Below, piece by piece: positions 1 through 64,000 of a stretch of DNA of 64,000 nucleotides (its first letter is position 1; each line of letters starts with the position of its first letter). A program made the position numbers and the translations under genes. The notes beneath the pieces are model-generated. The model did no database searches, was not told the DNA's origin, and was given only the letters and a program-made list of their open reading frames with translations. Location: assembly GCA_016165875.1 (NCBI GenBank), contig JABBOT010000080.1:13732133-13796132 (forward strand), written 5' to 3'. The DNA comes from Acanthopleura granulata. Lineage: Eukaryota; Mollusca; Polyplacophora; Chitonida; Chitonidae.

Positions 1-62
1 ATTTTTAAAAGAATCAAGAAGAGAATCAGATTTCCATTGAAAGCAAAGCAGTGACAGCTTAC

Positions 63-2390
63 CGCGGCTTTGAGAAACCGCCCGCGTGAGCAGCCCCCAT
101 ACTCCATCACCCGATCCTCTCGACAGGGTAACAGCATCCTGTAGATAAAGGCTCGTAACTCTGACAAGGTTATCTCAGCACATGGTCCTGCAGTGTCCTC
201 CAGCAGGACACGGTGCCAGTAGAAGTTGTTGTGCATGGCAATGACGCTGGCAGGGAAATTGCCCTGCTCTACACCATGACTCAGCAGGTCAGTGGCTGGA
301 CCCTTGTGGATAGGCTGGTCAGCTGCCTGGTTGAGATTGTAGAACTGACGAGAATAGCGCACAGCATTCCGGAATTTCGCATCTCGCTTCTGGAAAGCAA
401 AGATAGCAAATCAGTCTTTGTGGACAAAAATGAGGTGTAGGGTTTAATGTTGCTTTCAACAATATTTGGATCAATAGTATTTGACACCACTGTGCTTCAG
501 CCTCATCCATATAGTCCAAAAAGTCCAATCTTAATTTCCATTTTAATCACTGCAAAAGAATGCCAAAAAATAATGAAGACAATAACTGGAATCAACACGA
601 AACGGCATTTTACATGATGTGTACCTTGTTTAAATGTGGTCTGTTCTTTTAAGTCTTATGCACAACCCTGCTAATGACTAAACCCAAGTCTCCTGTTACC
701 AAGGCAGGTGTTTTACTCTCCCAGCCTTCAGTGTTCACAAACAGAGAGGTAATGAGACCTGCGGATATCTACTTGATAAAGACTTAGTACAGGGAATGCA
801 ACATAATTACTTACAGATTATGACAACATAATAAATCTATAACCATACATACACTCATAAGGCTGCCAACCAAGTTTTGCCAGTAGTTTGTTATTTTTCC
901 ACTCACTTGTACTGCTTCACCTAGGGCCTATATTTTATACATAGTCAGTAGCATACATAAGGGTTACAGCTTTTTACAAGAAGAAAGTTATGAACATATG
1001 TAGGTCAACCAACCAGGTGTGTTGCCAGTACGGGGTGGTTTTCCACTCGCTTGTACTGCCTGACCCAGCCAGCTATATTCTCTATGTTCCGTCGCCCCTG
1101 GATGTCCAGTTTGTACAGAAGTTCCTCCTTGCCTCGGACATGCATGAATTTCCCTGTAAAATCATTTCCTCCCACAATGCTCAGTTCAATAAGCTCTGAA
1201 TGGTCCTGAAACTGGAAAAAGTATGTTAACATGTATTATCATTGGATTGGGTTTGTTGTTTAAATGCAAGATAATTTGGTAAAGATTATGGAAAAAAGTA
1301 TATCTCATTTTATTTATTTATTATTTGCTTATTTATTCATCTATTTATTTCATGGACTGTGGTGGTATCCAATATTACCAGACAAGGTAATTACCATAAA
1401 CATTTCAGACATACTGAATGGTACATTATTTATTCATTTAATTATACATGTATTCAGTGAGGTGTGGTGGTATCACATTTGCTTTGTCTGATTTCCTTAC
1501 TGTCCAAAGCTCAATACTATTATTGCAGAAGTGAATCATTCTGAAGATTAGAATAAAACACCAACAAAATAAAAACAATTAATTACTTCCAGTTATAAAA
1601 ACATTAAAAATAAACTGTATTCAACACTGTAATCTTGTATAGTTACCCCCATCATTCTGAGGAGTCTGGACTCTGCAATCACACCAACCACCAGTCGCAG
1701 TGGTTTCTCTGTGAACAGCGCAGCTCCTCCCAAACACAAGTCATTATTAAGGTCAAACAGATCATGGGAAATGAAACAGCTTCCGCGAAAGATACAGAAA
1801 TCCGAGTCGTTGCTCAAAACAGCGAAGGCTTTCTGCCTGCTGACCAGGGCTTTGGCGATGGTCAGATCTGCTTCCCCTGAGACACACTGGTGGACTTCAC
1901 AGCCGCAACGGCATAGAGTCCTTATTAACTGTGGCTCAAGGAGGACTGGGCGAATACAGCTGGCGTCGGGCAAATCCTGCACAGCTCTCATCCCTCGACA
2001 CACGTCCAACAAGTCGCGGAGTCTGACGATCTCCTGATCAAACCTGTTGATCCATGTGTCTAATTTTTCCTCCAGTCCTGCAGGGGAGCTGCCCTTGGCC
2101 CCATCCACGTAAAACACCAGCCAGATCTCCAGCGACTCCAGATCTCTAACCAGTTTGGATATGAACTCATCCAGCGTGCCATACTCAGCCCCGATGATTC
2201 GTACGTAGTCATTTTTCCGAACCTGACTCAGACTCTTCCAGAATTTCTGAACAATGAACTGCTGAAAACTGTAGTAATCCACCAGGATTTCGATCCCACC
2301 TCGATCTCTGGCTACTGATACAAGATCAAATTCTTCAACACAGTTGCTATGCTGTTCAAGGCAATGTGACAGCAGACCTTTCACTCCCAT
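63..2390 (-). CDS. ASTE1: ASTE1/Asteroid-like XPG-type nuclease (C-terminus off window)
   Basis: Three exons are seen: 2390-1647, 1211-1014 and 389-63, all phase 0, giving 423 residues before the donor at 62; the rest lies beyond the left edge. The start MGVKGL is the usual XPG/FEN-type N-terminus (an N-terminal Met-Gly needed near the active site). Conserved acidic residues are at D38 (ILVDYYSF), D96 (FYVDGAKG), E173/D175 (SGEADL), D195/D197 (LSNDSDFCIF) and D265 (VGGND), so the PIN-type catalytic site looks intact. The SNDSDFCIF stretch and the order of motifs fit ASTE1 better than the related FAM120 coactivators. Family knowledge: ASTE1 is a structure-specific DNA endonuclease linked to double-strand-break end processing. 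The donor at 1013 (GTTGGT) is weak, and a CAG lies just before the ATG, so a 5'UTR intron is possible. The gene is divergent from SLC33A1. Confidence 0.85.
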
Positions 2391-3735
2391 CCTGATGAGG
2401 CATATTTATTTCTTCACATGATCTTGATCTAACTGATGCTTTAAAGTTTCCAATATCACAGCCTGGCTGAACACTTCGTCAGATTTCAAAACACTCCATC
2501 AAAAACGATCTGAGATCCTGAAAACTTTTGTTTTACATCTCATAATGCCGAGGCCTGCAAAATGCATAATTACATGGATATTTGGATTTAATTGAAATCT
2601 GTATAGAGAAACATTCACTTAGATATACTCCATCATATCAACTGTGCACAGACTGAGCAAGAATTCAAATAAAGACTAAAGCTGATTAAAGCTTTGCTAG
2701 AGGTTCGTGAAGCATCGATCACGCACACTGCTCAACTTTGCCACTGCAACGGCGCTCAATTTCTATGTTCGATTAACCTCATGCGTGTAATATCGTCGTC
2801 TGTTTGATAGAAATCGTCTGTTTGATAGAAATCGTTTGTCAGACAGTATCTGACCTCACTGGCTTGTGCTTACGGTGTGTTTTCCTTGTTTTTTGTTCTT
2901 TTGTTAACCAAAGATTGTTCTCGTACATGCCTCTGTCATTGAAGATTTCGTCTGCACGAATATACTCCCCTCCAAACAGAGAAGAGTTCCAGTATATGAA
3001 CGACACGTCTTCTTTACAAACAGCTTTGTAACATACGGAATCTGTGGACACCTAAGTACACCAGGTATAGTACAAGGAGAGCGGGCGCCCTTCTCACCTG
3101 TGTAGGTTGGGGGGGAGGGGGCGGTGAATTGATGAACATCAGTTCCCCGAATATCAGTGTTTCCAATAAGCCCATGATACCAGCTGGGCCGTGTAACGCG
3201 TTGAATCACAAAACACAACAACCGTTCCGTGTAACAACAGGCGGAAATATTCTGTTTCCATTTATAGAAAGTCTTCCGACATTTTGCCATAAAATTATGT
3301 AGATATATTTTCTATAGTATGGCATCCTGGGTGTGATGTATGGCCTTGAGAGTACGAAAACGATTGTCAACTTAAAGATGTCGAAAACTGGTCACCGGTC
3401 AATACTCTGCCAATTTTATGCTCACAGTAAACAGATGTTGTTCTTATTGTATTGATATTTTACTTTGACATATTGAAGATCTTATCCGGAATACTTCCTC
3501 GCAAACTTCTAAATATCTCTGAATGGAGTGTGTTGGTTTCAGCCAATCTTCACACAGTTTCATGAAAACACTATCCTGATTAATGAGTACAACAGTACAG
3601 TAGTTGTAAAATGTCTCAGACCTGTTTAACATTTTGTTTCAGACATTGATTATCTCAGACTGGAAGAAAAGTTGGTTATAACTGGTTATGATTTAACTGG
3701 GATCCATCTCTTGCCAATTTACACCTTGAGGAATC
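2391..3735. promoter_or_regulatory. Shared intergenic region between divergent ASTE1-like and SLC33A1 genes
   Basis: This 1.3 kb gap separates two start codons that point away from each other, so it must hold both promoters. A pyrimidine-rich acceptor-like TTTTGTTTCAG ending at 3642 suggests that the SLC33A1 5'UTR is itself spliced. A G-rich stretch lies at about 3108-3122. I see no clear TATA box and no coding sequence here. Confidence 0.45.
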
Positions 3736-6700
3736 ATGGGAAAGGATGAGCGTGCTGGTTCGCCACGTCAGCGGAAGACAACGCAACTGGTAGAAACATC
3801 AAACTTCGTTAACGAGAGCACTTACACTCAAATCCCTTTGGACTCCAGCGACACTGGCAGCTGGCAAAAGAAAGGCAGCATCAAAGATACGGAGGCTAAT
3901 GGGGAAAAAATGGATCTGACTGGAGACCGAACCAGTGTTGCTCTCTTAATGTTCCTCTATATCTTACAGGGTATTCCCCTGGGCTTAGCAGGAAGCATTC
4001 CAATGATTCTGCAGACTCGCAGAATCAGCTACAAAGAGCAGGCCATTTTCAGTTTTGTCTACTGGCCATTCAGCATCAAGCTGCTATGGGCACCAATTGT
4101 TGACGCTGTGTATGTGGGTCGTTTTGGGCGCAGGAAGTCTTGGCTTGTTCCCACACAGTACCTGATCGGGTTGTTTATGATTGTACTGTCAGGCTACATT
4201 CCTGTGCTGCTTGGGGAAACAGACAAGAATGCCAAGGTGGATATTCTGACATTGACTGCAGTGTTTTTTTTGCTGAACTTCCTGGCTGCCACTCAGGACA
4301 TTGCTGTGGATGGCTGGGCATTAACAATGCTCTCAAGGTTTGTACAAAGCCACCTGAACCAGTTACATCTTACGTGCCTTAACATGCCTTGCCCGTCTTT
4401 AAAAATGTGTTTGTTGGGCATAACCCAACAGTACTGACTCGTTAAAAACGAGCCTACTCAAAAGTTTTTCTTGGTATTTTGGTATAGGTTGTTTATTTTA
4501 TTTTTCACTCCCATGTTAATTTCTTTGAAATATCTATCCTTTTCAAGAGCCATAATGAAGAAAAAAAAAAAACAAATGTCCTACTGGCCAACACTTTTTT
4601 TTCCTCATAGAGTCAGGGTATGCCCAACAAACAGTTTTTTAAGGATGGCCCTATCTAGTTTTTTAAAAATCACAATTTCCCTATAACTATTACATGTAGC
4701 TGTTACTAGGTCTATATATCCTATACGTTTCTTTGGAAATCCCAACCGAGTCTGTCAGAACAGATCAAAACTATCACAGGTCAAACAGTGTTGACTGCCT
4801 CCCCTTATATCGTTAACCTGAACATATAAGGTCACTGGTTCAAATCCCACTCCTGCTTGTTCAGCTTTTCTCAGGCAGTTTGCCATGTACTGTTCTAGGT
4901 GTATGGGTTTTAGCAGGGTTTCATCCACCCATAAACAATATTTCTGTGACGTTAAAAACTATTATTAAATTGAAAATGATCATGAAAAAGTGGTGTTAAA
5001 TAAAGCAATCAGTTTCTGATGATCATGTATAGCCATTGTACATATGCTCCTATTTTCTAATGTAGGCGTAACATTGGCTGGGCCTCTACGTGTAATACTG
5101 TAGGACAGACAGCTGGGTACTTCTTAGGCAATGTGCTTTTCTTGGCTTTGGAATCAGCAGATTTTTGTAACAAGTACCTCCGTTCTGTTCCGCAGAATGA
5201 AGGGCTTGTTACTTTATCAGGTACAGTCTTAGTTAGGCTCTACTCAACCAACCCCTGCTTCTGTAATTCTTCCTTAACTTGTTTAAGATATAAACACCTA
5301 ATTCTAGGTGTAAAACTATGAAAGCTGTCTTTCACTTTGTAATGAATGGGATTTAGCAATAAGCCTTACAGAACCAAAAAGCTCCAAGATGTCAGCCCAG
5401 TGCAATTCAAGATCAGCCCCGTTTTATGATGATCAGTACTGGATCATAGGAATCTGAAAAGAAATATTAAATGTAAATTCTAAGAATTTTCTCTGTAGTA
5501 GAAATTTAGCTACAAGCTTTACATATTGTATAACCCTAGGAATTCTGATGTTATTAAAGGTTTAGTATAATTTTTTCATCCGAGTTAACCGCTGTCTTCA
5601 CTCTGTTGTATATTTTATGTAGTTGCAATAAAATCGCATGTCTATTCACCGATACATGCATCTACCTGTCTAAAGAAAGTGAACTGATGGTAATCCTATA
5701 TATTTCAGGTTTCTTGTTTTTCTGGGGTATCGTGTTCTTTGTGACGACCACATTGGTGTGTTTCCTGAAGCGTGAGAAGCGTGACCCAGATGTGGATCCT
5801 GAGGCAGGCATCGTCAGCACGTATTTCCAGCTGTGGGATGTGGTGAGGCTGCCTACGGTCATGTCCTACGCATTCATCATCCTCACAGCTAAGGTAACAG
5901 CGAAAAATCCTCCACAGTAGTATCACAGTATCAAATTAGACATACCCCATAGAAAATTTACTCTGGAATACCAATGGCATTTTTAGTTGTATTTCCACTG
6001 GCATACCAGTGATAAACTTTGCCAGGATTTTTGATGGCATTCCACTTGATATACTGGTGAAATACCATTGGGATTTCCAGTGGAATCTCAAAGTGGCATA
6101 TTAGTGGAAAAAAACCCTGGTATTTACTGGAATTCCAGACAGAATCCATTGGATAGCCAATGGTATTTCCAATGTTAACTGATTGTATTTCCAGTGGAAT
6201 ATCAAAGTGGCATACCAGTGGGAAAAAAATTCTGGTATTTACTGGAATTCCAGACAGAATCCATTTGATATCCAGTGGTACTTCTGTGGTATTTCATTGG
6301 ACTCCCAGTGGTATTTTCAGTGTTAACAGATAGTGGAAATTTTACATACACGTGCTTGCATTTTGTAAAAAATCTTTAATGTGTAGTAAATATGGCCTGT
6401 ATTAACTTTTTATAGAGAGATTATTTACTCAGTTAAACTCATACACAACATGATACAGTTCCAGACAAAAGGATCTTGACAGGTTGGCAGTGTATTTGGA
6501 AGTACTAATGGCTGGCCTTCAGTGTGCTGCCTATCATAATCTTGGCCAAAACTTACCAAATAACTAGTTAACTAAGTCACTAAATAAATGATTCTAATTA
6601 AGTAATGATGTAAATAAAAACATAAATAAATAATTAAAAATATAAGTAAATAAATAAATGTAACATGTGGTAACTAAACTAAGAAGAATATTAGGTTGTT

Positions 6701-9700
6701 CTGAAAGCCTGAAATATACAAATTTTATGTTATTTAAAGAAAGGCCCTTTTTTTCATATAGGTAGATTAATAGGTCAGTGCAATGTTTCATTTCAGATCG
6801 GCTTTGCAGCAGCAGATTCTCTGACCAGTTTGAAGTTAATCGAGGCTGGTCTGCCGAAAGAGAGACTGGCTCTCTTTGCTGTGCCCATGGTGCCCGTTCA
6901 AATCGCCCTGCCACTGATCATCAGTAAATTCACGACGGGTCCACGACCAATGAACGTCTGGCTTGGAGCCTTCCCAGTCAGGTACCAGGATGTACTGTAG
7001 TGTTACATGCAGTACCGTGATATCTTTGTGTACCGTCTAATTCTTGTACATCTGAAATTAACAACCACAGTCTGATGATACTGGAAAATGAAATTCATTT
7101 GAAAAGTGAGAGATATTAATTTAAGTCTTTCTCCTGTCACACTTGGATTTCTATACAGTAACTTGTCCAAGAATTATTTGGTTTTGTTTATTTATTTATT
7201 TACTTATTTGATTGGTGTTTTACGCCGTACTCAAGAATATTTCACTTATACGACGGCGGCCAGCATTATAGTGGAAGGAAACCGGGCAGAGCCCGGGGGA
7301 AACCCACGACCATCCGCAGGTTGCTGGCAGACCTTCCCACGTATGGCCGGAGAGGAAGCCAGCATGAGCTGGTCTTGAACTCACAGCGACCGCATTGGTG
7401 GGAGGCTTCGGGTCATTGTGCTGCGATAGCTCGCTAACCCACTGAGCCACGGAGTCCCCTTATTTGATTTTGATACGCTTTACCGGTGGTTCAGATCGTT
7501 TTGTGATCTGTAACCTTAGATTCACTTTGAAAACCATCCAGCTACATTCATATGTTTTGCGTATTGTACAAATTCCTTCATTCTGATCGGTGTTGCTTTC
7601 AGTACAATATCTGCTACAATAATTGTTTTATTTCGACAAAATTTTTTGCAGAGATTGATTTTGCTGCCCATTTGTTAATAATAGATCGAGTTCCAAAACC
7701 AGCTTTGTCCATGTATAAGTTTTGCACAGTTAGAATGGAGTTTTCATTCCATGAAGTAGCATATTGAAATATTAATCTGAACGTTGCTTTTGAGCAGGTG
7801 TGTGATTATCACTCCCCTTTGCAGAATACCACGACTGTGATTTGCACACCTAGAATCAAGCTTTCCAGACTCAGGCACGTGGCCAAGGGGTGGACGCACT
7901 AGTGCAGCATGATAACCTAGGTGCCTCTCACCAATGAAATCGCTGTGAATTGAAGCTCAGTTCATGCTGGCTTCGTCTCCGGCTATACGTGGAATGGTCC
8001 ACCAGCTACCTCTGGATGATTTTGTGGGTTTCCCCTGGCATGTGCCCGATTTTCTCCCACCATGTTTCTGGCCGCTGTCATACAAGTGAACTATTACCGA
8101 GTACAGCATAAAACACCAATCAATCAAATATATAAATTTTTCAGGCATGTGTTGTTAGCACACGTTCTGTTTCAGAAGTGTGCTAGGTGTGGGAGTCTGA
8201 TAGCACACGTCAAGTACGAAGGTCTAATGTGAAGATGATAATTTGAGTCCTTGCTCTGTTTCAGGCTGTTCCTGGGCTTGCTCTACCTCTTTGACGTCTG
8301 GTGGACGTACATCGTGCAGACGGCCCCCGGGGAGTTTCCCTGGTATTACTATGCTTTCGTGCTTTTCAGTTATGGACTGCATCAGGTACTGGATTGTAGT
8401 TCTCAAACATGGACAAGAGTGGAGAAATGTTCTGAATGTGTCCATTATAAATAAATAGCCTAAATGATCTTGAAGTTTGTGACTAAGTTGCTCATTTTTA
8501 TTGATTCTGAGAGTTCTACTGATATAAGAATGGTGTATTGAGGTGTGTCGATATAAGAATGGTGCATGGAGGTGTGTTGATATAAGAATGGTGTATTGAG
8601 GTGTGTTGATATAAGAATGGTGTATTGAGGTGTGTTGATATAAGAATGGTGTATTGAGGTGTGTTGATATAAGAATGGTGTATTGAGGTGTGTTGATATA
8701 AGAATGGTGTATTGAGGTGTGTTGATATAAGAATGGTGCATGTATTGAGGTGTGTTGATATAAGAATGGTGTATTGAGGTGTGTTGATATAAGAATGGTG
8801 CATTAGGTGTGTCGATATAAGAATGGTGCATGGAGGTGTGTTGATATAAGAATGGTGTGTTGAGGTGTGTTGATATAAGAATGGTGTATTGAGGTGTGTT
8901 GATATAAGAATGGTGTATTGAGGTGTGTTGATATAAGAATGGTGCATGGAGGTGTGTCGATATAAGAATGGTGCATGGAGGTGTGTTGATATAAGAATGG
9001 TGTGTTGAGGTGTGTTGATATAAGAATGTTGCATTAAGGTGTGTTGATATTATACTGGAAAAATGTTAGTATCAGCGCCAAAAACATTGTACGACATTGT
9101 TTTAAAACTGCCATATTATGGACAAAATTTTACAGTCATTTACAGTATGTGACAGAGAGAGCCATTGTGGTTCTGATTAGTCAGCAAATTTCACCAATCT
9201 CTCTGTTTGATTGTCTGTATGAATAACTGGTAGGTGCATGAATTGGAAGTAAGTGCTTGCCATGATACGCTTCAGTTGCCTTTATTTATTAAGAACAGTT
9301 CATGACAGTGGAAAAGACAATTGTTTAGATGGTATTGCTTATTATGGTTATCTCCCCTGTTGTACTCTAGGTGGCAGTCTACTGCATGTTTGTGGCACAG
9401 ATGGCATTCCATGCCAAAGTGAGCGACCCTACAATAGGAGGGACCTACATGACTCTGTTGAACACTATGGCTAACTTGGGTACGTACTTACCCCCATGTG
9501 TCCCTCACAAATGATGCCAGAAAATACAAAGTAATATTTTTAGTGTTAACACTATATGACTCGATACAGAACAGCTTTGTTTGGTTTAACTCCAGATGCT
9601 TATGTGCATGTATTTATCGTTTGCCTTGAGGCAATTGAAAATGAATGCCGGCAACAGATAGCTTACAGAGTGCATATGCTCCTTATTGTGATACACTGGT

Positions 9701-11045
9701 TTTTCTGTCATATCAACACTACATGTACATGTATTTGACAGATAATTTCACTGAGGAGTTTGAAGTAGAATGACACTGTATACTTTGATGATCACCAAGC
9801 CTGATGTCACAGTAGGCCTATATTCAATCTACCCTGTGGTTCTGAAATTGTTGTGTTTCCTCAGGTGGTAATTGGCCTGGTACATTAGCCCTTTGGTTTG
9901 TGGATGGACTGACCACAAAGACTTGTGTTGGGGGAACAGGGGATTGTGCCACAGCCAGCGATGTGAAGGTCAGTTATACTGTAGCATGTGTGCCACACTC
10001 TGAGGCTGAAATTGTTGTGATGTTCATGATACTGCTTTTCATAATGTTTTGACTTCTTTGTTATATTGTAGGGTATTCTGTTATCATCATTATGATGTCA
10101 TAATTAGTCAAAAAGGCTGGCTTAGCATCATACCTCCTGTCATACCGCTTGTCACATTGCTTGTTATACCCTCTGTCACACAGGCTGGCATACTTTGTGT
10201 CACACAGCCTGTAACACTGTATTTCACACTGCTTCCCATACCGTTTCTCACACTGCTTACCATACTGTGTGTCATACTGCTTGTCATATTGTGCCACACT
10301 GCTTGTTCTACTGTGTCTCAATCCGCTTGTCTTTTTGTCATACTGCTTGTCATACTGTGCCACACTGCTTGCTCTACTGTGTCTCAATCTGCTTGTCATT
10401 TTGTCATACTGCTTGTCATACTGTGCCACACTGCTTGCTCTACTGTGTCTCAATCTGCTTGTCTCACTGTGTCTCACTGCTTGTCATACTGGAGCTGCTT
10501 TCACAAAACTTCGTAGTTTTCATGCTTTATATTTCTTGGAACTTTGTCGTAACTGATGTCTTTAGCTTATAGTGCCTTAAGGCAATGTCATGTCTAAGGA
10601 AAGTTATGAAAAATTGACTCACAAAGATTTGTGAAAGTGGCTCTTGGCCATTCGGACAGTAAAGTGTTGGTTGAAAACTATTTGTGTTCCAACAGTATGG
10701 TGTTTCCTCCATCTATAGAGATGAGTGTTGTGTAAGTGAAAAATTCTCGAGTAAGGCAGTAAACAACATGCAGATAAAATAAAGAAACACCCTGCATGGA
10801 ATGGAAGTTAGGGCTTTTGTTTGATGGACTGTCTCTCGTACTCATAACCTCTTCCTACATTTTGATTCGATTCATTTTTTCAGCTTTGTGAAGATGCTGG
10901 GGGGAAGTGTACAACAACTGTGGACGGTTTTTACATCGAGTCTGTCCTGTGTATCGTTCTTGGTCTGTTCTGGTTCATGTGGCGGCGAAGACGTATCCAG
11001 GAGCTCGACAGCCTGGACGAAAAACACTGGAAGTGCACCAGATGA
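3736..11045 (+). CDS. SLC33A1: SLC33A1 acetyl-CoA transporter, complete, 8 exons
   Basis: Exons are 3736-4337, 5066-5220, 5709-5893, 6797-6981, 8265-8385, 9371-9479, 9865-9968 and 10884-11045 (stop 11043-11045). Phases match at every junction, giving 540 residues; the human protein is 549. Recognisable family segments are LQGIPLGLAGSIP and QDIAVDGWALTML (exon 1), NTVGQTAGYFLGNVLFLALE (exon 2), AADSLTSLKLIEAGLPKE (exon 4), VSDPTIGGTYMTLLNT (exon 6) and a C-terminal HWKC. It is a multipass major-facilitator-type membrane protein; the family imports acetyl-CoA into the ER lumen for lysine and sialic-acid acetylation. The N-terminal ~65 residues are polar and cytosolic-looking. The introns carry a MITE (intron 1), TGG-rich repeats (intron 3), two SINEs (intron 4), a 29-bp minisatellite (intron 5) and a 66-bp repeat (intron 7). 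Confidence 0.96.
4391..4650. mobile_element. MITE family M1, copy 1 (SLC33A1 intron 1)
   Basis: About 260 bp with imperfect ~32-bp terminal inverted repeats. The left end reads GCCCGTCTTTAAAAATGTGT... and the right end ...GTTTTTTAAGGATGGCC; both include the inner motif TTGTTGGGCATA. The interior is AT-rich and non-coding. It starts 53 bp after the exon 1 donor. Other copies are at 29.2, 33.1 and 40.3 kb. Confidence 0.7.
4815..4970 (+). repeat. tRNA-like SINE fragment
   Basis: A B-box-like GGTTCAAATCCCACTCC is followed by a SINE-body-like stretch ending in an AT-rich tail with TTATTAAATTG. I infer a degraded tRNA-derived SINE of a minor family within SLC33A1 intron 1. Confidence 0.4.
5940..6335. 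repeat. Palindromic TGGAAT-rich imperfect tandem repeat
   Basis: SLC33A1 intron 3 holds two copies of a ~115-bp unit, at about 6075 and 6190. Short motifs such as TTTCCAGTGGAATATC occur in both orientations (CCAGTGGTAT, ATACCAATGG). The exon 3 donor is not part of the repeat. Confidence 0.6.
7188..7459 (-). mobile_element. Major SINE family (SINE-A), full-length copy
   Basis: About 270 bp, the best-preserved copy. On the minus strand it starts with a tRNA-like head: A box TGGCTCAGTGG and B box GAGTTCAAGACC. A body about as CCCGGGCTCTGCCCGGTTTCC follows, then GTACGGCGTAAAACACCAAT and an (AAAT)n tail. It lies in SLC33A1 intron 4 and encodes no protein. Confidence 0.85.
7885..8135 (+). mobile_element. 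SINE-A copy, diverged
   Basis: The same head, body and tail are recognisable, ending in AAAACACCAATCAATCAAAT, but with many substitutions and a degraded B box (GAATTGAAGC). It lies 425 bp from the reversed copy in the same intron. Confidence 0.75.
8519..9048. repeat. 29-bp minisatellite in SLC33A1 intron 5
   Basis: About 18 tandem copies of a 29-bp unit (GGTGTGTTGATATAAGAATG plus GTGTATTGA) with a few variants (GCATGGA, GTCGATA, GTGTTGA). Because 29 is not a multiple of 3, the long minus-strand open frames over it cycle through repeated peptides and are artefacts. The unit does not contain the nearby exon 5 donor. Confidence 0.92.
10125..10495. repeat. CATACTGCTTGT-type repeats with 66-bp higher-order unit
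   Basis: SLC33A1 intron 7 carries ~11-bp motifs (CATACTGCTTGT, CACACTGCTTG). From about 10260 they become a 66-bp tandem unit present roughly 3.5 times. Open frames on both strands are by-products of stop-free repetition. Confidence 0.8.
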
Positions 11046-12300
11046 CCACGGGCGAGTTTTAGTCAACTTGTCTAGGACCATATCCAGAACAACAACAACA
11101 ACATTGGAAATCATAATCTGTCTTCTGCTTGTCTTTTCATCTCACTTTAAGATGAATATATTTTCAAACTGCATTTCAGTTTTCACATATTTTTTAATGT
11201 CGTCAACAAATGTTTGTATTTATAGCAACAGTTTATATTTGATCAGAGATAAGTTTCCTTCTTCCTAGTTTAGCTTGCAGGAGTTCATAAATGTGGATTA
11301 GGCGAGCAGGATACATGGCCAGCTGCTCTCAGGGCTAAGTGTATATATACATATATATGTGCAGAGAGATATTATGTATTGAAGCACTACTAGTACCATC
11401 AGTCTTGTAATGTAAACTAAATAATGAAAAACAAACAAATGTGGAACAGAAATACTGAAAGTAGGCAACATTTTATTTTATTTTTTTTCCCAGCTGTCGT
11501 AAATAGAATGGTAGTACATGTACTACGTCAGTTTGACAGGCATCCATGAATAATGTGGAAGGATTGAAATACTGTGCAAGATAAATGTGGGATACTAATG
11601 TACACGTAGGATAATAATCCTGCAGGGTGCATGTTATCATAGTAGAAGGATAAAGAGCCAGGTGTGTTCCATCCTTCCTGGGCAGTTCATCGGATATCAA
11701 AGCATCATGATTGGCTAACTCCGAATGTATGTTTGCGGCGTTCCATGGAGTTTAAACACTTCAAAATAGTCAGAAAATACCGTTGAAAAGATGGTATACT
11801 GTATCCAGTAAATTTGTCCTCTAAGGGGACATAACATTGTGTGACTGGTTAAGGAAGGAAAGCTACTTGGATTTGTGTTGATTCAAACAACATCATTTGC
11901 TCATGGACATCATTAAAACTCTCATCTGTGGAATTTTATTATCTTTTTTTTTTTTGTGTGGATGTGAAGCATCGAACTACCCGATAAAATAATGTGTTCT
12001 GTTATACTATTTGAATACTATCTCTTTTTTTCCCATTAGTGAGTTGTTTTTTGTTGTGTAACCCAATAAATCCGGAGAATGCGTACAATATAAGGGATTT
12101 GACGAGCCTGAGGTACAAAACTGGGTTCAGCATTGTCGGCTTACACAATAAGTACCAAGACAGAGGTGTTAAGGTCTGTTCTACAACACAAAAAGATAAA
12201 AATGTGGAAAAAACAGCATATTTTATACTGTAGACATCTTTCATTCCCTCTGCAGACATCATGAATTTTAGACCAATCACATTTCTCAGGGTTGTGGAGT
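11046..12300 (+). other. SLC33A1 3' untranslated region and downstream sequence
   Basis: No coding sequence is visible. The stretch starts with a (CAA)n run after the stop codon. It includes an alternating TA run near 11341 and a possible poly(A) signal AATAAA at 12065-12070. Which end the transcript uses cannot be told from sequence. Confidence 0.4.
12093..12285 (+). repeat. Dispersed repeat R1, copy 1
   Basis: About 190 bp that recur in reverse at about 53935-54140. The most conserved parts are GTCGGCTTACACAA and AAAATGTGGAAAAAACAGCA. It shows none of the SINE or MITE ends seen elsewhere in the window. The shared frame would read VGLHNKYQD...NVEKTAYF in both copies. Confidence 0.6.
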
Positions 12301-12757
12301 CTGGGAATGGGGTGGGGGATGTTGAGGGATGCGTCAGTGATTAATGCTTACTTTTAATAAGTAATATTTGCACAAAATGGACAGTGTATACTTAAATGAT
12401 ATTTTGTGAGATGCTTACTGATACTGTTTAATGTTTGCACTTTCTTTAATTTCGCACATATATATACATGGTATTTAAATTGTTTTATCCCAGAGTTTCA
12501 GTGTTCAGATAATGTGCCTTTCATTGTCTTATTTATTTGGGATCAAACTTTAAGAAACACTTTGCCCCTTATTCAGTTCATCAAAGATTGTCGTATGTAA
12601 TGACAACAAATATAGTCCAAGACTTGTCTTCAGACTACCTTGAACCACTAAAAATATCGAAATTACTCAAAACATATCATTACTTCTAGGTTTTCTTCAG
12701 AATGTAATAAGTAGTACATTTAGACAGTATCTTGTTTATACCGTGTCTTATGTATAC

Positions 12758-13007
12758 CGGCTCGGTTGGCGCGCTAGCCCAGTGTAATGACCCAGAAGCC
12801 TCTCACCCATGCGGTCGCTGTGAGTTCAAGCCCAGTTCATCCTGGCTTCCTCTCCGGCCATACGTGGGAAGGTCAGTCAGGAGCGTGCGGATGGTCGTGG
12901 GTTTCCACCCGGTTCTGCCAGGTTTCCTCCCACCATAATGATGGCCGCTGTCGTAGACGTGAAATATTCTAGATTACGGCGTAAAACACCAATTAAATAA
13001 ATAAATA
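12758..13007 (+). mobile_element. SINE-A copy
   Basis: Nearly full length: head GCGGTCGCTGTGAGTTCAAG, then CGTGGGAAGGTC, then TACGGCGTAAAACACCAATT and a (TAAA)n tail. It is in the intergenic DNA after SLC33A1. Confidence 0.85.
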
Positions 13008-14460
13008 AAATATTTATACCTATCACACTTCTGGAGTTAGTTATGAACTCGTCGACAAAGCCCATGCCTGGCAATCGCTGTACATGTAAGTCATCAGAGA
13101 CGTGGATTCAATCACATTTTCGGACGGGAAATTTTCCACATTCCGCCTTTTCCATTGCTTTAGGGGCTTTGTGGTAAGAAACAATCGAAGGCGTGCTCTT
13201 GTGTGGCCTTACATGACAACCACTTCCCTTTCACCAATACGAATGTGTCCTGTGTCAGATAACTGGACAATTAAACCTGCAGCTGCCATCGCATTTAAAT
13301 GAGTAACTATTCAGTTTGGGGTTATTAAGCAACAACCATAACTATATAAATATAAGTTATAGAGGGTTATTTTCGAGGAAATGAGATTCATCGGCTTTGC
13401 ATACAGTATATATGCTAAAGTAGTCTGATATGATGTACATGTATATTAACTTTAATTTATATGTGAGTGATTCGAAATACTTTGATTTTGTTTTTAACAG
13501 TGAAAATATTTTAGGGCACAATTAAATTAGGATTTGTATAATTTGCACATATTGGCTCACTTCGTTCTCTTTATAGATTTATATTTGCATTGTTAATAAA
13601 CCGCACTGACCATCTATTTTTAAAAGCTCAATGTTAATTTCACTCCTAGTTCGTGGAAACGTGTATAGAGTAGACTCGAGACTGATTGAGGGAATTCTCT
13701 ACACGTCACCGCGTGCATAGTTTTCCTTAAAAATATATCTACAGTTCAGTCCGTTATTTCAATGAGAACGGATGGCATTTCTGTCGATGTAACGGATTAA
13801 TCCGTTCCAGATTACGGCAGCGCAATCCCACATCCTTTAAATAACGGAAAATTTCTCCACTCATAAACTTTGTGTATATGCATAAATGTGACTGTATTCT
13901 ATACTCTATAGCCTATGTTTATCTATATACACATCAATCAAATAAAGTTGTTGGTCACTGTTATGGTGTCTCCTGCTACAATCTTTGTGTAAGGTCTGCT
14001 CACGTTTTCTTGCATGTCTCAAACCAGTGGTTAACTATACTGATTGATTGATTGGTGATTGCAATATTTTTCACTTATACTCTTTAAATGTGAGATTGCG
14101 CTAGACTAGTGTGAAATAGGACCTCCGGGGATTGTTGTGTCAAAAATTGTTTGCTATGAAATGGTTTCAATGAATCGGTTTGCATTCTTCCGTAACCTAC
14201 AAGTTAAAGCCGCCCTAATTTTTCGAAACACAAGTTGTTTAATGGCGAACTTAGTTTACCAAGTACCTAATAAAACCTATAAGTAGGTTTGGTAGATATC
14301 AGATCTAGCGTAGCGCGTACTATATGAAATATATGTGGGTTACTTTATTTCTAGTGAGTGGTGAAATGTATGAGCCGATTCCACGGAGCCATTTCGGACA
14401 TACAGGAGTATAAGTCAAAGTTTAAAATCTTTTCACAATGCAAAATTGCAGCCCCTTTTA
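13008..14460. other. Intergenic stretch without recognisable genes
   Basis: AT-rich DNA with no exon that I can support in either strand. The short open frames have no codon-like structure or splice signals. Confidence 0.5.
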
Positions 14461-14550
14461 TATATAATGCTGGCCACCGTCGTATGGTATAAGTGAAATA
14501 TTCTTGAGTACGGCGTAAGACACCAATCAAATGAATGAATAAACAATGCT
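14461..14550 (+). repeat. SINE-A 3' fragment
   Basis: Only the tail region is present: ATGCTGGCCACCGTCGTATG, then AAATATTCTTGAGTACGGCG and an (AATG)n-like end. Confidence 0.7.
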
Positions 14551-14660
14551 AAATTGTGGTTCCGGGACCTCAAACGCAGTGAGCTCTCAATTTTACAGCA
14601 AGTTATACCTCGCGAAGCTTTTTTTCAACAGATAGAATGCACCATCTTGCAATCTTAATG

Positions 14661-14668
14661 TGACGTCA
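14661..14668. promoter_or_regulatory. Perfect CRE palindrome TGACGTCA
   Basis: TGACGTCA is 363 bp upstream of the start codon of the arginine-rich gene; a half-site TACGTCA lies at about 14859. CREB/CREM-type factors bind this sequence and CREM drives many spermatid genes in other animals. A role here is inference. Confidence 0.3.
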
Positions 14669-15030
14669 TTATTTTGCACTGTTAAAAGAGCAATTAACGC
14701 CAAAAACACATTCACAACACCAAGGATTCTTTTGCGCTTCGGTACCTGTAGGGATGACCTCTGGCGTAGCGAGAATGCAATAAAATGGCATCATGCAGCC
14801 TTCAACTGCCGGGCGTTTGTTGGCACGATGTGCCCAATGCGTAACGTTCTCCCATATTCTACGTCATTCGTTTTCGAGTTCATGACGTTAACAGCTGTTG
14901 TTATTTGCAACGCCAAAAAGCAAGCCGTTGTCATATCTATAAGCCTAGGCTGCGGAGAACGGTCGAGATTTGTTGTCCGTCCAGAGCTAGGTTTATAGTA
15001 TATCTGCTGACCTTCACGTTTTAGTCACCA

Positions 15031-17525
15031 ATGCCTAGAGTAGCCAGAGATTACAGTGGGGGTAAGTATGTGTAACATTTACCATATCAAAAATGTTAAT
15101 AATGTAATTAAATCTGGACATTCTGTGACTGTTCCCTATACAGGCCTATATTAATCCCAGAATGAAACTGTAGCTATATTTGAATGTGCGCAATAATTGT
15201 TTGTTGGTAAATTATTATCCTTTTTTTTTTTGGCTTAATTTTTTATTTGTATGCACCTGTACATGGGCAAATTACACAAAGCCAGTTTTGACAAAAGTCA
15301 AAGATGAAAGGAGGTTTCAATGCCTATGGTTGGACAGTAGAAATTTAGACTGAGGAAACAAAGTTTGTCAAGGTAAACGTGTAAAAATATTTTAGCTCAT
15401 GGATGGGGCCGAAAACTGCACCTCTTAATTGTAATTTTAATTGATTTGCAATTTGACTTCAGGCAAAAATAGTTTTGTGAAGTTGACCTCTGGATCATTT
15501 GCTTGATGGACGGGATTGCTTTCCAAAATTACAATCCTATATATGGGAGACAAGCTACATTGGATTACCGATTATAAGCCATGAGTTTACCAACTCCTTG
15601 AATGCATGCAGGGCCACTCTGATTATAGCAAATTAGTATGTACATGTATGTACATATACAGCAACGAAACCCTCAACAGTATAAAGCTGGGACTTTCAAA
15701 ACATGAAAAACATTTGACCTTTTACCTACCAATTCAGACGGATTAAATACCCTAATTCCATAGCCTGTGTAAAGTCTATTGCATCGAAGATTAGTTGATA
15801 TATACAGGCATATACATATGTGCAAGTTTACTTAGTTTCCTCGCGGACACCTTTACTGGTTGACGTTGCGTTACATCGAGGCTCACTATCATTAATCGCA
15901 GCAAGACGATATTCAGATACTTTGAGTGTTTTGTTCGTTGATCTCAACGCTATTTTAAGACGCCGTGCCCATCGGCTCGTACGTTGTGATCTTACGTGCA
16001 ATGTTCCACAAATCACGCTATGACGCTGACACTACAACGACACGGTGACGTCACACTCAGAGGCGCGCGTCGTTGGTGGCAAATGGAACGTTACGTCATT
16101 AGCTCCTCAATAATTGCCACCTTCAGAAGAAAAGAGGGCACACTATGCAAGTGTCAGTTTATTCATTTTCCACACTTGGAAACAAAACTCGAGATTTGAA
16201 CATGCCATATGCTTGCTGACCGGAAATATGCGCAGATGTTAATTCCATATGTATTCCCACCTACATGTCGGCTACTGTTGCGCTATGTTTCAAACGCCAT
16301 AGCCTATTTCTCAATCAGTGACGAATAAATATCATATTGTTTTTGTGTTGTTGTTTTTTTTCCAACCTTCCTCAATTTTTGTTTTCTGCTTGATTTTCCG
16401 CTTTGTGTGAAGCTTTTTGATTTCTACGACAATATGATGAACTTTTTCTTTATTTATTATTGTTTTTTGTTTCCTGTAGCCGCGTACCGGCGCATAGCCA
16501 ACTCGATATCATGGCGAAAGCCCATGCCGCGGAGCGGACAGGTACGTACACTAACACATCGTACGATGTAGCATCAATTTCACTGATTTCCGTAGGGCGA
16601 GTCGTAGTCTATAGTGGTAAAGGTGCTTGTCATTCGATCGCTAAAACACATTAGTTGTGGGATCAAAACCGGCCTTGGACAGAGAATTTGTACATTTTTC
16701 CGGTCTAACTGATTGTGGAGCCTTGTTGACAGTAACCTGCCGACGACTTGCCCTTTTCTAAGTCTAGCATTCGAGTGTTCCACCAATAATTTGCCAAAGG
16801 TCGTTAGTTTACCCGGGACACCCCGGTTTCCTTCATATAAGAAACTCACTGCCATCATGTGATGGCGTTAAGCAAGATGAATCAAGTAAATGAAATAAAT
16901 AATGTTAATTTCCTTAAAGATGGATTTTGTTCTTTGACATCCATGTATTGGGTATACATGCAGTGGTAAGTAGTTTTATTAGGCCTTTGGTCTTCAGATA
17001 AAACTCGCTTGTTTTAACGATGTATGTATGGTGAATGGTTTTGCTTTTTCGTGTTTTCTAAGAATGCGAAAATAAGGAAACTTTCACCTGACATATCATA
17101 TGCTGGCATGGCGTTTTCGCGTTTTCGTGTTTTCATGTTCTTAATTAAGAAAACAAAAAATGGCAAAAATTAGCTAAATCAGGTATTTAAAACCTGAAAT
17201 TATAAATATTTAGACATAAACATTCTGAGATCTCTAACTTTGTGCAGATGTTTACCCTTCAAGCCTTGTAAAATTGTGATTGTGTGAGATTTTCCCATTT
17301 CACATTGTCCCGGAATGATCATGCCTTCAGGGACGTGCTCTGGAGCGGCGCAGAAGGCTGTATTATAGACGGCGGAGGTACAGGGAACTCATGGGATTCA
17401 CGGGATACATCGGAGGCGGCCAGCGCCGATTGCGGCGCAGGACACCACGCCGATACGGAAGTAGTCCACAGCGCAGGTCCGCAGCCAGCCGACAAGGCCG
17501 GCCTTTGGGACGACGCGGATTCTAA
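15031..17525 (+). CDS. Small three-exon arginine-rich basic protein (protamine-like candidate)
   Basis: Exons are 15031-15061 (donor GTAAGT), 16480-16541 (acceptor TTCCTGTAG, donor GTACGT) and 17331-17525 (acceptor CCTTCAG, stop TAA 17523-17525). Phases 1, 0 and 0 fit exactly, and joined they encode 95 residues with 29 arginines and only one lysine. The composition is Arg plus Tyr, Gly and Ser, with blocks such as ERRRRLYYRRRRYREL and QRRLRRRTPRR. There is no signal peptide or membrane segment. Such composition is typical of sperm nuclear basic proteins that compact DNA; an RNA-binding or ribosome-associated tail is an alternative. Poly(A) signals AATAAA are at 17978 and 18027. A different frame of exon 3 is also open (17284-17592), but it does not join to the upstream exons. 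Confidence 0.6.
16600..16897 (+). mobile_element. SINE family B copy
   Basis: A tRNA-like start (GGGATCAAAACCGGCC near 16659) is followed by CTTGGACAGAGAATTTG, CCTTGTTGACAG, GACACCCCGGTTTCCTTCAT and an AAATGAAATAAAT tail. The same order of motifs recurs at 41.6 kb. It lies in intron 2 of the arginine-rich gene. Confidence 0.6.
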
Positions 17526-18456
17526 CTCCTACAGGAATCGCTTCACCAAGTACAAAGTTGAGCCTTCATTGTCCAAGATTCGAACAACGTGATCCTTTGC
17601 ATGTTTTATCGCGCCTTACCATGGGACGCTGAAGTTCACACTGCGGAAATTCTGTCTCCGTTGATAGATTTCGCGATGGACTTAACAATTTAGTTGCCAT
17701 GTTCTTCCATCAGTTCTCGAATCAGCCGTGGACGGATGCTTCAAGGAACGTTGTGTCCAGGGTTGAAATACACGCCTTCTCTGCGGTGCTCGGACATCAG
17801 GGATTGTTAACTGGCTCAGTTAGAGGGGATCGAGCTAATCGAAATGTGTGATGTATATGACATGGTGTTATGTACGTAGCTTGATTTGGCTTGAACATGA
17901 TCTCTTCACATGATCTGTATCACATAGCATGGCAGATTTGGGTAGGCTGGACCGGAAGTAATGTGTTTCCAGCAATGAATAAAAGGTTGAATGGCGTTCC
18001 ATTCTGATAGAGGTAGTCATGGGGTGAATAAAACGAAGGTCCTAGAAGAATCATTGTGATTTTGTTCTTTGTTAGTATATAATGTTATGGTGGTATAACC
18101 TACAATTGTTGGCTGGAAGCAAGTCGATTTGGAACAAGATCTAGGGTTTGTTTAATTGTCCCCAATTCGACTTTCAGAAATACAATGTGGAAACCAATCT
18201 GGGAACATCGCCAGCCGCTCTCAGCGCTATTAATAAACTTTGCTTAGTGAAGGGCTGGGAATCACATTCCTATAAAGGGTTTGGTTTCGATTCAACCGAC
18301 CCTCCTTTAACTGGCCATTGAGGCCGCCGGCTCAAATCCAGCTCTGTCTAATCTGGCTACGGCTCTCCAGGTTAGGAGCTGCTGTTTCAGTAGATACGTA
18401 CATCTGGAGAAGAGCTTTTACCTACTCTAGTTTCCTTCATCATTTACGATGGGGGT
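17526..18456. other. 3' UTR of the arginine-rich gene and downstream DNA
   Basis: Two AATAAA signals (17978-17983 and 18027-18032) probably end the transcript. A SINE-like stretch with CTCAAATCCAGCTCTGTC and TTTCCTTCATC lies at about 18310-18450. No further exon is seen. Confidence 0.4.
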
Positions 18457-18591
18457 CAGGGCCGACTTGACGAAGCCCTTTTAACGTTACGAGGACGTGA
18501 TTACCAAGACGACGCAATATACCTAAAGCGCTGGTTGCCATGGTAGGGACGTGCTCATAAGGTTAAGAGCGCTTCGTGTAGGTTGGCCCTG
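18457..18591. mobile_element. MITE family M2, full copy (135 bp)
   Basis: The element runs from CAGGGCCGACTTGACGAAGC to GCTTCGTGTAGGTTGGCCCTG. Its ~38-bp terminal inverted repeats also share the inner part CCTTTTAACGTTACGAG / CTCATAAGGTTAAGAG. It has no coding capacity. A half copy lies at 20.67 kb. Confidence 0.75.
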
Positions 18592-20477
18592 ACCGTCACT
18601 GTAATGGAAGGGCAAAATTCTTTGTATACTGCATTAAACACCCAAAAAATTAATAAATCAATAAATATTGGAAGACCAGCTTTCAGTAAAGTATAGGCCT
18701 ACACTTACAAGACGATTATAACCAATTTCTAAATTCATAAATCCAGGTGACAGGGGAATTCCACAAGTAAGTTTTTTCTTAGCCTTGAGCAGGGTACCGA
18801 TTGTCGAGTCATACACGTTTTGAGCCCTTTATTGTTCAAGCGGGTTCCTCAGTTTGTCGCCAAGTTTTTGGCATTGTAAGTACTTGTAGTATAGACCAAC
18901 TTTAGTCTATAACTTGTATGCGATGAGGTCGATTTAAAAGCGTGGCTGTTGACAAATGAGCTCGATTTTCATGTGTGCACGGGTAGTGCACTAGAGAGGT
19001 CTATTTAAAAGCGTGGCTGTTGGCAAGTGACAGTTTAATGTGTGCATGGTTAATGGCAAGTGAGGTTGAATTAATAGCGTGGATGCTGACAAGTGCGGTC
19101 TGGTGGAGACATCTTTGAGCCGTTATATGTTGATTTGCCTGCACTGCACTCTCTGCATTGTAAGCATACGAGCAAGGAAAGAAGCTAATGTCATACCACG
19201 TAATTTGAGCAATGAAATCATTTATTCAAACAACAAGTACATGTTGTATTTATGTCCATGTACGATCTTTCTATGTATGCAATAAAGACACTGGTAAGAC
19301 AAAAATGTAACGTCATACTACCTAGAAATATGAGCAATGAAATAATTTATTCAAACAACAAGTATATGTTTTACCGAAAACACCACTTAATTGAATAGAA
19401 AATATAACAACGACTATATTTAATATATATACATTGGTCGTATCACAGAGAAAGTGTGATGGAGTGGTATATATATATATATGTATATATCAAAATATTA
19501 TTTATCTCACGTAAAGTTTTTATTATTTATAGAAAAAATATTTTCTGAACATTTGCACATGTTTAGACAAAGGTAACAGTGTACAAGTGAACCCAAATTT
19601 CAACGTTCTAAAAAACATGGGTTGTGTGTGTAACATGCAACGACAACAAAACTTCTAAAAAACATAGGAGGTCCTTTAACCGGGTGTTAATCTTTGAATA
19701 AACCCAACACTAACTTATTTCACAACAAAGTGCAAAGAAAAAAGTATAGGACAATTTAAAAAAAAATTGCTCTGTCGATGGAGTGTAAACATTGCTACTT
19801 CACTTGGTTATGTTGGGATTATATATATCGTCTTTTTTCGGATTTGTATTCAGGATGTTTTATCCATTCCTTCTGTCAGGTCATCATGGTGTACTCGCAT
19901 CAGTGAACGGATATTTTTGTGTTTTTTCAATTATTGATTTTCACTCTTGATTTTGTCTATTAGGCATTGTAACCGTTTAAGCCTCGATTGGATAACAGTT
20001 GTTTATCGTGGATGTTGGTATTGCTTTTGGTTTGTGAGTTAAGAAGACAAGTTAGTTTCTTGAATTCTTAGTTTTCAATTATCGTTTCTTTGTTGGCATA
20101 GACTTTGCCAACTTTTCTAAACTGTAGTACAACCTTTCTTTAGGGGGTGTGAGTGGTGTGGTTGGGTGTTTGGGGAGAGGTAGGGAGCCAGACTGTGTGT
20201 TTGCTTCCATGGTCATGGTGTAATTTTGTGGCTGACTTCATATTTTCTGGTTTCTTAAACCGTTAATTGTTTTTCATTCTTGACTTTCCTTGCTGGCACT
20301 GACATCACGTTACACTACATGAAGCATAACCGTTTGGGCGGTGTGTGGGTGTGTGTGCGTGTGGTGTGCGTGGGTGACTCGTGTGGTGTGGGTGCTGCGT
20401 ATGGGTGGTCGATGCGTGTATTCAGGTATCATGCAGACGCGGCTTCGTTGTCCATTTACAGTAAACAGATGGTAGAC
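18592..20477. other. Intergenic stretch, AT-rich then GT-rich
   Basis: It holds two short near-duplications (GTCGATTTAAAAGCGTGGCTG at about 18928 and 18996; an AATTTGAGCAATGAAAT-type stretch at about 19200 and 19325), a TA microsatellite near 19471 and a GT/GTG-rich tract at about 20335-20400. I see no gene. Confidence 0.45.
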
Positions 20478-23400
20478 TTATTGTTTGTCCCCAGATCCCA
20501 GATCTGGCCCTGCGACTTCGGTAAAAGTGAGCAAATTCCCTTTATTGGGGTCATCCGGGCGGCAAACTTTGCATTTCTGCAAACAAACCACAACGGCAAA
20601 TCTTTGTAATCCATATACACTGCAATATTATATAGCAAGGACACTTTAGGTACATACACCTGGGCCAGCTTGCACAAAGCCCTCTTAATGTTACGAGCAT
20701 TTATTGGCTAGTGCTTTTCGCCGTAGCCAAGAATAAGGATATTGTACTTATACGATCGACTGCTTATCTGAGCATGGAAGAAACCAGAAAACCACCGACC
20801 TTGGCCAGATACCTGACAAACCACCTGACTTAAAGCCTCTGTCGAACTGTATGGAACTGGATTCGACCACGCGGCCTCATTGGTCATGTGTGCCGCTAAG
20901 ACGAAAACCCTTCAAAATTTACTACTCTGCATTAGCCGCATTATAACACCCGTACATACCTTATATAAGCCGGAGGTCCTGTTGCCATTGCCGTCATATG
21001 CTATTTCACCTCTAGTACATGGAACGGATAAACAGACAAGGGTCATAAATATATGGAAGGATCATATATATAGGTAGTGGAATTATAACAAAACTGTGTG
21101 GTTGTACATGATTTGAGTTACCCATTATTTACTGGGCGCGTGGCTTTGAAGTATAAATCATTATTTTAAGTGTGTAATTGGTTTTACAACGGAAATATCG
21201 CAGTAAATACAGTTGTAGGTGATGATTAAACAGCTATACACGTTTGTTATTTGCATTAAGCATGGTCTAAGCAAGCTATCTGCCGGTATTACAGTTTCTT
21301 TAAAATGACGATTATAACGTACGTCAAACTGACACGTGGTTAAGAAATGTCTTACCGCCCCAAGATTACCACGACAAACCGTCTCAAATCGTGCATCAGT
21401 TTAGCCAACAGACTTTTGTGTTCCTTCTTGAGGATTTTGAACGGACAGCACAGTTTCTGAAAGCGAAATTCGGGTAAGTGTTTAAAACGCATGAGACTTC
21501 TTGCCGACGGGAGGGTTTATAACTGAAGATAGGTCCTCTTAATATATACAGATTTCTCGTCAACGAGAGCGTTTATAAGTATAACGTTACGGGAGACTTC
21601 TTACCATCGAGAACGTTTATAACAAGCAGCACAGTAGACCTTCTATCAGCGAGAGCGTTTGTAACCAACAGTACAGGAGATCTCTTACCAGCGAGAGCGT
21701 TTATAACCAACATTACAGGAAGCCCCTTGTCAGCAAGATCGTTTATAACCAACAGTACAAAAGATCTCTTACGAGCGAGAGCGTTTATGACCGACATTAC
21801 AAGAGATCTCTTCCCAGCGAGAACGTTTATAACCAACACTGCAGGACATCCGTAATGTTTATAACTCAAGTTAGTAGAGATCTCTTACCGCAAGCAGTTT
21901 GCTCCTGGTGTTCATCTCTTCCTGCAGTAGTAGTCGGTATTTCTCCACACTGGACAGCAGATTGTCGCTCTCCTTCTCCAAGTCTTTCTCACTTTCATCA
22001 AGGGAAATCTTCCTCATATGTTTGATGTACCTTTGAAAACCTTCCATCAAGGCCTGAAGAAGAAAATCCATGAACGTGCCATGTAATAACCTTATAACGA
22101 AAACATTAACGTACGATTTCTCAACGGCTTAAAATTATCAGTTACAAACAAAAGACTTGTTCTTCATCTGATCTGTATTGGGCCTAATTGTTTTAAACAC
22201 ATTTTTCTGTTGAGTCTTAATTTATGGGTTCGAATATGTAACGGTCAGAAAAGCATATACATAATTAGAACTACAGATGTATAAGGCATACGATTTTCTC
22301 GCTTTTATATGCAGTCAACACCATAGTTAACTCAAAATCTGTAAGTTTACTATTAAATTTTACTAGTTAAGGCCAAACCATATCCAAGGTTCATTAGGGT
22401 CATATACACTACTTAACCACTTGCAAGTTTGCAATACCATCTATACCTACTAACCACAACAAAGATTTACTAGCAATATTCACTAGATTACTAAGACTAT
22501 ACTTGAACAGTTAGTCACACGATTGTTTTTATTATTTATATATTCTAAATGATCCCATCAATACGTTCAGTTTTCTTGTCTATAAAAGTGAAACAAATTC
22601 ATATTTACCAGTCTACATATGTATCATTAAACCGAATCAAAGTGCTAGTAATTATTCCTTGTAAATTGACCAGTCTATACTTGGACACACCAAGGATTAC
22701 CTGTCTGCTCTTGATCAGCTTCCTCAGCAGATCGATTTCAGTTTTGAGAGGCTTGGTCAGTTTTCCAGTGACGTCACAAGTATAGGCACTGGTTAACTTC
22801 ACAGCATATTTTAACCTGCCACTGGAAAAATAACAAACAAAACCTGTCTTATGATGTTTTCCTTAGTTCAACTCTGCAACAAGGTATAGGTCTACAGTTA
22901 TCTTTAAAACATTGGTTTAAATTTAAATCAGAAAACCCAGTTATCTATAGAGCAAAGAGAAGTTATTTATCTATTCATTCATTTGATTGGCGTTTCATGT
23001 CGTATATGGGATTTTTTTCACTTAAGTCGCGTTCACGCGATGTGATTTGTCCAATTCTAGAACTTGTGTGAAATTACGTTTTCTCTTGTTCTCAGTCGCT
23101 ATCATGCACCATGCGTGTGAATGCTGCTTAACTACACCTCAGGTTTACGGATGGAGGGAACCGGAGAACCGGAGGAAACCATCGATCCTTGCCGAGCCAA
23201 ATCCCCGAGAACCTCTCGCTAAATGAAAAGTCATCCACGTATGGGCAAACATAACACGTTCGTTGGTTTAGCCAACGAGGGCTGCCAAGCAAAAGTTATT
23301 TTATAGGTTTCATAAAATTTATTTTGCAGTGGATAAAATGGCCAACTTAATTTTGAAAACTTAAAAGTAAAACAGCATACAGAAACTGGAACACTGCAAA

Positions 23401-26380
23401 TTGTTCACAAATTACATATACAAGTAGAGGCCTATCTATACTGACGTCATTGTACGAGAAGAAAACATCAAAAGGATGCCAAACTCAGTTGAAAGAGCGT
23501 GGAAATTTATTTGCAGATATAGTCGTTAATATTTATTTTGATCTTCTCTTTTAGGAGAAAAGGGTATTTGAAAATATTTTTGTATGGTGATTATTTGAGA
23601 CCACTTCTTGGTTGCTCGGGCTCACGTTTCGTCTGTATCCCAGGTCACGTCCTGATAGCCTTGCTCCGGGCATCTTCGGTCTATTACCCCACAGTTGTGG
23701 CCACATAGCTCACCTGTCCGCACCAGGTGGGTGTGGAGTAGTACAGTACCCAGCTGACTGAACACGGCGTGGGCCATTTGGCCGTCTGAAACGTCAGAAG
23801 AGAGAGATTGATTGATTGATGGATTGTGGAGTAGCACCGTACCCAGCTGACTGATCACAGCGTGGGCCATCTGGTCAGGGCGGTTTGGTTGGTTGATTGA
23901 TTGATTGATTGATTTTGGAGTAGTACAGAGCCCATGCAGCTGACTGAGCACAGCGTGGAGAATCTAGCCATCTGGAAGGCCAGGGGGGATTCATTGATTG
24001 ATTGATTGTATGAATCCAGCAAACATAAAACTGACCACAATTTCTGATAAGTGATAGCGTTAAATAGCAACCAGGCGAGTAAGTATATAAATTAAATAGA
24101 AAAAAATGTATTTATACTGTATATAAGAGTTCGCGGTCAAGGCTATGGAAGAAACCGTGTGAACACCCTGCGTGGTGTATATTGTCTGTATAGCTTGCCA
24201 AATTCCTTGACTTAAAATGCAGTGTAAATGTGCATGGAAAAATTTTACAATGAGTGAACCTACCGAAGTCGTTGTGTTTAAACTGCCATGCCAAGATGTC
24301 TGGGTGGGCGAGAGGACTAGCCCATGAGTTAACATCATCCAGATAGGTCTTCTCAAAGTTAAATCTAAAGGGCAATTCAACAGATTAAAACATATTGAGC
24401 ACACGGAGATATAGGTAACAATGTATTAAAAGCACATAAGGATTCACGTGTAATTGTTTTATTGGACTAGCAATATACGTCCCGTATACGACATATAAAT
24501 ACGTTTTCAAGAATTTTTCACCATATACGAAGGAGGTCAGAAAACTGAACTGACCAGAGTAAACCCCCGTTTTTCTCCAGATGTCTGATAAAAAACCTGA
24601 CTGCAGGATCACAAAGCTGTCACAGATATTTGTCATACTTAGACCGAACTTCAAAACAGTTTACAGCTCTTAAATTTTGATGAACCTATTCATCAAAATT
24701 TTAATTTTTAATAAGGTATTGAGATTTGTCCTTGACCTTCATGATGGCAATGAAAACTAGCATTCAAATTCTAGTTACAGGGGTTTTTCTAGACACTTTC
24801 TCGGTGTGGTAACCACAACGAGAAATATTGGAAAACTGAGTTTTGGACAAAGTTTGTATTGAGTTTTTGTGAAATAAATTGAGTTTTTGATACAGTGGTG
24901 ACCAAAAAAGCATTGCGTCTTCTGACTTGCTTCAAAGAAGAAATTGGCTACGAAAAACACTGAGTTAAGTCTAAGACAGCTTCATGATCTTGAGGCCTGC
25001 TTATCTGAAGTCACTGTGGAATTAGCGTGAGGTGGATTGCAGGCTCTTTACCATGGTGGAACTGCATGTGGAGAGGCCAATACTTTTGGGAATAAGCGAG
25101 CGAGGGTCCCGATTCATATATACATATATATATATAGTATTGCCAGAATAATATATATGAATATACAGGATGTTCTTGGAACAAGCCTACACACTTCAGC
25201 ACAGTGAAGTTTCGTCCTTGTCTGAATCAAGATAAAGAAAGGCATTATATAATAACCAGTCATTATCATACTGGTGACGTTTTACTATTAATATATTGTA
25301 TTTCCCATCATCGAATTGTATACCCAGGCATACATTACGGATACATAGATATATATACATGTACTTCACATTGGAAAATTACACAAGTACATGTCGACCT
25401 TCCCAGTAGATGTGAGGGAAGACAAACAAGAGATTTATTACAATTGTCACATGCAACATATAAATCCATCATGCAAGGTAGTATACATATGTTTTTCATA
25501 TACTGATATACCTTGCAATCATGTATGGTTGCGGATAAATATAATGCATTCACTATAATAGCAGTTATAATAAATGTATAAAGTACGTGTACACCGCATT
25601 TCTTCACCTTGTATTCACCTTATATAAGTACTTAATTCACATTAGAAAATTGCACACGTGCATGTCGAAGATTTCCGGTTAAATCTGTTTCACACATATA
25701 TGAGATATTCCCTGTATGAAAACTTCATGGGACTTGATAAAAACAATTCGCAGGAAAAACAACAACATGCATATTTTACAGTGCTGCGCAATACTAGTTT
25801 TACATAGCCGATCTCATGCAGACATTTACATTTTAAGACACCGGGCCCCTCCCTGTATTTCAAATCTCTTCAGACATGTATTTGATTTATAAATGAAAGT
25901 TAAATTACTGTTGTAACTCTTAAAGGCCATAAATGCACACTCACTGAAAAGACAGTTCACACGCCTGCTTTTTCTTCGCCATAAACTTCATCTCGTTCAG
26001 TATTTCGTACAAGACGAAGGACTGCTTGATATCAAAACTCAAGAGATGTCCGAGTTCTAGACGTCTATATCTTGTCGTAATCGTTTATGACGTAAACAAT
26101 CCTGTAATGTGACGTCGACAACGACCTCACACCACACCATAAACGTGGCGTCATGTATATCATATTTTCACTTTCCAATTTCGAATTTTCCCAATTTTCT
26201 TTTATTTGTCACTTCCAATTTATAATATCAATGATTTAAACATTTAAACATTTTATAGCACAAAACCCACCAAATGAGTGTTAGGTAGATTAAAAATACC
26301 GTTCTGACTGGAAGCTGAGAATCCTCACCTGGCACAAAGGGGAGATAACTTTTCACATTGATTTTCATGACAATCTTCAT
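20478..26380 (-). CDS. Unrecognised 8-exon gene, ~263 aa
   Basis: Exons on the minus strand are 26380-26329, 26056-25945, 24364-24264, 23680-23626, 22821-22701, 22053-21889, 21456-21370 and 20576-20478 (stop). Phases 1, 2, 1, 2, 0, 0, 0 match at each junction, which is strong evidence for one transcript. The ATG at 26380 is chosen because an in-frame TAA lies shortly upstream; LLLPDPTTIDRS upstream also stays open, so a longer N-terminus is possible. The N-terminal part looks globular (MKIVMKINVKSYLPFVPELG). Residues ~115-235 are rich in charged helix formers (IDLLRKLIKSRQ, LEKESDNLLSSVEKYRLL) and likely form coiled coil. The C-terminus has CCPFKIL and a KCKVC pair. An alternative donor at 21355 would give a different last-exon frame. 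I do not recognise the family. Confidence 0.6.
20665..20706. repeat. MITE family M2, half copy
   Basis: CTGGGCCAGCTTGCACAAAG continues into CCCTCTTAATGTTACGAG, one terminal repeat of family M2. The partner end is missing. Confidence 0.55.
21540..21888 (-). repeat. 42-bp minisatellite anchored at a splice donor
   Basis: About 8 copies of a 42-bp unit in the intron after the exon ending at 21889 of the unrecognised gene. On the gene's strand each unit carries a version of GGTAAGAGATCTC, which is exactly the sequence of that exon's 5' splice site. Several copies keep GGTAAG intact. Confidence 0.85.
22975..23235 (-). repeat. Degraded SINE-A-like element with inserted sequence
   Basis: Starts with TTCATTTGATTGGCGTTTCATG (tail region in reverse) and later shows GGAGGGAACCGGAGAACCGG. 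The middle is unrelated to the other copies. Confidence 0.4.
23730..24012. repeat. Three ~115-bp repeats with (ATTG)n runs
   Basis: Units contain GGAGTAGTACAGTACCCAGC, TGACTGA.CACAGCGTGG and a run of GATTGATTGATTG. They lie just upstream (gene sense) of the acceptor of the small exon 23680-23626, not at a donor. Confidence 0.75.
24671..24704. other. AT-rich perfect hairpin
   Basis: AAATTTTGATGAA, a loop of CCTAT, then TTCATCAAAATTT: a ~14-bp perfect inverted repeat in an intron of the unrecognised gene. It has no U-run or gene context suggesting a function. Confidence 0.6.
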
Positions 26381-26924
26381 CGAGCGGTCGATCGTGGTCG
26401 GATCAGGAAGCAGAAGTCGACTTTATTTTGGCGGTGATGTTTGAATATGCACGTCTTTGAGCTGGAGGGACGCCAGTATGTCCCGGACTGGACAGTCGCA
26501 CTGTCGCTGTAAGAATTTTAGCTATAGATTTCCAGATAGAACTGTCGTGTTGTGGATGTTGTTGTTGTTCACTGTAAGTCTTTGACCTTTTCAAACACTA
26601 AAGCACTTTTTTTCTTGGAATTTATGTATACAATGGTTATGAAAATGTCGCTGAAAATGATTTGTTTGTATGATTAGAGATATGGGCTGCATAAAACTGT
26701 GCAAATTATTTCTCTACACCCCATAGCCCTCTCATAATATTTCAAAATATTGATTGCAGAGTTGGTTGAAATGGTTGAAGAATTAGGGTACTTCAGTAAA
26801 CACTCTGACGCACCGGGCGACCTGGCGGGTGGCCCTAATCCGAATGACGAATGACGGTGATAGACGACTGACAATGCTCTGTTTACATGAAGAATGATCC
26901 CTTACTATGGGAAAACGAATCACA

Positions 26925-27605
26925 GTGTTATCGCCTGTCATTCCACCATACACTAAATCTAAGAGCCTGCCTGAGATGGAATTACACTGATATCACCAGT
27001 CATTCAACCCTACAAAATTCTCTGTCATCAAGTGCTGTTCTATGGACATGGAATGACACTGATATCACATAGAACGACATTAATATCACCCTGTCATTCC
27101 ACCATGCAAACATTGTGGAAACCAGTTGCACACTAGGGATATGGAATAACACTGATGTTACCTGTCATTCCATATGATATTGTGTTATTCCATGTGACAT
27201 CAGTGTCATTCCATGTGATATCAGTGTCATTCCATGTAACATCAGTGTCATTGCATATCCTTTGAGCATGATTGGTTTGAAGAGTGTTGAGAGTGGTGGA
27301 ATAACAGGTGATATCAGTGTCAATCCAGGTGATATCATTGTAAATCCATTTGATATCAGTGTCATTCCATATCCCTTGAGCATGATTGGTTTGAAGAGTG
27401 TTGAGAGTGGTGGAATGACAGGTAACATCAGTGTCAGCCCATGTGATATCAATGCAAATCCATTTGATATCAGTGTCATTCCATATCCATAGAGTAAGAT
27501 AGGCTTTTATGGTGTTGTGTAGGGTGGAATGACAGCAGATATCAGTCTTATCTTGTCTACAACAGTATTTGATCTTAAAATGTTATATGGGTGGAATGAC
27601 AAGAG
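26925..27605. repeat. Complex direct and inverted repeats of a GGAATGACACTGATATCA motif
   Basis: The motif TGATATCAGTGTCATTCCAT occurs many times in both orientations over ~680 bp, with spacer words such as CATTTGATATC. A longer unit (GAGCATGATTGGTTTGAAG plus AGTGTTGAGAGTGGTGGAAT) is duplicated at about 27266 and 27380. Open frames on both strands come from this symmetry. Confidence 0.8.
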
Positions 27606-28039
27606 ATTTGTTTGTCATTCACTGTCAGTCATTTTGCAGCAGTGAGGGAGCATTCATTATAAATATGGTGTTGTCACTTGTCATTCACTTTCAGTTGTCA
27701 AGTGGATTAGGGACACCCTGACCTGATTTTCTTACACTGACTGTTTTGTCACTCCTGGCCTGATAAACTTATTTTGCAAAGAATATCTCTCCTGCCTTGC
27801 AGTCTTAGGCGAGACAAGTGGGGTACTATCTCAAACGAACATGGCAGAAGACAGGATCTTATTGTAGTTGATACTCGACCTTCACTCAGGACATGCTCGG
27901 GGATCCTGTGATCTCAAGCTTCAGTGGACTATTAGTTCCGAACGAGTTGACCTTATCTGTTAACGTACAGTCACATTTTTATCCATGTTAATCTTTGAGA
28001 ACATCCCCTTAGTCTCGCGTCAAGCTTGTTAAACTAAAC

Positions 28040-28350
28040 TGGGAGCATGGTTAGAGCATCGGCCTCGAGGTTGGGAGATCTGGGAACAATCCCTGTTGGG
28101 GTTTTAGCAAAGACTTTTAAAATGGTACTTGTTGCTGCTTCTCTTGGCACTCAGCACTGATAGGTTAGATCAAGGAAACAAGCCGGGTCGCACGATGTCA
28201 ATGTAATGTCAGTGGGTGTGACCATCATGTCTGGTGTCTTTAGCATGATGCTCCAGTGGTGGCAGAACATTGGCAGTATGGACTCGCCCTGCCAAAAGAA
28301 AACAAAATATATATACATAGGGACTCCTTGTCATCATATGACAGAAAAAT
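28040..28350 (+). mobile_element. SINE family C copy
   Basis: A tRNA-like head with TGGTTAGAGCATCGGCCTCG (A box) and GGGAACAATCCCTGTTGG (B-box region). The body contains TCATGTCTGGTGTCTTTAGC and GGACTCGCCCTGCCA, and recurs in reverse at 48.0 kb. Confidence 0.65.
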
Positions 28351-29122
28351 TGTTCAGTACCATGTAAAAACCAAAGTATGCATACATACTACTAAGGCAG
28401 GTAAATATCAGAAATTATTGAAAATAGACTGTTTGGGCACCCTGGCCACATTCGTGGAAATATCCCACCATAATATACTTCATGTATGTGTCTATGCATT
28501 TATACACATTTATACTTGATGCATTTATACTTAATGCATGTGTACATGTAGATTTAGAACTGCGGCTCCCCTTGACGGAGAGCTACAGGCTGCAGGCATA
28601 GCGCAGCTGTGGCCAGTTTAAATGAAGGCCATGTGAAGACACGCTGGTCTCAATTTGGGAGGGGGTACATGTACCTCGTGTGGAGGAGAAATATCAGCAG
28701 TATTTGGAAGCTGTGGTGAATAACTATATCTTGAAAGGCGGCGTAAGACATAGCTTTATTGAAACCAGGCATTTTGTATTGAACACTAGGCCCTTACTCT
28801 CCGTACACAATGTTTAGACAAGGATCCGTGTCTAAGCGGCTGAGTCACCCGCATTAGCTTTTGCTGTATAGCTTTCGGTCTATCACCATAGTTAAAAAAG
28901 AGAGCTGCAGGCCTGTATCTGGTGTATATGAGGAATAGAGTGAAATCTGCAGGTTTTGGTCTGCGTTATTTTCTTAGCACGTAACGAATCTATCTGAATC
29001 ATTAGCTGTTTGACAGGGATTATTTTGAGTCATTGTCATTGCTGTGCCATGTTTATTACAAAGCAGCATGTGGTCAGCTACAAATTTGCAGATTTCAAGA
29101 GACCCGTAGCCTTTATCTTTAC

Positions 29123-30862
29123 CTTTTCTGAAATTTCTCTAGCAGCCAGCAGGATGAGTTTACCCGAGTTTAACACAGCCTGCGGACGGTCTGTTGTTAT
29201 AATCAGAGATCCACCCATCTGAAATGATTGACATCTTTGAGACTATCTTTGAGAAACCGTTGAAAATGATAGGAATTTTGAAATTTTGGGGGAGAAAAAT
29301 GAAAATAAATTTTTATGGAAATATCAATTTTTGAGTATGAGGCCCTTCTTTTGTAGGGTTGGGCGGGTTATGTACAAGAAACATATTTTTAACGATGGCC
29401 TAAATGCATTGCACAAAGGCATAATTCTGGTTTTTCAGATGGCTGAAAATTCCATTTGTGGCTAAACATAAATAACTAAGATGGCAGAAAAAAGACTTAG
29501 ACTATGCTTATCCCAGTCTTTGATACCAATAGTTCATATTCAGCAAGGACACAAGAACATACCTCTAGCTAGGCAATTTTAGAAAGGCGCTGCACCCTGC
29601 CCCTAAAATGTGCACGCTGCCCCCTTTCTGTGTTGCACAATGTTAGCTGGTAGGCAGTGGAAATTGCTTCCCTGCCCCGTTTTGGGGAAATATAAGTTTG
29701 CACGCTGCCCGTTCAGATTTCTAGCTAGGGGGTCTACAGGAAGTACCTTAATGTCTTGCACAGTAGGCTTCACTTTATAAAGCTTGGCAGCCTGTTTCAC
29801 ATCTACTGATGGCATCTACAGCAAGATTCACTTTCTCTTACTTTGATGTGTAATTGTAAGATTATTGGTGGATATAAAACACATCATCTTTCTATTTGAG
29901 TTCTACTTAACTTAGTTATACAGTTAAAATATGTCACGCTGAGGATTTCCCTGTAATTTTCCATTGTGTTAAACTTTCACTTGACTGAATGCTGTGGCAC
30001 TGGTGGTTTTGCTTGACTGACTTCACTCTCTGTAATTCACAGCATTTTGTCATGTGGGCATTTTAATCTTATCTGAAAAGTCAGCAAACTAGAACAGCCG
30101 TGCAATAGACAGCAAGGACAGGTGAAAGTTACTGTACAAAGGTAGCGAGTCAAACTGCCAACTGTACACATATATTTTAGAACAGAGAACTATCTGTATA
30201 TATTCTTATCGGACAGATGAGAACATATACACAATTATTGTATTTGAGAAGAGAGAACTAGTGTCTGAATATATTCTGACAGATGAGAACATGTATAGTT
30301 ATTGTATTTTAGAACAGAGAACCACAATGTCTGTATACATGTATGTTCTGACAGATGAGAACATGTACAGTTATTGTATTTTAGAACAGAGAACTAAAGT
30401 GCCTATGTATTCTGACAGGTGAGAACATGCACAGTTATTGTATGTTAGCCAACAGTGCCACCACTGTGGCAAGGGTGATGTTTCATGTTTTCATCTTGTT
30501 GGGTCTTTTTTACATTACCTGGCAATTTGTCTCTTCTTATTTATATGTTTTTTTTTTATTTTTTTTGCTGTGGTAGTGAAACATGTTTTTCAAATCTAAC
30601 AGAATATGTCTGCCCACAAACACAAGATCTGTTCTAATTTACATGTCACGGTACCTGGACACTGGCTCAGTACTAAAGTACATGTGCGTTTGCTCACTAC
30701 CTTATCTCCCAGCCTTAAAGTCAGTCGAGTGAAGCTTGTTGGATAGGGTATTATAACTAGCAGACGCTGAATTTTATCACGACCTCTTGACACAGGTGGC
30801 AGATTGGGGTACTCATCATACAGGTCAGTGTTTATCCTGTGAAAACTGTCTTTATTATACAT
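29123..30862 (-). CDS. Three exons of an unrecognised gene (3' end not resolved)
   Basis: Minus-strand exons are 30862-30701 (donor GTAGTG), 29815-29747 (acceptor TTGCTGTAG, donor GTACTT) and 29218-29123 (acceptor TTTCAG, donor GTAAAG). All are phase 0 and join to about 109 residues. Text in them includes YDEYPNLPPVSRGRDK, LLVIIPYPTSFTRLTLRLGD, VDVKQAAKLYKV and SLIITTDRPQAVLNSGKLIL. The first exon may instead begin at 30836 after a CAG acceptor, which would mean further 5' exons. After 29123 I could not find the next exon. It might continue into the gene at 26.4 kb, but the in-frame stop there argues against a direct join. The family is not recognised. Confidence 0.5.
29225..29400. mobile_element. 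MITE family M1, copy 2 (left end decayed)
   Basis: The right end AACATATTTTTAACGATGGCC and the inner GGGCGGGTTATG match the other M1 copies; the left terminal repeat is no longer clear. Confidence 0.5.
30176..30450. repeat. ~72-bp tandem repeat, about 4 copies
   Basis: Units contain GACAGATGAGAACATGTA, AGTTATTGTATTTTAGAACA and GAGAAC. It lies in the intron between two exons of the unrecognised gene at 29.1-30.9 kb, and no splice site is included. Confidence 0.75.
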
Positions 30863-31397
30863 TATTGTTTTTTAGTTATTATGTGATTCTGATAGATTGG
30901 GTAGATTGGTGTCTATTCATTGTTTTGGACAGACTTACTTGAACTTTTAAAGCAGCTTGTTCAAGTTTAACCGTCTTGTTAAGTTATTTTACATGCTCTG
31001 TATGGCTTAATCTGGTCATCATACGTATAGTATGACCTGCATCACCTAAAATTTCCACTCTGACTAAGTTGTATGTTTTTGCGGATTCCAAGAGTTCTAT
31101 TTATTTTAGAAAGTGTTTTGAAGTTAGTTTGGTAGACAGGATCAGATCCTGCTGGTTTCAGAATGAAAAATTCATAATGAATGTTTTATGACTTTAGTCT
31201 GCCTCTGAAAACTCACTGTTTTGGGCAGAATGTTAGGTCATTATAGTATTCGACTTGAAGCCTGTGTTTACAAGAGCATGACGTACAGTGTAGGCAGGCC
31301 ATGCATCTGGAGTGGCTTACGTGGGAGAGAATAGATGTTCAGTTAGCCCACAACAAACACAATGCACACAGTGGTTCAGGGACCAAAGCAGTTTTGT

Positions 31398-31525
31398 ACT
31401 TAAGGACGCTAGCACCCCTGATAAGCAACATTTCTCGTTTTGTGTAGCCCAGAGTATTGTTCAGATTTGGCCATATGTTTATATTTTCTGAAAGATAAAC
31501 AACTGCTGATTTCAGAAAAAGCACA
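31398..31525. repeat. Fragment of inverted-repeat element M4
   Basis: TTAAGGACGCTAGCACCCCT followed by GATAAGCA, TTGTGTAGCCCAGAGTATTG and ACTGCTGATTTCAGAAAAAGC matches the left end of the 1-kb element at 35884. Confidence 0.55.
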
Positions 31526-31716
31526 GGTACATATTACATACAGGCCTTTGCTGTTTACAAGTATTTGATATCGACATGTATTTGCTATCTAGAGGTATTT
31601 GCTCATGTTTTACAGGTATTTGATAGATAGGGTTGAAGCAGATTTATGACATAGGTGGTCAATTGTTCACCCATAAGGCAGATAAGATTGAGCCAACCAG
31701 TCACCAGGACAGCCCA

Positions 31717-34700
31717 ATGCCACCAGCAGTCAAGGGAGATAACCTGTGCGTTCCAAGGGCGAAGGCCAAGGGTATTGTTGTCATAGTAGCGGATCCCAGA
31801 CAGAGGGCCAGTAGTGAAGAAAAAAGAAACTTTGTGAACTCACAGCCGACTACAATCAAAGCTGGATATCCGGTAAATCTTGAAACATTCATGGAATTTG
31901 TGATTGGTTTGTACAATGTTAACACAAATCGCAGCACTCTGATTGTGTAAAATATGTGTTTTATTGTTGTTGTTTTTTTCTTTTGCTGTATGTTTCTTGA
32001 TGTAAATCAAGAGATCACTTAACTTAAATCCGAGTATATCTACTCAACATTTGGGTGAATTAGGTATGACTATAAATTGGCTGAATAGGGTGTCATGTCA
32101 GATGTCCTTAGCATTGTGTGTTTTAACAGTCAAGCCAATTAAACAGGAATAGATTCAGGTGCTTAAATGTGTTTTTGGATGTACTTGAAGGTCAGTTATT
32201 GAAAAAATAACGATATTCTGCGGGTAATGTTACTTTCACTCTGGACAGCACTGGCAGGATGAAACATAGCCAAGGAGCCGGGCTACATGTCTATCATAAA
32301 AGAGCAACATCCATTTGCACTGAGACTAAAATCTGTTGTCATAATGTGGTGTATTGCAAATGGACACGTTTGTAATATGGAAGAAATGATGATGAAAGTG
32401 ATAACGACCTGTAAGAAGACAGTAAATGGCTTTGTTTCAGCTGAGGTTGTTGCTGCCGGAGACGGCGGGGGCCCGCAGTGGTTGCCCTTGGATCTACCCA
32501 CTGACATACGGTGGGGGGTTAGTTGGCGGGGACAGCATTGAACTCAACATCACCGTTGGAGAAAACTGCTGTGCCTTGCTCACATCACAGGAATCGTCAA
32601 AGGTATAAGTAAAGGGGTTTGGGGTTTGGGGGGGATAGCGCACTAGTGCAGCATAATGACCTAGGTGTGTCTTAGCAATGCCATCGGGGTGAGTTCAGGT
32701 CTAGTTCAAACTGGCTTCCTCTCCGGTCGTATGTTGGAATGTCTGCCAGCAACCTCCAGATGGTCGTGGATTTCCACTGGGCTGTGCTCGGTTTCCTCCC
32801 ACCATATTGCTGGCCACTGTCATATAAGTGAAATCTTGTTGAGTACGGTGTAAAACACCAATCAAATAAATAATTAAATAGAAGAGTAAATCTTGCCTAA
32901 ACCTCTAGGAGTTTAAACAAGGTACATGCCTATAGACGGTTGTCAGATTGTCAGCCATTATCAAGGTCATCTGGTACAACATTGTAGCTACATTGTGTGG
33001 ACTTACTTTCTGACAAATAAGTATACCTAAGGCAAGCATGGGCTTCAGGACAGAGCCATCCTTAAAAAAATTCTCAGTTGTGGGTAAAGAAATCCCATCG
33101 CAGAAAATAGGGTTGGTCGATCGTTGGGGAAATATTTTTTTTTATTCCCGCTAGTGAGATAGATAAGGATTTCAAAGAAATTAACATGGAGAGAAAAATA
33201 GAACAAAAATTCCATCTAAATCCCAAGAAAAACTTTAGTGTGAGGTCCTTTTGTGGAGGTTCAGTCGCATTACCACAACAAACATATTTTTAATGATGTT
33301 CCAGCAATCCAGCGATTAAAAGAGTAAGGAATGAGAAAATGTTGCAGGTATATCATTGCGAAGGTGGAAAGGTGTCCAGTCAGACGTTGAATGTGACGAT
33401 ACACGATGGTGGTCTGCTGTGTGTCCTTCAAGATCCAGTTGTCTGCTTCAAGGATGCCAACTACATTCAAACTCAGGTAATCACAGTCCTCAAGGTGACA
33501 ACTGCATTCTGACTCAAGAAATCACAGTCGTCAAGGTTACAACTACATTCAGACTCATGCAATCACAGTCCTCAAGATGACAACTACATTCAAGATCAGG
33601 TAATCACAATCCTTAAAGTGACAACTACATTCAAACTCTGGTAACCACAGTCCTCAAGGTGACAACTGCATTCTGACTCAAGAAATCACAGTCGTCAAGA
33701 TCACAACTACATTCAGACTCATGCAATCACAGTCCTCAAGATGACAACTACATTCAAGCTCAGGTAATCACAATCGTTAAAGTGACAACTACATTCAAAC
33801 TGCGGTAACCACAGTTGTCAAGGTGACAACTACTTTCAAACTGAGGTAATTAAGGTGACAACTACATTCAGACTCGGGCAGTCACAGTCCTTAAGGTGAC
33901 AACTACATTCAAACTCAGGTAATCTCAGTCCTTAAGGGGACAACTACATTCAAACTCCGGTAACCACATTCGTCAAGGTGACAACTACATTCAAAATGAG
34001 GTAATCGCAGTGTTTGAGATGACAGCTACATTCAAACTCTGGTAACCACAGTCCTCAAGGTGACAACTGCATTCTGACTCAAGAAATCACAGTCGTCAAG
34101 ATCACAACTACATTCAGACTCATGCAATCACAGTCCTCAAGATGACAACTACATTCAAGCTCAGGTAATCACAATCGTTAAAGTGACAACTACATTCAAA
34201 CTGCGGTAACCACAGTTGTCAAGGTGACAACTACTTTCAAACTGAGGTAATTAAGGTGACAACTACATTCAGACTCGGGCAGTCACAGTCCTTAAGGTGA
34301 CAACTACATTCAAACTCAGGTAATCTCAGTCCTTAAGGGGACAACTACATTCAAACTCCGGTAACCACATTCGTCAAGGTGACAACTACATTCAAAATGA
34401 GGTAATCGCAGTGTTTGAGATGACAACTGCATTCAAACTCAGGTAATCGCAGTCTTTAAGGTGACAACTAGATTCAGACTCAGGTAATCACAGTCCTTAA
34501 GGTGAGCACTACATACAAACTCAGTAATCAAAGCCTCAGTGTAAATCAGTCATATAAGCTCAGGTAATCACAGTCATCAACTCCTATCAAATAGAGGTTA
34601 TGTATTAGCAAGTTGTCCAGCATTCGTCTGTCTGTTTGCTGTGCATCTGTTAAACCTTTCCTTCAGAACACTACTCCTCCTACAGCTTTTGTCTGATTTC

Positions 34701-37700
34701 AACAAAACTTGGGTCAAGTGTAGATGACATCAAGATACATAATTTGTTTTATTGATTTTCCATTTCGATGATTAGTTGTCCGTCTGTGTGTCTTTTTATA
34801 CAAAATATGTTCACATTTTCAGAACGATATTCCTCCTGCAGTATTTGTTCGATTTCAGCTAAACTTAAATCAAGTATAGACTACATCGAGATACATAATT
34901 TGTGGGATTGATTTTCTGTTTTGATCATTGGTTGTCCGCCTTTCTGTCTGTTTATCCAGGATATGTTAACATACATGTATCTTTCAAAATGCTATTCCTC
35001 CCACAGTTTTTATCTTATTGCAACAAAATTTTGTTGAAGTGTAGACTACATCAACATACATAAATTTGTAGGACTCCTTTATGATTGTTAAATACTCACC
35101 TATTTTCAGGGCAGTTTCTGAGTGTCCTGTCCAGTCCAGTCTCACTGAGAGAATCGTTTGGGATGGTGTTGTTTGATTAGACATCATTCTATTCAGAACT
35201 GACTGCTGTAATTTTGAAGTATTGTACTGCTCTGTCGTATCGTTGTAAAAAAGTGTGCAGGAGCTGAAGTGAAGTAACTATAAATTATGCCATTGTCATC
35301 ACATACCTTATGCACATACAAATTTCACTGCTCAAAAGGCAGAGAAAGTATGCACCTTAAAATCCATGTGTAATGTGTTCATCTGTGTACACTTTGGAAG
35401 TTCCTTTCATTTTTTTGTCAGGTGATTAACATGGTTTGCCGTGGCAACCTTGCACTTCTTGATTGGTTTCTGGCAGGAAGAGTGGCACGTGATGAATTAT
35501 GGGAATTCCACAGGTAAGGTGGGTATTTGAATGAAACGACAAATACACTTTCTGTCAGATTGACCATGATATTTCACAGATAGTGCACGGCATGGGATGA
35601 TATCACAGGAGTCGTGAGGTCAACAGAAATGATGTTCAGTGAGTGCGGAGCACGAGTTGAACATCAATTGTTTAGAGCTCAGAATTCCTGTAATATTATC
35701 CCAAGGCATGTGCTATATTTTTTATTGTACTGAAAGAAATTGGAAGAGAAAGGAAAAGATATGAACTGCCCGGCTGAAGCCCTAAATTGCTTGACTTTAT
35801 GTCATCGCCATCTGACAAAACCATCGTATGAATGAGAACGGAGGAAAGGAAATGACCATGTAGAATAAATGCACAACATCATTGGTTAAGGATACTGGAA
35901 CCCGTCGTAAGCATAATTTCACATTTTGCCTTGTGTAGTCCAAAACATTGAGGAAATATCCCCATATGTATATATACTCTGAAAACTAAACGACTGCTGA
36001 TGTCAAAAAGCATTTAAAATTTATATCACTTTAGTATCAATCAAATAAAGAGAAAGTTTGAAAAAAATCGGAGCTGTTTTTCAAAATGCTATTTTTTTTA
36101 CCAATTTTAAAAATTTTAAATTCTTTTTTTCCCCAACTGGATAATTTACCATCCCAACTAGAAAACAGCACCACAGACTTTTAATATTCACCTCAGATTG
36201 CTCTGAGTGATCACTTAAAGTTAAAACTTTCAAAATTGTAAAAAAAATGGAAACTTTAATGTTCTTTTACTAATATTTTTAAAACTAGAAAAAATGTCAA
36301 GAACTTGTGGAACCATTTTTTAGCTTAAATTCTTAGCTATATGTGTGCCAAGTTTAACAGCATTTTGTGGAAAAATACGCGAGAAATATAAGTAATTCAT
36401 GACACAACCATCTCAAAACTAGAAAGGGAGAAGAAGGCCAAAATGTCTGGAGGAGCATTGTGTGTGACAAAAATGTTAACATATCAACCTACTTACGGCA
36501 AATTTTCAAACTTTTCATGCTCCGTGGTAGCATAAATTGGTCTGTTATCTTGATATTTCTGAGCAAAACCTGCTAGAATGTGTTTGTAAACCCCTCCCCC
36601 AATGGCACCCCGGTGGGGTGCACAGTTTATAGCAGGAAGCAATATACATTTACCTGAGGCATGTCTATTCACAGCAGGTAACCTCCTTCAGTGAGTTAAT
36701 CCCCCTAATCAGGGGGAACTAAGAAAACACAATTGCCCTGTTTCACAACATGTAATACTTTTTGTCAAATTTTAGGTATTTACTATTCGAATTTGGTTTT
36801 CATCGTTAAGTGAGAGGAAAGATAGGAGAATGGAGAATAAGAATGTGAAATAAAAAAAATTTGACCAAATTTCACCCCTGAGGGGTTCTAGTATCTTTAA
36901 ACCAAGACACCCTGTTATGATGTGTATGATACCCTAAATGACCTAAAATTTCGACCAAAAAGTCCTTTTTTAGGTACAAACTATTACCATGGGATATAAT
37001 TTTTGTTTCTGAAAATTTTTTGAAACATTTTTCCACTAGGGTATTGTCCTAGCTACAGAAGAAATCTCAAAACATCATTTTAAAATCAGTAAAGCGCTCA
37101 GAATCAAGAAAAATGAACCACTAGATAATGCACAAATTTTTAGATCCTTTAGGGTATTATACACACATATGATATGTGTTACCTGTGCAAAGCAGGTGAA
37201 AGGTGTTATAATGCAGTTGTTGCACTTTAGGTTTGTGAACAGACTGGATGTGGTGGTGGACAATGAGCTGATTCTGAGAGAACATGCTGATCTGAAGGAC
37301 ACCCGAAACATGACACTACAGGCAGCCATGGGCAGGTGGCAGGTATGTGACGTTCATTGTGTGTATTAAACCAGTCTGTGTTGTTACACACCCAAACAGC
37401 AGACTGTGATGATCCGAGGGACACCCCAAACATGACACTGCAGGCAGCCATGGGCAGGTGGCAGGTATGTGACGTTCATTGTGTGTATTAAACCAGTCTG
37501 TGTTGTTACACACCCAAACAGCAGACTGTGATGATCCGAGGGACACCCCAAACATGACACTGCAGGCAGCCATGGGCAGGTGGCAGGTATGTGACGTTCA
37601 TTGTGTGTATTAAACCAGTCTGTGTTGTTACACACCCAAACAGCAGACTGTGATGATCCGAGGGACATCCCAAACATGACACTGCAGGCAGCCATGGGCA

Positions 37701-40700
37701 GGTGGCAGGTATGTGACGTTCATTGTGTGTATTAAACCAGTCTGTGTTGTTACACACCCAAACAGCAGACTGTGATGATCCGAGGGACACCCCAAACATG
37801 ACACTGCAGGCAGGTGGCAGATATGTGACGTTCATTGTGTGTATTAAACCAGTCTGTGTTGTTACACACCCAAACAGCAGACTGTGATGATCCGAGGGAC
37901 ACCCCAAACATGACACTGCAGGCAGCCATGGGCAGGTGGCAGGTATGTGACGTTCATTGTGTGTATTAAACCAGTCTGTGTTGTTACACACCCAAACAGC
38001 AGACTGTGATGATCCGAGGGACACCCCAAACATGACACTGCAGGCAGCCATGGGCAGGTGGCAGGTATGTGACGTTCATTGTGTGTATTAAACCAGTCTG
38101 TGTTGTTACACATAATTGGCACGAACATATTCACCTGGACAATCCCCTCCTCTCCACTATGGACAATTTGCGCCCCCCCCCCCCCCACTGTATATACATA
38201 TGTATATATGAATATGTAGTTACAGCGATTAAAATGCATGACTAGAGCTCGCAGTGTACTTAGGACAAAAGGAGAATCCAGATAAGCTGTTGCGGTTTTT
38301 CTAGTCAGGTAATGAGTAAATAAGGAAATGCACTTGATTCAGTAAGTGCGACGTACTTGACATAGGTGCGCTGCAGAAACCCTTAGTGTCAGACATTCAT
38401 AAATTGGTACAGGCATTTGCTGCACATGCAGTTTTGATGGCACTAACTGTACCCTGACTGAGTTAAAGAGCTACTGTGGTGTGAAAACACGTTTGTCTTC
38501 ATAGCATGATGAAATGATAAAGATTGAGAACTTGTAAAAACATTTCGTGTATTAAAACAGATATTGTAAGTTTCGTCAGAGAATACAGAAACAAAATTTT
38601 TCCTGACCTTCTCACTTTGCGTGGTGTGACATCACACATGAACAAATGACGTGACTAATGGCTGACGGGTATCAACAAATGACGCTGCCCTTTCAAATGC
38701 TCTTGATGTCATCCCTGCATAATTACCTCACTCGACGTCACATCTGCCTGATTTGACGTCATGTAAAGAATATCATTACATCACACCAGAAAAAATTTTT
38801 GGACACAGCTGAAGATTTTTTTGTAAGGAATCTAGAGTTATATGGGTTAAATAGTGTTATTCATCCACGGTCCTTGTGAAGTATGGTGATAGGTTTGTTC
38901 TGTAAGATTTTTTTCATATAATTTAAAAATTTCTACGTATTTTGTATTCTCACCAGTGGCACGTTAATCTGTCTTTATATCTTTCTTTTTAAGATTGTGA
39001 ATTTTGTAATAAGTAGATGAAAAAAACACTTCAGCTCTGATTATGGTTGGATTGTTAGAAGATTATTTGCCAAGATCTTTGCTGAATAAGACTAGCTGAA
39101 CTCATTGGTTTCTTACTTCAGTTAAAAATTTAGTTGTGAATATTCAGGTTTTTGCTGACTTTTAGATATAAATATATATATTTACCAGGCGCGAATAGTC
39201 CAAAGGCGGGTGGGGACTGTCCAAGGGTGAAATTGTCTGGGGGAGGAGAGGGGAGTCTCCAGTGGGGGATAATGTCCTACATGCGACTACAGTGATATCT
39301 AGTGTACATGTATTAAGGGATTGGAAGTTAGGTGAGAATGGATCACAAGATGAGAGTGCTTACATATACTTAATTATTTGTTGAATTAGGGTTTAAATTC
39401 ATACAAAAGTTTGTTTTTTTCCCTAGTATGATTTTTGATTCACCATAAATGAGATGGGGATCTGGCAGCATTGGATCAGTTTTCTTGGGTGAAGAAAACC
39501 AAAGTACATATTGAACATCACTGGCCTTTTAGCAAAAAGTAAGTGATGAACTTTTACATGTGTCTTTTTCTTATTGATGGTTTTTACAAGTCATCAACAG
39601 GGAACTTCATGTAAGAGCACATGTACTGTTGAGTGCTTAGTGTCCACTGAAGAGGCCCTGAAAGCTGTTGTTTTCTACCTTTTCAATCCATTGAACCTCT
39701 TTTTCTGCTCGAGGTCTGGGGCAGATTCCACAAAGCGATTCCTGACTTATGTCAAAATTTAAAACATCGTTACAGTGCTTGGTTTTTGACATTTGAATTT
39801 TTACACATTTTTCTGATGATAATATGAATGATGTGGTGAAAATTTTAATTTTTAGAGGCCAAAAATAAGCCCTAAAATCGTATTTGAGATTTTGGCTTAA
39901 GTCAAAAATGGCTTTGTAGTATTGGCCCCGTGTACCTTAGCTTTTGTACTTATTCTGCAAATTTGACTGTGCAGGTAATGGCCACGTTTTTGGTGCTTGG
40001 TGAGAAACTCAAGGACATTAGTTCTGGGCTGTACACAAAGTTTGGTCTTCCTAAGGAGTTTGGTCAGTACATCGGATTTCTCTGTTCAAAGTTTATTGAA
40101 AAATTAAGAAAATTTGAAGGAGTACTTCTTGTGTGTGTCTCCTCTAAGAAAGAAAGTAATGATTGATTTACAAGTATTTAACCTGTACGGTTTATCTACA
40201 TCTGTGTTAAATGCAATCCCTTTTCTTCTACAAAATCCGTGATAATAATGGCTAAAATTAATCTGGCATAGAAGAAAGACATGAGGATAAGGCCATCCTT
40301 AAAAATATGTGTGTTGGGCATAACCCGACCAACCCTTAAATAAGGGGCCTATTTTAAAGTTTTTATGTTATTTTGGCAAAACTTTTTTAAAAATTTTTCT
40401 CCCCCATGTTAATTTCTCTAAATCCCTATTTTTTTCAAGAGCTAGAATGAAAAAAAGGAATTCCCTTCTGACCAATTCTATTTTTTCTCATAGGGGTGGG
40501 TTACACCCAACAAACATTTTTTTGACTGTGCAGAATAGCACTCGAAGTATGTCTTAATCATTAGCAAAACTGATCATAAACATGCACTGGAGCTGGATTT
40601 GTGTATTCACTGAAACATACAAGCTTGTTTCCTCATTAAGAGTGGCAGAATTAACATGCAGAAAGGTTAATGAATACATATCCTATTTCGTTTAACAATT

Positions 40701-42533
40701 TAAGAGTGTAACTTGATGTTCTGCATCGACAGGGAACTCTTACAGGTTTATGAACACACAAGCTATTTCATTTAAAGAAGGCTGGGGAAGTATAATGTAA
40801 ATTGTAGTGAAAAGAGAAAACACTGTCCCATAAGTGTTTGGACGTTCTCTAAGAAACATGATCACCGTGAGCTCACATACTGGTAGCTTTCAGAGGACGC
40901 TGACATTTTACTGACCCGATGCTGGCTGATCGACGTGAATCAGGCCTTTCACTCTCTAGTGGTGAAATGTTACGGGAAGCTCCTTCCCGTCTGCATTCAG
41001 TGTGCTGTTTGTGCAGCCACAATCTACACACTGTGGCATCCTGCCAGCTCTTCGTTTTTGAACGTGCACTTAGAAAACAAGGGGCAGTGACCAGTTGCCT
41101 GTAATTGAGTTGAATTCACATCGGTATATGAGTAGGGCTATGTACATTCAGAAGATAGAATGGTAATGATTTAAGGGCCCGATTCATATCATATCTGTGG
41201 GCTTTACATGATCCTGCGTTCTTATTTATCAAAATTTCTCAGTCACATCCCTTTTACAAGGAGGAATTTATCATTCACGATTGCGTGTGTGTTATGACCT
41301 ATCTTAAAATGCGTTGCCTTGGAACGTTGATGGTTGTTTATAAATCTTCAAACTGTACTCTTTTTCCACAAATTGCCCAAGAGTGTAATTTTATGTTGTG
41401 TATTGACAGGGAGCTCTTACAATGGCGACGGCATGGTGTCGGCTACAAAACTCTCCTACGAAGTGCAAGGTCAAAAAATCACTGGTGTCCTTGTCAAAGT
41501 TATGGCTCACACAACAGTAGAGGTAAGTCGTTAAATCATTCACTCAAAACCAACGGGGAGCAAGATGTATATGTGGATTACAGAAAAAGGTGCTTAACCA
41601 GGAGATGTAGGTTCAATCTCGGCCATGGACAGGGAATTTGTTCATTCTGGTGCTCTCATTGTTCACAGCGGCCCTCATTGTTCACAGTGGCCTTGTTGAT
41701 AAAAAGCAGTTGCAGGTCAGTTTGCACTGTCTTAAGTTCATTGAAGACCACCAATATGGCAGGCAAGTTCTTCATTTACTTGCCAAATGTCTGTGGTTCC
41801 CCTCCAGAAACCCCAGTTTCCATTACAATATCTTATAGTGCAAATTTGTTGAAACGTTGGTAATAATACTATACAATTTTAAAATATGAGTCATAAGGGG
41901 ATGTGCAAGCTGCTGTCATAAAACATCACAGTTTGTGCTGAAACCTTTTTTCTATTAGGATATCATACAACTTTCCTAGCAGTCCTCTAAACAACTTTCA
42001 AAAATCAATGAAACCATAAGAATGAGGAAAAATGTATTTATTTATTTGATGATTTACACAGTACTTAAGAATATCACTTTTTTGGCGGCGACCAGCATTA
42101 TTGGAGGTAGGAATCCGGGCAGAGCCCAGAGGAAATCCACAACCATCCGCAGGTTGCTTTCAGACCTTCTGCTGTTGGACTGAAGAGAAAGCCAACATGA
42201 GCTGGGCTTGAACTCGCAAATCACACTGGTGAGAGGCACTTGGTTCATTACACTGCATTAGCGTGCCAATCCCCTTGGTCATGAAGGCCCCCCAAATAAT
42301 GCAGAATGTGCAGAAATTGTAGGTCATCAAATTTTAATGTAAGACATGCTTTCTGGTAGAACAGACACATCTTACCACTGACACTTTTAACATGGCTTCA
42401 TTTTAGAAAGAAAATATTCATGTAGAAATTGTTGTATGCTTGTTTGATTTCCCAGGCTTTTGCTGAAATCAAGGAGATGGTAGAACCTCTAATACCCATT
42501 GTGGGGGGGAACCCCTTCGAGAGAAAATACTGA
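31717..42533 (+). CDS. ureD: Urease accessory protein UreD, complete, 8 exons
   Basis: Exons are 31717-31872, 32441-32602, 33348-33476, 35422-35513, 37231-37342, 39975-40062, 41410-41522 and 42456-42533. Phases 0, 0, 0, 2, 0, 1, 0 all match, giving 309 residues, close to plant UreD. Diagnostic motifs are AGYP/LRLLLPETA across the first junction, LTYGGGLVGGD (~73-83), LTSQESSKVYHCEGGKVSSQ, LQDPVVCFKDANY, LLDWFLAGRVARDELWEF and GVLVKVMAHTTVE. UreD binds apo-urease and, with UreF and UreG, delivers nickel to the active site; it acts in the cytosol. It implies that this animal has a functional urease. The ATG at 31717 is the nearest in-frame start; 31633 is also in frame and would add 28 residues. 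Two introns start with donor-containing minisatellites. Confidence 0.93.
32636..32881 (+). mobile_element. SINE-A copy (UreD intron 2)
   Basis: The head (GGGTGAGTTCAGGTCTAGTTC), body (TTTCCTCCCACCATATTGCTGG) and tail (GTAAAACACCAATCAAATAAA) are all present. It begins about 33 bp after the exon 2 donor. Confidence 0.8.
33053..33302. mobile_element. MITE family M1, copy 3 (UreD intron 2)
   Basis: About 250 bp from GAGCCATCCTTAAAAAAATT to AACAAACATATTTTTAATGATGTTCC. The ends are inverted repeats of each other and of the other M1 copies. Confidence 0.6.
33440..34570 (+). repeat. 41-bp minisatellite containing the UreD exon 3 splice donor
   Basis: About 26 copies of a 41-bp unit in the intron after UreD's third exon. 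The unit reads roughly CAACTACATTCAAACTCAG then GTAATCACAGTCCTCAAGGT. The first half equals the last coding bases of the exon and the second half equals the donor and intron start. Many copies keep CAG|GTAATC. A higher-order segment of ~401 bp (from about 33636) is repeated at about 34036. Confidence 0.92.
35884..36903. mobile_element. Non-autonomous inverted-repeat element M4, ~1.0 kb (UreD intron 4)
   Basis: The left end is GGTTAAGGATACTGGAACCC and the right end, read in reverse, is GGTTTAAAGATACTAGAACC, so about 20 bp form terminal inverted repeats. The interior is AT-rich with no transposase-like frame. A fragment of the left end is at 31.4 kb. Confidence 0.55.
37290..38112 (+). repeat. 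122-bp tandem repeat containing the UreD exon 5 end and donor
   Basis: After the true exon (37231-37342), six further copies of a 122-bp unit follow (one shortened by ~16 bp near 37812). Each copy holds the last ~50 exon bases (ACATGACACTGCAGGCAGCC, GGGCAGGTGGCAG), the donor GTATGT and ~70 intron bases. The copies are nearly identical, so the array is young. Long minus-strand frames over it are artefacts. Confidence 0.95.
38173..38186. repeat. Poly-C run
   Basis: A run of 14 C bases in UreD intron 5. A similar run of 14 lies at 56868-56881 in the COR-TIR gene. Confidence 0.85.
39718..39929. mobile_element. MITE family M3 copy (212 bp, UreD intron 5)
   Basis: Terminal inverted repeats of ~40 bp: left GGGGCAGATTCCACAAAGCG, right (reverse) GGGGCCAATACTACAAAGCC. 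Both continue into TGACTTA.G.CAAAAT. It has no coding capacity and lies just upstream of UreD exon 6. Confidence 0.7.
40291..40524. mobile_element. MITE family M1, copy 4 (UreD intron 6)
   Basis: Left end GGCCATCCTTAAAAATATGT followed by GTTGGGCATAACCC; right side GGGTTACACCCAACAAACA with the last ~10 bp lost. Confidence 0.7.
41585..41845 (+). mobile_element. SINE family B copy (UreD intron 7)
   Basis: B-box-like GGTTCAATCTCGGCC, then ATGGACAGGGAATTTG, GGCCTTGTTGATA, ACTTGCCAAATG and AACCCCAGTTTCC, in the same order as the copy at 16.6 kb. Confidence 0.55.
42034..42280 (-). mobile_element. SINE-A copy (UreD intron 7)
   Basis: In reverse: tail TTTATTTATTTGATGATTTAC, body GGGCAGAGCCCAGAGGAAAT, B-box region CTTGAACTCGCAAATCACA. 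It is substantially diverged. Confidence 0.75.
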
Positions 42534-45500
42534 AGCTGAAGGTCAGAGAACAGAAGATGTGCAAACGGTCGACATTGAAACTGTGAAGAGTGGCTCAGGT
42601 TTGAACTACCAGCGGGAGGAATTGTGTACTCTACTTCAAAGGACTGTTGTGGTTTGTCAGCCAGGGAATATACTGGGACCAACTGTGTGACGTGTCCTCC
42701 GACTCTTGTCGACAATATCATCCACTAACAGTTTGATTTGAGAAGAGGGGTGATGAGAAACCCGTTGACTGGCCAGTGCATGGCTCATGTCAAATTGCAG
42801 CCTAAGTTGACTGGACATTTGATGTTACTGTTTGTGCAGTCTAACATTCATTGAAAGCCACTGGTATCCCTCAATACGACGATTGTAATCTGGGCGTCAC
42901 ATTTGAGAGAAATTCAGGTAATTTGTCTCAGTGGATTATGGAGGGCACTCCATTGTTTTTTTAAATAAAAACTACAATAATCGTCTACAAGACTACAATC
43001 ATCGTCGAAGTAAAAAGTTCTTGAGTGTGGTGTTAAGTAACAGTCAAATAAATTAACAGATTAAACCTTGCGGTACAGGATATGCTCAGATGCATGTGTC
43101 ATTTCTTCCCTCGCTCCTGCTTGCTTGTGTCCAGACACATGTAAAAAAAAAAAACTTGTGCTCATGGGAGTTTGATATGGTCGAACATAGCCAATGGAGG
43201 CTATCTGCTTCCTTTAGTAAAAGCATGTACCATTGGAAATTAAGAAATCAAAAGTTTTTATCCATATGCCACCCCATGATGTCAATACAAGAGTAGCATC
43301 ATTCACAAACAAGACATAACTCGCAAATGTAACTGTTGTATTTATTTTCTGATTTTGTTAAATTAGACCTATAAAACTTGAAAAGGAGTAAGTATTAAAC
43401 AGTAAAATATCATAAGCTGCCAAAAACAGGTCATAAAATACATATAACAAAGTTTTCATTTCAGGGCAACTTAATAGCAACAAAAGAATACTTTTCACAT
43501 TTGTTTCCACTTTAATTCCTGTCACATTAAACCTTGGATAAAAGTATTGTTTTATTGGGGGAAAAAATATATATATTTCTGAAGCTGCATTTTTCAAAAA
43601 TTGTGGCAAAATCACAAGTGTATAGGTTATGCAGCAGTTACCAACGCAGTTTCATGCTCCAACACTGACTTAATAGTTAATAGTTAATGCTTAATAGTTG
43701 TAAACAATCAGAAAATTTGAAGTTACAGTATTGAGGCAATGCGGTGGTTTCCTTTGATGCCTTACGAGCCATTAGGGTTTTCTAAAAACACTGATTCACT
43801 TACAGAATGCTAAATTACAATAAATTAAAACTTGTTCTTCAAAAATGTACCAGTCATCACCTAGTATGGACTGATAAAAATATCACAGTTCACTGTAAAC
43901 AAACCAAAATGAACACTTTCCACTGAAGTGGACCAACTTTGAAAGTAAACCTAGAAGAAAATAACTGAAAATATACTACCCTTGATAAATATCACATTAG
44001 GTCTTGAACACTGTCGTTGTGTTAAGTTGTATGAAAATATGAAGTGTAAAATGAAAACCAAGACCTCTTAAAAAGGAAAATGTCCCAGAATAAATCTCAC
44101 CCTGCTGAGAAACATGTATAGTTATGTTAAATATGTAAATGTACTTACGGATATCACACATCTATGTAAATATGTATATAAAGAAAGATGTAAACTATAA
44201 AGAAAGACATGAAGAATAAATATATCACTGGTAACACCACTGTTCCAGCCCTTTACAAAGATACTATATCACAGTTAATCAAATGTACACGTACAACAAA
44301 TAAAGTGAGAGGTAGCCTTCGGTTCAGCTACATGTCAGAAATTCACAACTGCCCACCCACCAGACTTTCTTTTCTCTGTGAACCCAGTGTAGAAGGGGGA
44401 TGCTGTAGATAACTGAGGCAAGCAGACTGCCCCCCCCATGAGGACTTAATACGTGTTTGCGAGTGTTCTTCCTTAATCACTAGGCCAGTACACAGCTATT
44501 TATCCACATGTATCTTATACATGTACAGCATCACAAAACATGTCAACCAGGGCAATATCCAAACTTATTTGATTTTTGGGAAAATAATGATAAGAAATAG
44601 GCAATGAAAAAAAAAAAAAAAACCCATAGGTTCCATTTACTTGTCAGTGTAACAATGACTTCACATAGGGAATATGTAAAATTTACATACAAGTGGGTTC
44701 TTAAAAAGTTAATCAATTTCAAGGATGCAAAAGAATTAAAATGTGTTACAAGATAAAACGCTATTTGATTCCTTCTGATCTTTGATTTTTTGGATTAATT
44801 TCATTTTTGAAGGACAGAATTGACTCTATGTAGAATACTATGAAATGTCAGTGGGACGGATTAGGTCAGGAGGATCGCAGCAGTGGCTGACCCTGATTTC
44901 CGTCATCCTTAAACCTACCCACTGTCAGGAAATAGGTGAAAAACTTCTTTCGCAATATATGACACCTAAAGGTTTGAGCTGCCAGAATGAAAGCTATATT
45001 AAATTCTTGGCATAACCTGACAACTGAACGAAAACTCTCAAAAGCTCAAAACTGTTCTGTGATGCTAGATACCATCTCCAGGATGCTGGAAGGCCTTCCC
45101 ATGTAAATCCGGAGAAAGAGACAATATGTGCTGGACTTGAACTCACAGCAGCTGCAGTGGTGAGAGGCTCCTGAGTCATTGTGCTCTGCTGGCACGGTAA
45201 CCACTCCAGCAAGAACGCCCCTGTTTCAAAACTAATAATTCAGGAATCTCTCAAAGTCTAGAACAGGACAAAAATCATAAAATTATGCAGAAAATGGTAG
45301 ATTCAATTCAATATGATGACAATAGCCCAGAAAAAAGATTTCTGATGGATTGGTCTGACAGATGGGGAGTAACCCACTGTCCCCTCAGTATGTGAAATAA
45401 AGGGACCAAAAAGAGACAAACATCAACACATTCACAACATTGTGTAACTGCTGAATGTGCTATTTGTCAGCTCAACATACTGCTAACAACATACTTGCAT

Positions 45501-45554
45501 CAGAGCCACATACTTCAAAATGTATCAGGGCAGAAATCCCACAGGATGCTCTAT
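42534..45554. other. Intergenic region between convergent UreD and COR-TIR genes
   Basis: It contains the UreD 3' UTR, a SINE-A tail fragment at 43015-43065 (GTTCTTGAGTGTGGTGTTAA...), AT-rich DNA, and a reversed SINE-A fragment near 45.1 kb. No exon is seen. Confidence 0.45.
45045..45218 (-). repeat. SINE-A 5' fragment
   Basis: Contains GGACTTGAACTCACAGCAGC and GGTGAGAGGCTCCTGAGTCA, the reversed head and part of the body; the tail is missing. Confidence 0.65.
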
Positions 45555-48500
45555 TTACATGACACTACAGGCTCGGCTTGTGACCTTGGGCGTTCCTGCA
45601 GTAGAGTTGTCATGGTTGTCTCCCTTGTTCAGGGCCCGTAATGGCGGGCGCTTCTCAGCGAGTTGATTTTCATCAGATTTATCATCATCCAGATCTTCAT
45701 GTTCCACAGAGGGGCTGGGCTTTGTTTCTTCTGGGGGAAAAATGAATATATTCCTCTTAAAAAGTATGGATGACTGAACCAATTTATCGTGAAAAATAGA
45801 ATTTCTGGTAATACTTGTTATATGTATAAATTGAAAGCTGCAAATACTACAGGCATTCCATCTTCTGGAGCATGTAAAAATGATCGTAACCACCGTATGG
45901 TATGGCTGGTTCCCATATACTCCAAATCACCTTCAGTTTGGAGAAACTTGAATCAATGTAGAGTTTTACACTAAAGCTCTTCCCTTCCCCCCTCAAAAAT
46001 TGTACTCAATGCCCCATACAACATATAAAGCAACTTCAGAGTTGTTTGTGGCAGCTGGCCTCCAAGCATTAGAAGAAATACAACGATTTGCTTTTTAATA
46101 TCTCCCAAAACACCTACGTCATTATAATCCCATTCTTCCTCCAATCCTTGCTCCACAACTGAAGATTAAGCCACTTACCCATGTTTTGTGCGGGCTGATT
46201 ACCCTTATCTGCTGGTATGACAGGGTTGTCAATGGCTGGAGTGTTCAGTTTGTTGGCTGGCTGATGTTTCTGACATAACCACGCCGTTTTGCCATTAGAA
46301 AGCTGACACCTGATAAAGAAATGTACAACATAATATCCATTAGCTAACACCTGGCAGAGAAATGTATGGTGAAACCCATGAGTTTACATCTAGAAGAGAA
46401 ATGTACAATTAAGTCAACTCTTTTATTGTCCTCTCAACAGAGGTAAACTGACAGAAAGCAGGGTTTCATGGGCGACGTGTGGCCACTATCGTCATACTAC
46501 TATGAATGTTGCACAGCCTACGCCAATCAACTTTTAAAGACGACACATGGAGCCTGTCTCAAACGCTACACTTAGTCTTGTTGGTTAGCTAAGCTGTACA
46601 AAACTTGAATTTGCCCTGAACTGGCAGAACTATCCATAACTGGGCCTAGCTCATTCTGACACAATGAATTCAAGGCTTGTGTATGCAGAGGTTTTTCCGT
46701 CATACTTAACAATTTGATGACAATGAAGTCTAGTCTCTCGGCCCTGTGCGCCAAGAGAGACAGCAGCATGTACCGTTTTTTAAAACCTGCGGTATGACCA
46801 GATCCGGGATTAATTCTGGATCTAAGGACCCCGAAGGGGCCACTCCAACCACCAGGCCACCAGGGTAATGCACAGCTCACAATGACACAGTAGAACGTAC
46901 AGGGAATGCGGGCCATCATACTCACTTCTTCAGATTTCCCATGATTCCGTCTTTATCAAGTTCCATCACCATTCGTCTAATTTTTATGTATTCCTCTTGG
47001 AATTCGGGGCCTTTTTTAACACATATCTGTAAGATAAAGAAATAAACAATTTACAGAATGATGATGACTTCACTCTTTAGATACATGGGTTCAATGTACG
47101 AGTACCTGATAGACACAGCTGTTAAACAAGTTCTTTAACTTTATGCTTTTCCTTCAATTGCTTCGAAAAAAGAGGTGTCCTAGATTGAAGGACAAAGCAA
47201 TTGCATGTCGTACATGTCGTGCATTTCAACCACCAGAATTTACAGGTATAACAATTTTAAGTATTATCAACTCATATTGTTATACTGTTTCATGTTAACC
47301 ACTGGACACAATGACTGCAATATTTCCAAGAGGCATTTTTCCATAATAATATTCTAGTACTGAAAATATTCAGGATTACAGAGATGAGACATAGTTTAAC
47401 TTTCACTGTTTAATTTCATCATGAGTTAGCTAAACAAAAAATAGAGAATGACAAAGTTTTACATCACACCTTTTCTTTACTTTTTACATTGCCCAAACAA
47501 TGTAAATTTTTTGGAAAGAAAACAAAAGGTGGGAGATCTGTGTAACATCTGCAGTCTGAGTATAAGGATAGACAGACAGATGGAGCCACATAATATAATA
47601 TTATATACACACATTAAACCCTTTGTAAAAAGATAAATGAAATCCTGGATTTAACATATAGAGTGAATAGTTATATTATGCTGGGTCCAAACTATATTAA
47701 TCCATGTACAACCCTAGCTTACATGTAAGTGATGAAAGACACTTAGGGTATTTACCGAGTCCAGGTATGTGCGCAGGCGTTCTCCCTCCTGCGTGGTCAG
47801 AGAACTCAGAGTGAGGCTGGTGTGCTTGAGAATGGCGAAGAGGCGAGCCATGTAGCCGGCTGCATCTGAGGTGAAGGATTCTTCTTCCTGTGCATTCATG
47901 GCGGGGATGGGAATACTTGGAGAGGAATCATGCCAGCCCTGACAACCAAGGAGCAAGTAACTGGTATAACTTTCGACAAAGCAGCAGCAGGCATGAGTGA
48001 GTGAGTGCTTGGGGCTTAATGTCGTCTTTCGGGTGTATGCATATAGTGTGTCTTCTTGTGACAGGGCAAGCCCATGTCGCCAAAGTGCTGCTGCCACATC
48101 AAGCCAAAGACATCAGACATGACACCCCGCCCAGTCACATACTGGCACTGGGCCGACCAGTGTTTCCTTGCTCTAACCTCCCAATCCCAACTTTGACTTA
48201 ATACTGAGGTGAAGCAAAGTTTATAATGTTCTGTGCAGGCTTCACATCAGCTGTGTCCTTACCTCATCACATTCTCACAGTCAGGTCAAGCACTATTTAC
48301 TGTGCTGTACAGATTTCACTTCAGCTGACTCCTTACCGCAACACTTTCAAACAGTCATGACAGTCAGGTGAAGCAGTATTTATTGTGCTGCGCAGACTTC
48401 ACATCAGCTGTCTCCTTACCTCATCACAATCACATAGTAAGGTGAAGCAGTATTTATTGTACTGGGCAGGCTTCACATCAGCTGTCTCCTTACCTCATCA

Positions 48501-51500
48501 CATTCAAACAGTAAGGTGAAGCAGTATTTATTGTACTGTGCAGGCTTCACATCAGCTGTCTCCTTACCTCATCACATTCAAACAGTAAGGTGAAGCAGTA
48601 TTTATTGTACTGTGCAGGCTTCACATCAACTGTCTCCTTACCTCATCACATTCACACAGTAAGGTGAAGCAGTATTTATTGTACTGTGCAGGCTTCACCT
48701 CAGTTGATTCATCTCCAGGTTTAGACAGTTCTTCCTGAAACAGAGAAGTAGAGGATGATCTAACCAACGTAAAATACAGGTGAAGCAGAAGTATGCTCAC
48801 CATAACACTGTTGTATAAATGAATTATTCTTGAGTACAGGGTACGTTACAAGTCTACAAATGACAATACAAGAACCACACACACCTCATAACACTTAGCA
48901 ACTTTTTCAAACTCCTCCAGAGTTTGCCCTCCAGGGGATATATTCTCAGTATTGCTAGGTTTCTTTGGTTCCGGAGCTATATCCAGTACGATCAGTCTGG
49001 GGTAGGGGGTGCTGTCCATGCTCTCAGCATAAGATGTGACATGACGCAAAAACTTCCTCTGTGTCAGCTCCAGGACTTCCTGTGTGATTAAAACAATAAG
49101 TTCTATCTTTTAAATTTTGAAAATTAGCATTTTTCAGTTTATTCTATATTTCCCCGAAAACAACCCACACTCACTCCCACAAAGTAGAATTAGTGGTTTG
49201 AAAATTCCCACACAAGACAGGGGAAAATGATCCCCATGAAGACTGAGTCTGATTTCAGATTTCATTAGTCATGTGCTGTTCACATGGGAAAAGTCCTCAA
49301 ACCATAAATTTAGCCATTGAGCCTACAAATGCTTGATGTTCTTCAGTTTTACAAATTATTACATGTTTCAGAAAATATCTTGAAACTGATTTATGGCCCC
49401 TAGTTGTGTAAACTGGTAAAACTATTGAAAAAAAGATGTCCTCCCATGAAATGAGTTTTAATACTACAAACGAAAATTCCTTAATCTAGCAGCTGATGCC
49501 CAAAACTGTCTTTTGCTACCTGAAATGCCACAAGCTTTTCATCTTTCACAGGTTGCTTCTCTTCCTGGGCACTCTCCTGTTTTGGGAGGAGCTTTTGTAC
49601 ATGATGCAGAAGATCCATATGAGCTGCCAGATTCTCGTACTGGAAATTGACTTTGGGAAATTCGTACCCCACACACAGCATTCCCACCTGAAAACATGCA
49701 TGCATTTTAATTAAATATGACACGAATCTGTGCTCATTAATTCTTTAAGTGGATTCTCCTTCCCTTATAAGGAAGCAGTAAGCGTGTGCTAGTCTAAGTT
49801 AAAATGGTACCTGAGTGGCTGAGGGGATTACCATGCTAGTGGAGCGCAATGACCCAGGCACCTTTTACTAATGTGGTTGCTGTGAGTTCAAGTCCAGCTC
49901 ATGCTGGCATCCTCTCTGGCCCTAAACCAGGGTGGATCTGCTGCTCAAAAAACCTGTATCAAAATCAGGCTGAATTTATCTGCCATCACAATCTGGACAG
50001 CACAGGATTAATTCTGGTACACAACTGAGACATTGTTAGAAAACTGTTCTCAGTGGCTGGCTATTAACTCACCACTGACGCACCACAAAGAGACTTGTGG
50101 TACACTACTGAGACACTATCGGAAAACTGTTCTCAGTGGCCGTTTGCTCATCACTGGCAAACCACAAACAACTGCAATGCAGAGACATTGGTTGTTGTAA
50201 AACTTTCAGCTTAAATGACACTGTAGCTTGTGGAAGTGGCAAAGGTTCTCAATGTCTACAGCAATTGGCTCACCACAGGAACACAACAAACAAGCTGGTG
50301 GCAAACTGCTGTGATACCTTCAGAAAAATTTTCCATCGCATGGTCTCACATACCTCAGACCTCTCCCATTTGTAGCCTGTCCCTACCACGGCAACAATGG
50401 TGGGGATCTTGAGGGTGGTCACCGCATACCGAAACTCCATCTGACAATTCTTTGACTCTGCATACTAAAAAACATAAGAAATGAAATAACACACAAAGTA
50501 CGGTGCATTACTTGCTACGTTATATAACATTTATCTTTTATGTCTGACAGGGAGTTCGTTGTCATTTAGAGACGTAAGTCTTGCAGACAACATCTCGATT
50601 CAGACAAAGGAGAGGGCTTCACAGAATGATAACGTAGTCGTTTCATTTTACTCACCATATAAATATAAGAAACATATACATATAGGCCTATGATGTTTTT
50701 TGGCAGGAGTAAAATTCTGAAGAACCTGTTCTATTCCAGTAAGATAATAACAGAAATGCTTGGAGCAAATAATACAAGGTGGAAAAGATTCGTTTGCACA
50801 AAACATAATATAAGGTGAAACACAGGAATCAGAGTATTAGCTAAGACGTAAATGATGTAGATTTGACTGACTTGAGGTACGAATATAATTTGTTCCGCAA
50901 TCGCAGACACTTGATATATGATGTGTCATTTTAATGATGTGAATGACACCATTTACAGCAGCCAAATGACTTTAATATGGTGAAACTAAAATGAGTACAC
51001 TATATAATATGATCAAATACTTACTTCATCTGACACAAAAGCAACCATGACTTTGGCTTGTTTTAGACCCTCGGCTATGTCCTCGTAAAGGCCTCCCTGA
51101 CAGTACATAAAACACACAAATTGATATTCACTGTACTGATGTGATTGAGGTTTAACACTGTAATCAAAAATATTTCACATAAGGCTCTGAGAATCACTGA
51201 AATTTGACATGCACCTGACAAACCTTTCGACCCACCCACACCTGTGGCCAAAGGATGAAGCGGAAGGATTTTTCACTTTTATGTACGATGGAAGTCACTT
51301 TTTTTTCGAAAACTGGAGTGTCCAGGTGAACCACCCACTATTGGAAAGTAAGTGACTTCAAGTGGTCCTCAAGAAACAAAAGACCGTGCAAATGGCCCAG
51401 TGGGTATAGCTGGCTGCTTAATCTCACCAGGGTATCTCAAACAATGAGAGAGACGGAATCCAAAAATCCCTGCCCAGGGTCAGGGTTGAACCCGCAACTC

Positions 51501-54500
51501 TTGTAGGAGTCAAGTCATTCACCACTGAGCTGTAAATAGTAGCCACACCTGTCACTATTTGATATACGTGACTATACTTGAGTCTCACACTTCACAACAT
51601 GACAATATTGTTGTTGTTATTTAAGAAATGATGATTCTTTATCTAAAATTTGTTTTATTTAAAATTTCTTACAGCTCTTCCTCATTTACTGTGCTAAATT
51701 GAACAACAATGACTAGATATAGAATCATTATTTCTATTCCATTTTACTTATTCCAAACTTTTACATGTTTGCAAGACAAGTAAAATGAGCAATCATAGCA
51801 CAAATTAAAACAACCTTCTGTCGATACAATGCACTTCTTCACTGACAACTGCGCAAGCCTCTTGGAATGACCAACTTCCCACTCAATTCAGAGGGGTAAA
51901 ACCTAAAATCTTCAGAAAATCAGTTCTTGGTTTTATTAGTTTAAAAAATTTGTTAAAAGTTAATACATATGTTTCTTTAAGTGTCCAATCCTGTCTTGTT
52001 TATTTATTCATGTAACTTTATTGTCATCGGTGTTGGTGAATTTCATCAACACATGTTAAATCCCTCCTACGCTGATGTCACCAAAGGTCAGGTGTTGTGA
52101 CACACGTGGTGAAGCAAGCATGTTACATTATGCGTGCCTGTGACGCCTTGACAGTCAACATTGCATGTAGTAGGAAAATACAAAGTATAACAGAATTAAT
52201 TGTGTGGTAGATAGAATTACAACACATATGTACAGTCATGTAGTTTATAAAGAAGACAGGGGCTTCCGTGGCTCAGTCGCTTAGCGCATTAACACAGCGC
52301 AATGACCGAAGCCTCCCACCAATGCGGTCGCTGTGAGTTCAAGTCCAGCTCATGCTGGCTTCCTCTCCAGCTGTACGTGGGAAGGTCTGCCAGCAACTTG
52401 TGGATGGTCCACCATAATGCTGGCCGCCATTATATAAGTGAAATATTCTTGAATACGGCGTAAAACACCAATGAAATAAATAAATAAATAAATATAAAGA
52501 AGACAGAATTTATTCATTTATCTGATTGGTGTTTTATGCTGTGCTCAAGAATATTTCAGTAATATGACGGCGGCCAGCATTATGGTGGGAGGAAACCGGT
52601 CAGAACCCTGGGGAAACCCAAGATCATCCACAGGTTGCTGCTAGACCAAGAATACAGAAGTTCACCTGACAGAAAAGAAAGATCATCATGCACATGAAGT
52701 ATAAATCAACTGGACAGAGGAATGTCACTGTGCACATCAAATAATTCAAGCATTAGGCAATTCAGGGCAAAACTTTCTACCTTTCCAACTTGTTCCACAT
52801 CCAGCCAGCAGGAGATTCCATTTTTCTGCAGGAAGCCCTTGACCTCTCGAGGGTCAGCCCACCCGAGTGACCCATCCTTGGCCCTTGACCCCGAGTCAAC
52901 AGCTCTCTTGGAATTTGACCAGCAGTAGCTTACAAAACAGCTTGGGTAATCAGTTACCTGGTGACAACAAGAAAAAACAAATGTTTATTTGATTGTTACT
53001 CCAATGCCACACACAGGCATTTTTCGCTTATAACCATGATAAGATAGTAGTTTTGTGGGTGGAAGAAAATGCATTGCCCAAGATAAACCATCAACTTTTG
53101 GCAAGGTACTGACACACTTTCCTACATGTGATGTACACATACGTGTATGCATGCCATACTGGTGGAAACTAGTGGTCATCGGCAATAAACTTAGAATACA
53201 GTCCAACAGGGAGTGAAAGCAGGGGTATCTGGGGTGTCCTAGTGACTGAAAGGCAAGTCCCTTAGGCTCTTGATCATGTACCAGCATTACAGGTGTGTCA
53301 GACAAGATTGCACATTGTCAGGAAAGATGCGGTACCATTGTTGCTAATCGATCTGACTAATATTTAAATGGCAGCATTTTTATTCACATAATCTCTACCT
53401 CAACCTCAGAACATATACAGAAATATGGACTGACTGATTGTCATATTTAATATAAAATTCTACCCCGCTGTCAAATGCGGCCCTGTGTGCAAATATACAC
53501 ATGAAACTGAGATGACCTTTCAAACATCATCAAGTGTGTCAAGCAATGTACCAGCTGGTACATTTACCTCCCCGAATAAAATTCTGTTGTGCTGTTTATT
53601 TTCCGCAAATAAAATGATCTGAATGTGCATACTTGGTAGATTTGCTTATATCGTTTATATAATTTATACAGAGGTCAAACATCAGACTTGTCCTCAGTGA
53701 TGAAAGTGTTATTTCACACAATTAACACTCATTACTTTTGTCATTACATATTAATTGTTTCAAATCCCTCAATGCCATAACGTCAGAAGAAGAAACACTT
53801 TGCTTCATGGCGTTCCATTCTGAGCTCAGCTGTGTGACGTCACAATACATGTTTAGCAAACTTTTACATTTGAATGTCATACAACAATAAGACATGATGT
53901 CATAGATACCTCATGGAATTATTTAGGTCAACTTGAGCAGCCTAAGCTTGCCCCTGATTGGTCTAAACTTCATGACCTCAGCAGAGGAAGAAAAAGAAAT
54001 CAGCAGCCTAAAATATGCTGTTTTTTCCACATTTTCTTCAGTTTTGGGGGTAGAATAGGTTTTAGCCCCTTCGTCTTGGCATTTGTTGTGTAAGCCGACA
54101 CCGTTGAACCTTGTTTGGTACCTGGTCAAATCCTTCCAATGCTGCCAATTCTCGGTACTCGACACAGTAAAAACCCTTAAACATGCATTTCATGTATAGG
54201 GTAAATGGCCTCAAATTTCACCCATCACTATAAATGTAGTTGCATGTTTTGCCTGCTCTTATTTCTGTTCATTTTAGAAAGATGTTCTGATGCTTATTCA
54301 GGTGGGATCCTACTGGAGAAATGCAAGTTTCATCGCTAATATTTTATGACATTTATTTGCCTCTAAAAAGCACCCTTTTTCATGGTTTTGGGTCTAAATT
54401 TTAGTGAATCATTATGCATGTACATCAACAACAGCAGTAATTTTCACTGGTGGAAGATCCCACTATTATTAAATATTTTACTTAGCCAATCAGTGAAATC

Positions 54501-57500
54501 TCCTGTTTCATTGACCTATCCCTGCCATCTCTCCACAGCTATATAATGAAGCGCGACGGTATCCATGGTTATCCAGTTACCACACCTACCTTATTTTTAA
54601 TGGACCTCTGTTTGACGGAGGCGATGAGATCCCCCATCTTGTTGGCAAACTGTTTTGTGTGCTGCATGTTTACGTAGACCTGAACAAATGGAAACAACGT
54701 TAAACAACGAAATGATGTTATGTACTGGCTGAACTTGTAGGCTGGCCAGCATTATTTATACATTAAGAACAGTGGGACCAATTCCACAAGGAAAAAATTT
54801 TGTAATTGTAAATTTCTAAAGTAAAACTTTTAGAAGTTTACTAAAATTAAACGTTTTTGAAATTTTACAACAAACATATGGATGTACGTGTAAATCATGT
54901 TCATGCACAAGTGACACAAATTTCAATATAAGCATCAAATAAACTGTGAAATTGAGCTTAAAGGTTTGGACAAGTCCAACACTGCTTTGTGCAACTGGCT
55001 CCAGATCGCAACAGGATGCCCAGTTCACTGCTTTACCACCAAATCCTTGAATACTTACATCAGTGGCACACAGCATGCCCACTTTACTGGTTTACCAACC
55101 AAACCCTGACATCCCTGAAGACTTACATCACTGGCACAAAGGATGCCCAATATACTGGTTTACCAACCAAACCCTGACAACCCTGAATATTTACATCACT
55201 GGCACACAGCATGCCCAGTATACTGGTTTACCAACCAAACCCTGACAACCCTGAATACTTACATCACTGGTACACAGGATGCCCAGTATATTGGTTTACC
55301 AACCAAACCTTGACATACCTGCATACTTACATCACTAGGACACATTATGCCCAGCTTACTGGTTTACCAACCCAAGCCTGACATCCCCAAATGCTTACAT
55401 CATGGCACACAGGATGCCCAGTTTACTGGTTTACCGACCAAAGGCTGACATCCCAAATACTTACATCACTGGCAGACAGGATGCCCAGTATACTGGTTTA
55501 CCAACCAAAGCCTGACATCCCTGAATACTTACATCACTGGCACACAGGATGCCCAGTTTACTGGTCTGCCACTGGAATCCAGTCCCCAGTATAACCAGGA
55601 TGACTGTTTTCCGGAGAGTTTCTCGTGCAAAGTACAAGAGATCGCTGCACGCCTTGTCTGCAACAAACTCATCAGACATTCCCACCAGGACAACCTGAAA
55701 GAGAAAAATCCACCAAAAGGGTGATTCCAGCAACTCAATCCACTGTATATTTTTCATCAAGCAAGAAGAAAGCAAGGTACAACAGGGAGGTAAATTACAT
55801 ACAGGAATTCATGAAAGAAACCAGTTTCTCTCTTCTTTTTTTAAATGAATTATCCTCATGCTTCTACATGTATTCCTTGTCAGAGTAGAGATTGACTATA
55901 TTTCAATCATTTGACAACTTTGCTGGCTTTGCTGTCATTCAGTATTTAAGTACAAAAGACTTCAGCACAGAGAGTAAAACCAGAGCAGCAACAACAATGT
56001 GATGTCATTCAACTTTTGGAATTTCAACCAATATTTGAATTTTTTTACCTGGTTTTAAGTTTCCCTCTCCTTTTTCATTTTGGACATTTCATTCTCCTAT
56101 GGCTGCATGAAAAGCCAAAGTTATTTTCTTCCTCATGTAAAGCCAAAGTTTTTTGCTGATAAAATAAAATTTCATCTCCATTTCACCTGAACATTACTTT
56201 TCTTTTTTTTTTTTTGTGTCCTGAAACCTTTACCAGTACAGAAAGAAACCGGTACTATTTAAGCTACAGGTAATTTAATTACAAACTTACATCAGCCTCC
56301 TTCATGGTCAGGGTCAGTTTGGTCAAGTCCTCACCACCACTGGCCTCACTGGCTGTCCTGCAAATGTAACGGTTAGCATCTTTCAGTTTCATAGACACTT
56401 TATTCCATTATCATATGCATGTGTAGGCTGGCTTGCTCCTTTCACAAAATGGTTCACAAATTTGTAGAGCTTTTACTGTATTTTTTGTAAATGATCTTGT
56501 ACCTGGTTACAGTACCATAAGGCGTTGTCATTTACCAGGGAAGTTGTCACAAAAAATTGATTTTCAAAGTTTTATGAAAGTGGGTCTAGGGTACTTCTCG
56601 CTGGCTGTATAGATCTTTTTGTCACAAGACCCTTGCTTTCGTGTCCACCTCTTCTATTTAGTAGGAAATCAAACAAGAGTTGTAGCAGTTTTCTTCATTA
56701 TATCTTTTACCTGTACAAAAAACCTTGATATTTTCACAATTTACAATGACAGTCAAGTGTAATTACGCGAGTAAACTATGCTCCATTGCCTGGAGCCTGA
56801 ACTTCAGCCATGTTAGTTCTAACCTGAAGTTAAGGCCAAATCAGCTAGAACTGAATTTGAACCTGAACCCCCCCCCCCCCCTTGTCAGGGGTTGATGAGC
56901 TGCCCTCAGACTGAGAACAAAGACCAAAGAACATCGTGTGAGAGGTCAGTGCCACATCATAACCAGATGTGTGCAAGACCAAAGTATGGTCGGCCACATT
57001 GGATCTGCCATTTACTCCTACTGCATAAGTCTCCAGATGAGGGGCACGTTTCACGAAGAGGGTGTAAGGTTTGGTGAAACTTAACTACCATGGTGACATA
57101 TCTTTACAGTGTGTGCCGTCATGGCACACACTGTAGAGAAAAAAAGCCAACTTCAACTGTATTCCTTACACTTTCATGCCTGATTTTCGGAGCCCTGCAG
57201 AGATGGAGTCTGGGTGGACCATCTTATCATCCCCAACCATCACAGGCACATTGTCTTTGCAGTACGAGAAGTAGACGTTGAGAACCAGGTCGCCATGGAG
57301 ATCCTGTAACTCCCTCACGCTCTTCCCCAGGTGAATGTCAAGGTCAGCAGTTTTATCAGTTGGCATTGCGGCTACAACAACAACTGGTGTTAGTACAGAG
57401 TAGAACAAAACATCTTCATCTTAAGAATATCTGTGAAAGTCATTTTAAACTATGGATAAACAAGTTAATATAGTATTTTTTCTAGTTTTAGCATACTTTC

Positions 57501-60500
57501 AAATAAAAATTAAATAAAACTTTAAATAAATCATTTAAACTGATGAGAAATAATAGGCAACTGTAGGTTGCTGGTCTGAGACATAAACATGATGAACAAT
57601 TATACCTTATCATTTATCTTAAATGGCTGTTTTAGGTAATTTGAATAATTGTGTCTTGGTATACATGTGTATGGCTGGTGCTATTGGTTGTTTCACCTTG
57701 TAGTTGAGGGATGGACAGAGTGTGGAAGTATCTATCACACTGCAGGAAGGGGGCCTTCAGCTCTACTGCTCTCTGCACCTTGGATGCTTGGAACATGCAG
57801 GGATCCAGGCTTTGCTGTGTACAGTGGAGAGTATCATGACTAAAGCCATTTGCTTAATTACTGAAATTCTAAATTCTTTGTAAAAAAAAAGCCAACTAAA
57901 TAAATAAATAAATAAATAAACTTACATACCGGGGAGAGAGAAAATATGAGAAGATTACTCAGTTATACCACAAAACTATGAAGACATATTTCACAATAGT
58001 TTTGTACGTGTACAAAATAAACATTGTCTCACAATGAAACTTGAACACCAGTACAACAGAGTCATTTGCAGGTGGCTTTCTTATACCCACAATATAAGCC
58101 TGTGTTAATCAAATAAGTCAAAAGATAAAAAAAATATCAATATAAAATTTAGGATATGTTATTTCATTAATTTGATGAAAAAGTGTAATTAAACATTAAT
58201 TCCTTGTTAGTATGGACACAGTTTGTCAGAAATAAAATTCATTTATCTATTAAAGTCATATACATGTATTCATGTTAATATCAGATACAGTATATTTCAA
58301 CAAGTTTTTGATTTTTGCCCAAATTTTGTAAGTCATGTGAACAGCATTTCATTAAATGGAACAGAAATATTCAAGATCACAAATTACCATGGAGAAACAA
58401 TGAAACTATTTGATAAACAGGAGAATTTGTCTTAAAACATTTATTTTCAAATAAATTCTTAGTCTTAAATGGGTGTACCTCAGGATCCAAAGTCATGTAA
58501 AAGTTTTATGCTCACCCAAATTAGATGAACAAATGTTTAACAAATTATAAATTCTAGTCTTAGCTCAAACTTTCATCACTAAAGTGTATAGCACTGACAC
58601 ACACACTGTACTTACCACCTCCAGACAGTCACTGCATGGGATGGCGAAATCATACTGTACTCCGTAGAAAGACTCTGAGATCAGACACTCCAACACCTCA
58701 TGGACAAGAAATAAAATGTTCTCCGGCCGCATGCCTTGAACCTTAATCAGCATCTCGTTTACCCTGGAAAGAGGAAATACTCATGAAAGCCTGAAATTCA
58801 TGCATTAACTTTTTCACATTGATGAAGCGATTTCAGCTGGAAAATCAATATGAGCTTTGAGGACACTTTGGCATCTTGCCATACACCTGACAAATCTCTA
58901 TCAGTGGTTATGAGGACACTTTGGCATCTTGCCATACACCTGACAAATCTCTATCAGTGGTTATGAGGACACTTTGGCATCTTGCCATACACCTGACAAA
59001 TTTCTACCAGTGGTTATGAGGACACTTTGGCATCTTGCCAGACACCTGACAAATCTCTATCAGTGGTTATGAGGACACTTTGGCATCTTGCCAGACACCT
59101 GACAAATCTCTATCAGTGGTTATGAGGACACTTTGGCATCTTGCCATACACCTGACAAATTTCTACCAGTGGTTATGAGGACACTTTGGCATCTTTTCGG
59201 ACACCTGACAAATCTCTACCAGTGGTTATGAGGACACTTTGGCATCTTTTCAGACACTTGACAAATCTCTACCAGTGGATATGAGGACACATTGGCATCT
59301 TGCCAGACACCTGACAAATTTCTACCAGTGGTTATGAGGACACCTTGGCATCTTGCCAGACACTTGACAAATCTTACCATGGGCATCTTGCCAGACACCT
59401 GACAAAGCCCCAGTATTAGCTTGAGGAAGCTATTGCATCTTGCCAGATACCCGACAAATCTCTAGCAGAGGAAACAATGGTATCTTGCCACATACTCGAC
59501 AAATCTCCAGCAGTAGCCTTGAGGAAACTATGACATCTTGCCAGATACCTGATAAATCTTCAGCTGTAGCCTTGAGGAAACTATGGCATCTTGCCACATA
59601 GCTGACAAACCTTCAGCAGCAGCTGTGCAGAGTAAGATGACAGGTGTATTTATTTAGAAATTCATGTTCACTCAAGTCAATGGGTAGACCACCTGGATTA
59701 CAAGAGCTGACCTGCCCAGGATCACTTTACATCATTCACCTGATCTCATGTGACTCACCAGACCTCAAGTAATATCTCACTTCACCTCACCTGATCCCAT
59801 CTCAACTGACTCATTTAACTGGACATGACTCACCTTAGATGAATCACTTCATCTCACCTCATCTCACTTGAACTGACTCACCTGATCTCATCTGACATCA
59901 CTAAATTCACCTCACCCACATTCAGCTTACTGGAATTTGACGATCACCATCAAACTAGCCCAATCGCTTGACGCTGTCCATATTGTTATTCATGAAAATA
60001 CATGTGTAGTGTCTTACTCAGTCTGCACAGGCTTAATCAATTTGCAGACACACGTGTAGTGTCTTACTCAGTCTGCACAGGCTTACCCAATTTGCTGACA
60101 CACGTGTAGTGTCTTACTCAGTCTGCAACGGCTTACCCAATTTGCTGACACACGTGTAGTGTCTTACTCAGTCTGCACAGGCTTACCCAATTTGCTGACA
60201 CACGTGTAGTGTCTTACTCAGTCTGCACAGGCTTACCCAATTTGCAGACACATGTGTAGTGTCTTACTCAGTCTGCACAGGCTTACCCAATTTGCTGACA
60301 CACGTGTAGTGTCTTACTCAGTCTGCACAGGCTTACCCAATTTGCTGACACACGTGTAGTGTCTTACTCAGTCTGCACAGGCTTACCCAATTTGCTGACA
60401 CATGTGTAGTGTCTTACTCAGTCTGCACAGGCTTACCCAATTTGCTGACACACGTGTAGTGTCTTACTCAGTCTGCACAGGCTTACCCAATTTGCAGACA

Positions 60501-61711
60501 CACGTGTAGTGTCTTACTCAGTCTGCACAGGCTTACCCAATTTGCTGACACACGTGTAGTGTCTTACTCAGTCTGCACAGGCTTACCCAATTTGCTGACA
60601 CACGTGTAGTGTCTTACTCAGTCTGCACAGGCTTACCCAATTTGCTGACACACGTGTAGTGTCTTCCTCAGTCTGCACAGGCTTACTCAATTTGCTGACA
60701 CACGTGTAGTGTCTTACTCAGTCTGCACAGGCTTACCCAATTTGCTGACACACGTGTAGTGTCTTACTCAGTCTGCACAGGCTTACCAATTTGCTGACAC
60801 ACGTGTAGTGTCTTACTCAGTCTGCACAGGCTTACCCAATTTGCAGACACACGTGTAGTGTCTTCCTCAGTCTGCACAGGCTTACCCAATTTGCTGACAC
60901 ACGTGTAGTGTCTTACTCAGTCTGCACAGGCTTACCCAATTTGCAGAATCAATGCGCAGTGGTTGTTTTTCTTCAGCAAGGATCCTTTCTTCCATATGAT
61001 AGCCTCATCACTGAACTGGTGGAGCCTAACCTGTTACAGGTAGTACAAGATTTGCTTAGAGGGTTGAAGGTCAGAAATGGTATGTAGGTACAAACACAAT
61101 GTACAAAGGACAAAGCACTTAACCCACTGAGAAGGGTGCACTTCTGAGGTGTAGGACTCTCAAAGTTCATTTATTTATTTATTTCAGTTTTGCCTTGCAC
61201 CATACTTGCATTTTTTTCCCCTTTTACCATGTTTTTTTGCAAACCATCAACCTTTGAACAGTTACTGACAAACTTTCTTGCCCATTGGTGGTGGTCGGAG
61301 AAGTGATCTTCACGAAATGTTAGACTGCGCAACCTGTCACAAAAGTGTCATCAACCCTACATTGTCATGATTGTCACCAAGGCCCAAGGAACGGTGACAC
61401 TGGGGGAATCTATAATTTCCCTCTCTAAGGTAGGGTTTGAACCCACATATTGTGGGTTAAGTTAAAGGGCAAGCGCATTTAATTCCTAGACAATGGCCCG
61501 TTCCCATCCTCTGAATGTGGTAAACAGATTGCCAGACATGGCAGAGGAACACGAAAATCCAAACAGCACTTACATGTGTAAATATAAATAAGGACAGAGG
61601 AGAAGTCATTACCTGAACTCTGTTGAAGAGGCCAGCAGGTAGATACTGGAATCTGTACACCATCTTTGTTTCTTTGTGGCCTTTGGCACGGTCTACATCT
61701 GGCCAGTCATA
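45555..61711 (-). CDS. COR-TIR-TIR protein with C-terminal CaaX box (5' part beyond window)
   Basis: Eighteen exons, all minus: 61711-61613, 61030-60936, 58763-58616, 57814-57697, 57371-57170, 56357-56291, 55694-55533, 54679-54590, 52957-52781, 51096-51025, 50464-50354, 49687-49520, 49079-48885, 48734-48642, 47938-47756, 47026-46926, 46309-46179, 45730-45555. Phases match throughout, giving 795 residues plus stop. The first four exons are the end of a COR domain as in Roco proteins (RFQYLPAGLFNRVQVRLHQF, LVHEVLECLISESFYG, FQASKVQRAVELKAPFLQCD). TIR 1 follows (LNVYFSYCKDN, VVLVGMSDEF), then TIR 2 (DYPSCFVSYCWSN, KVMVAFVSDEYAESKNCQME). TIR 2 keeps a Glu in CQMEF where catalytic TIRs have it; TIR 1 has CSDLL. 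The tail is acidic and ends CSVM, a prenylation motif. It is probably an innate-immune or NADase-type signalling protein at membranes. The exon upstream of 61711 is not in the window as an intact copy. Confidence 0.88.
46690..46905 (-). mobile_element. tRNA-like SINE, minor family
   Basis: In reverse: GGTGGCCTGGTGGTTGGAG, then CCCTTCGGGGTCCTTAGATC and CCCGGATCTGGTCATACCGC. The head resembles a tRNA A box. It lies in an intron of the COR-TIR gene. Confidence 0.45.
47985..48165 (-). mobile_element. SINE family C copy
   Basis: In reverse: GGTGTCATGTCTGATGTCTT, CATGGGCTTGCCCTGTCACA, then CATTAAGCCCCAAGCACTCA. Its body matches the copy at 28.2 kb. Confidence 0.65.
48237..48700 (-). repeat. 74-bp minisatellite containing an exon end and donor (COR-TIR gene)
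   Basis: About six copies of a 74-bp unit. The rightmost is the 3' end of exon 48734-48642 plus its donor (GATGAG|GTAAGG), and the array extends leftwards into the intron. Each unit carries ~50 exon bases (CACAGTACAATAAATACTGC, TTCACCTTACTG) and ~24 intron bases; most keep GAG|GTAAGG. Confidence 0.93.
49808..49925 (+). repeat. SINE-A 5' fragment
   Basis: Head with GTGGCTGAGGGGATTACC and TGTGAGTTCAAGTCCAGCTC, cut off after TCCTCTCTGGCCCT. Confidence 0.7.
51410..51545 (-). repeat. tRNA-like SINE head fragment
   Basis: In reverse: GCTCAGTGGTGAATGACTTG (A-box like) and GCGGGTTCAACCCTGACC (B box). No tRNA acceptor-stem pairing was found, so it is not called a tRNA gene. Confidence 0.45.
52260..52650. 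mobile_element. Two SINE-A copies tail to tail
   Basis: A plus-strand copy (52260-52497; head CCGTGGCTCAGTCGCTTAGC, slightly shortened body) is followed after 10 bp by a minus-strand partial copy (52508-52650). Their (AAAT)n tails face each other and form a large imperfect palindrome in an intron of the COR-TIR gene. Confidence 0.8.
53935..54142 (-). repeat. Dispersed repeat R1, copy 2
   Basis: The reverse complement matches 12093-12285: AGGTACCAAACAAGGTTCA, GGTGTCGGCTTACACAACAA and AATGTGGAAAAAACAGCATA. It lies in the intron between the TIR 1 and TIR 2 exons. Confidence 0.6.
54773..55002. mobile_element. MITE, M3-related
   Basis: Left end GGGACCAATTCCACAAGG; right end, reversed, GGAGCCAGTTGCACAAAGCA. 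They are weaker inverted repeats resembling the ends of the M3 element at 39.7 kb. Confidence 0.4.
55010..55575 (-). repeat. 68-bp minisatellite containing an exon end and donor (COR-TIR gene)
   Basis: About eight copies of a 68-bp unit. The rightmost is the end of exon 55694-55533 and its donor (CCAGTGAT|GTAAGT). Each unit repeats ~45 exon bases (CAGTATACTGGGCATCCTGT-like) and ~20 intron bases; most keep GAT|GTAAGT. Confidence 0.92.
57105..57135. other. Perfect 13-bp hairpin beside a donor
   Basis: TACAGTGTGTGCC, loop GTCAT, GGCACACACTGTA. It starts 34 bp downstream (gene sense) of the donor of exon 57371-57170. Arms are perfect, so it could fold in the pre-mRNA near the splice site. Confidence 0.65.
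58855..59620. repeat. 53-bp minisatellite in an intron between COR exons
   Basis: About 10 good copies and several decayed ones of a 53-bp unit (GGACACTTTGGCATCTTGCC, ACACCTGACAAATCTCTA, CAGTGGTTATGA). It does not include either flanking splice site. Confidence 0.9.
59985..60950 (-). repeat. 50-bp minisatellite starting at a COR exon donor
   Basis: About 19 copies of a 50-bp unit. On the gene's strand the unit is GCAAATTGG|GTAAGCCTGT followed by GCAGACTGAGTAAGACACTA; the first copy is the true end of exon 61030-60936 and its donor. Nearly all copies keep TTGG|GTAAGC. Confidence 0.93.
61375..61510 (-). repeat. tRNA-like SINE head fragment
   Basis: In reverse, B box GTGGGTTCAAACCCTACC is preceded by AATGCGCTTGCCCTTTAAC. 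It resembles the minor family at 51.4 kb. Confidence 0.45.
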
Positions 61712-61759
61712 CTGTAAAATTATGAACATATAAAAATTCTTAAAGCCTAAGATGACCCT

Positions 61760-64000
61760 GCCTTTAGTGGGCTCTTTGTCCGGCAGTACAGCATGGCATT
61801 GGATCATTTTGTACCTCTAGCTTCATACTTTGACGATGGCTGGAGGGTAAACCATGAAGGTAAAAACAACCACTTCTGTGTTTTTCTAGTTGCTGTGGGT
61901 CTGAACTCTCCCTACATGCCCATTATGCGTATTGAGAAGGCAGCGCCAAAGAATTCTGGACTAGCTCCATGTACTCTAAATGTTATGAGAACAAGAGTTA
62001 TGGAGTTACCTGGAGCTACATGTGTGTGGCACTACATGTAGGTTAGCTTGCCTACCTTGGACTCTTTGACAGTAAACATTGCACTAGGTTAGCCTGCCTA
62101 CCATAGGCTCTTTGGCTGGAAGTAAACATTGCCCTTGGGTAGCCTGCCTACCTTAGGCTCTTTGGCTGACAGTACACATGGCACTAGGTTAACCTGTCAA
62201 CCTTAGGCTCTTTGACAGTAAACATGGCACTAGGTTATCTTGCCTACCTTAGGCTCATTGATAGTAAATGTGGCACTAGGTTAGCTTGCCTACCTTAGGT
62301 TCTTTGGCTGGCAGAAAAGATGGCACTAGGTTAGCCTGCCTACCTTAGGCTCTTTGGCTGGAAGTAAACATGGCACTAGGTTAACGTCCCTAACTTAGGC
62401 TATTTGGCTGGAAGTAAACATGCCACTAGGTTAGCCTGCCTACGTTAGGCCCTTTGGCTGACAGTAAACATGGCACTAGGTTAGCTTGCCTATCTTAGGC
62501 TCTTTGGCTGGCAGTAAACATGCCACTAGGTTAGCCTCCCTACCTTAGGATCTTTGGCTGGAAGTAAACATGGTACTAGGTTAGCCGCCCTACCTTAGGC
62601 TCTTTGCCATGACAGTAAACATGGCACTAGGTTAACCTCCCTACCTTAAGCTCTTTGACAGTAAACATGGCACTGGGTTAGCCTGCTACCTCAGGCTCTT
62701 TGTCTGGTAGCAACCATGGCACTAGGTTAATCTCCCTACCTTAGGCTCTTTGTCTGGCAGTAAACATGCCACTAGGTTAACCTGTCAACCTTAGGCTCTT
62801 TGATAGTAAACATGACACTAGGTTAGTCTGTCTCCCTTAGGCTCTTTGTCTGGCACTAGGTTAACTATCCTACCTTAGGCTCTTTGTCTGGCAGTAAACA
62901 TGGCACGAGGTTAACCTGTCAACCTTAGGCTCTTTGATAGTAAACATGACACTAGGTTAGTCTGTCTCCCTTCGGCTCTTTGCCTGGCACCAGGTTAGCC
63001 TCCCTACCTTAGGCTCTTTGTCTGGCAGTAAACATGGCACTAGGTTAGCCTCACTACCTTAGGCTCTTTGTCTGGCAGTAAACATGGCACTAGGTTAGCC
63101 TCCCTACCTTAGGCTCTTTGTCTGGCAGTAAACATGGCACTAGGTTAGCCTCCCTACCTTAGGCTCTTTGTCTGGCAGTAAACATGGCACTAGGTTAGCC
63201 TCCTTACCTTAGGCTCTTTGTCTGGCAGTAAACATGGCACTAGGTTAACCTCCCTACCTTAGGCTCTTTGTCTGGCAGTAAACATGGCACTAGGTTAGCC
63301 TCCCTACCTTAGGCTCTTTGTCTGGCAGTAAACATGGCACTACGTTAACCTCCCTACCTTAGGCTCTTTGTCTGGTAGTAAACATGGCGCTAGGTTAGCC
63401 TGCCTACCTTAGGCTCTTTGTCTGGCAGTAAACATGGCGCTAGGTTAGCCTGCCTACCTTAGGCTCTTTGTCTGGCAGTAAACATGGCGCTAGGTTAGCC
63501 TGCCTACCTTAGGCTCTTTGTCTGGCAGTAAACATGGCACTAGGTTAGCCTCCCTACCTTAGGCTCTTTGTCTGGCAGTAAACATGGCACTAGGTTAACC
63601 TCCCTACCTTAGGCTCTTTGTCTGGCAGTAAACATGGCACTAGGTTAACCTCCCTACCTTAGGCTCTTTGTCTGGTAGTAAACATGGCACTACGTTAACC
63701 TCCCTACCTTAGGCTCTTTGTCTGGCAGTAAACATGGCGCTAGGTTAGCCTCCCTACCTTAGGCTCTTTGTCTGGCAGTAAACATGGCACTAGGTTAACC
63801 TCCCTACCTTAGGCTCTTTGTCTGGCAGTAAACATGGCGCTAGGTTAGCCTCCCTACCTTAGGCTTTTTGTCTGGCAGTAAACATGGCACGAGGTTAACC
63901 TGCCTACCTTAGGCTCTTTGTCTGGCAGTAAACATGGCACGAGGTTAGCCTCCCTACCTTAGGCTCTTTGTCTGGCAGTAAACATGGCACTAGGTTAGCC
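61760..64000 (-). repeat. 50-bp minisatellite made of a COR exon end plus donor, running off the window
   Basis: About 40 copies; regular 50-bp spacing from ~63000 to the edge, decayed copies to the left. On the gene's strand each unit reads CATGTTTACTGCCAGACAAA then GAGCCTAAG|GTAGG. In phase 0 this encodes PCLLPDKEPK, a good COR-domain match that would join directly to the exon at 61711 (YDWPD). The true exon should be at the right end, beyond 64000, unless one of the copies is itself used. Confidence 0.88.

Follow-up and report, generated by a model that had tools for sequence, protein, structure and literature searches.

Minisatellite-like tandem duplications that run across exon/intron boundaries are known from amphioxus genes, where they were named mirages from the Adh locus (Nucleic Acids Res 2002, as cited in PMC3087553 and PMC3902484). 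Mirages occur there in Adh3, the globins BflGb6 and BflGb9, troponin C and PGBD5; both boundaries are affected, and regular mRNAs, with no aberrant ones, are reported (PMC3087553, PMC3902484). Two further systems are related. In human IFI6 (6-16/G1P3), a minisatellite forms multiple splice donor sites whose downstream units are used, with three mRNAs (Turri 1995, as summarized in PMC4526556), and introns can arise when genomic AG|GT is duplicated in tandem (discussed in PMC3087553).

The window analyzed here is a stretch of 64,000 nucleotides of the chiton Acanthopleura granulata. By Pfam it contains a UreD gene on the forward strand and a ROC-COR (Roco) gene on the reverse strand; a further gene is predicted on the reverse strand at 21.9 kb, for which a Pfam search gave no match. 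TRF recovered all seven tandem arrays of the preliminary description, with the same periods and at the same places (Table 1); the outer limits drawn there are slightly wider than those of TRF. According to TRF and the gene models together, each of the seven starts at the 5' splice site of an exon and extends into the intron.

Table 1. Tandem arrays and the exons that adjoin them (window positions unless a locus is named; GT, copies that keep the GT)
Feature	Position	Strand	TRF limits	Period	Last exon base at donor	Further copies found	Basis and remarks
Array	21540..21888	-	21564-21838	42		4 (3 GT)	TRF; CTG|GTAAGA-type copies downstream of predicted exon
Predicted exon	21889..22053	-			21889		Codon statistics only; end ..NTRSKLLA, donor GCG|GTAAGA opens array
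UreD-gene exon	33348..33476	+			33476		Pfam UreD; end ..ANYIQTQ, CAG|GTAATC
Donor-anchored array	33448..34570	+	33448-34538	41		26 (18 GT)	TRF; 401-bp higher-order repeat
UreD-gene exon	37232..37342	+			37342		Pfam UreD; end ..LQAAMGRWQ, CAG|GTATGT
Donor-anchored array	37288..38112	+	37288-38112	122		6 (5 GT)	TRF
Donor-anchored array	48207..48703	-	48207-48703	74		5 (5 GT)	TRF; GAG|GTAAGG
Roco-gene exon	48642..48734	-			48642		Gene model; end ..LLCECDE
Donor-anchored array	55043..55565	-	55043-55565	68		6 (6 GT)	TRF; GAT|GTAAGT, one GTAAAT
Roco-gene exon	55533..55694	-			55533		Gene model; end ..LGILCASD; stretch with sub-threshold TIR_2 match
Donor-anchored array	60000..60944	-	60000-60944	50		17 (16 GT)	TRF
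COR-B exon	60936..61030	-			60936		Pfam COR-B; end ..ALILQI(G), TGG|GTAAGC
Donor-anchored array	61760..64000	-	62070-64000	50		38-39	TRF, runs 1 base beyond window edge; AAG|GTAGGG
Exon 3' end	63958..64000	-			63958		End ..PDKEPK|; exon runs on to extended position 64122, L002
Acceptor-side array	L002:7648-7898
Acceptor-side array	L016:3273-3513
Acceptor-side array	L017:3818-3988						2 copies

The unit had been described as spanning the 3' end of an exon and/or its donor. The exon end does lie within the unit in six of the seven arrays, over 9-62 nt (9, 29, 33, 44 and 62, and 55 at UreD-b, counted from the TRF start), and at 21.9 kb the array repeats the boundary from the donor onward only. 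A true exon at the 5' edge had been claimed for six arrays; we find one in 7/7, as the seventh exon reaches past the end of the window (63958-64122 in extended coordinates). The weakest case is at 21.9 kb: TRF places the edge 51 nt into the intron, and the 50 nt adjoining the donor make the link to the exon as a degenerate copy, whose match begins at the donor (echo score 16, threshold 14). In the 60000..60944 array, a second GTAAG (score -0.4) lies 19 nt past the copy in 17 of 19 units.

Other genes, and another scaffold, also carry donor-anchored arrays of unrelated units, and units that copy an exon end together with its donor were found in seven genes, again with unrelated sequences. This shared anchoring upholds the view that a recurrent process, rather than chance, is at work. 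Random placement within 44 delimited introns predicts 2.0 donor-anchored arrays among 17; we observe 9 (0 of 200,000 simulations), although seven of those nine belong to the prompting region, where the pattern was first noticed. Chance co-location is rejected on this result. Periods are 41-122 in the window and 20-102 elsewhere, and up to 87 decoy donors were found in one intron. Among the 12 arrays examined for decoy copies, nine have periods that equal 2 mod 3. The assertion that the array always lies downstream of the donor is true of the window and fails beyond it, where acceptor-side arrays occur, including in blind samples. We therefore reject it as a rule; the donor-side architecture is the majority pattern.

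Exons were called by homology, by reading and with a small gene finder whose training set was 1,522 codons of the region; splice sites were scored with a matrix set from general knowledge. The blind set comprised 20 systematic 10-kb samples of one scaffold and 14 kinase loci from a domain search, for which the splice position was taken as the best-scoring site near the domain edge, some of these being weak. Loci L024-L028, which adjoin genes already seen, were excluded from blind counts. The systematic samples gave 30 predicted exons; 8 were kept as credible and 22 dropped, three of the latter inside arrays. Five blind-sample exons were recognized from array flanks, four of a gene that we take to be NSUN2-like and one of a phosphoesterase gene. 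The names NSUN2-like and MPPE1-like are presumed from similarity, with Pfam backing the broader family only; WDR89-like is likewise presumed, the WD exon having a sub-threshold match only. The WD gene carries a 3.2-kb array.

We then asked how often copies of a splice site lie on its intron side, in an echo test that is independent of TRF. Downstream copies were found at 15/80 donors and upstream copies at 2/80 acceptors (p=0.0014); the 15 donors include six in one gene and three in another, so that the sites are not independent. These counts include a predicted exon with an array at its acceptor (L016:3499-3713) that was first dropped and then re-included, which changed them from 15/79 versus 1/79; the array looks real on inspection. 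A smaller, earlier site list gave 14/65 versus 1/65, its blind part 5/22 versus 0/22. In the blind loci, echoes occurred at 6/37 donors and 1/37 acceptors (p=0.11), or at 6/36 and 0/36 without the re-included exon, and at 4/32 and 1/32 (p=0.36) without the exons recognized while reading array flanks. The fully automated, unfiltered calls gave 4/25 donors and 1/26 acceptors (p=0.19); one of these four donors (L012:4854-4945) is a GC-rich stretch and a doubtful exon. Because neither the blind nor the automated subset reaches significance, the donor bias depends on the prompting region and is suggested but not settled. By position, echoes were seen in 14-18 of 64-65 introns at donor +40 to +300, and in 4-8 of 65 at acceptor -40 to -300.

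A count of donor motifs that ignores annotation does not uphold an excess in blind samples. In the prompting region, 7/22 arrays reach a donor score of >=5, against 1.7 after shuffling. The 35 blind arrays have no excess of donor motifs (2 versus 2.3 shuffled at a score of >=5, 7 versus 6.0 at >=3), and in the same blind test acceptor motifs scoring >=5 number 4 versus 0.9 shuffled, a count matched in 1/60 shuffles.

GT is kept in 228/250 decoys, and 116/250 equal or exceed the true site in score, as expected if decoys are harmless in place. Mismatches are slightly less frequent at GT than over the rest of the unit (22/500 versus 441/6560, p=0.048), although the copies had been picked by similarity to the true site. 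The seven other positions of the donor 9-mer are more variable (194/1750 versus the same 441/6560). When the coding frame is read past the true donor, a stop follows within 1-69 nt in 12/12 arrays examined, so that use of a decoy would truncate the protein. Use of the first donor, in contrast, keeps known domains continuous across array-bearing junctions: the UreD match covers 101 residues over 102 profile positions and that of COR-B 140 residues over 141, and an RsmB/F methyltransferase match spans two such junctions with 166 residues over 155 profile positions. This continuity indirectly favors regular splicing. Array-bearing donors were not weaker than others (mean score 4.65 versus 3.83, p=0.11), and we reject the idea that the arrays rescue weak donors.

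These data lead us to the view that the arrays are probably non-adaptive minisatellite expansions of the mirage type, tolerated as the first, exon-proximal donor is the one used. A tandem duplication would have happened to span a 5' splice site, taking in the GT with some intron sequence and 0-62 nt from the end of the exon, and would then have grown by ordinary minisatellite turnover. The original exon would remain intact at the upstream edge of the array, with all extra copies intronic, and the mRNA would be unchanged while the first donor is used, whether through exon definition or through its earlier transcription; such arrays may thus be nearly neutral. Duplication of an acceptor would put decoy AGs upstream of the true site, to be met first, and might therefore be subject to a selective filter. 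If the bias is confirmed, this filter would account for the larger number of arrays on the donor side, although the three acceptor-side arrays count against its being absolute. Also counting against tolerance is that by itself it predicts no excess at donors over intron elsewhere, yet the placement simulation finds one.

That excess would be expected if 5' splice sites, bound by U1 or transcribed, were hot spots of duplication, seeded through R-loops, nicks, polymerase pausing or replication conflict and followed by ordinary expansion. Echoes at the donor itself (14/65) are also as frequent as at +120 to +300 (14-18 of 64-65), which argues for directed seeding, since the edge should have fewer if seeding were uniform. 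We nevertheless consider such seeding unlikely: the excess comes mainly from the prompting region, the blind arrays have no surplus of donor motifs and do have acceptor motifs above shuffles, acceptor-side arrays are present in blind samples, and the GC content of the exon end is alike at array donors (0.493) and at other donors (0.494). We are similarly doubtful of its bolder form, in which a process directed at donors, tied to transcription or to U1-bound sites, would repeatedly convert 5' splice sites into arrays with as many as dozens of near-identical copies, with perhaps one donor in six to ten opening an array and the spliceosome having to pick the first.

Selection for extra donors, which the preliminary description had offered as a possibility, would have the repeated 5' splice sites attract U1 snRNP and either aid splicing or curb premature polyadenylation in long introns. 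Donors as the source of the units, the retention of GT in most decoys and its slightly reduced variability fit this idea. We judge it improbable, because the array donors are not weak, the other donor positions are less constant than the remainder of the unit, and every array examined leads into a stop. Other intronic arrays, moreover, lack a consistent sense-strand donor bias (sense higher in 6/10), and several conserved genes do without donor arrays: 0/9 in what we take, by comparison with a human sequence, to be NFS1, 0/7 in GAS8-like and 0/5 in Acatn. More remote still is an assembly artefact, or coincidence in a genome rich in minisatellites. Arrays are indeed common (in the systematic samples, 200 kb in all, TRF gives 35 clusters that total 15.7 kb) and the assembly is an Illumina/Nanopore hybrid, but the copies are diverged and have higher-order structure, and units of exon end plus donor occur in seven genes with unrelated sequences. 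The divergence and the number of genes lead us to reject an artefact.

The 6/37 blind-locus donors, two of them recognized only while reading array flanks, suggest that mirages are perhaps not rare in the chiton. Where a single exon is followed by 5 to 87 almost identical 5' splice sites, the arrays are natural experiments on spliceosomal choice between equal donors, and they bear on intron growth and on intron gain by tandem duplication. Some caution is also called for: in genomes of this kind, exon ends may be set wrongly by gene predictors and in short-read assemblies.

The preliminary description knew of no named system of this kind; amphioxus mirages are one. We class the chiton arrays as mirages, found here in a mollusc and chiefly at donors: their units are of minisatellite size and span the boundary, and, as the papers on the cephalochordate amphioxus describe, the authentic boundary lies at the edge, many copies carry splice signals and both boundaries are affected. 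Unit lengths are comparable, at 10-72 bp in Adh3 and 150-160 bp in the globins as given there, and 20-122 in the chiton. The two differ in that the chiton arrays mostly involve 5' splice sites (15 versus 2 in the echo test, a difference that falls short of significance in blind loci), in copy number (up to 87 decoys found, against 3 and 6 units in the published globin case), and in that mRNAs are reported for the amphioxus genes, whereas the chiton arrays are described from one haploid genome assembly. In IFI6, as summarized in the source cited above, minisatellite units downstream of an exon likewise provide extra donors, putative in the chiton; the human units are used, whereas in-frame stops predict truncation in the chiton. 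Intron gain from AG|GT, as discussed in the amphioxus paper, shares with the chiton arrays a tandem duplication across splice-site sequence, but it creates a new intron, whereas the arrays sit inside existing ones. A little-known amphioxus curiosity is thereby extended to another phylum, Mollusca.

The seven tandem arrays previously described in the window, with periods of 42, 41, 122, 74, 68, 50 and 50 bp, were all recovered by TRF. Sequence reading combined with gene models upheld their placement, since an exon 3' end lies at each; for the 21.9-kb array, however, the exon is a prediction from codon statistics alone, joined to the array solely through a degenerate copy. A UreD gene on the plus strand contributes two of the array-bearing exons and a ROC-COR (Roco) gene on the minus strand four; the Roco protein has a Pfam match to COR-B and matches below the cut-offs to COR-A and TIR_2. 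The seventh exon end, LPDKEPK followed by GTAGGG, was seen in the stretch adjoining the window, and about 44 nt of it are copied about 40 times. The window also holds an Acatn-type acetyl-CoA transporter gene with three intronic arrays (6073-6311, 8520-9050 and 10138-10491), each beginning roughly 130-180 nt downstream of a donor and none touching a splice site. A dispersed short element containing TTGATTGGTGTTTTACGCC...ATTTCACTTATAC, which we take to be typical of mollusc genomes, lies at 7162-7434 and elsewhere.

Arrays and exon ends at splice sites (plain numbers, window positions; L numbers, sequence stretches beyond the window)
Feature	Position	Strand	Remark
Last exon base, array 1	21889	-	gene model
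Last exon base, array 2	33476	+	gene model
Last exon base, array 3	37342	+	gene model
Last exon base, array 4	48642	-	gene model
Last exon base, array 5	55533	-	gene model
Last exon base, array 6	60936	-	gene model
Last exon base, array 7	63958	-	gene model; exon extends past window edge
Donor array, Roco gene	L002:9210-9670		
Donor array, Roco gene	L003:193-756		
Degenerate copies of Roc P-loop exon end, downstream of donor	about L003:3800-4105	-	missed by TRF
WD-repeat-like exon, then copies of exon end plus GTGAGT	C83:1897916-1901170		one intron; L008 (1.2 kb) on through L024, ~3.2 kb total
Donor array, metallophosphoesterase exon	L017		
Donor arrays, RsmB/F-type methyltransferase gene (NSUN2-like)	L013		three introns
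Donor array, kinase exon	L035		another scaffold; 74 bp, four decoy donors
Acceptor-side array, Roco gene	L002:7648-7898		
Acceptor-side array, before predicted exon L016:3499-3713	L016:3273-3513		unit also takes in exon start
Acceptor-side array, ends ~6 nt from blind acceptor	L017:3818-3988		TRF; 2 copies; under echo threshold

Further donor arrays were found in the Roco gene's continuation, within a systematic set of twenty 10-kb scaffold samples and at a kinase locus. In the WD-repeat-like array alone 87 decoy donors were detected, 83 of them with GT, and the decayed P-loop copies suggest that old arrays decay past detection. Donor arrays were absent from NFS1 (0/9 donors), a GAS8-like gene (0/7), the Acatn-type transporter (0/5) and 13 of 14 kinase loci; some genes lacking them have other intronic arrays. 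The names NSUN2-like and NFS1 are presumed from similarity. A 72-bp unit, mostly open in one frame, is repeated about 40 times at L017:51-2909, giving a putative coding or pseudo-coding 24-residue repeat, VREKVWQQAVEDRESFKLLASSPA, with at least one stop. Of 12 donor arrays (window, L003, L008/L024, L013, L017), nine have a unit length of 2 mod 3, possibly by chance.

Across 12 arrays, GT is kept in 228 of 250 decoy copies, an overestimate because copies were chosen by similarity, with arrays weighted unequally; mismatches number 22/500 in GT, 194/1750 in the remaining donor 9-mer and 441/6560 elsewhere. Array donors were no weaker than other donors. Skipping the first donor would bring an in-frame stop within 1-69 nt in all 12 arrays. 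With the first donor used, Pfam matches span the array-bearing junctions of UreD (101 residues over 102 positions), COR-B (140 over 141) and RsmB/F (166 over 155). The simplest reading of these sequences is that the first donor would be used and the decoys would be inert.

We compared donors with acceptors by searching 800 nt of the intron side for echoes of a 40-nt probe centred on each site, the same probes against regions of other genes serving as the null. Echoes occurred at 15/79 donors and 1/79 acceptors in the curated list, and at 15/80 and 2/80 (p=0.0014) once the predicted exon L016:3499-3713 was added. At blind loci the counts were 6/37 and 1/37 (p=0.11), three of the six donor echoes coming from a single gene and thus not independent; they were 4/32 and 1/32 (p=0.36) without five exons recognised during array-flank reading, and 4/25 and 1/26 (p=0.19) under full automation with every gene-finder exon outside arrays. 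Within introns, 14-18 of 64-65 probes echoed at donor +40 to +300, and 4-8 of 65 at 40-300 before the acceptor. The donor bias has the same direction in all versions and is significant only when the region that prompted the analysis is included. Beyond the window the architecture is not confined to donors: three acceptor-side arrays repeat the intron 3' end and its AG immediately ahead of an exon, whether true or predicted. A filter would explain a donor bias, because a duplication spanning a donor would leave the mRNA unchanged provided that the first donor wins, whereas one spanning an acceptor would put decoys ahead of the true site.

Such a filter would not account for an excess over the intron interior, which, if real, would require donor-directed seeding or retention. 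In 44 introns delimited by the exon list (43 kb; some may miss an exon), nine of 17 TRF arrays were donor-anchored and one acceptor-anchored, against 2.0 expected for each. Random placement reached nine in 0 of 200,000 simulations, a figure inflated by selection because only two of the nine come from blind samples and the others from the prompting region. In an annotation-free test of 35 blind-sample arrays, donor-like motifs were no commoner than expected, and strong acceptor-like motifs were somewhat overrepresented. Given the inflated count and the absent excess of donor motifs, these results do no more than suggest that arrays favour donors over the intron interior.

The preliminary description knew of no named system of this kind, but the arrays belong with the mirages of amphioxus, tandem duplications of exon/intron boundaries (PMC3087553, PMC3902484), for which the latter paper names troponin C and PGBD5 as further genes. 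As cited in PMC4526556, the human IFI6 minisatellite also bears donors, and units of that array are used. No molluscan or chiton case of boundary arrays was recognised in the open-licence literature searched, and the chiton arrays are therefore an already described kind, new in another phylum.
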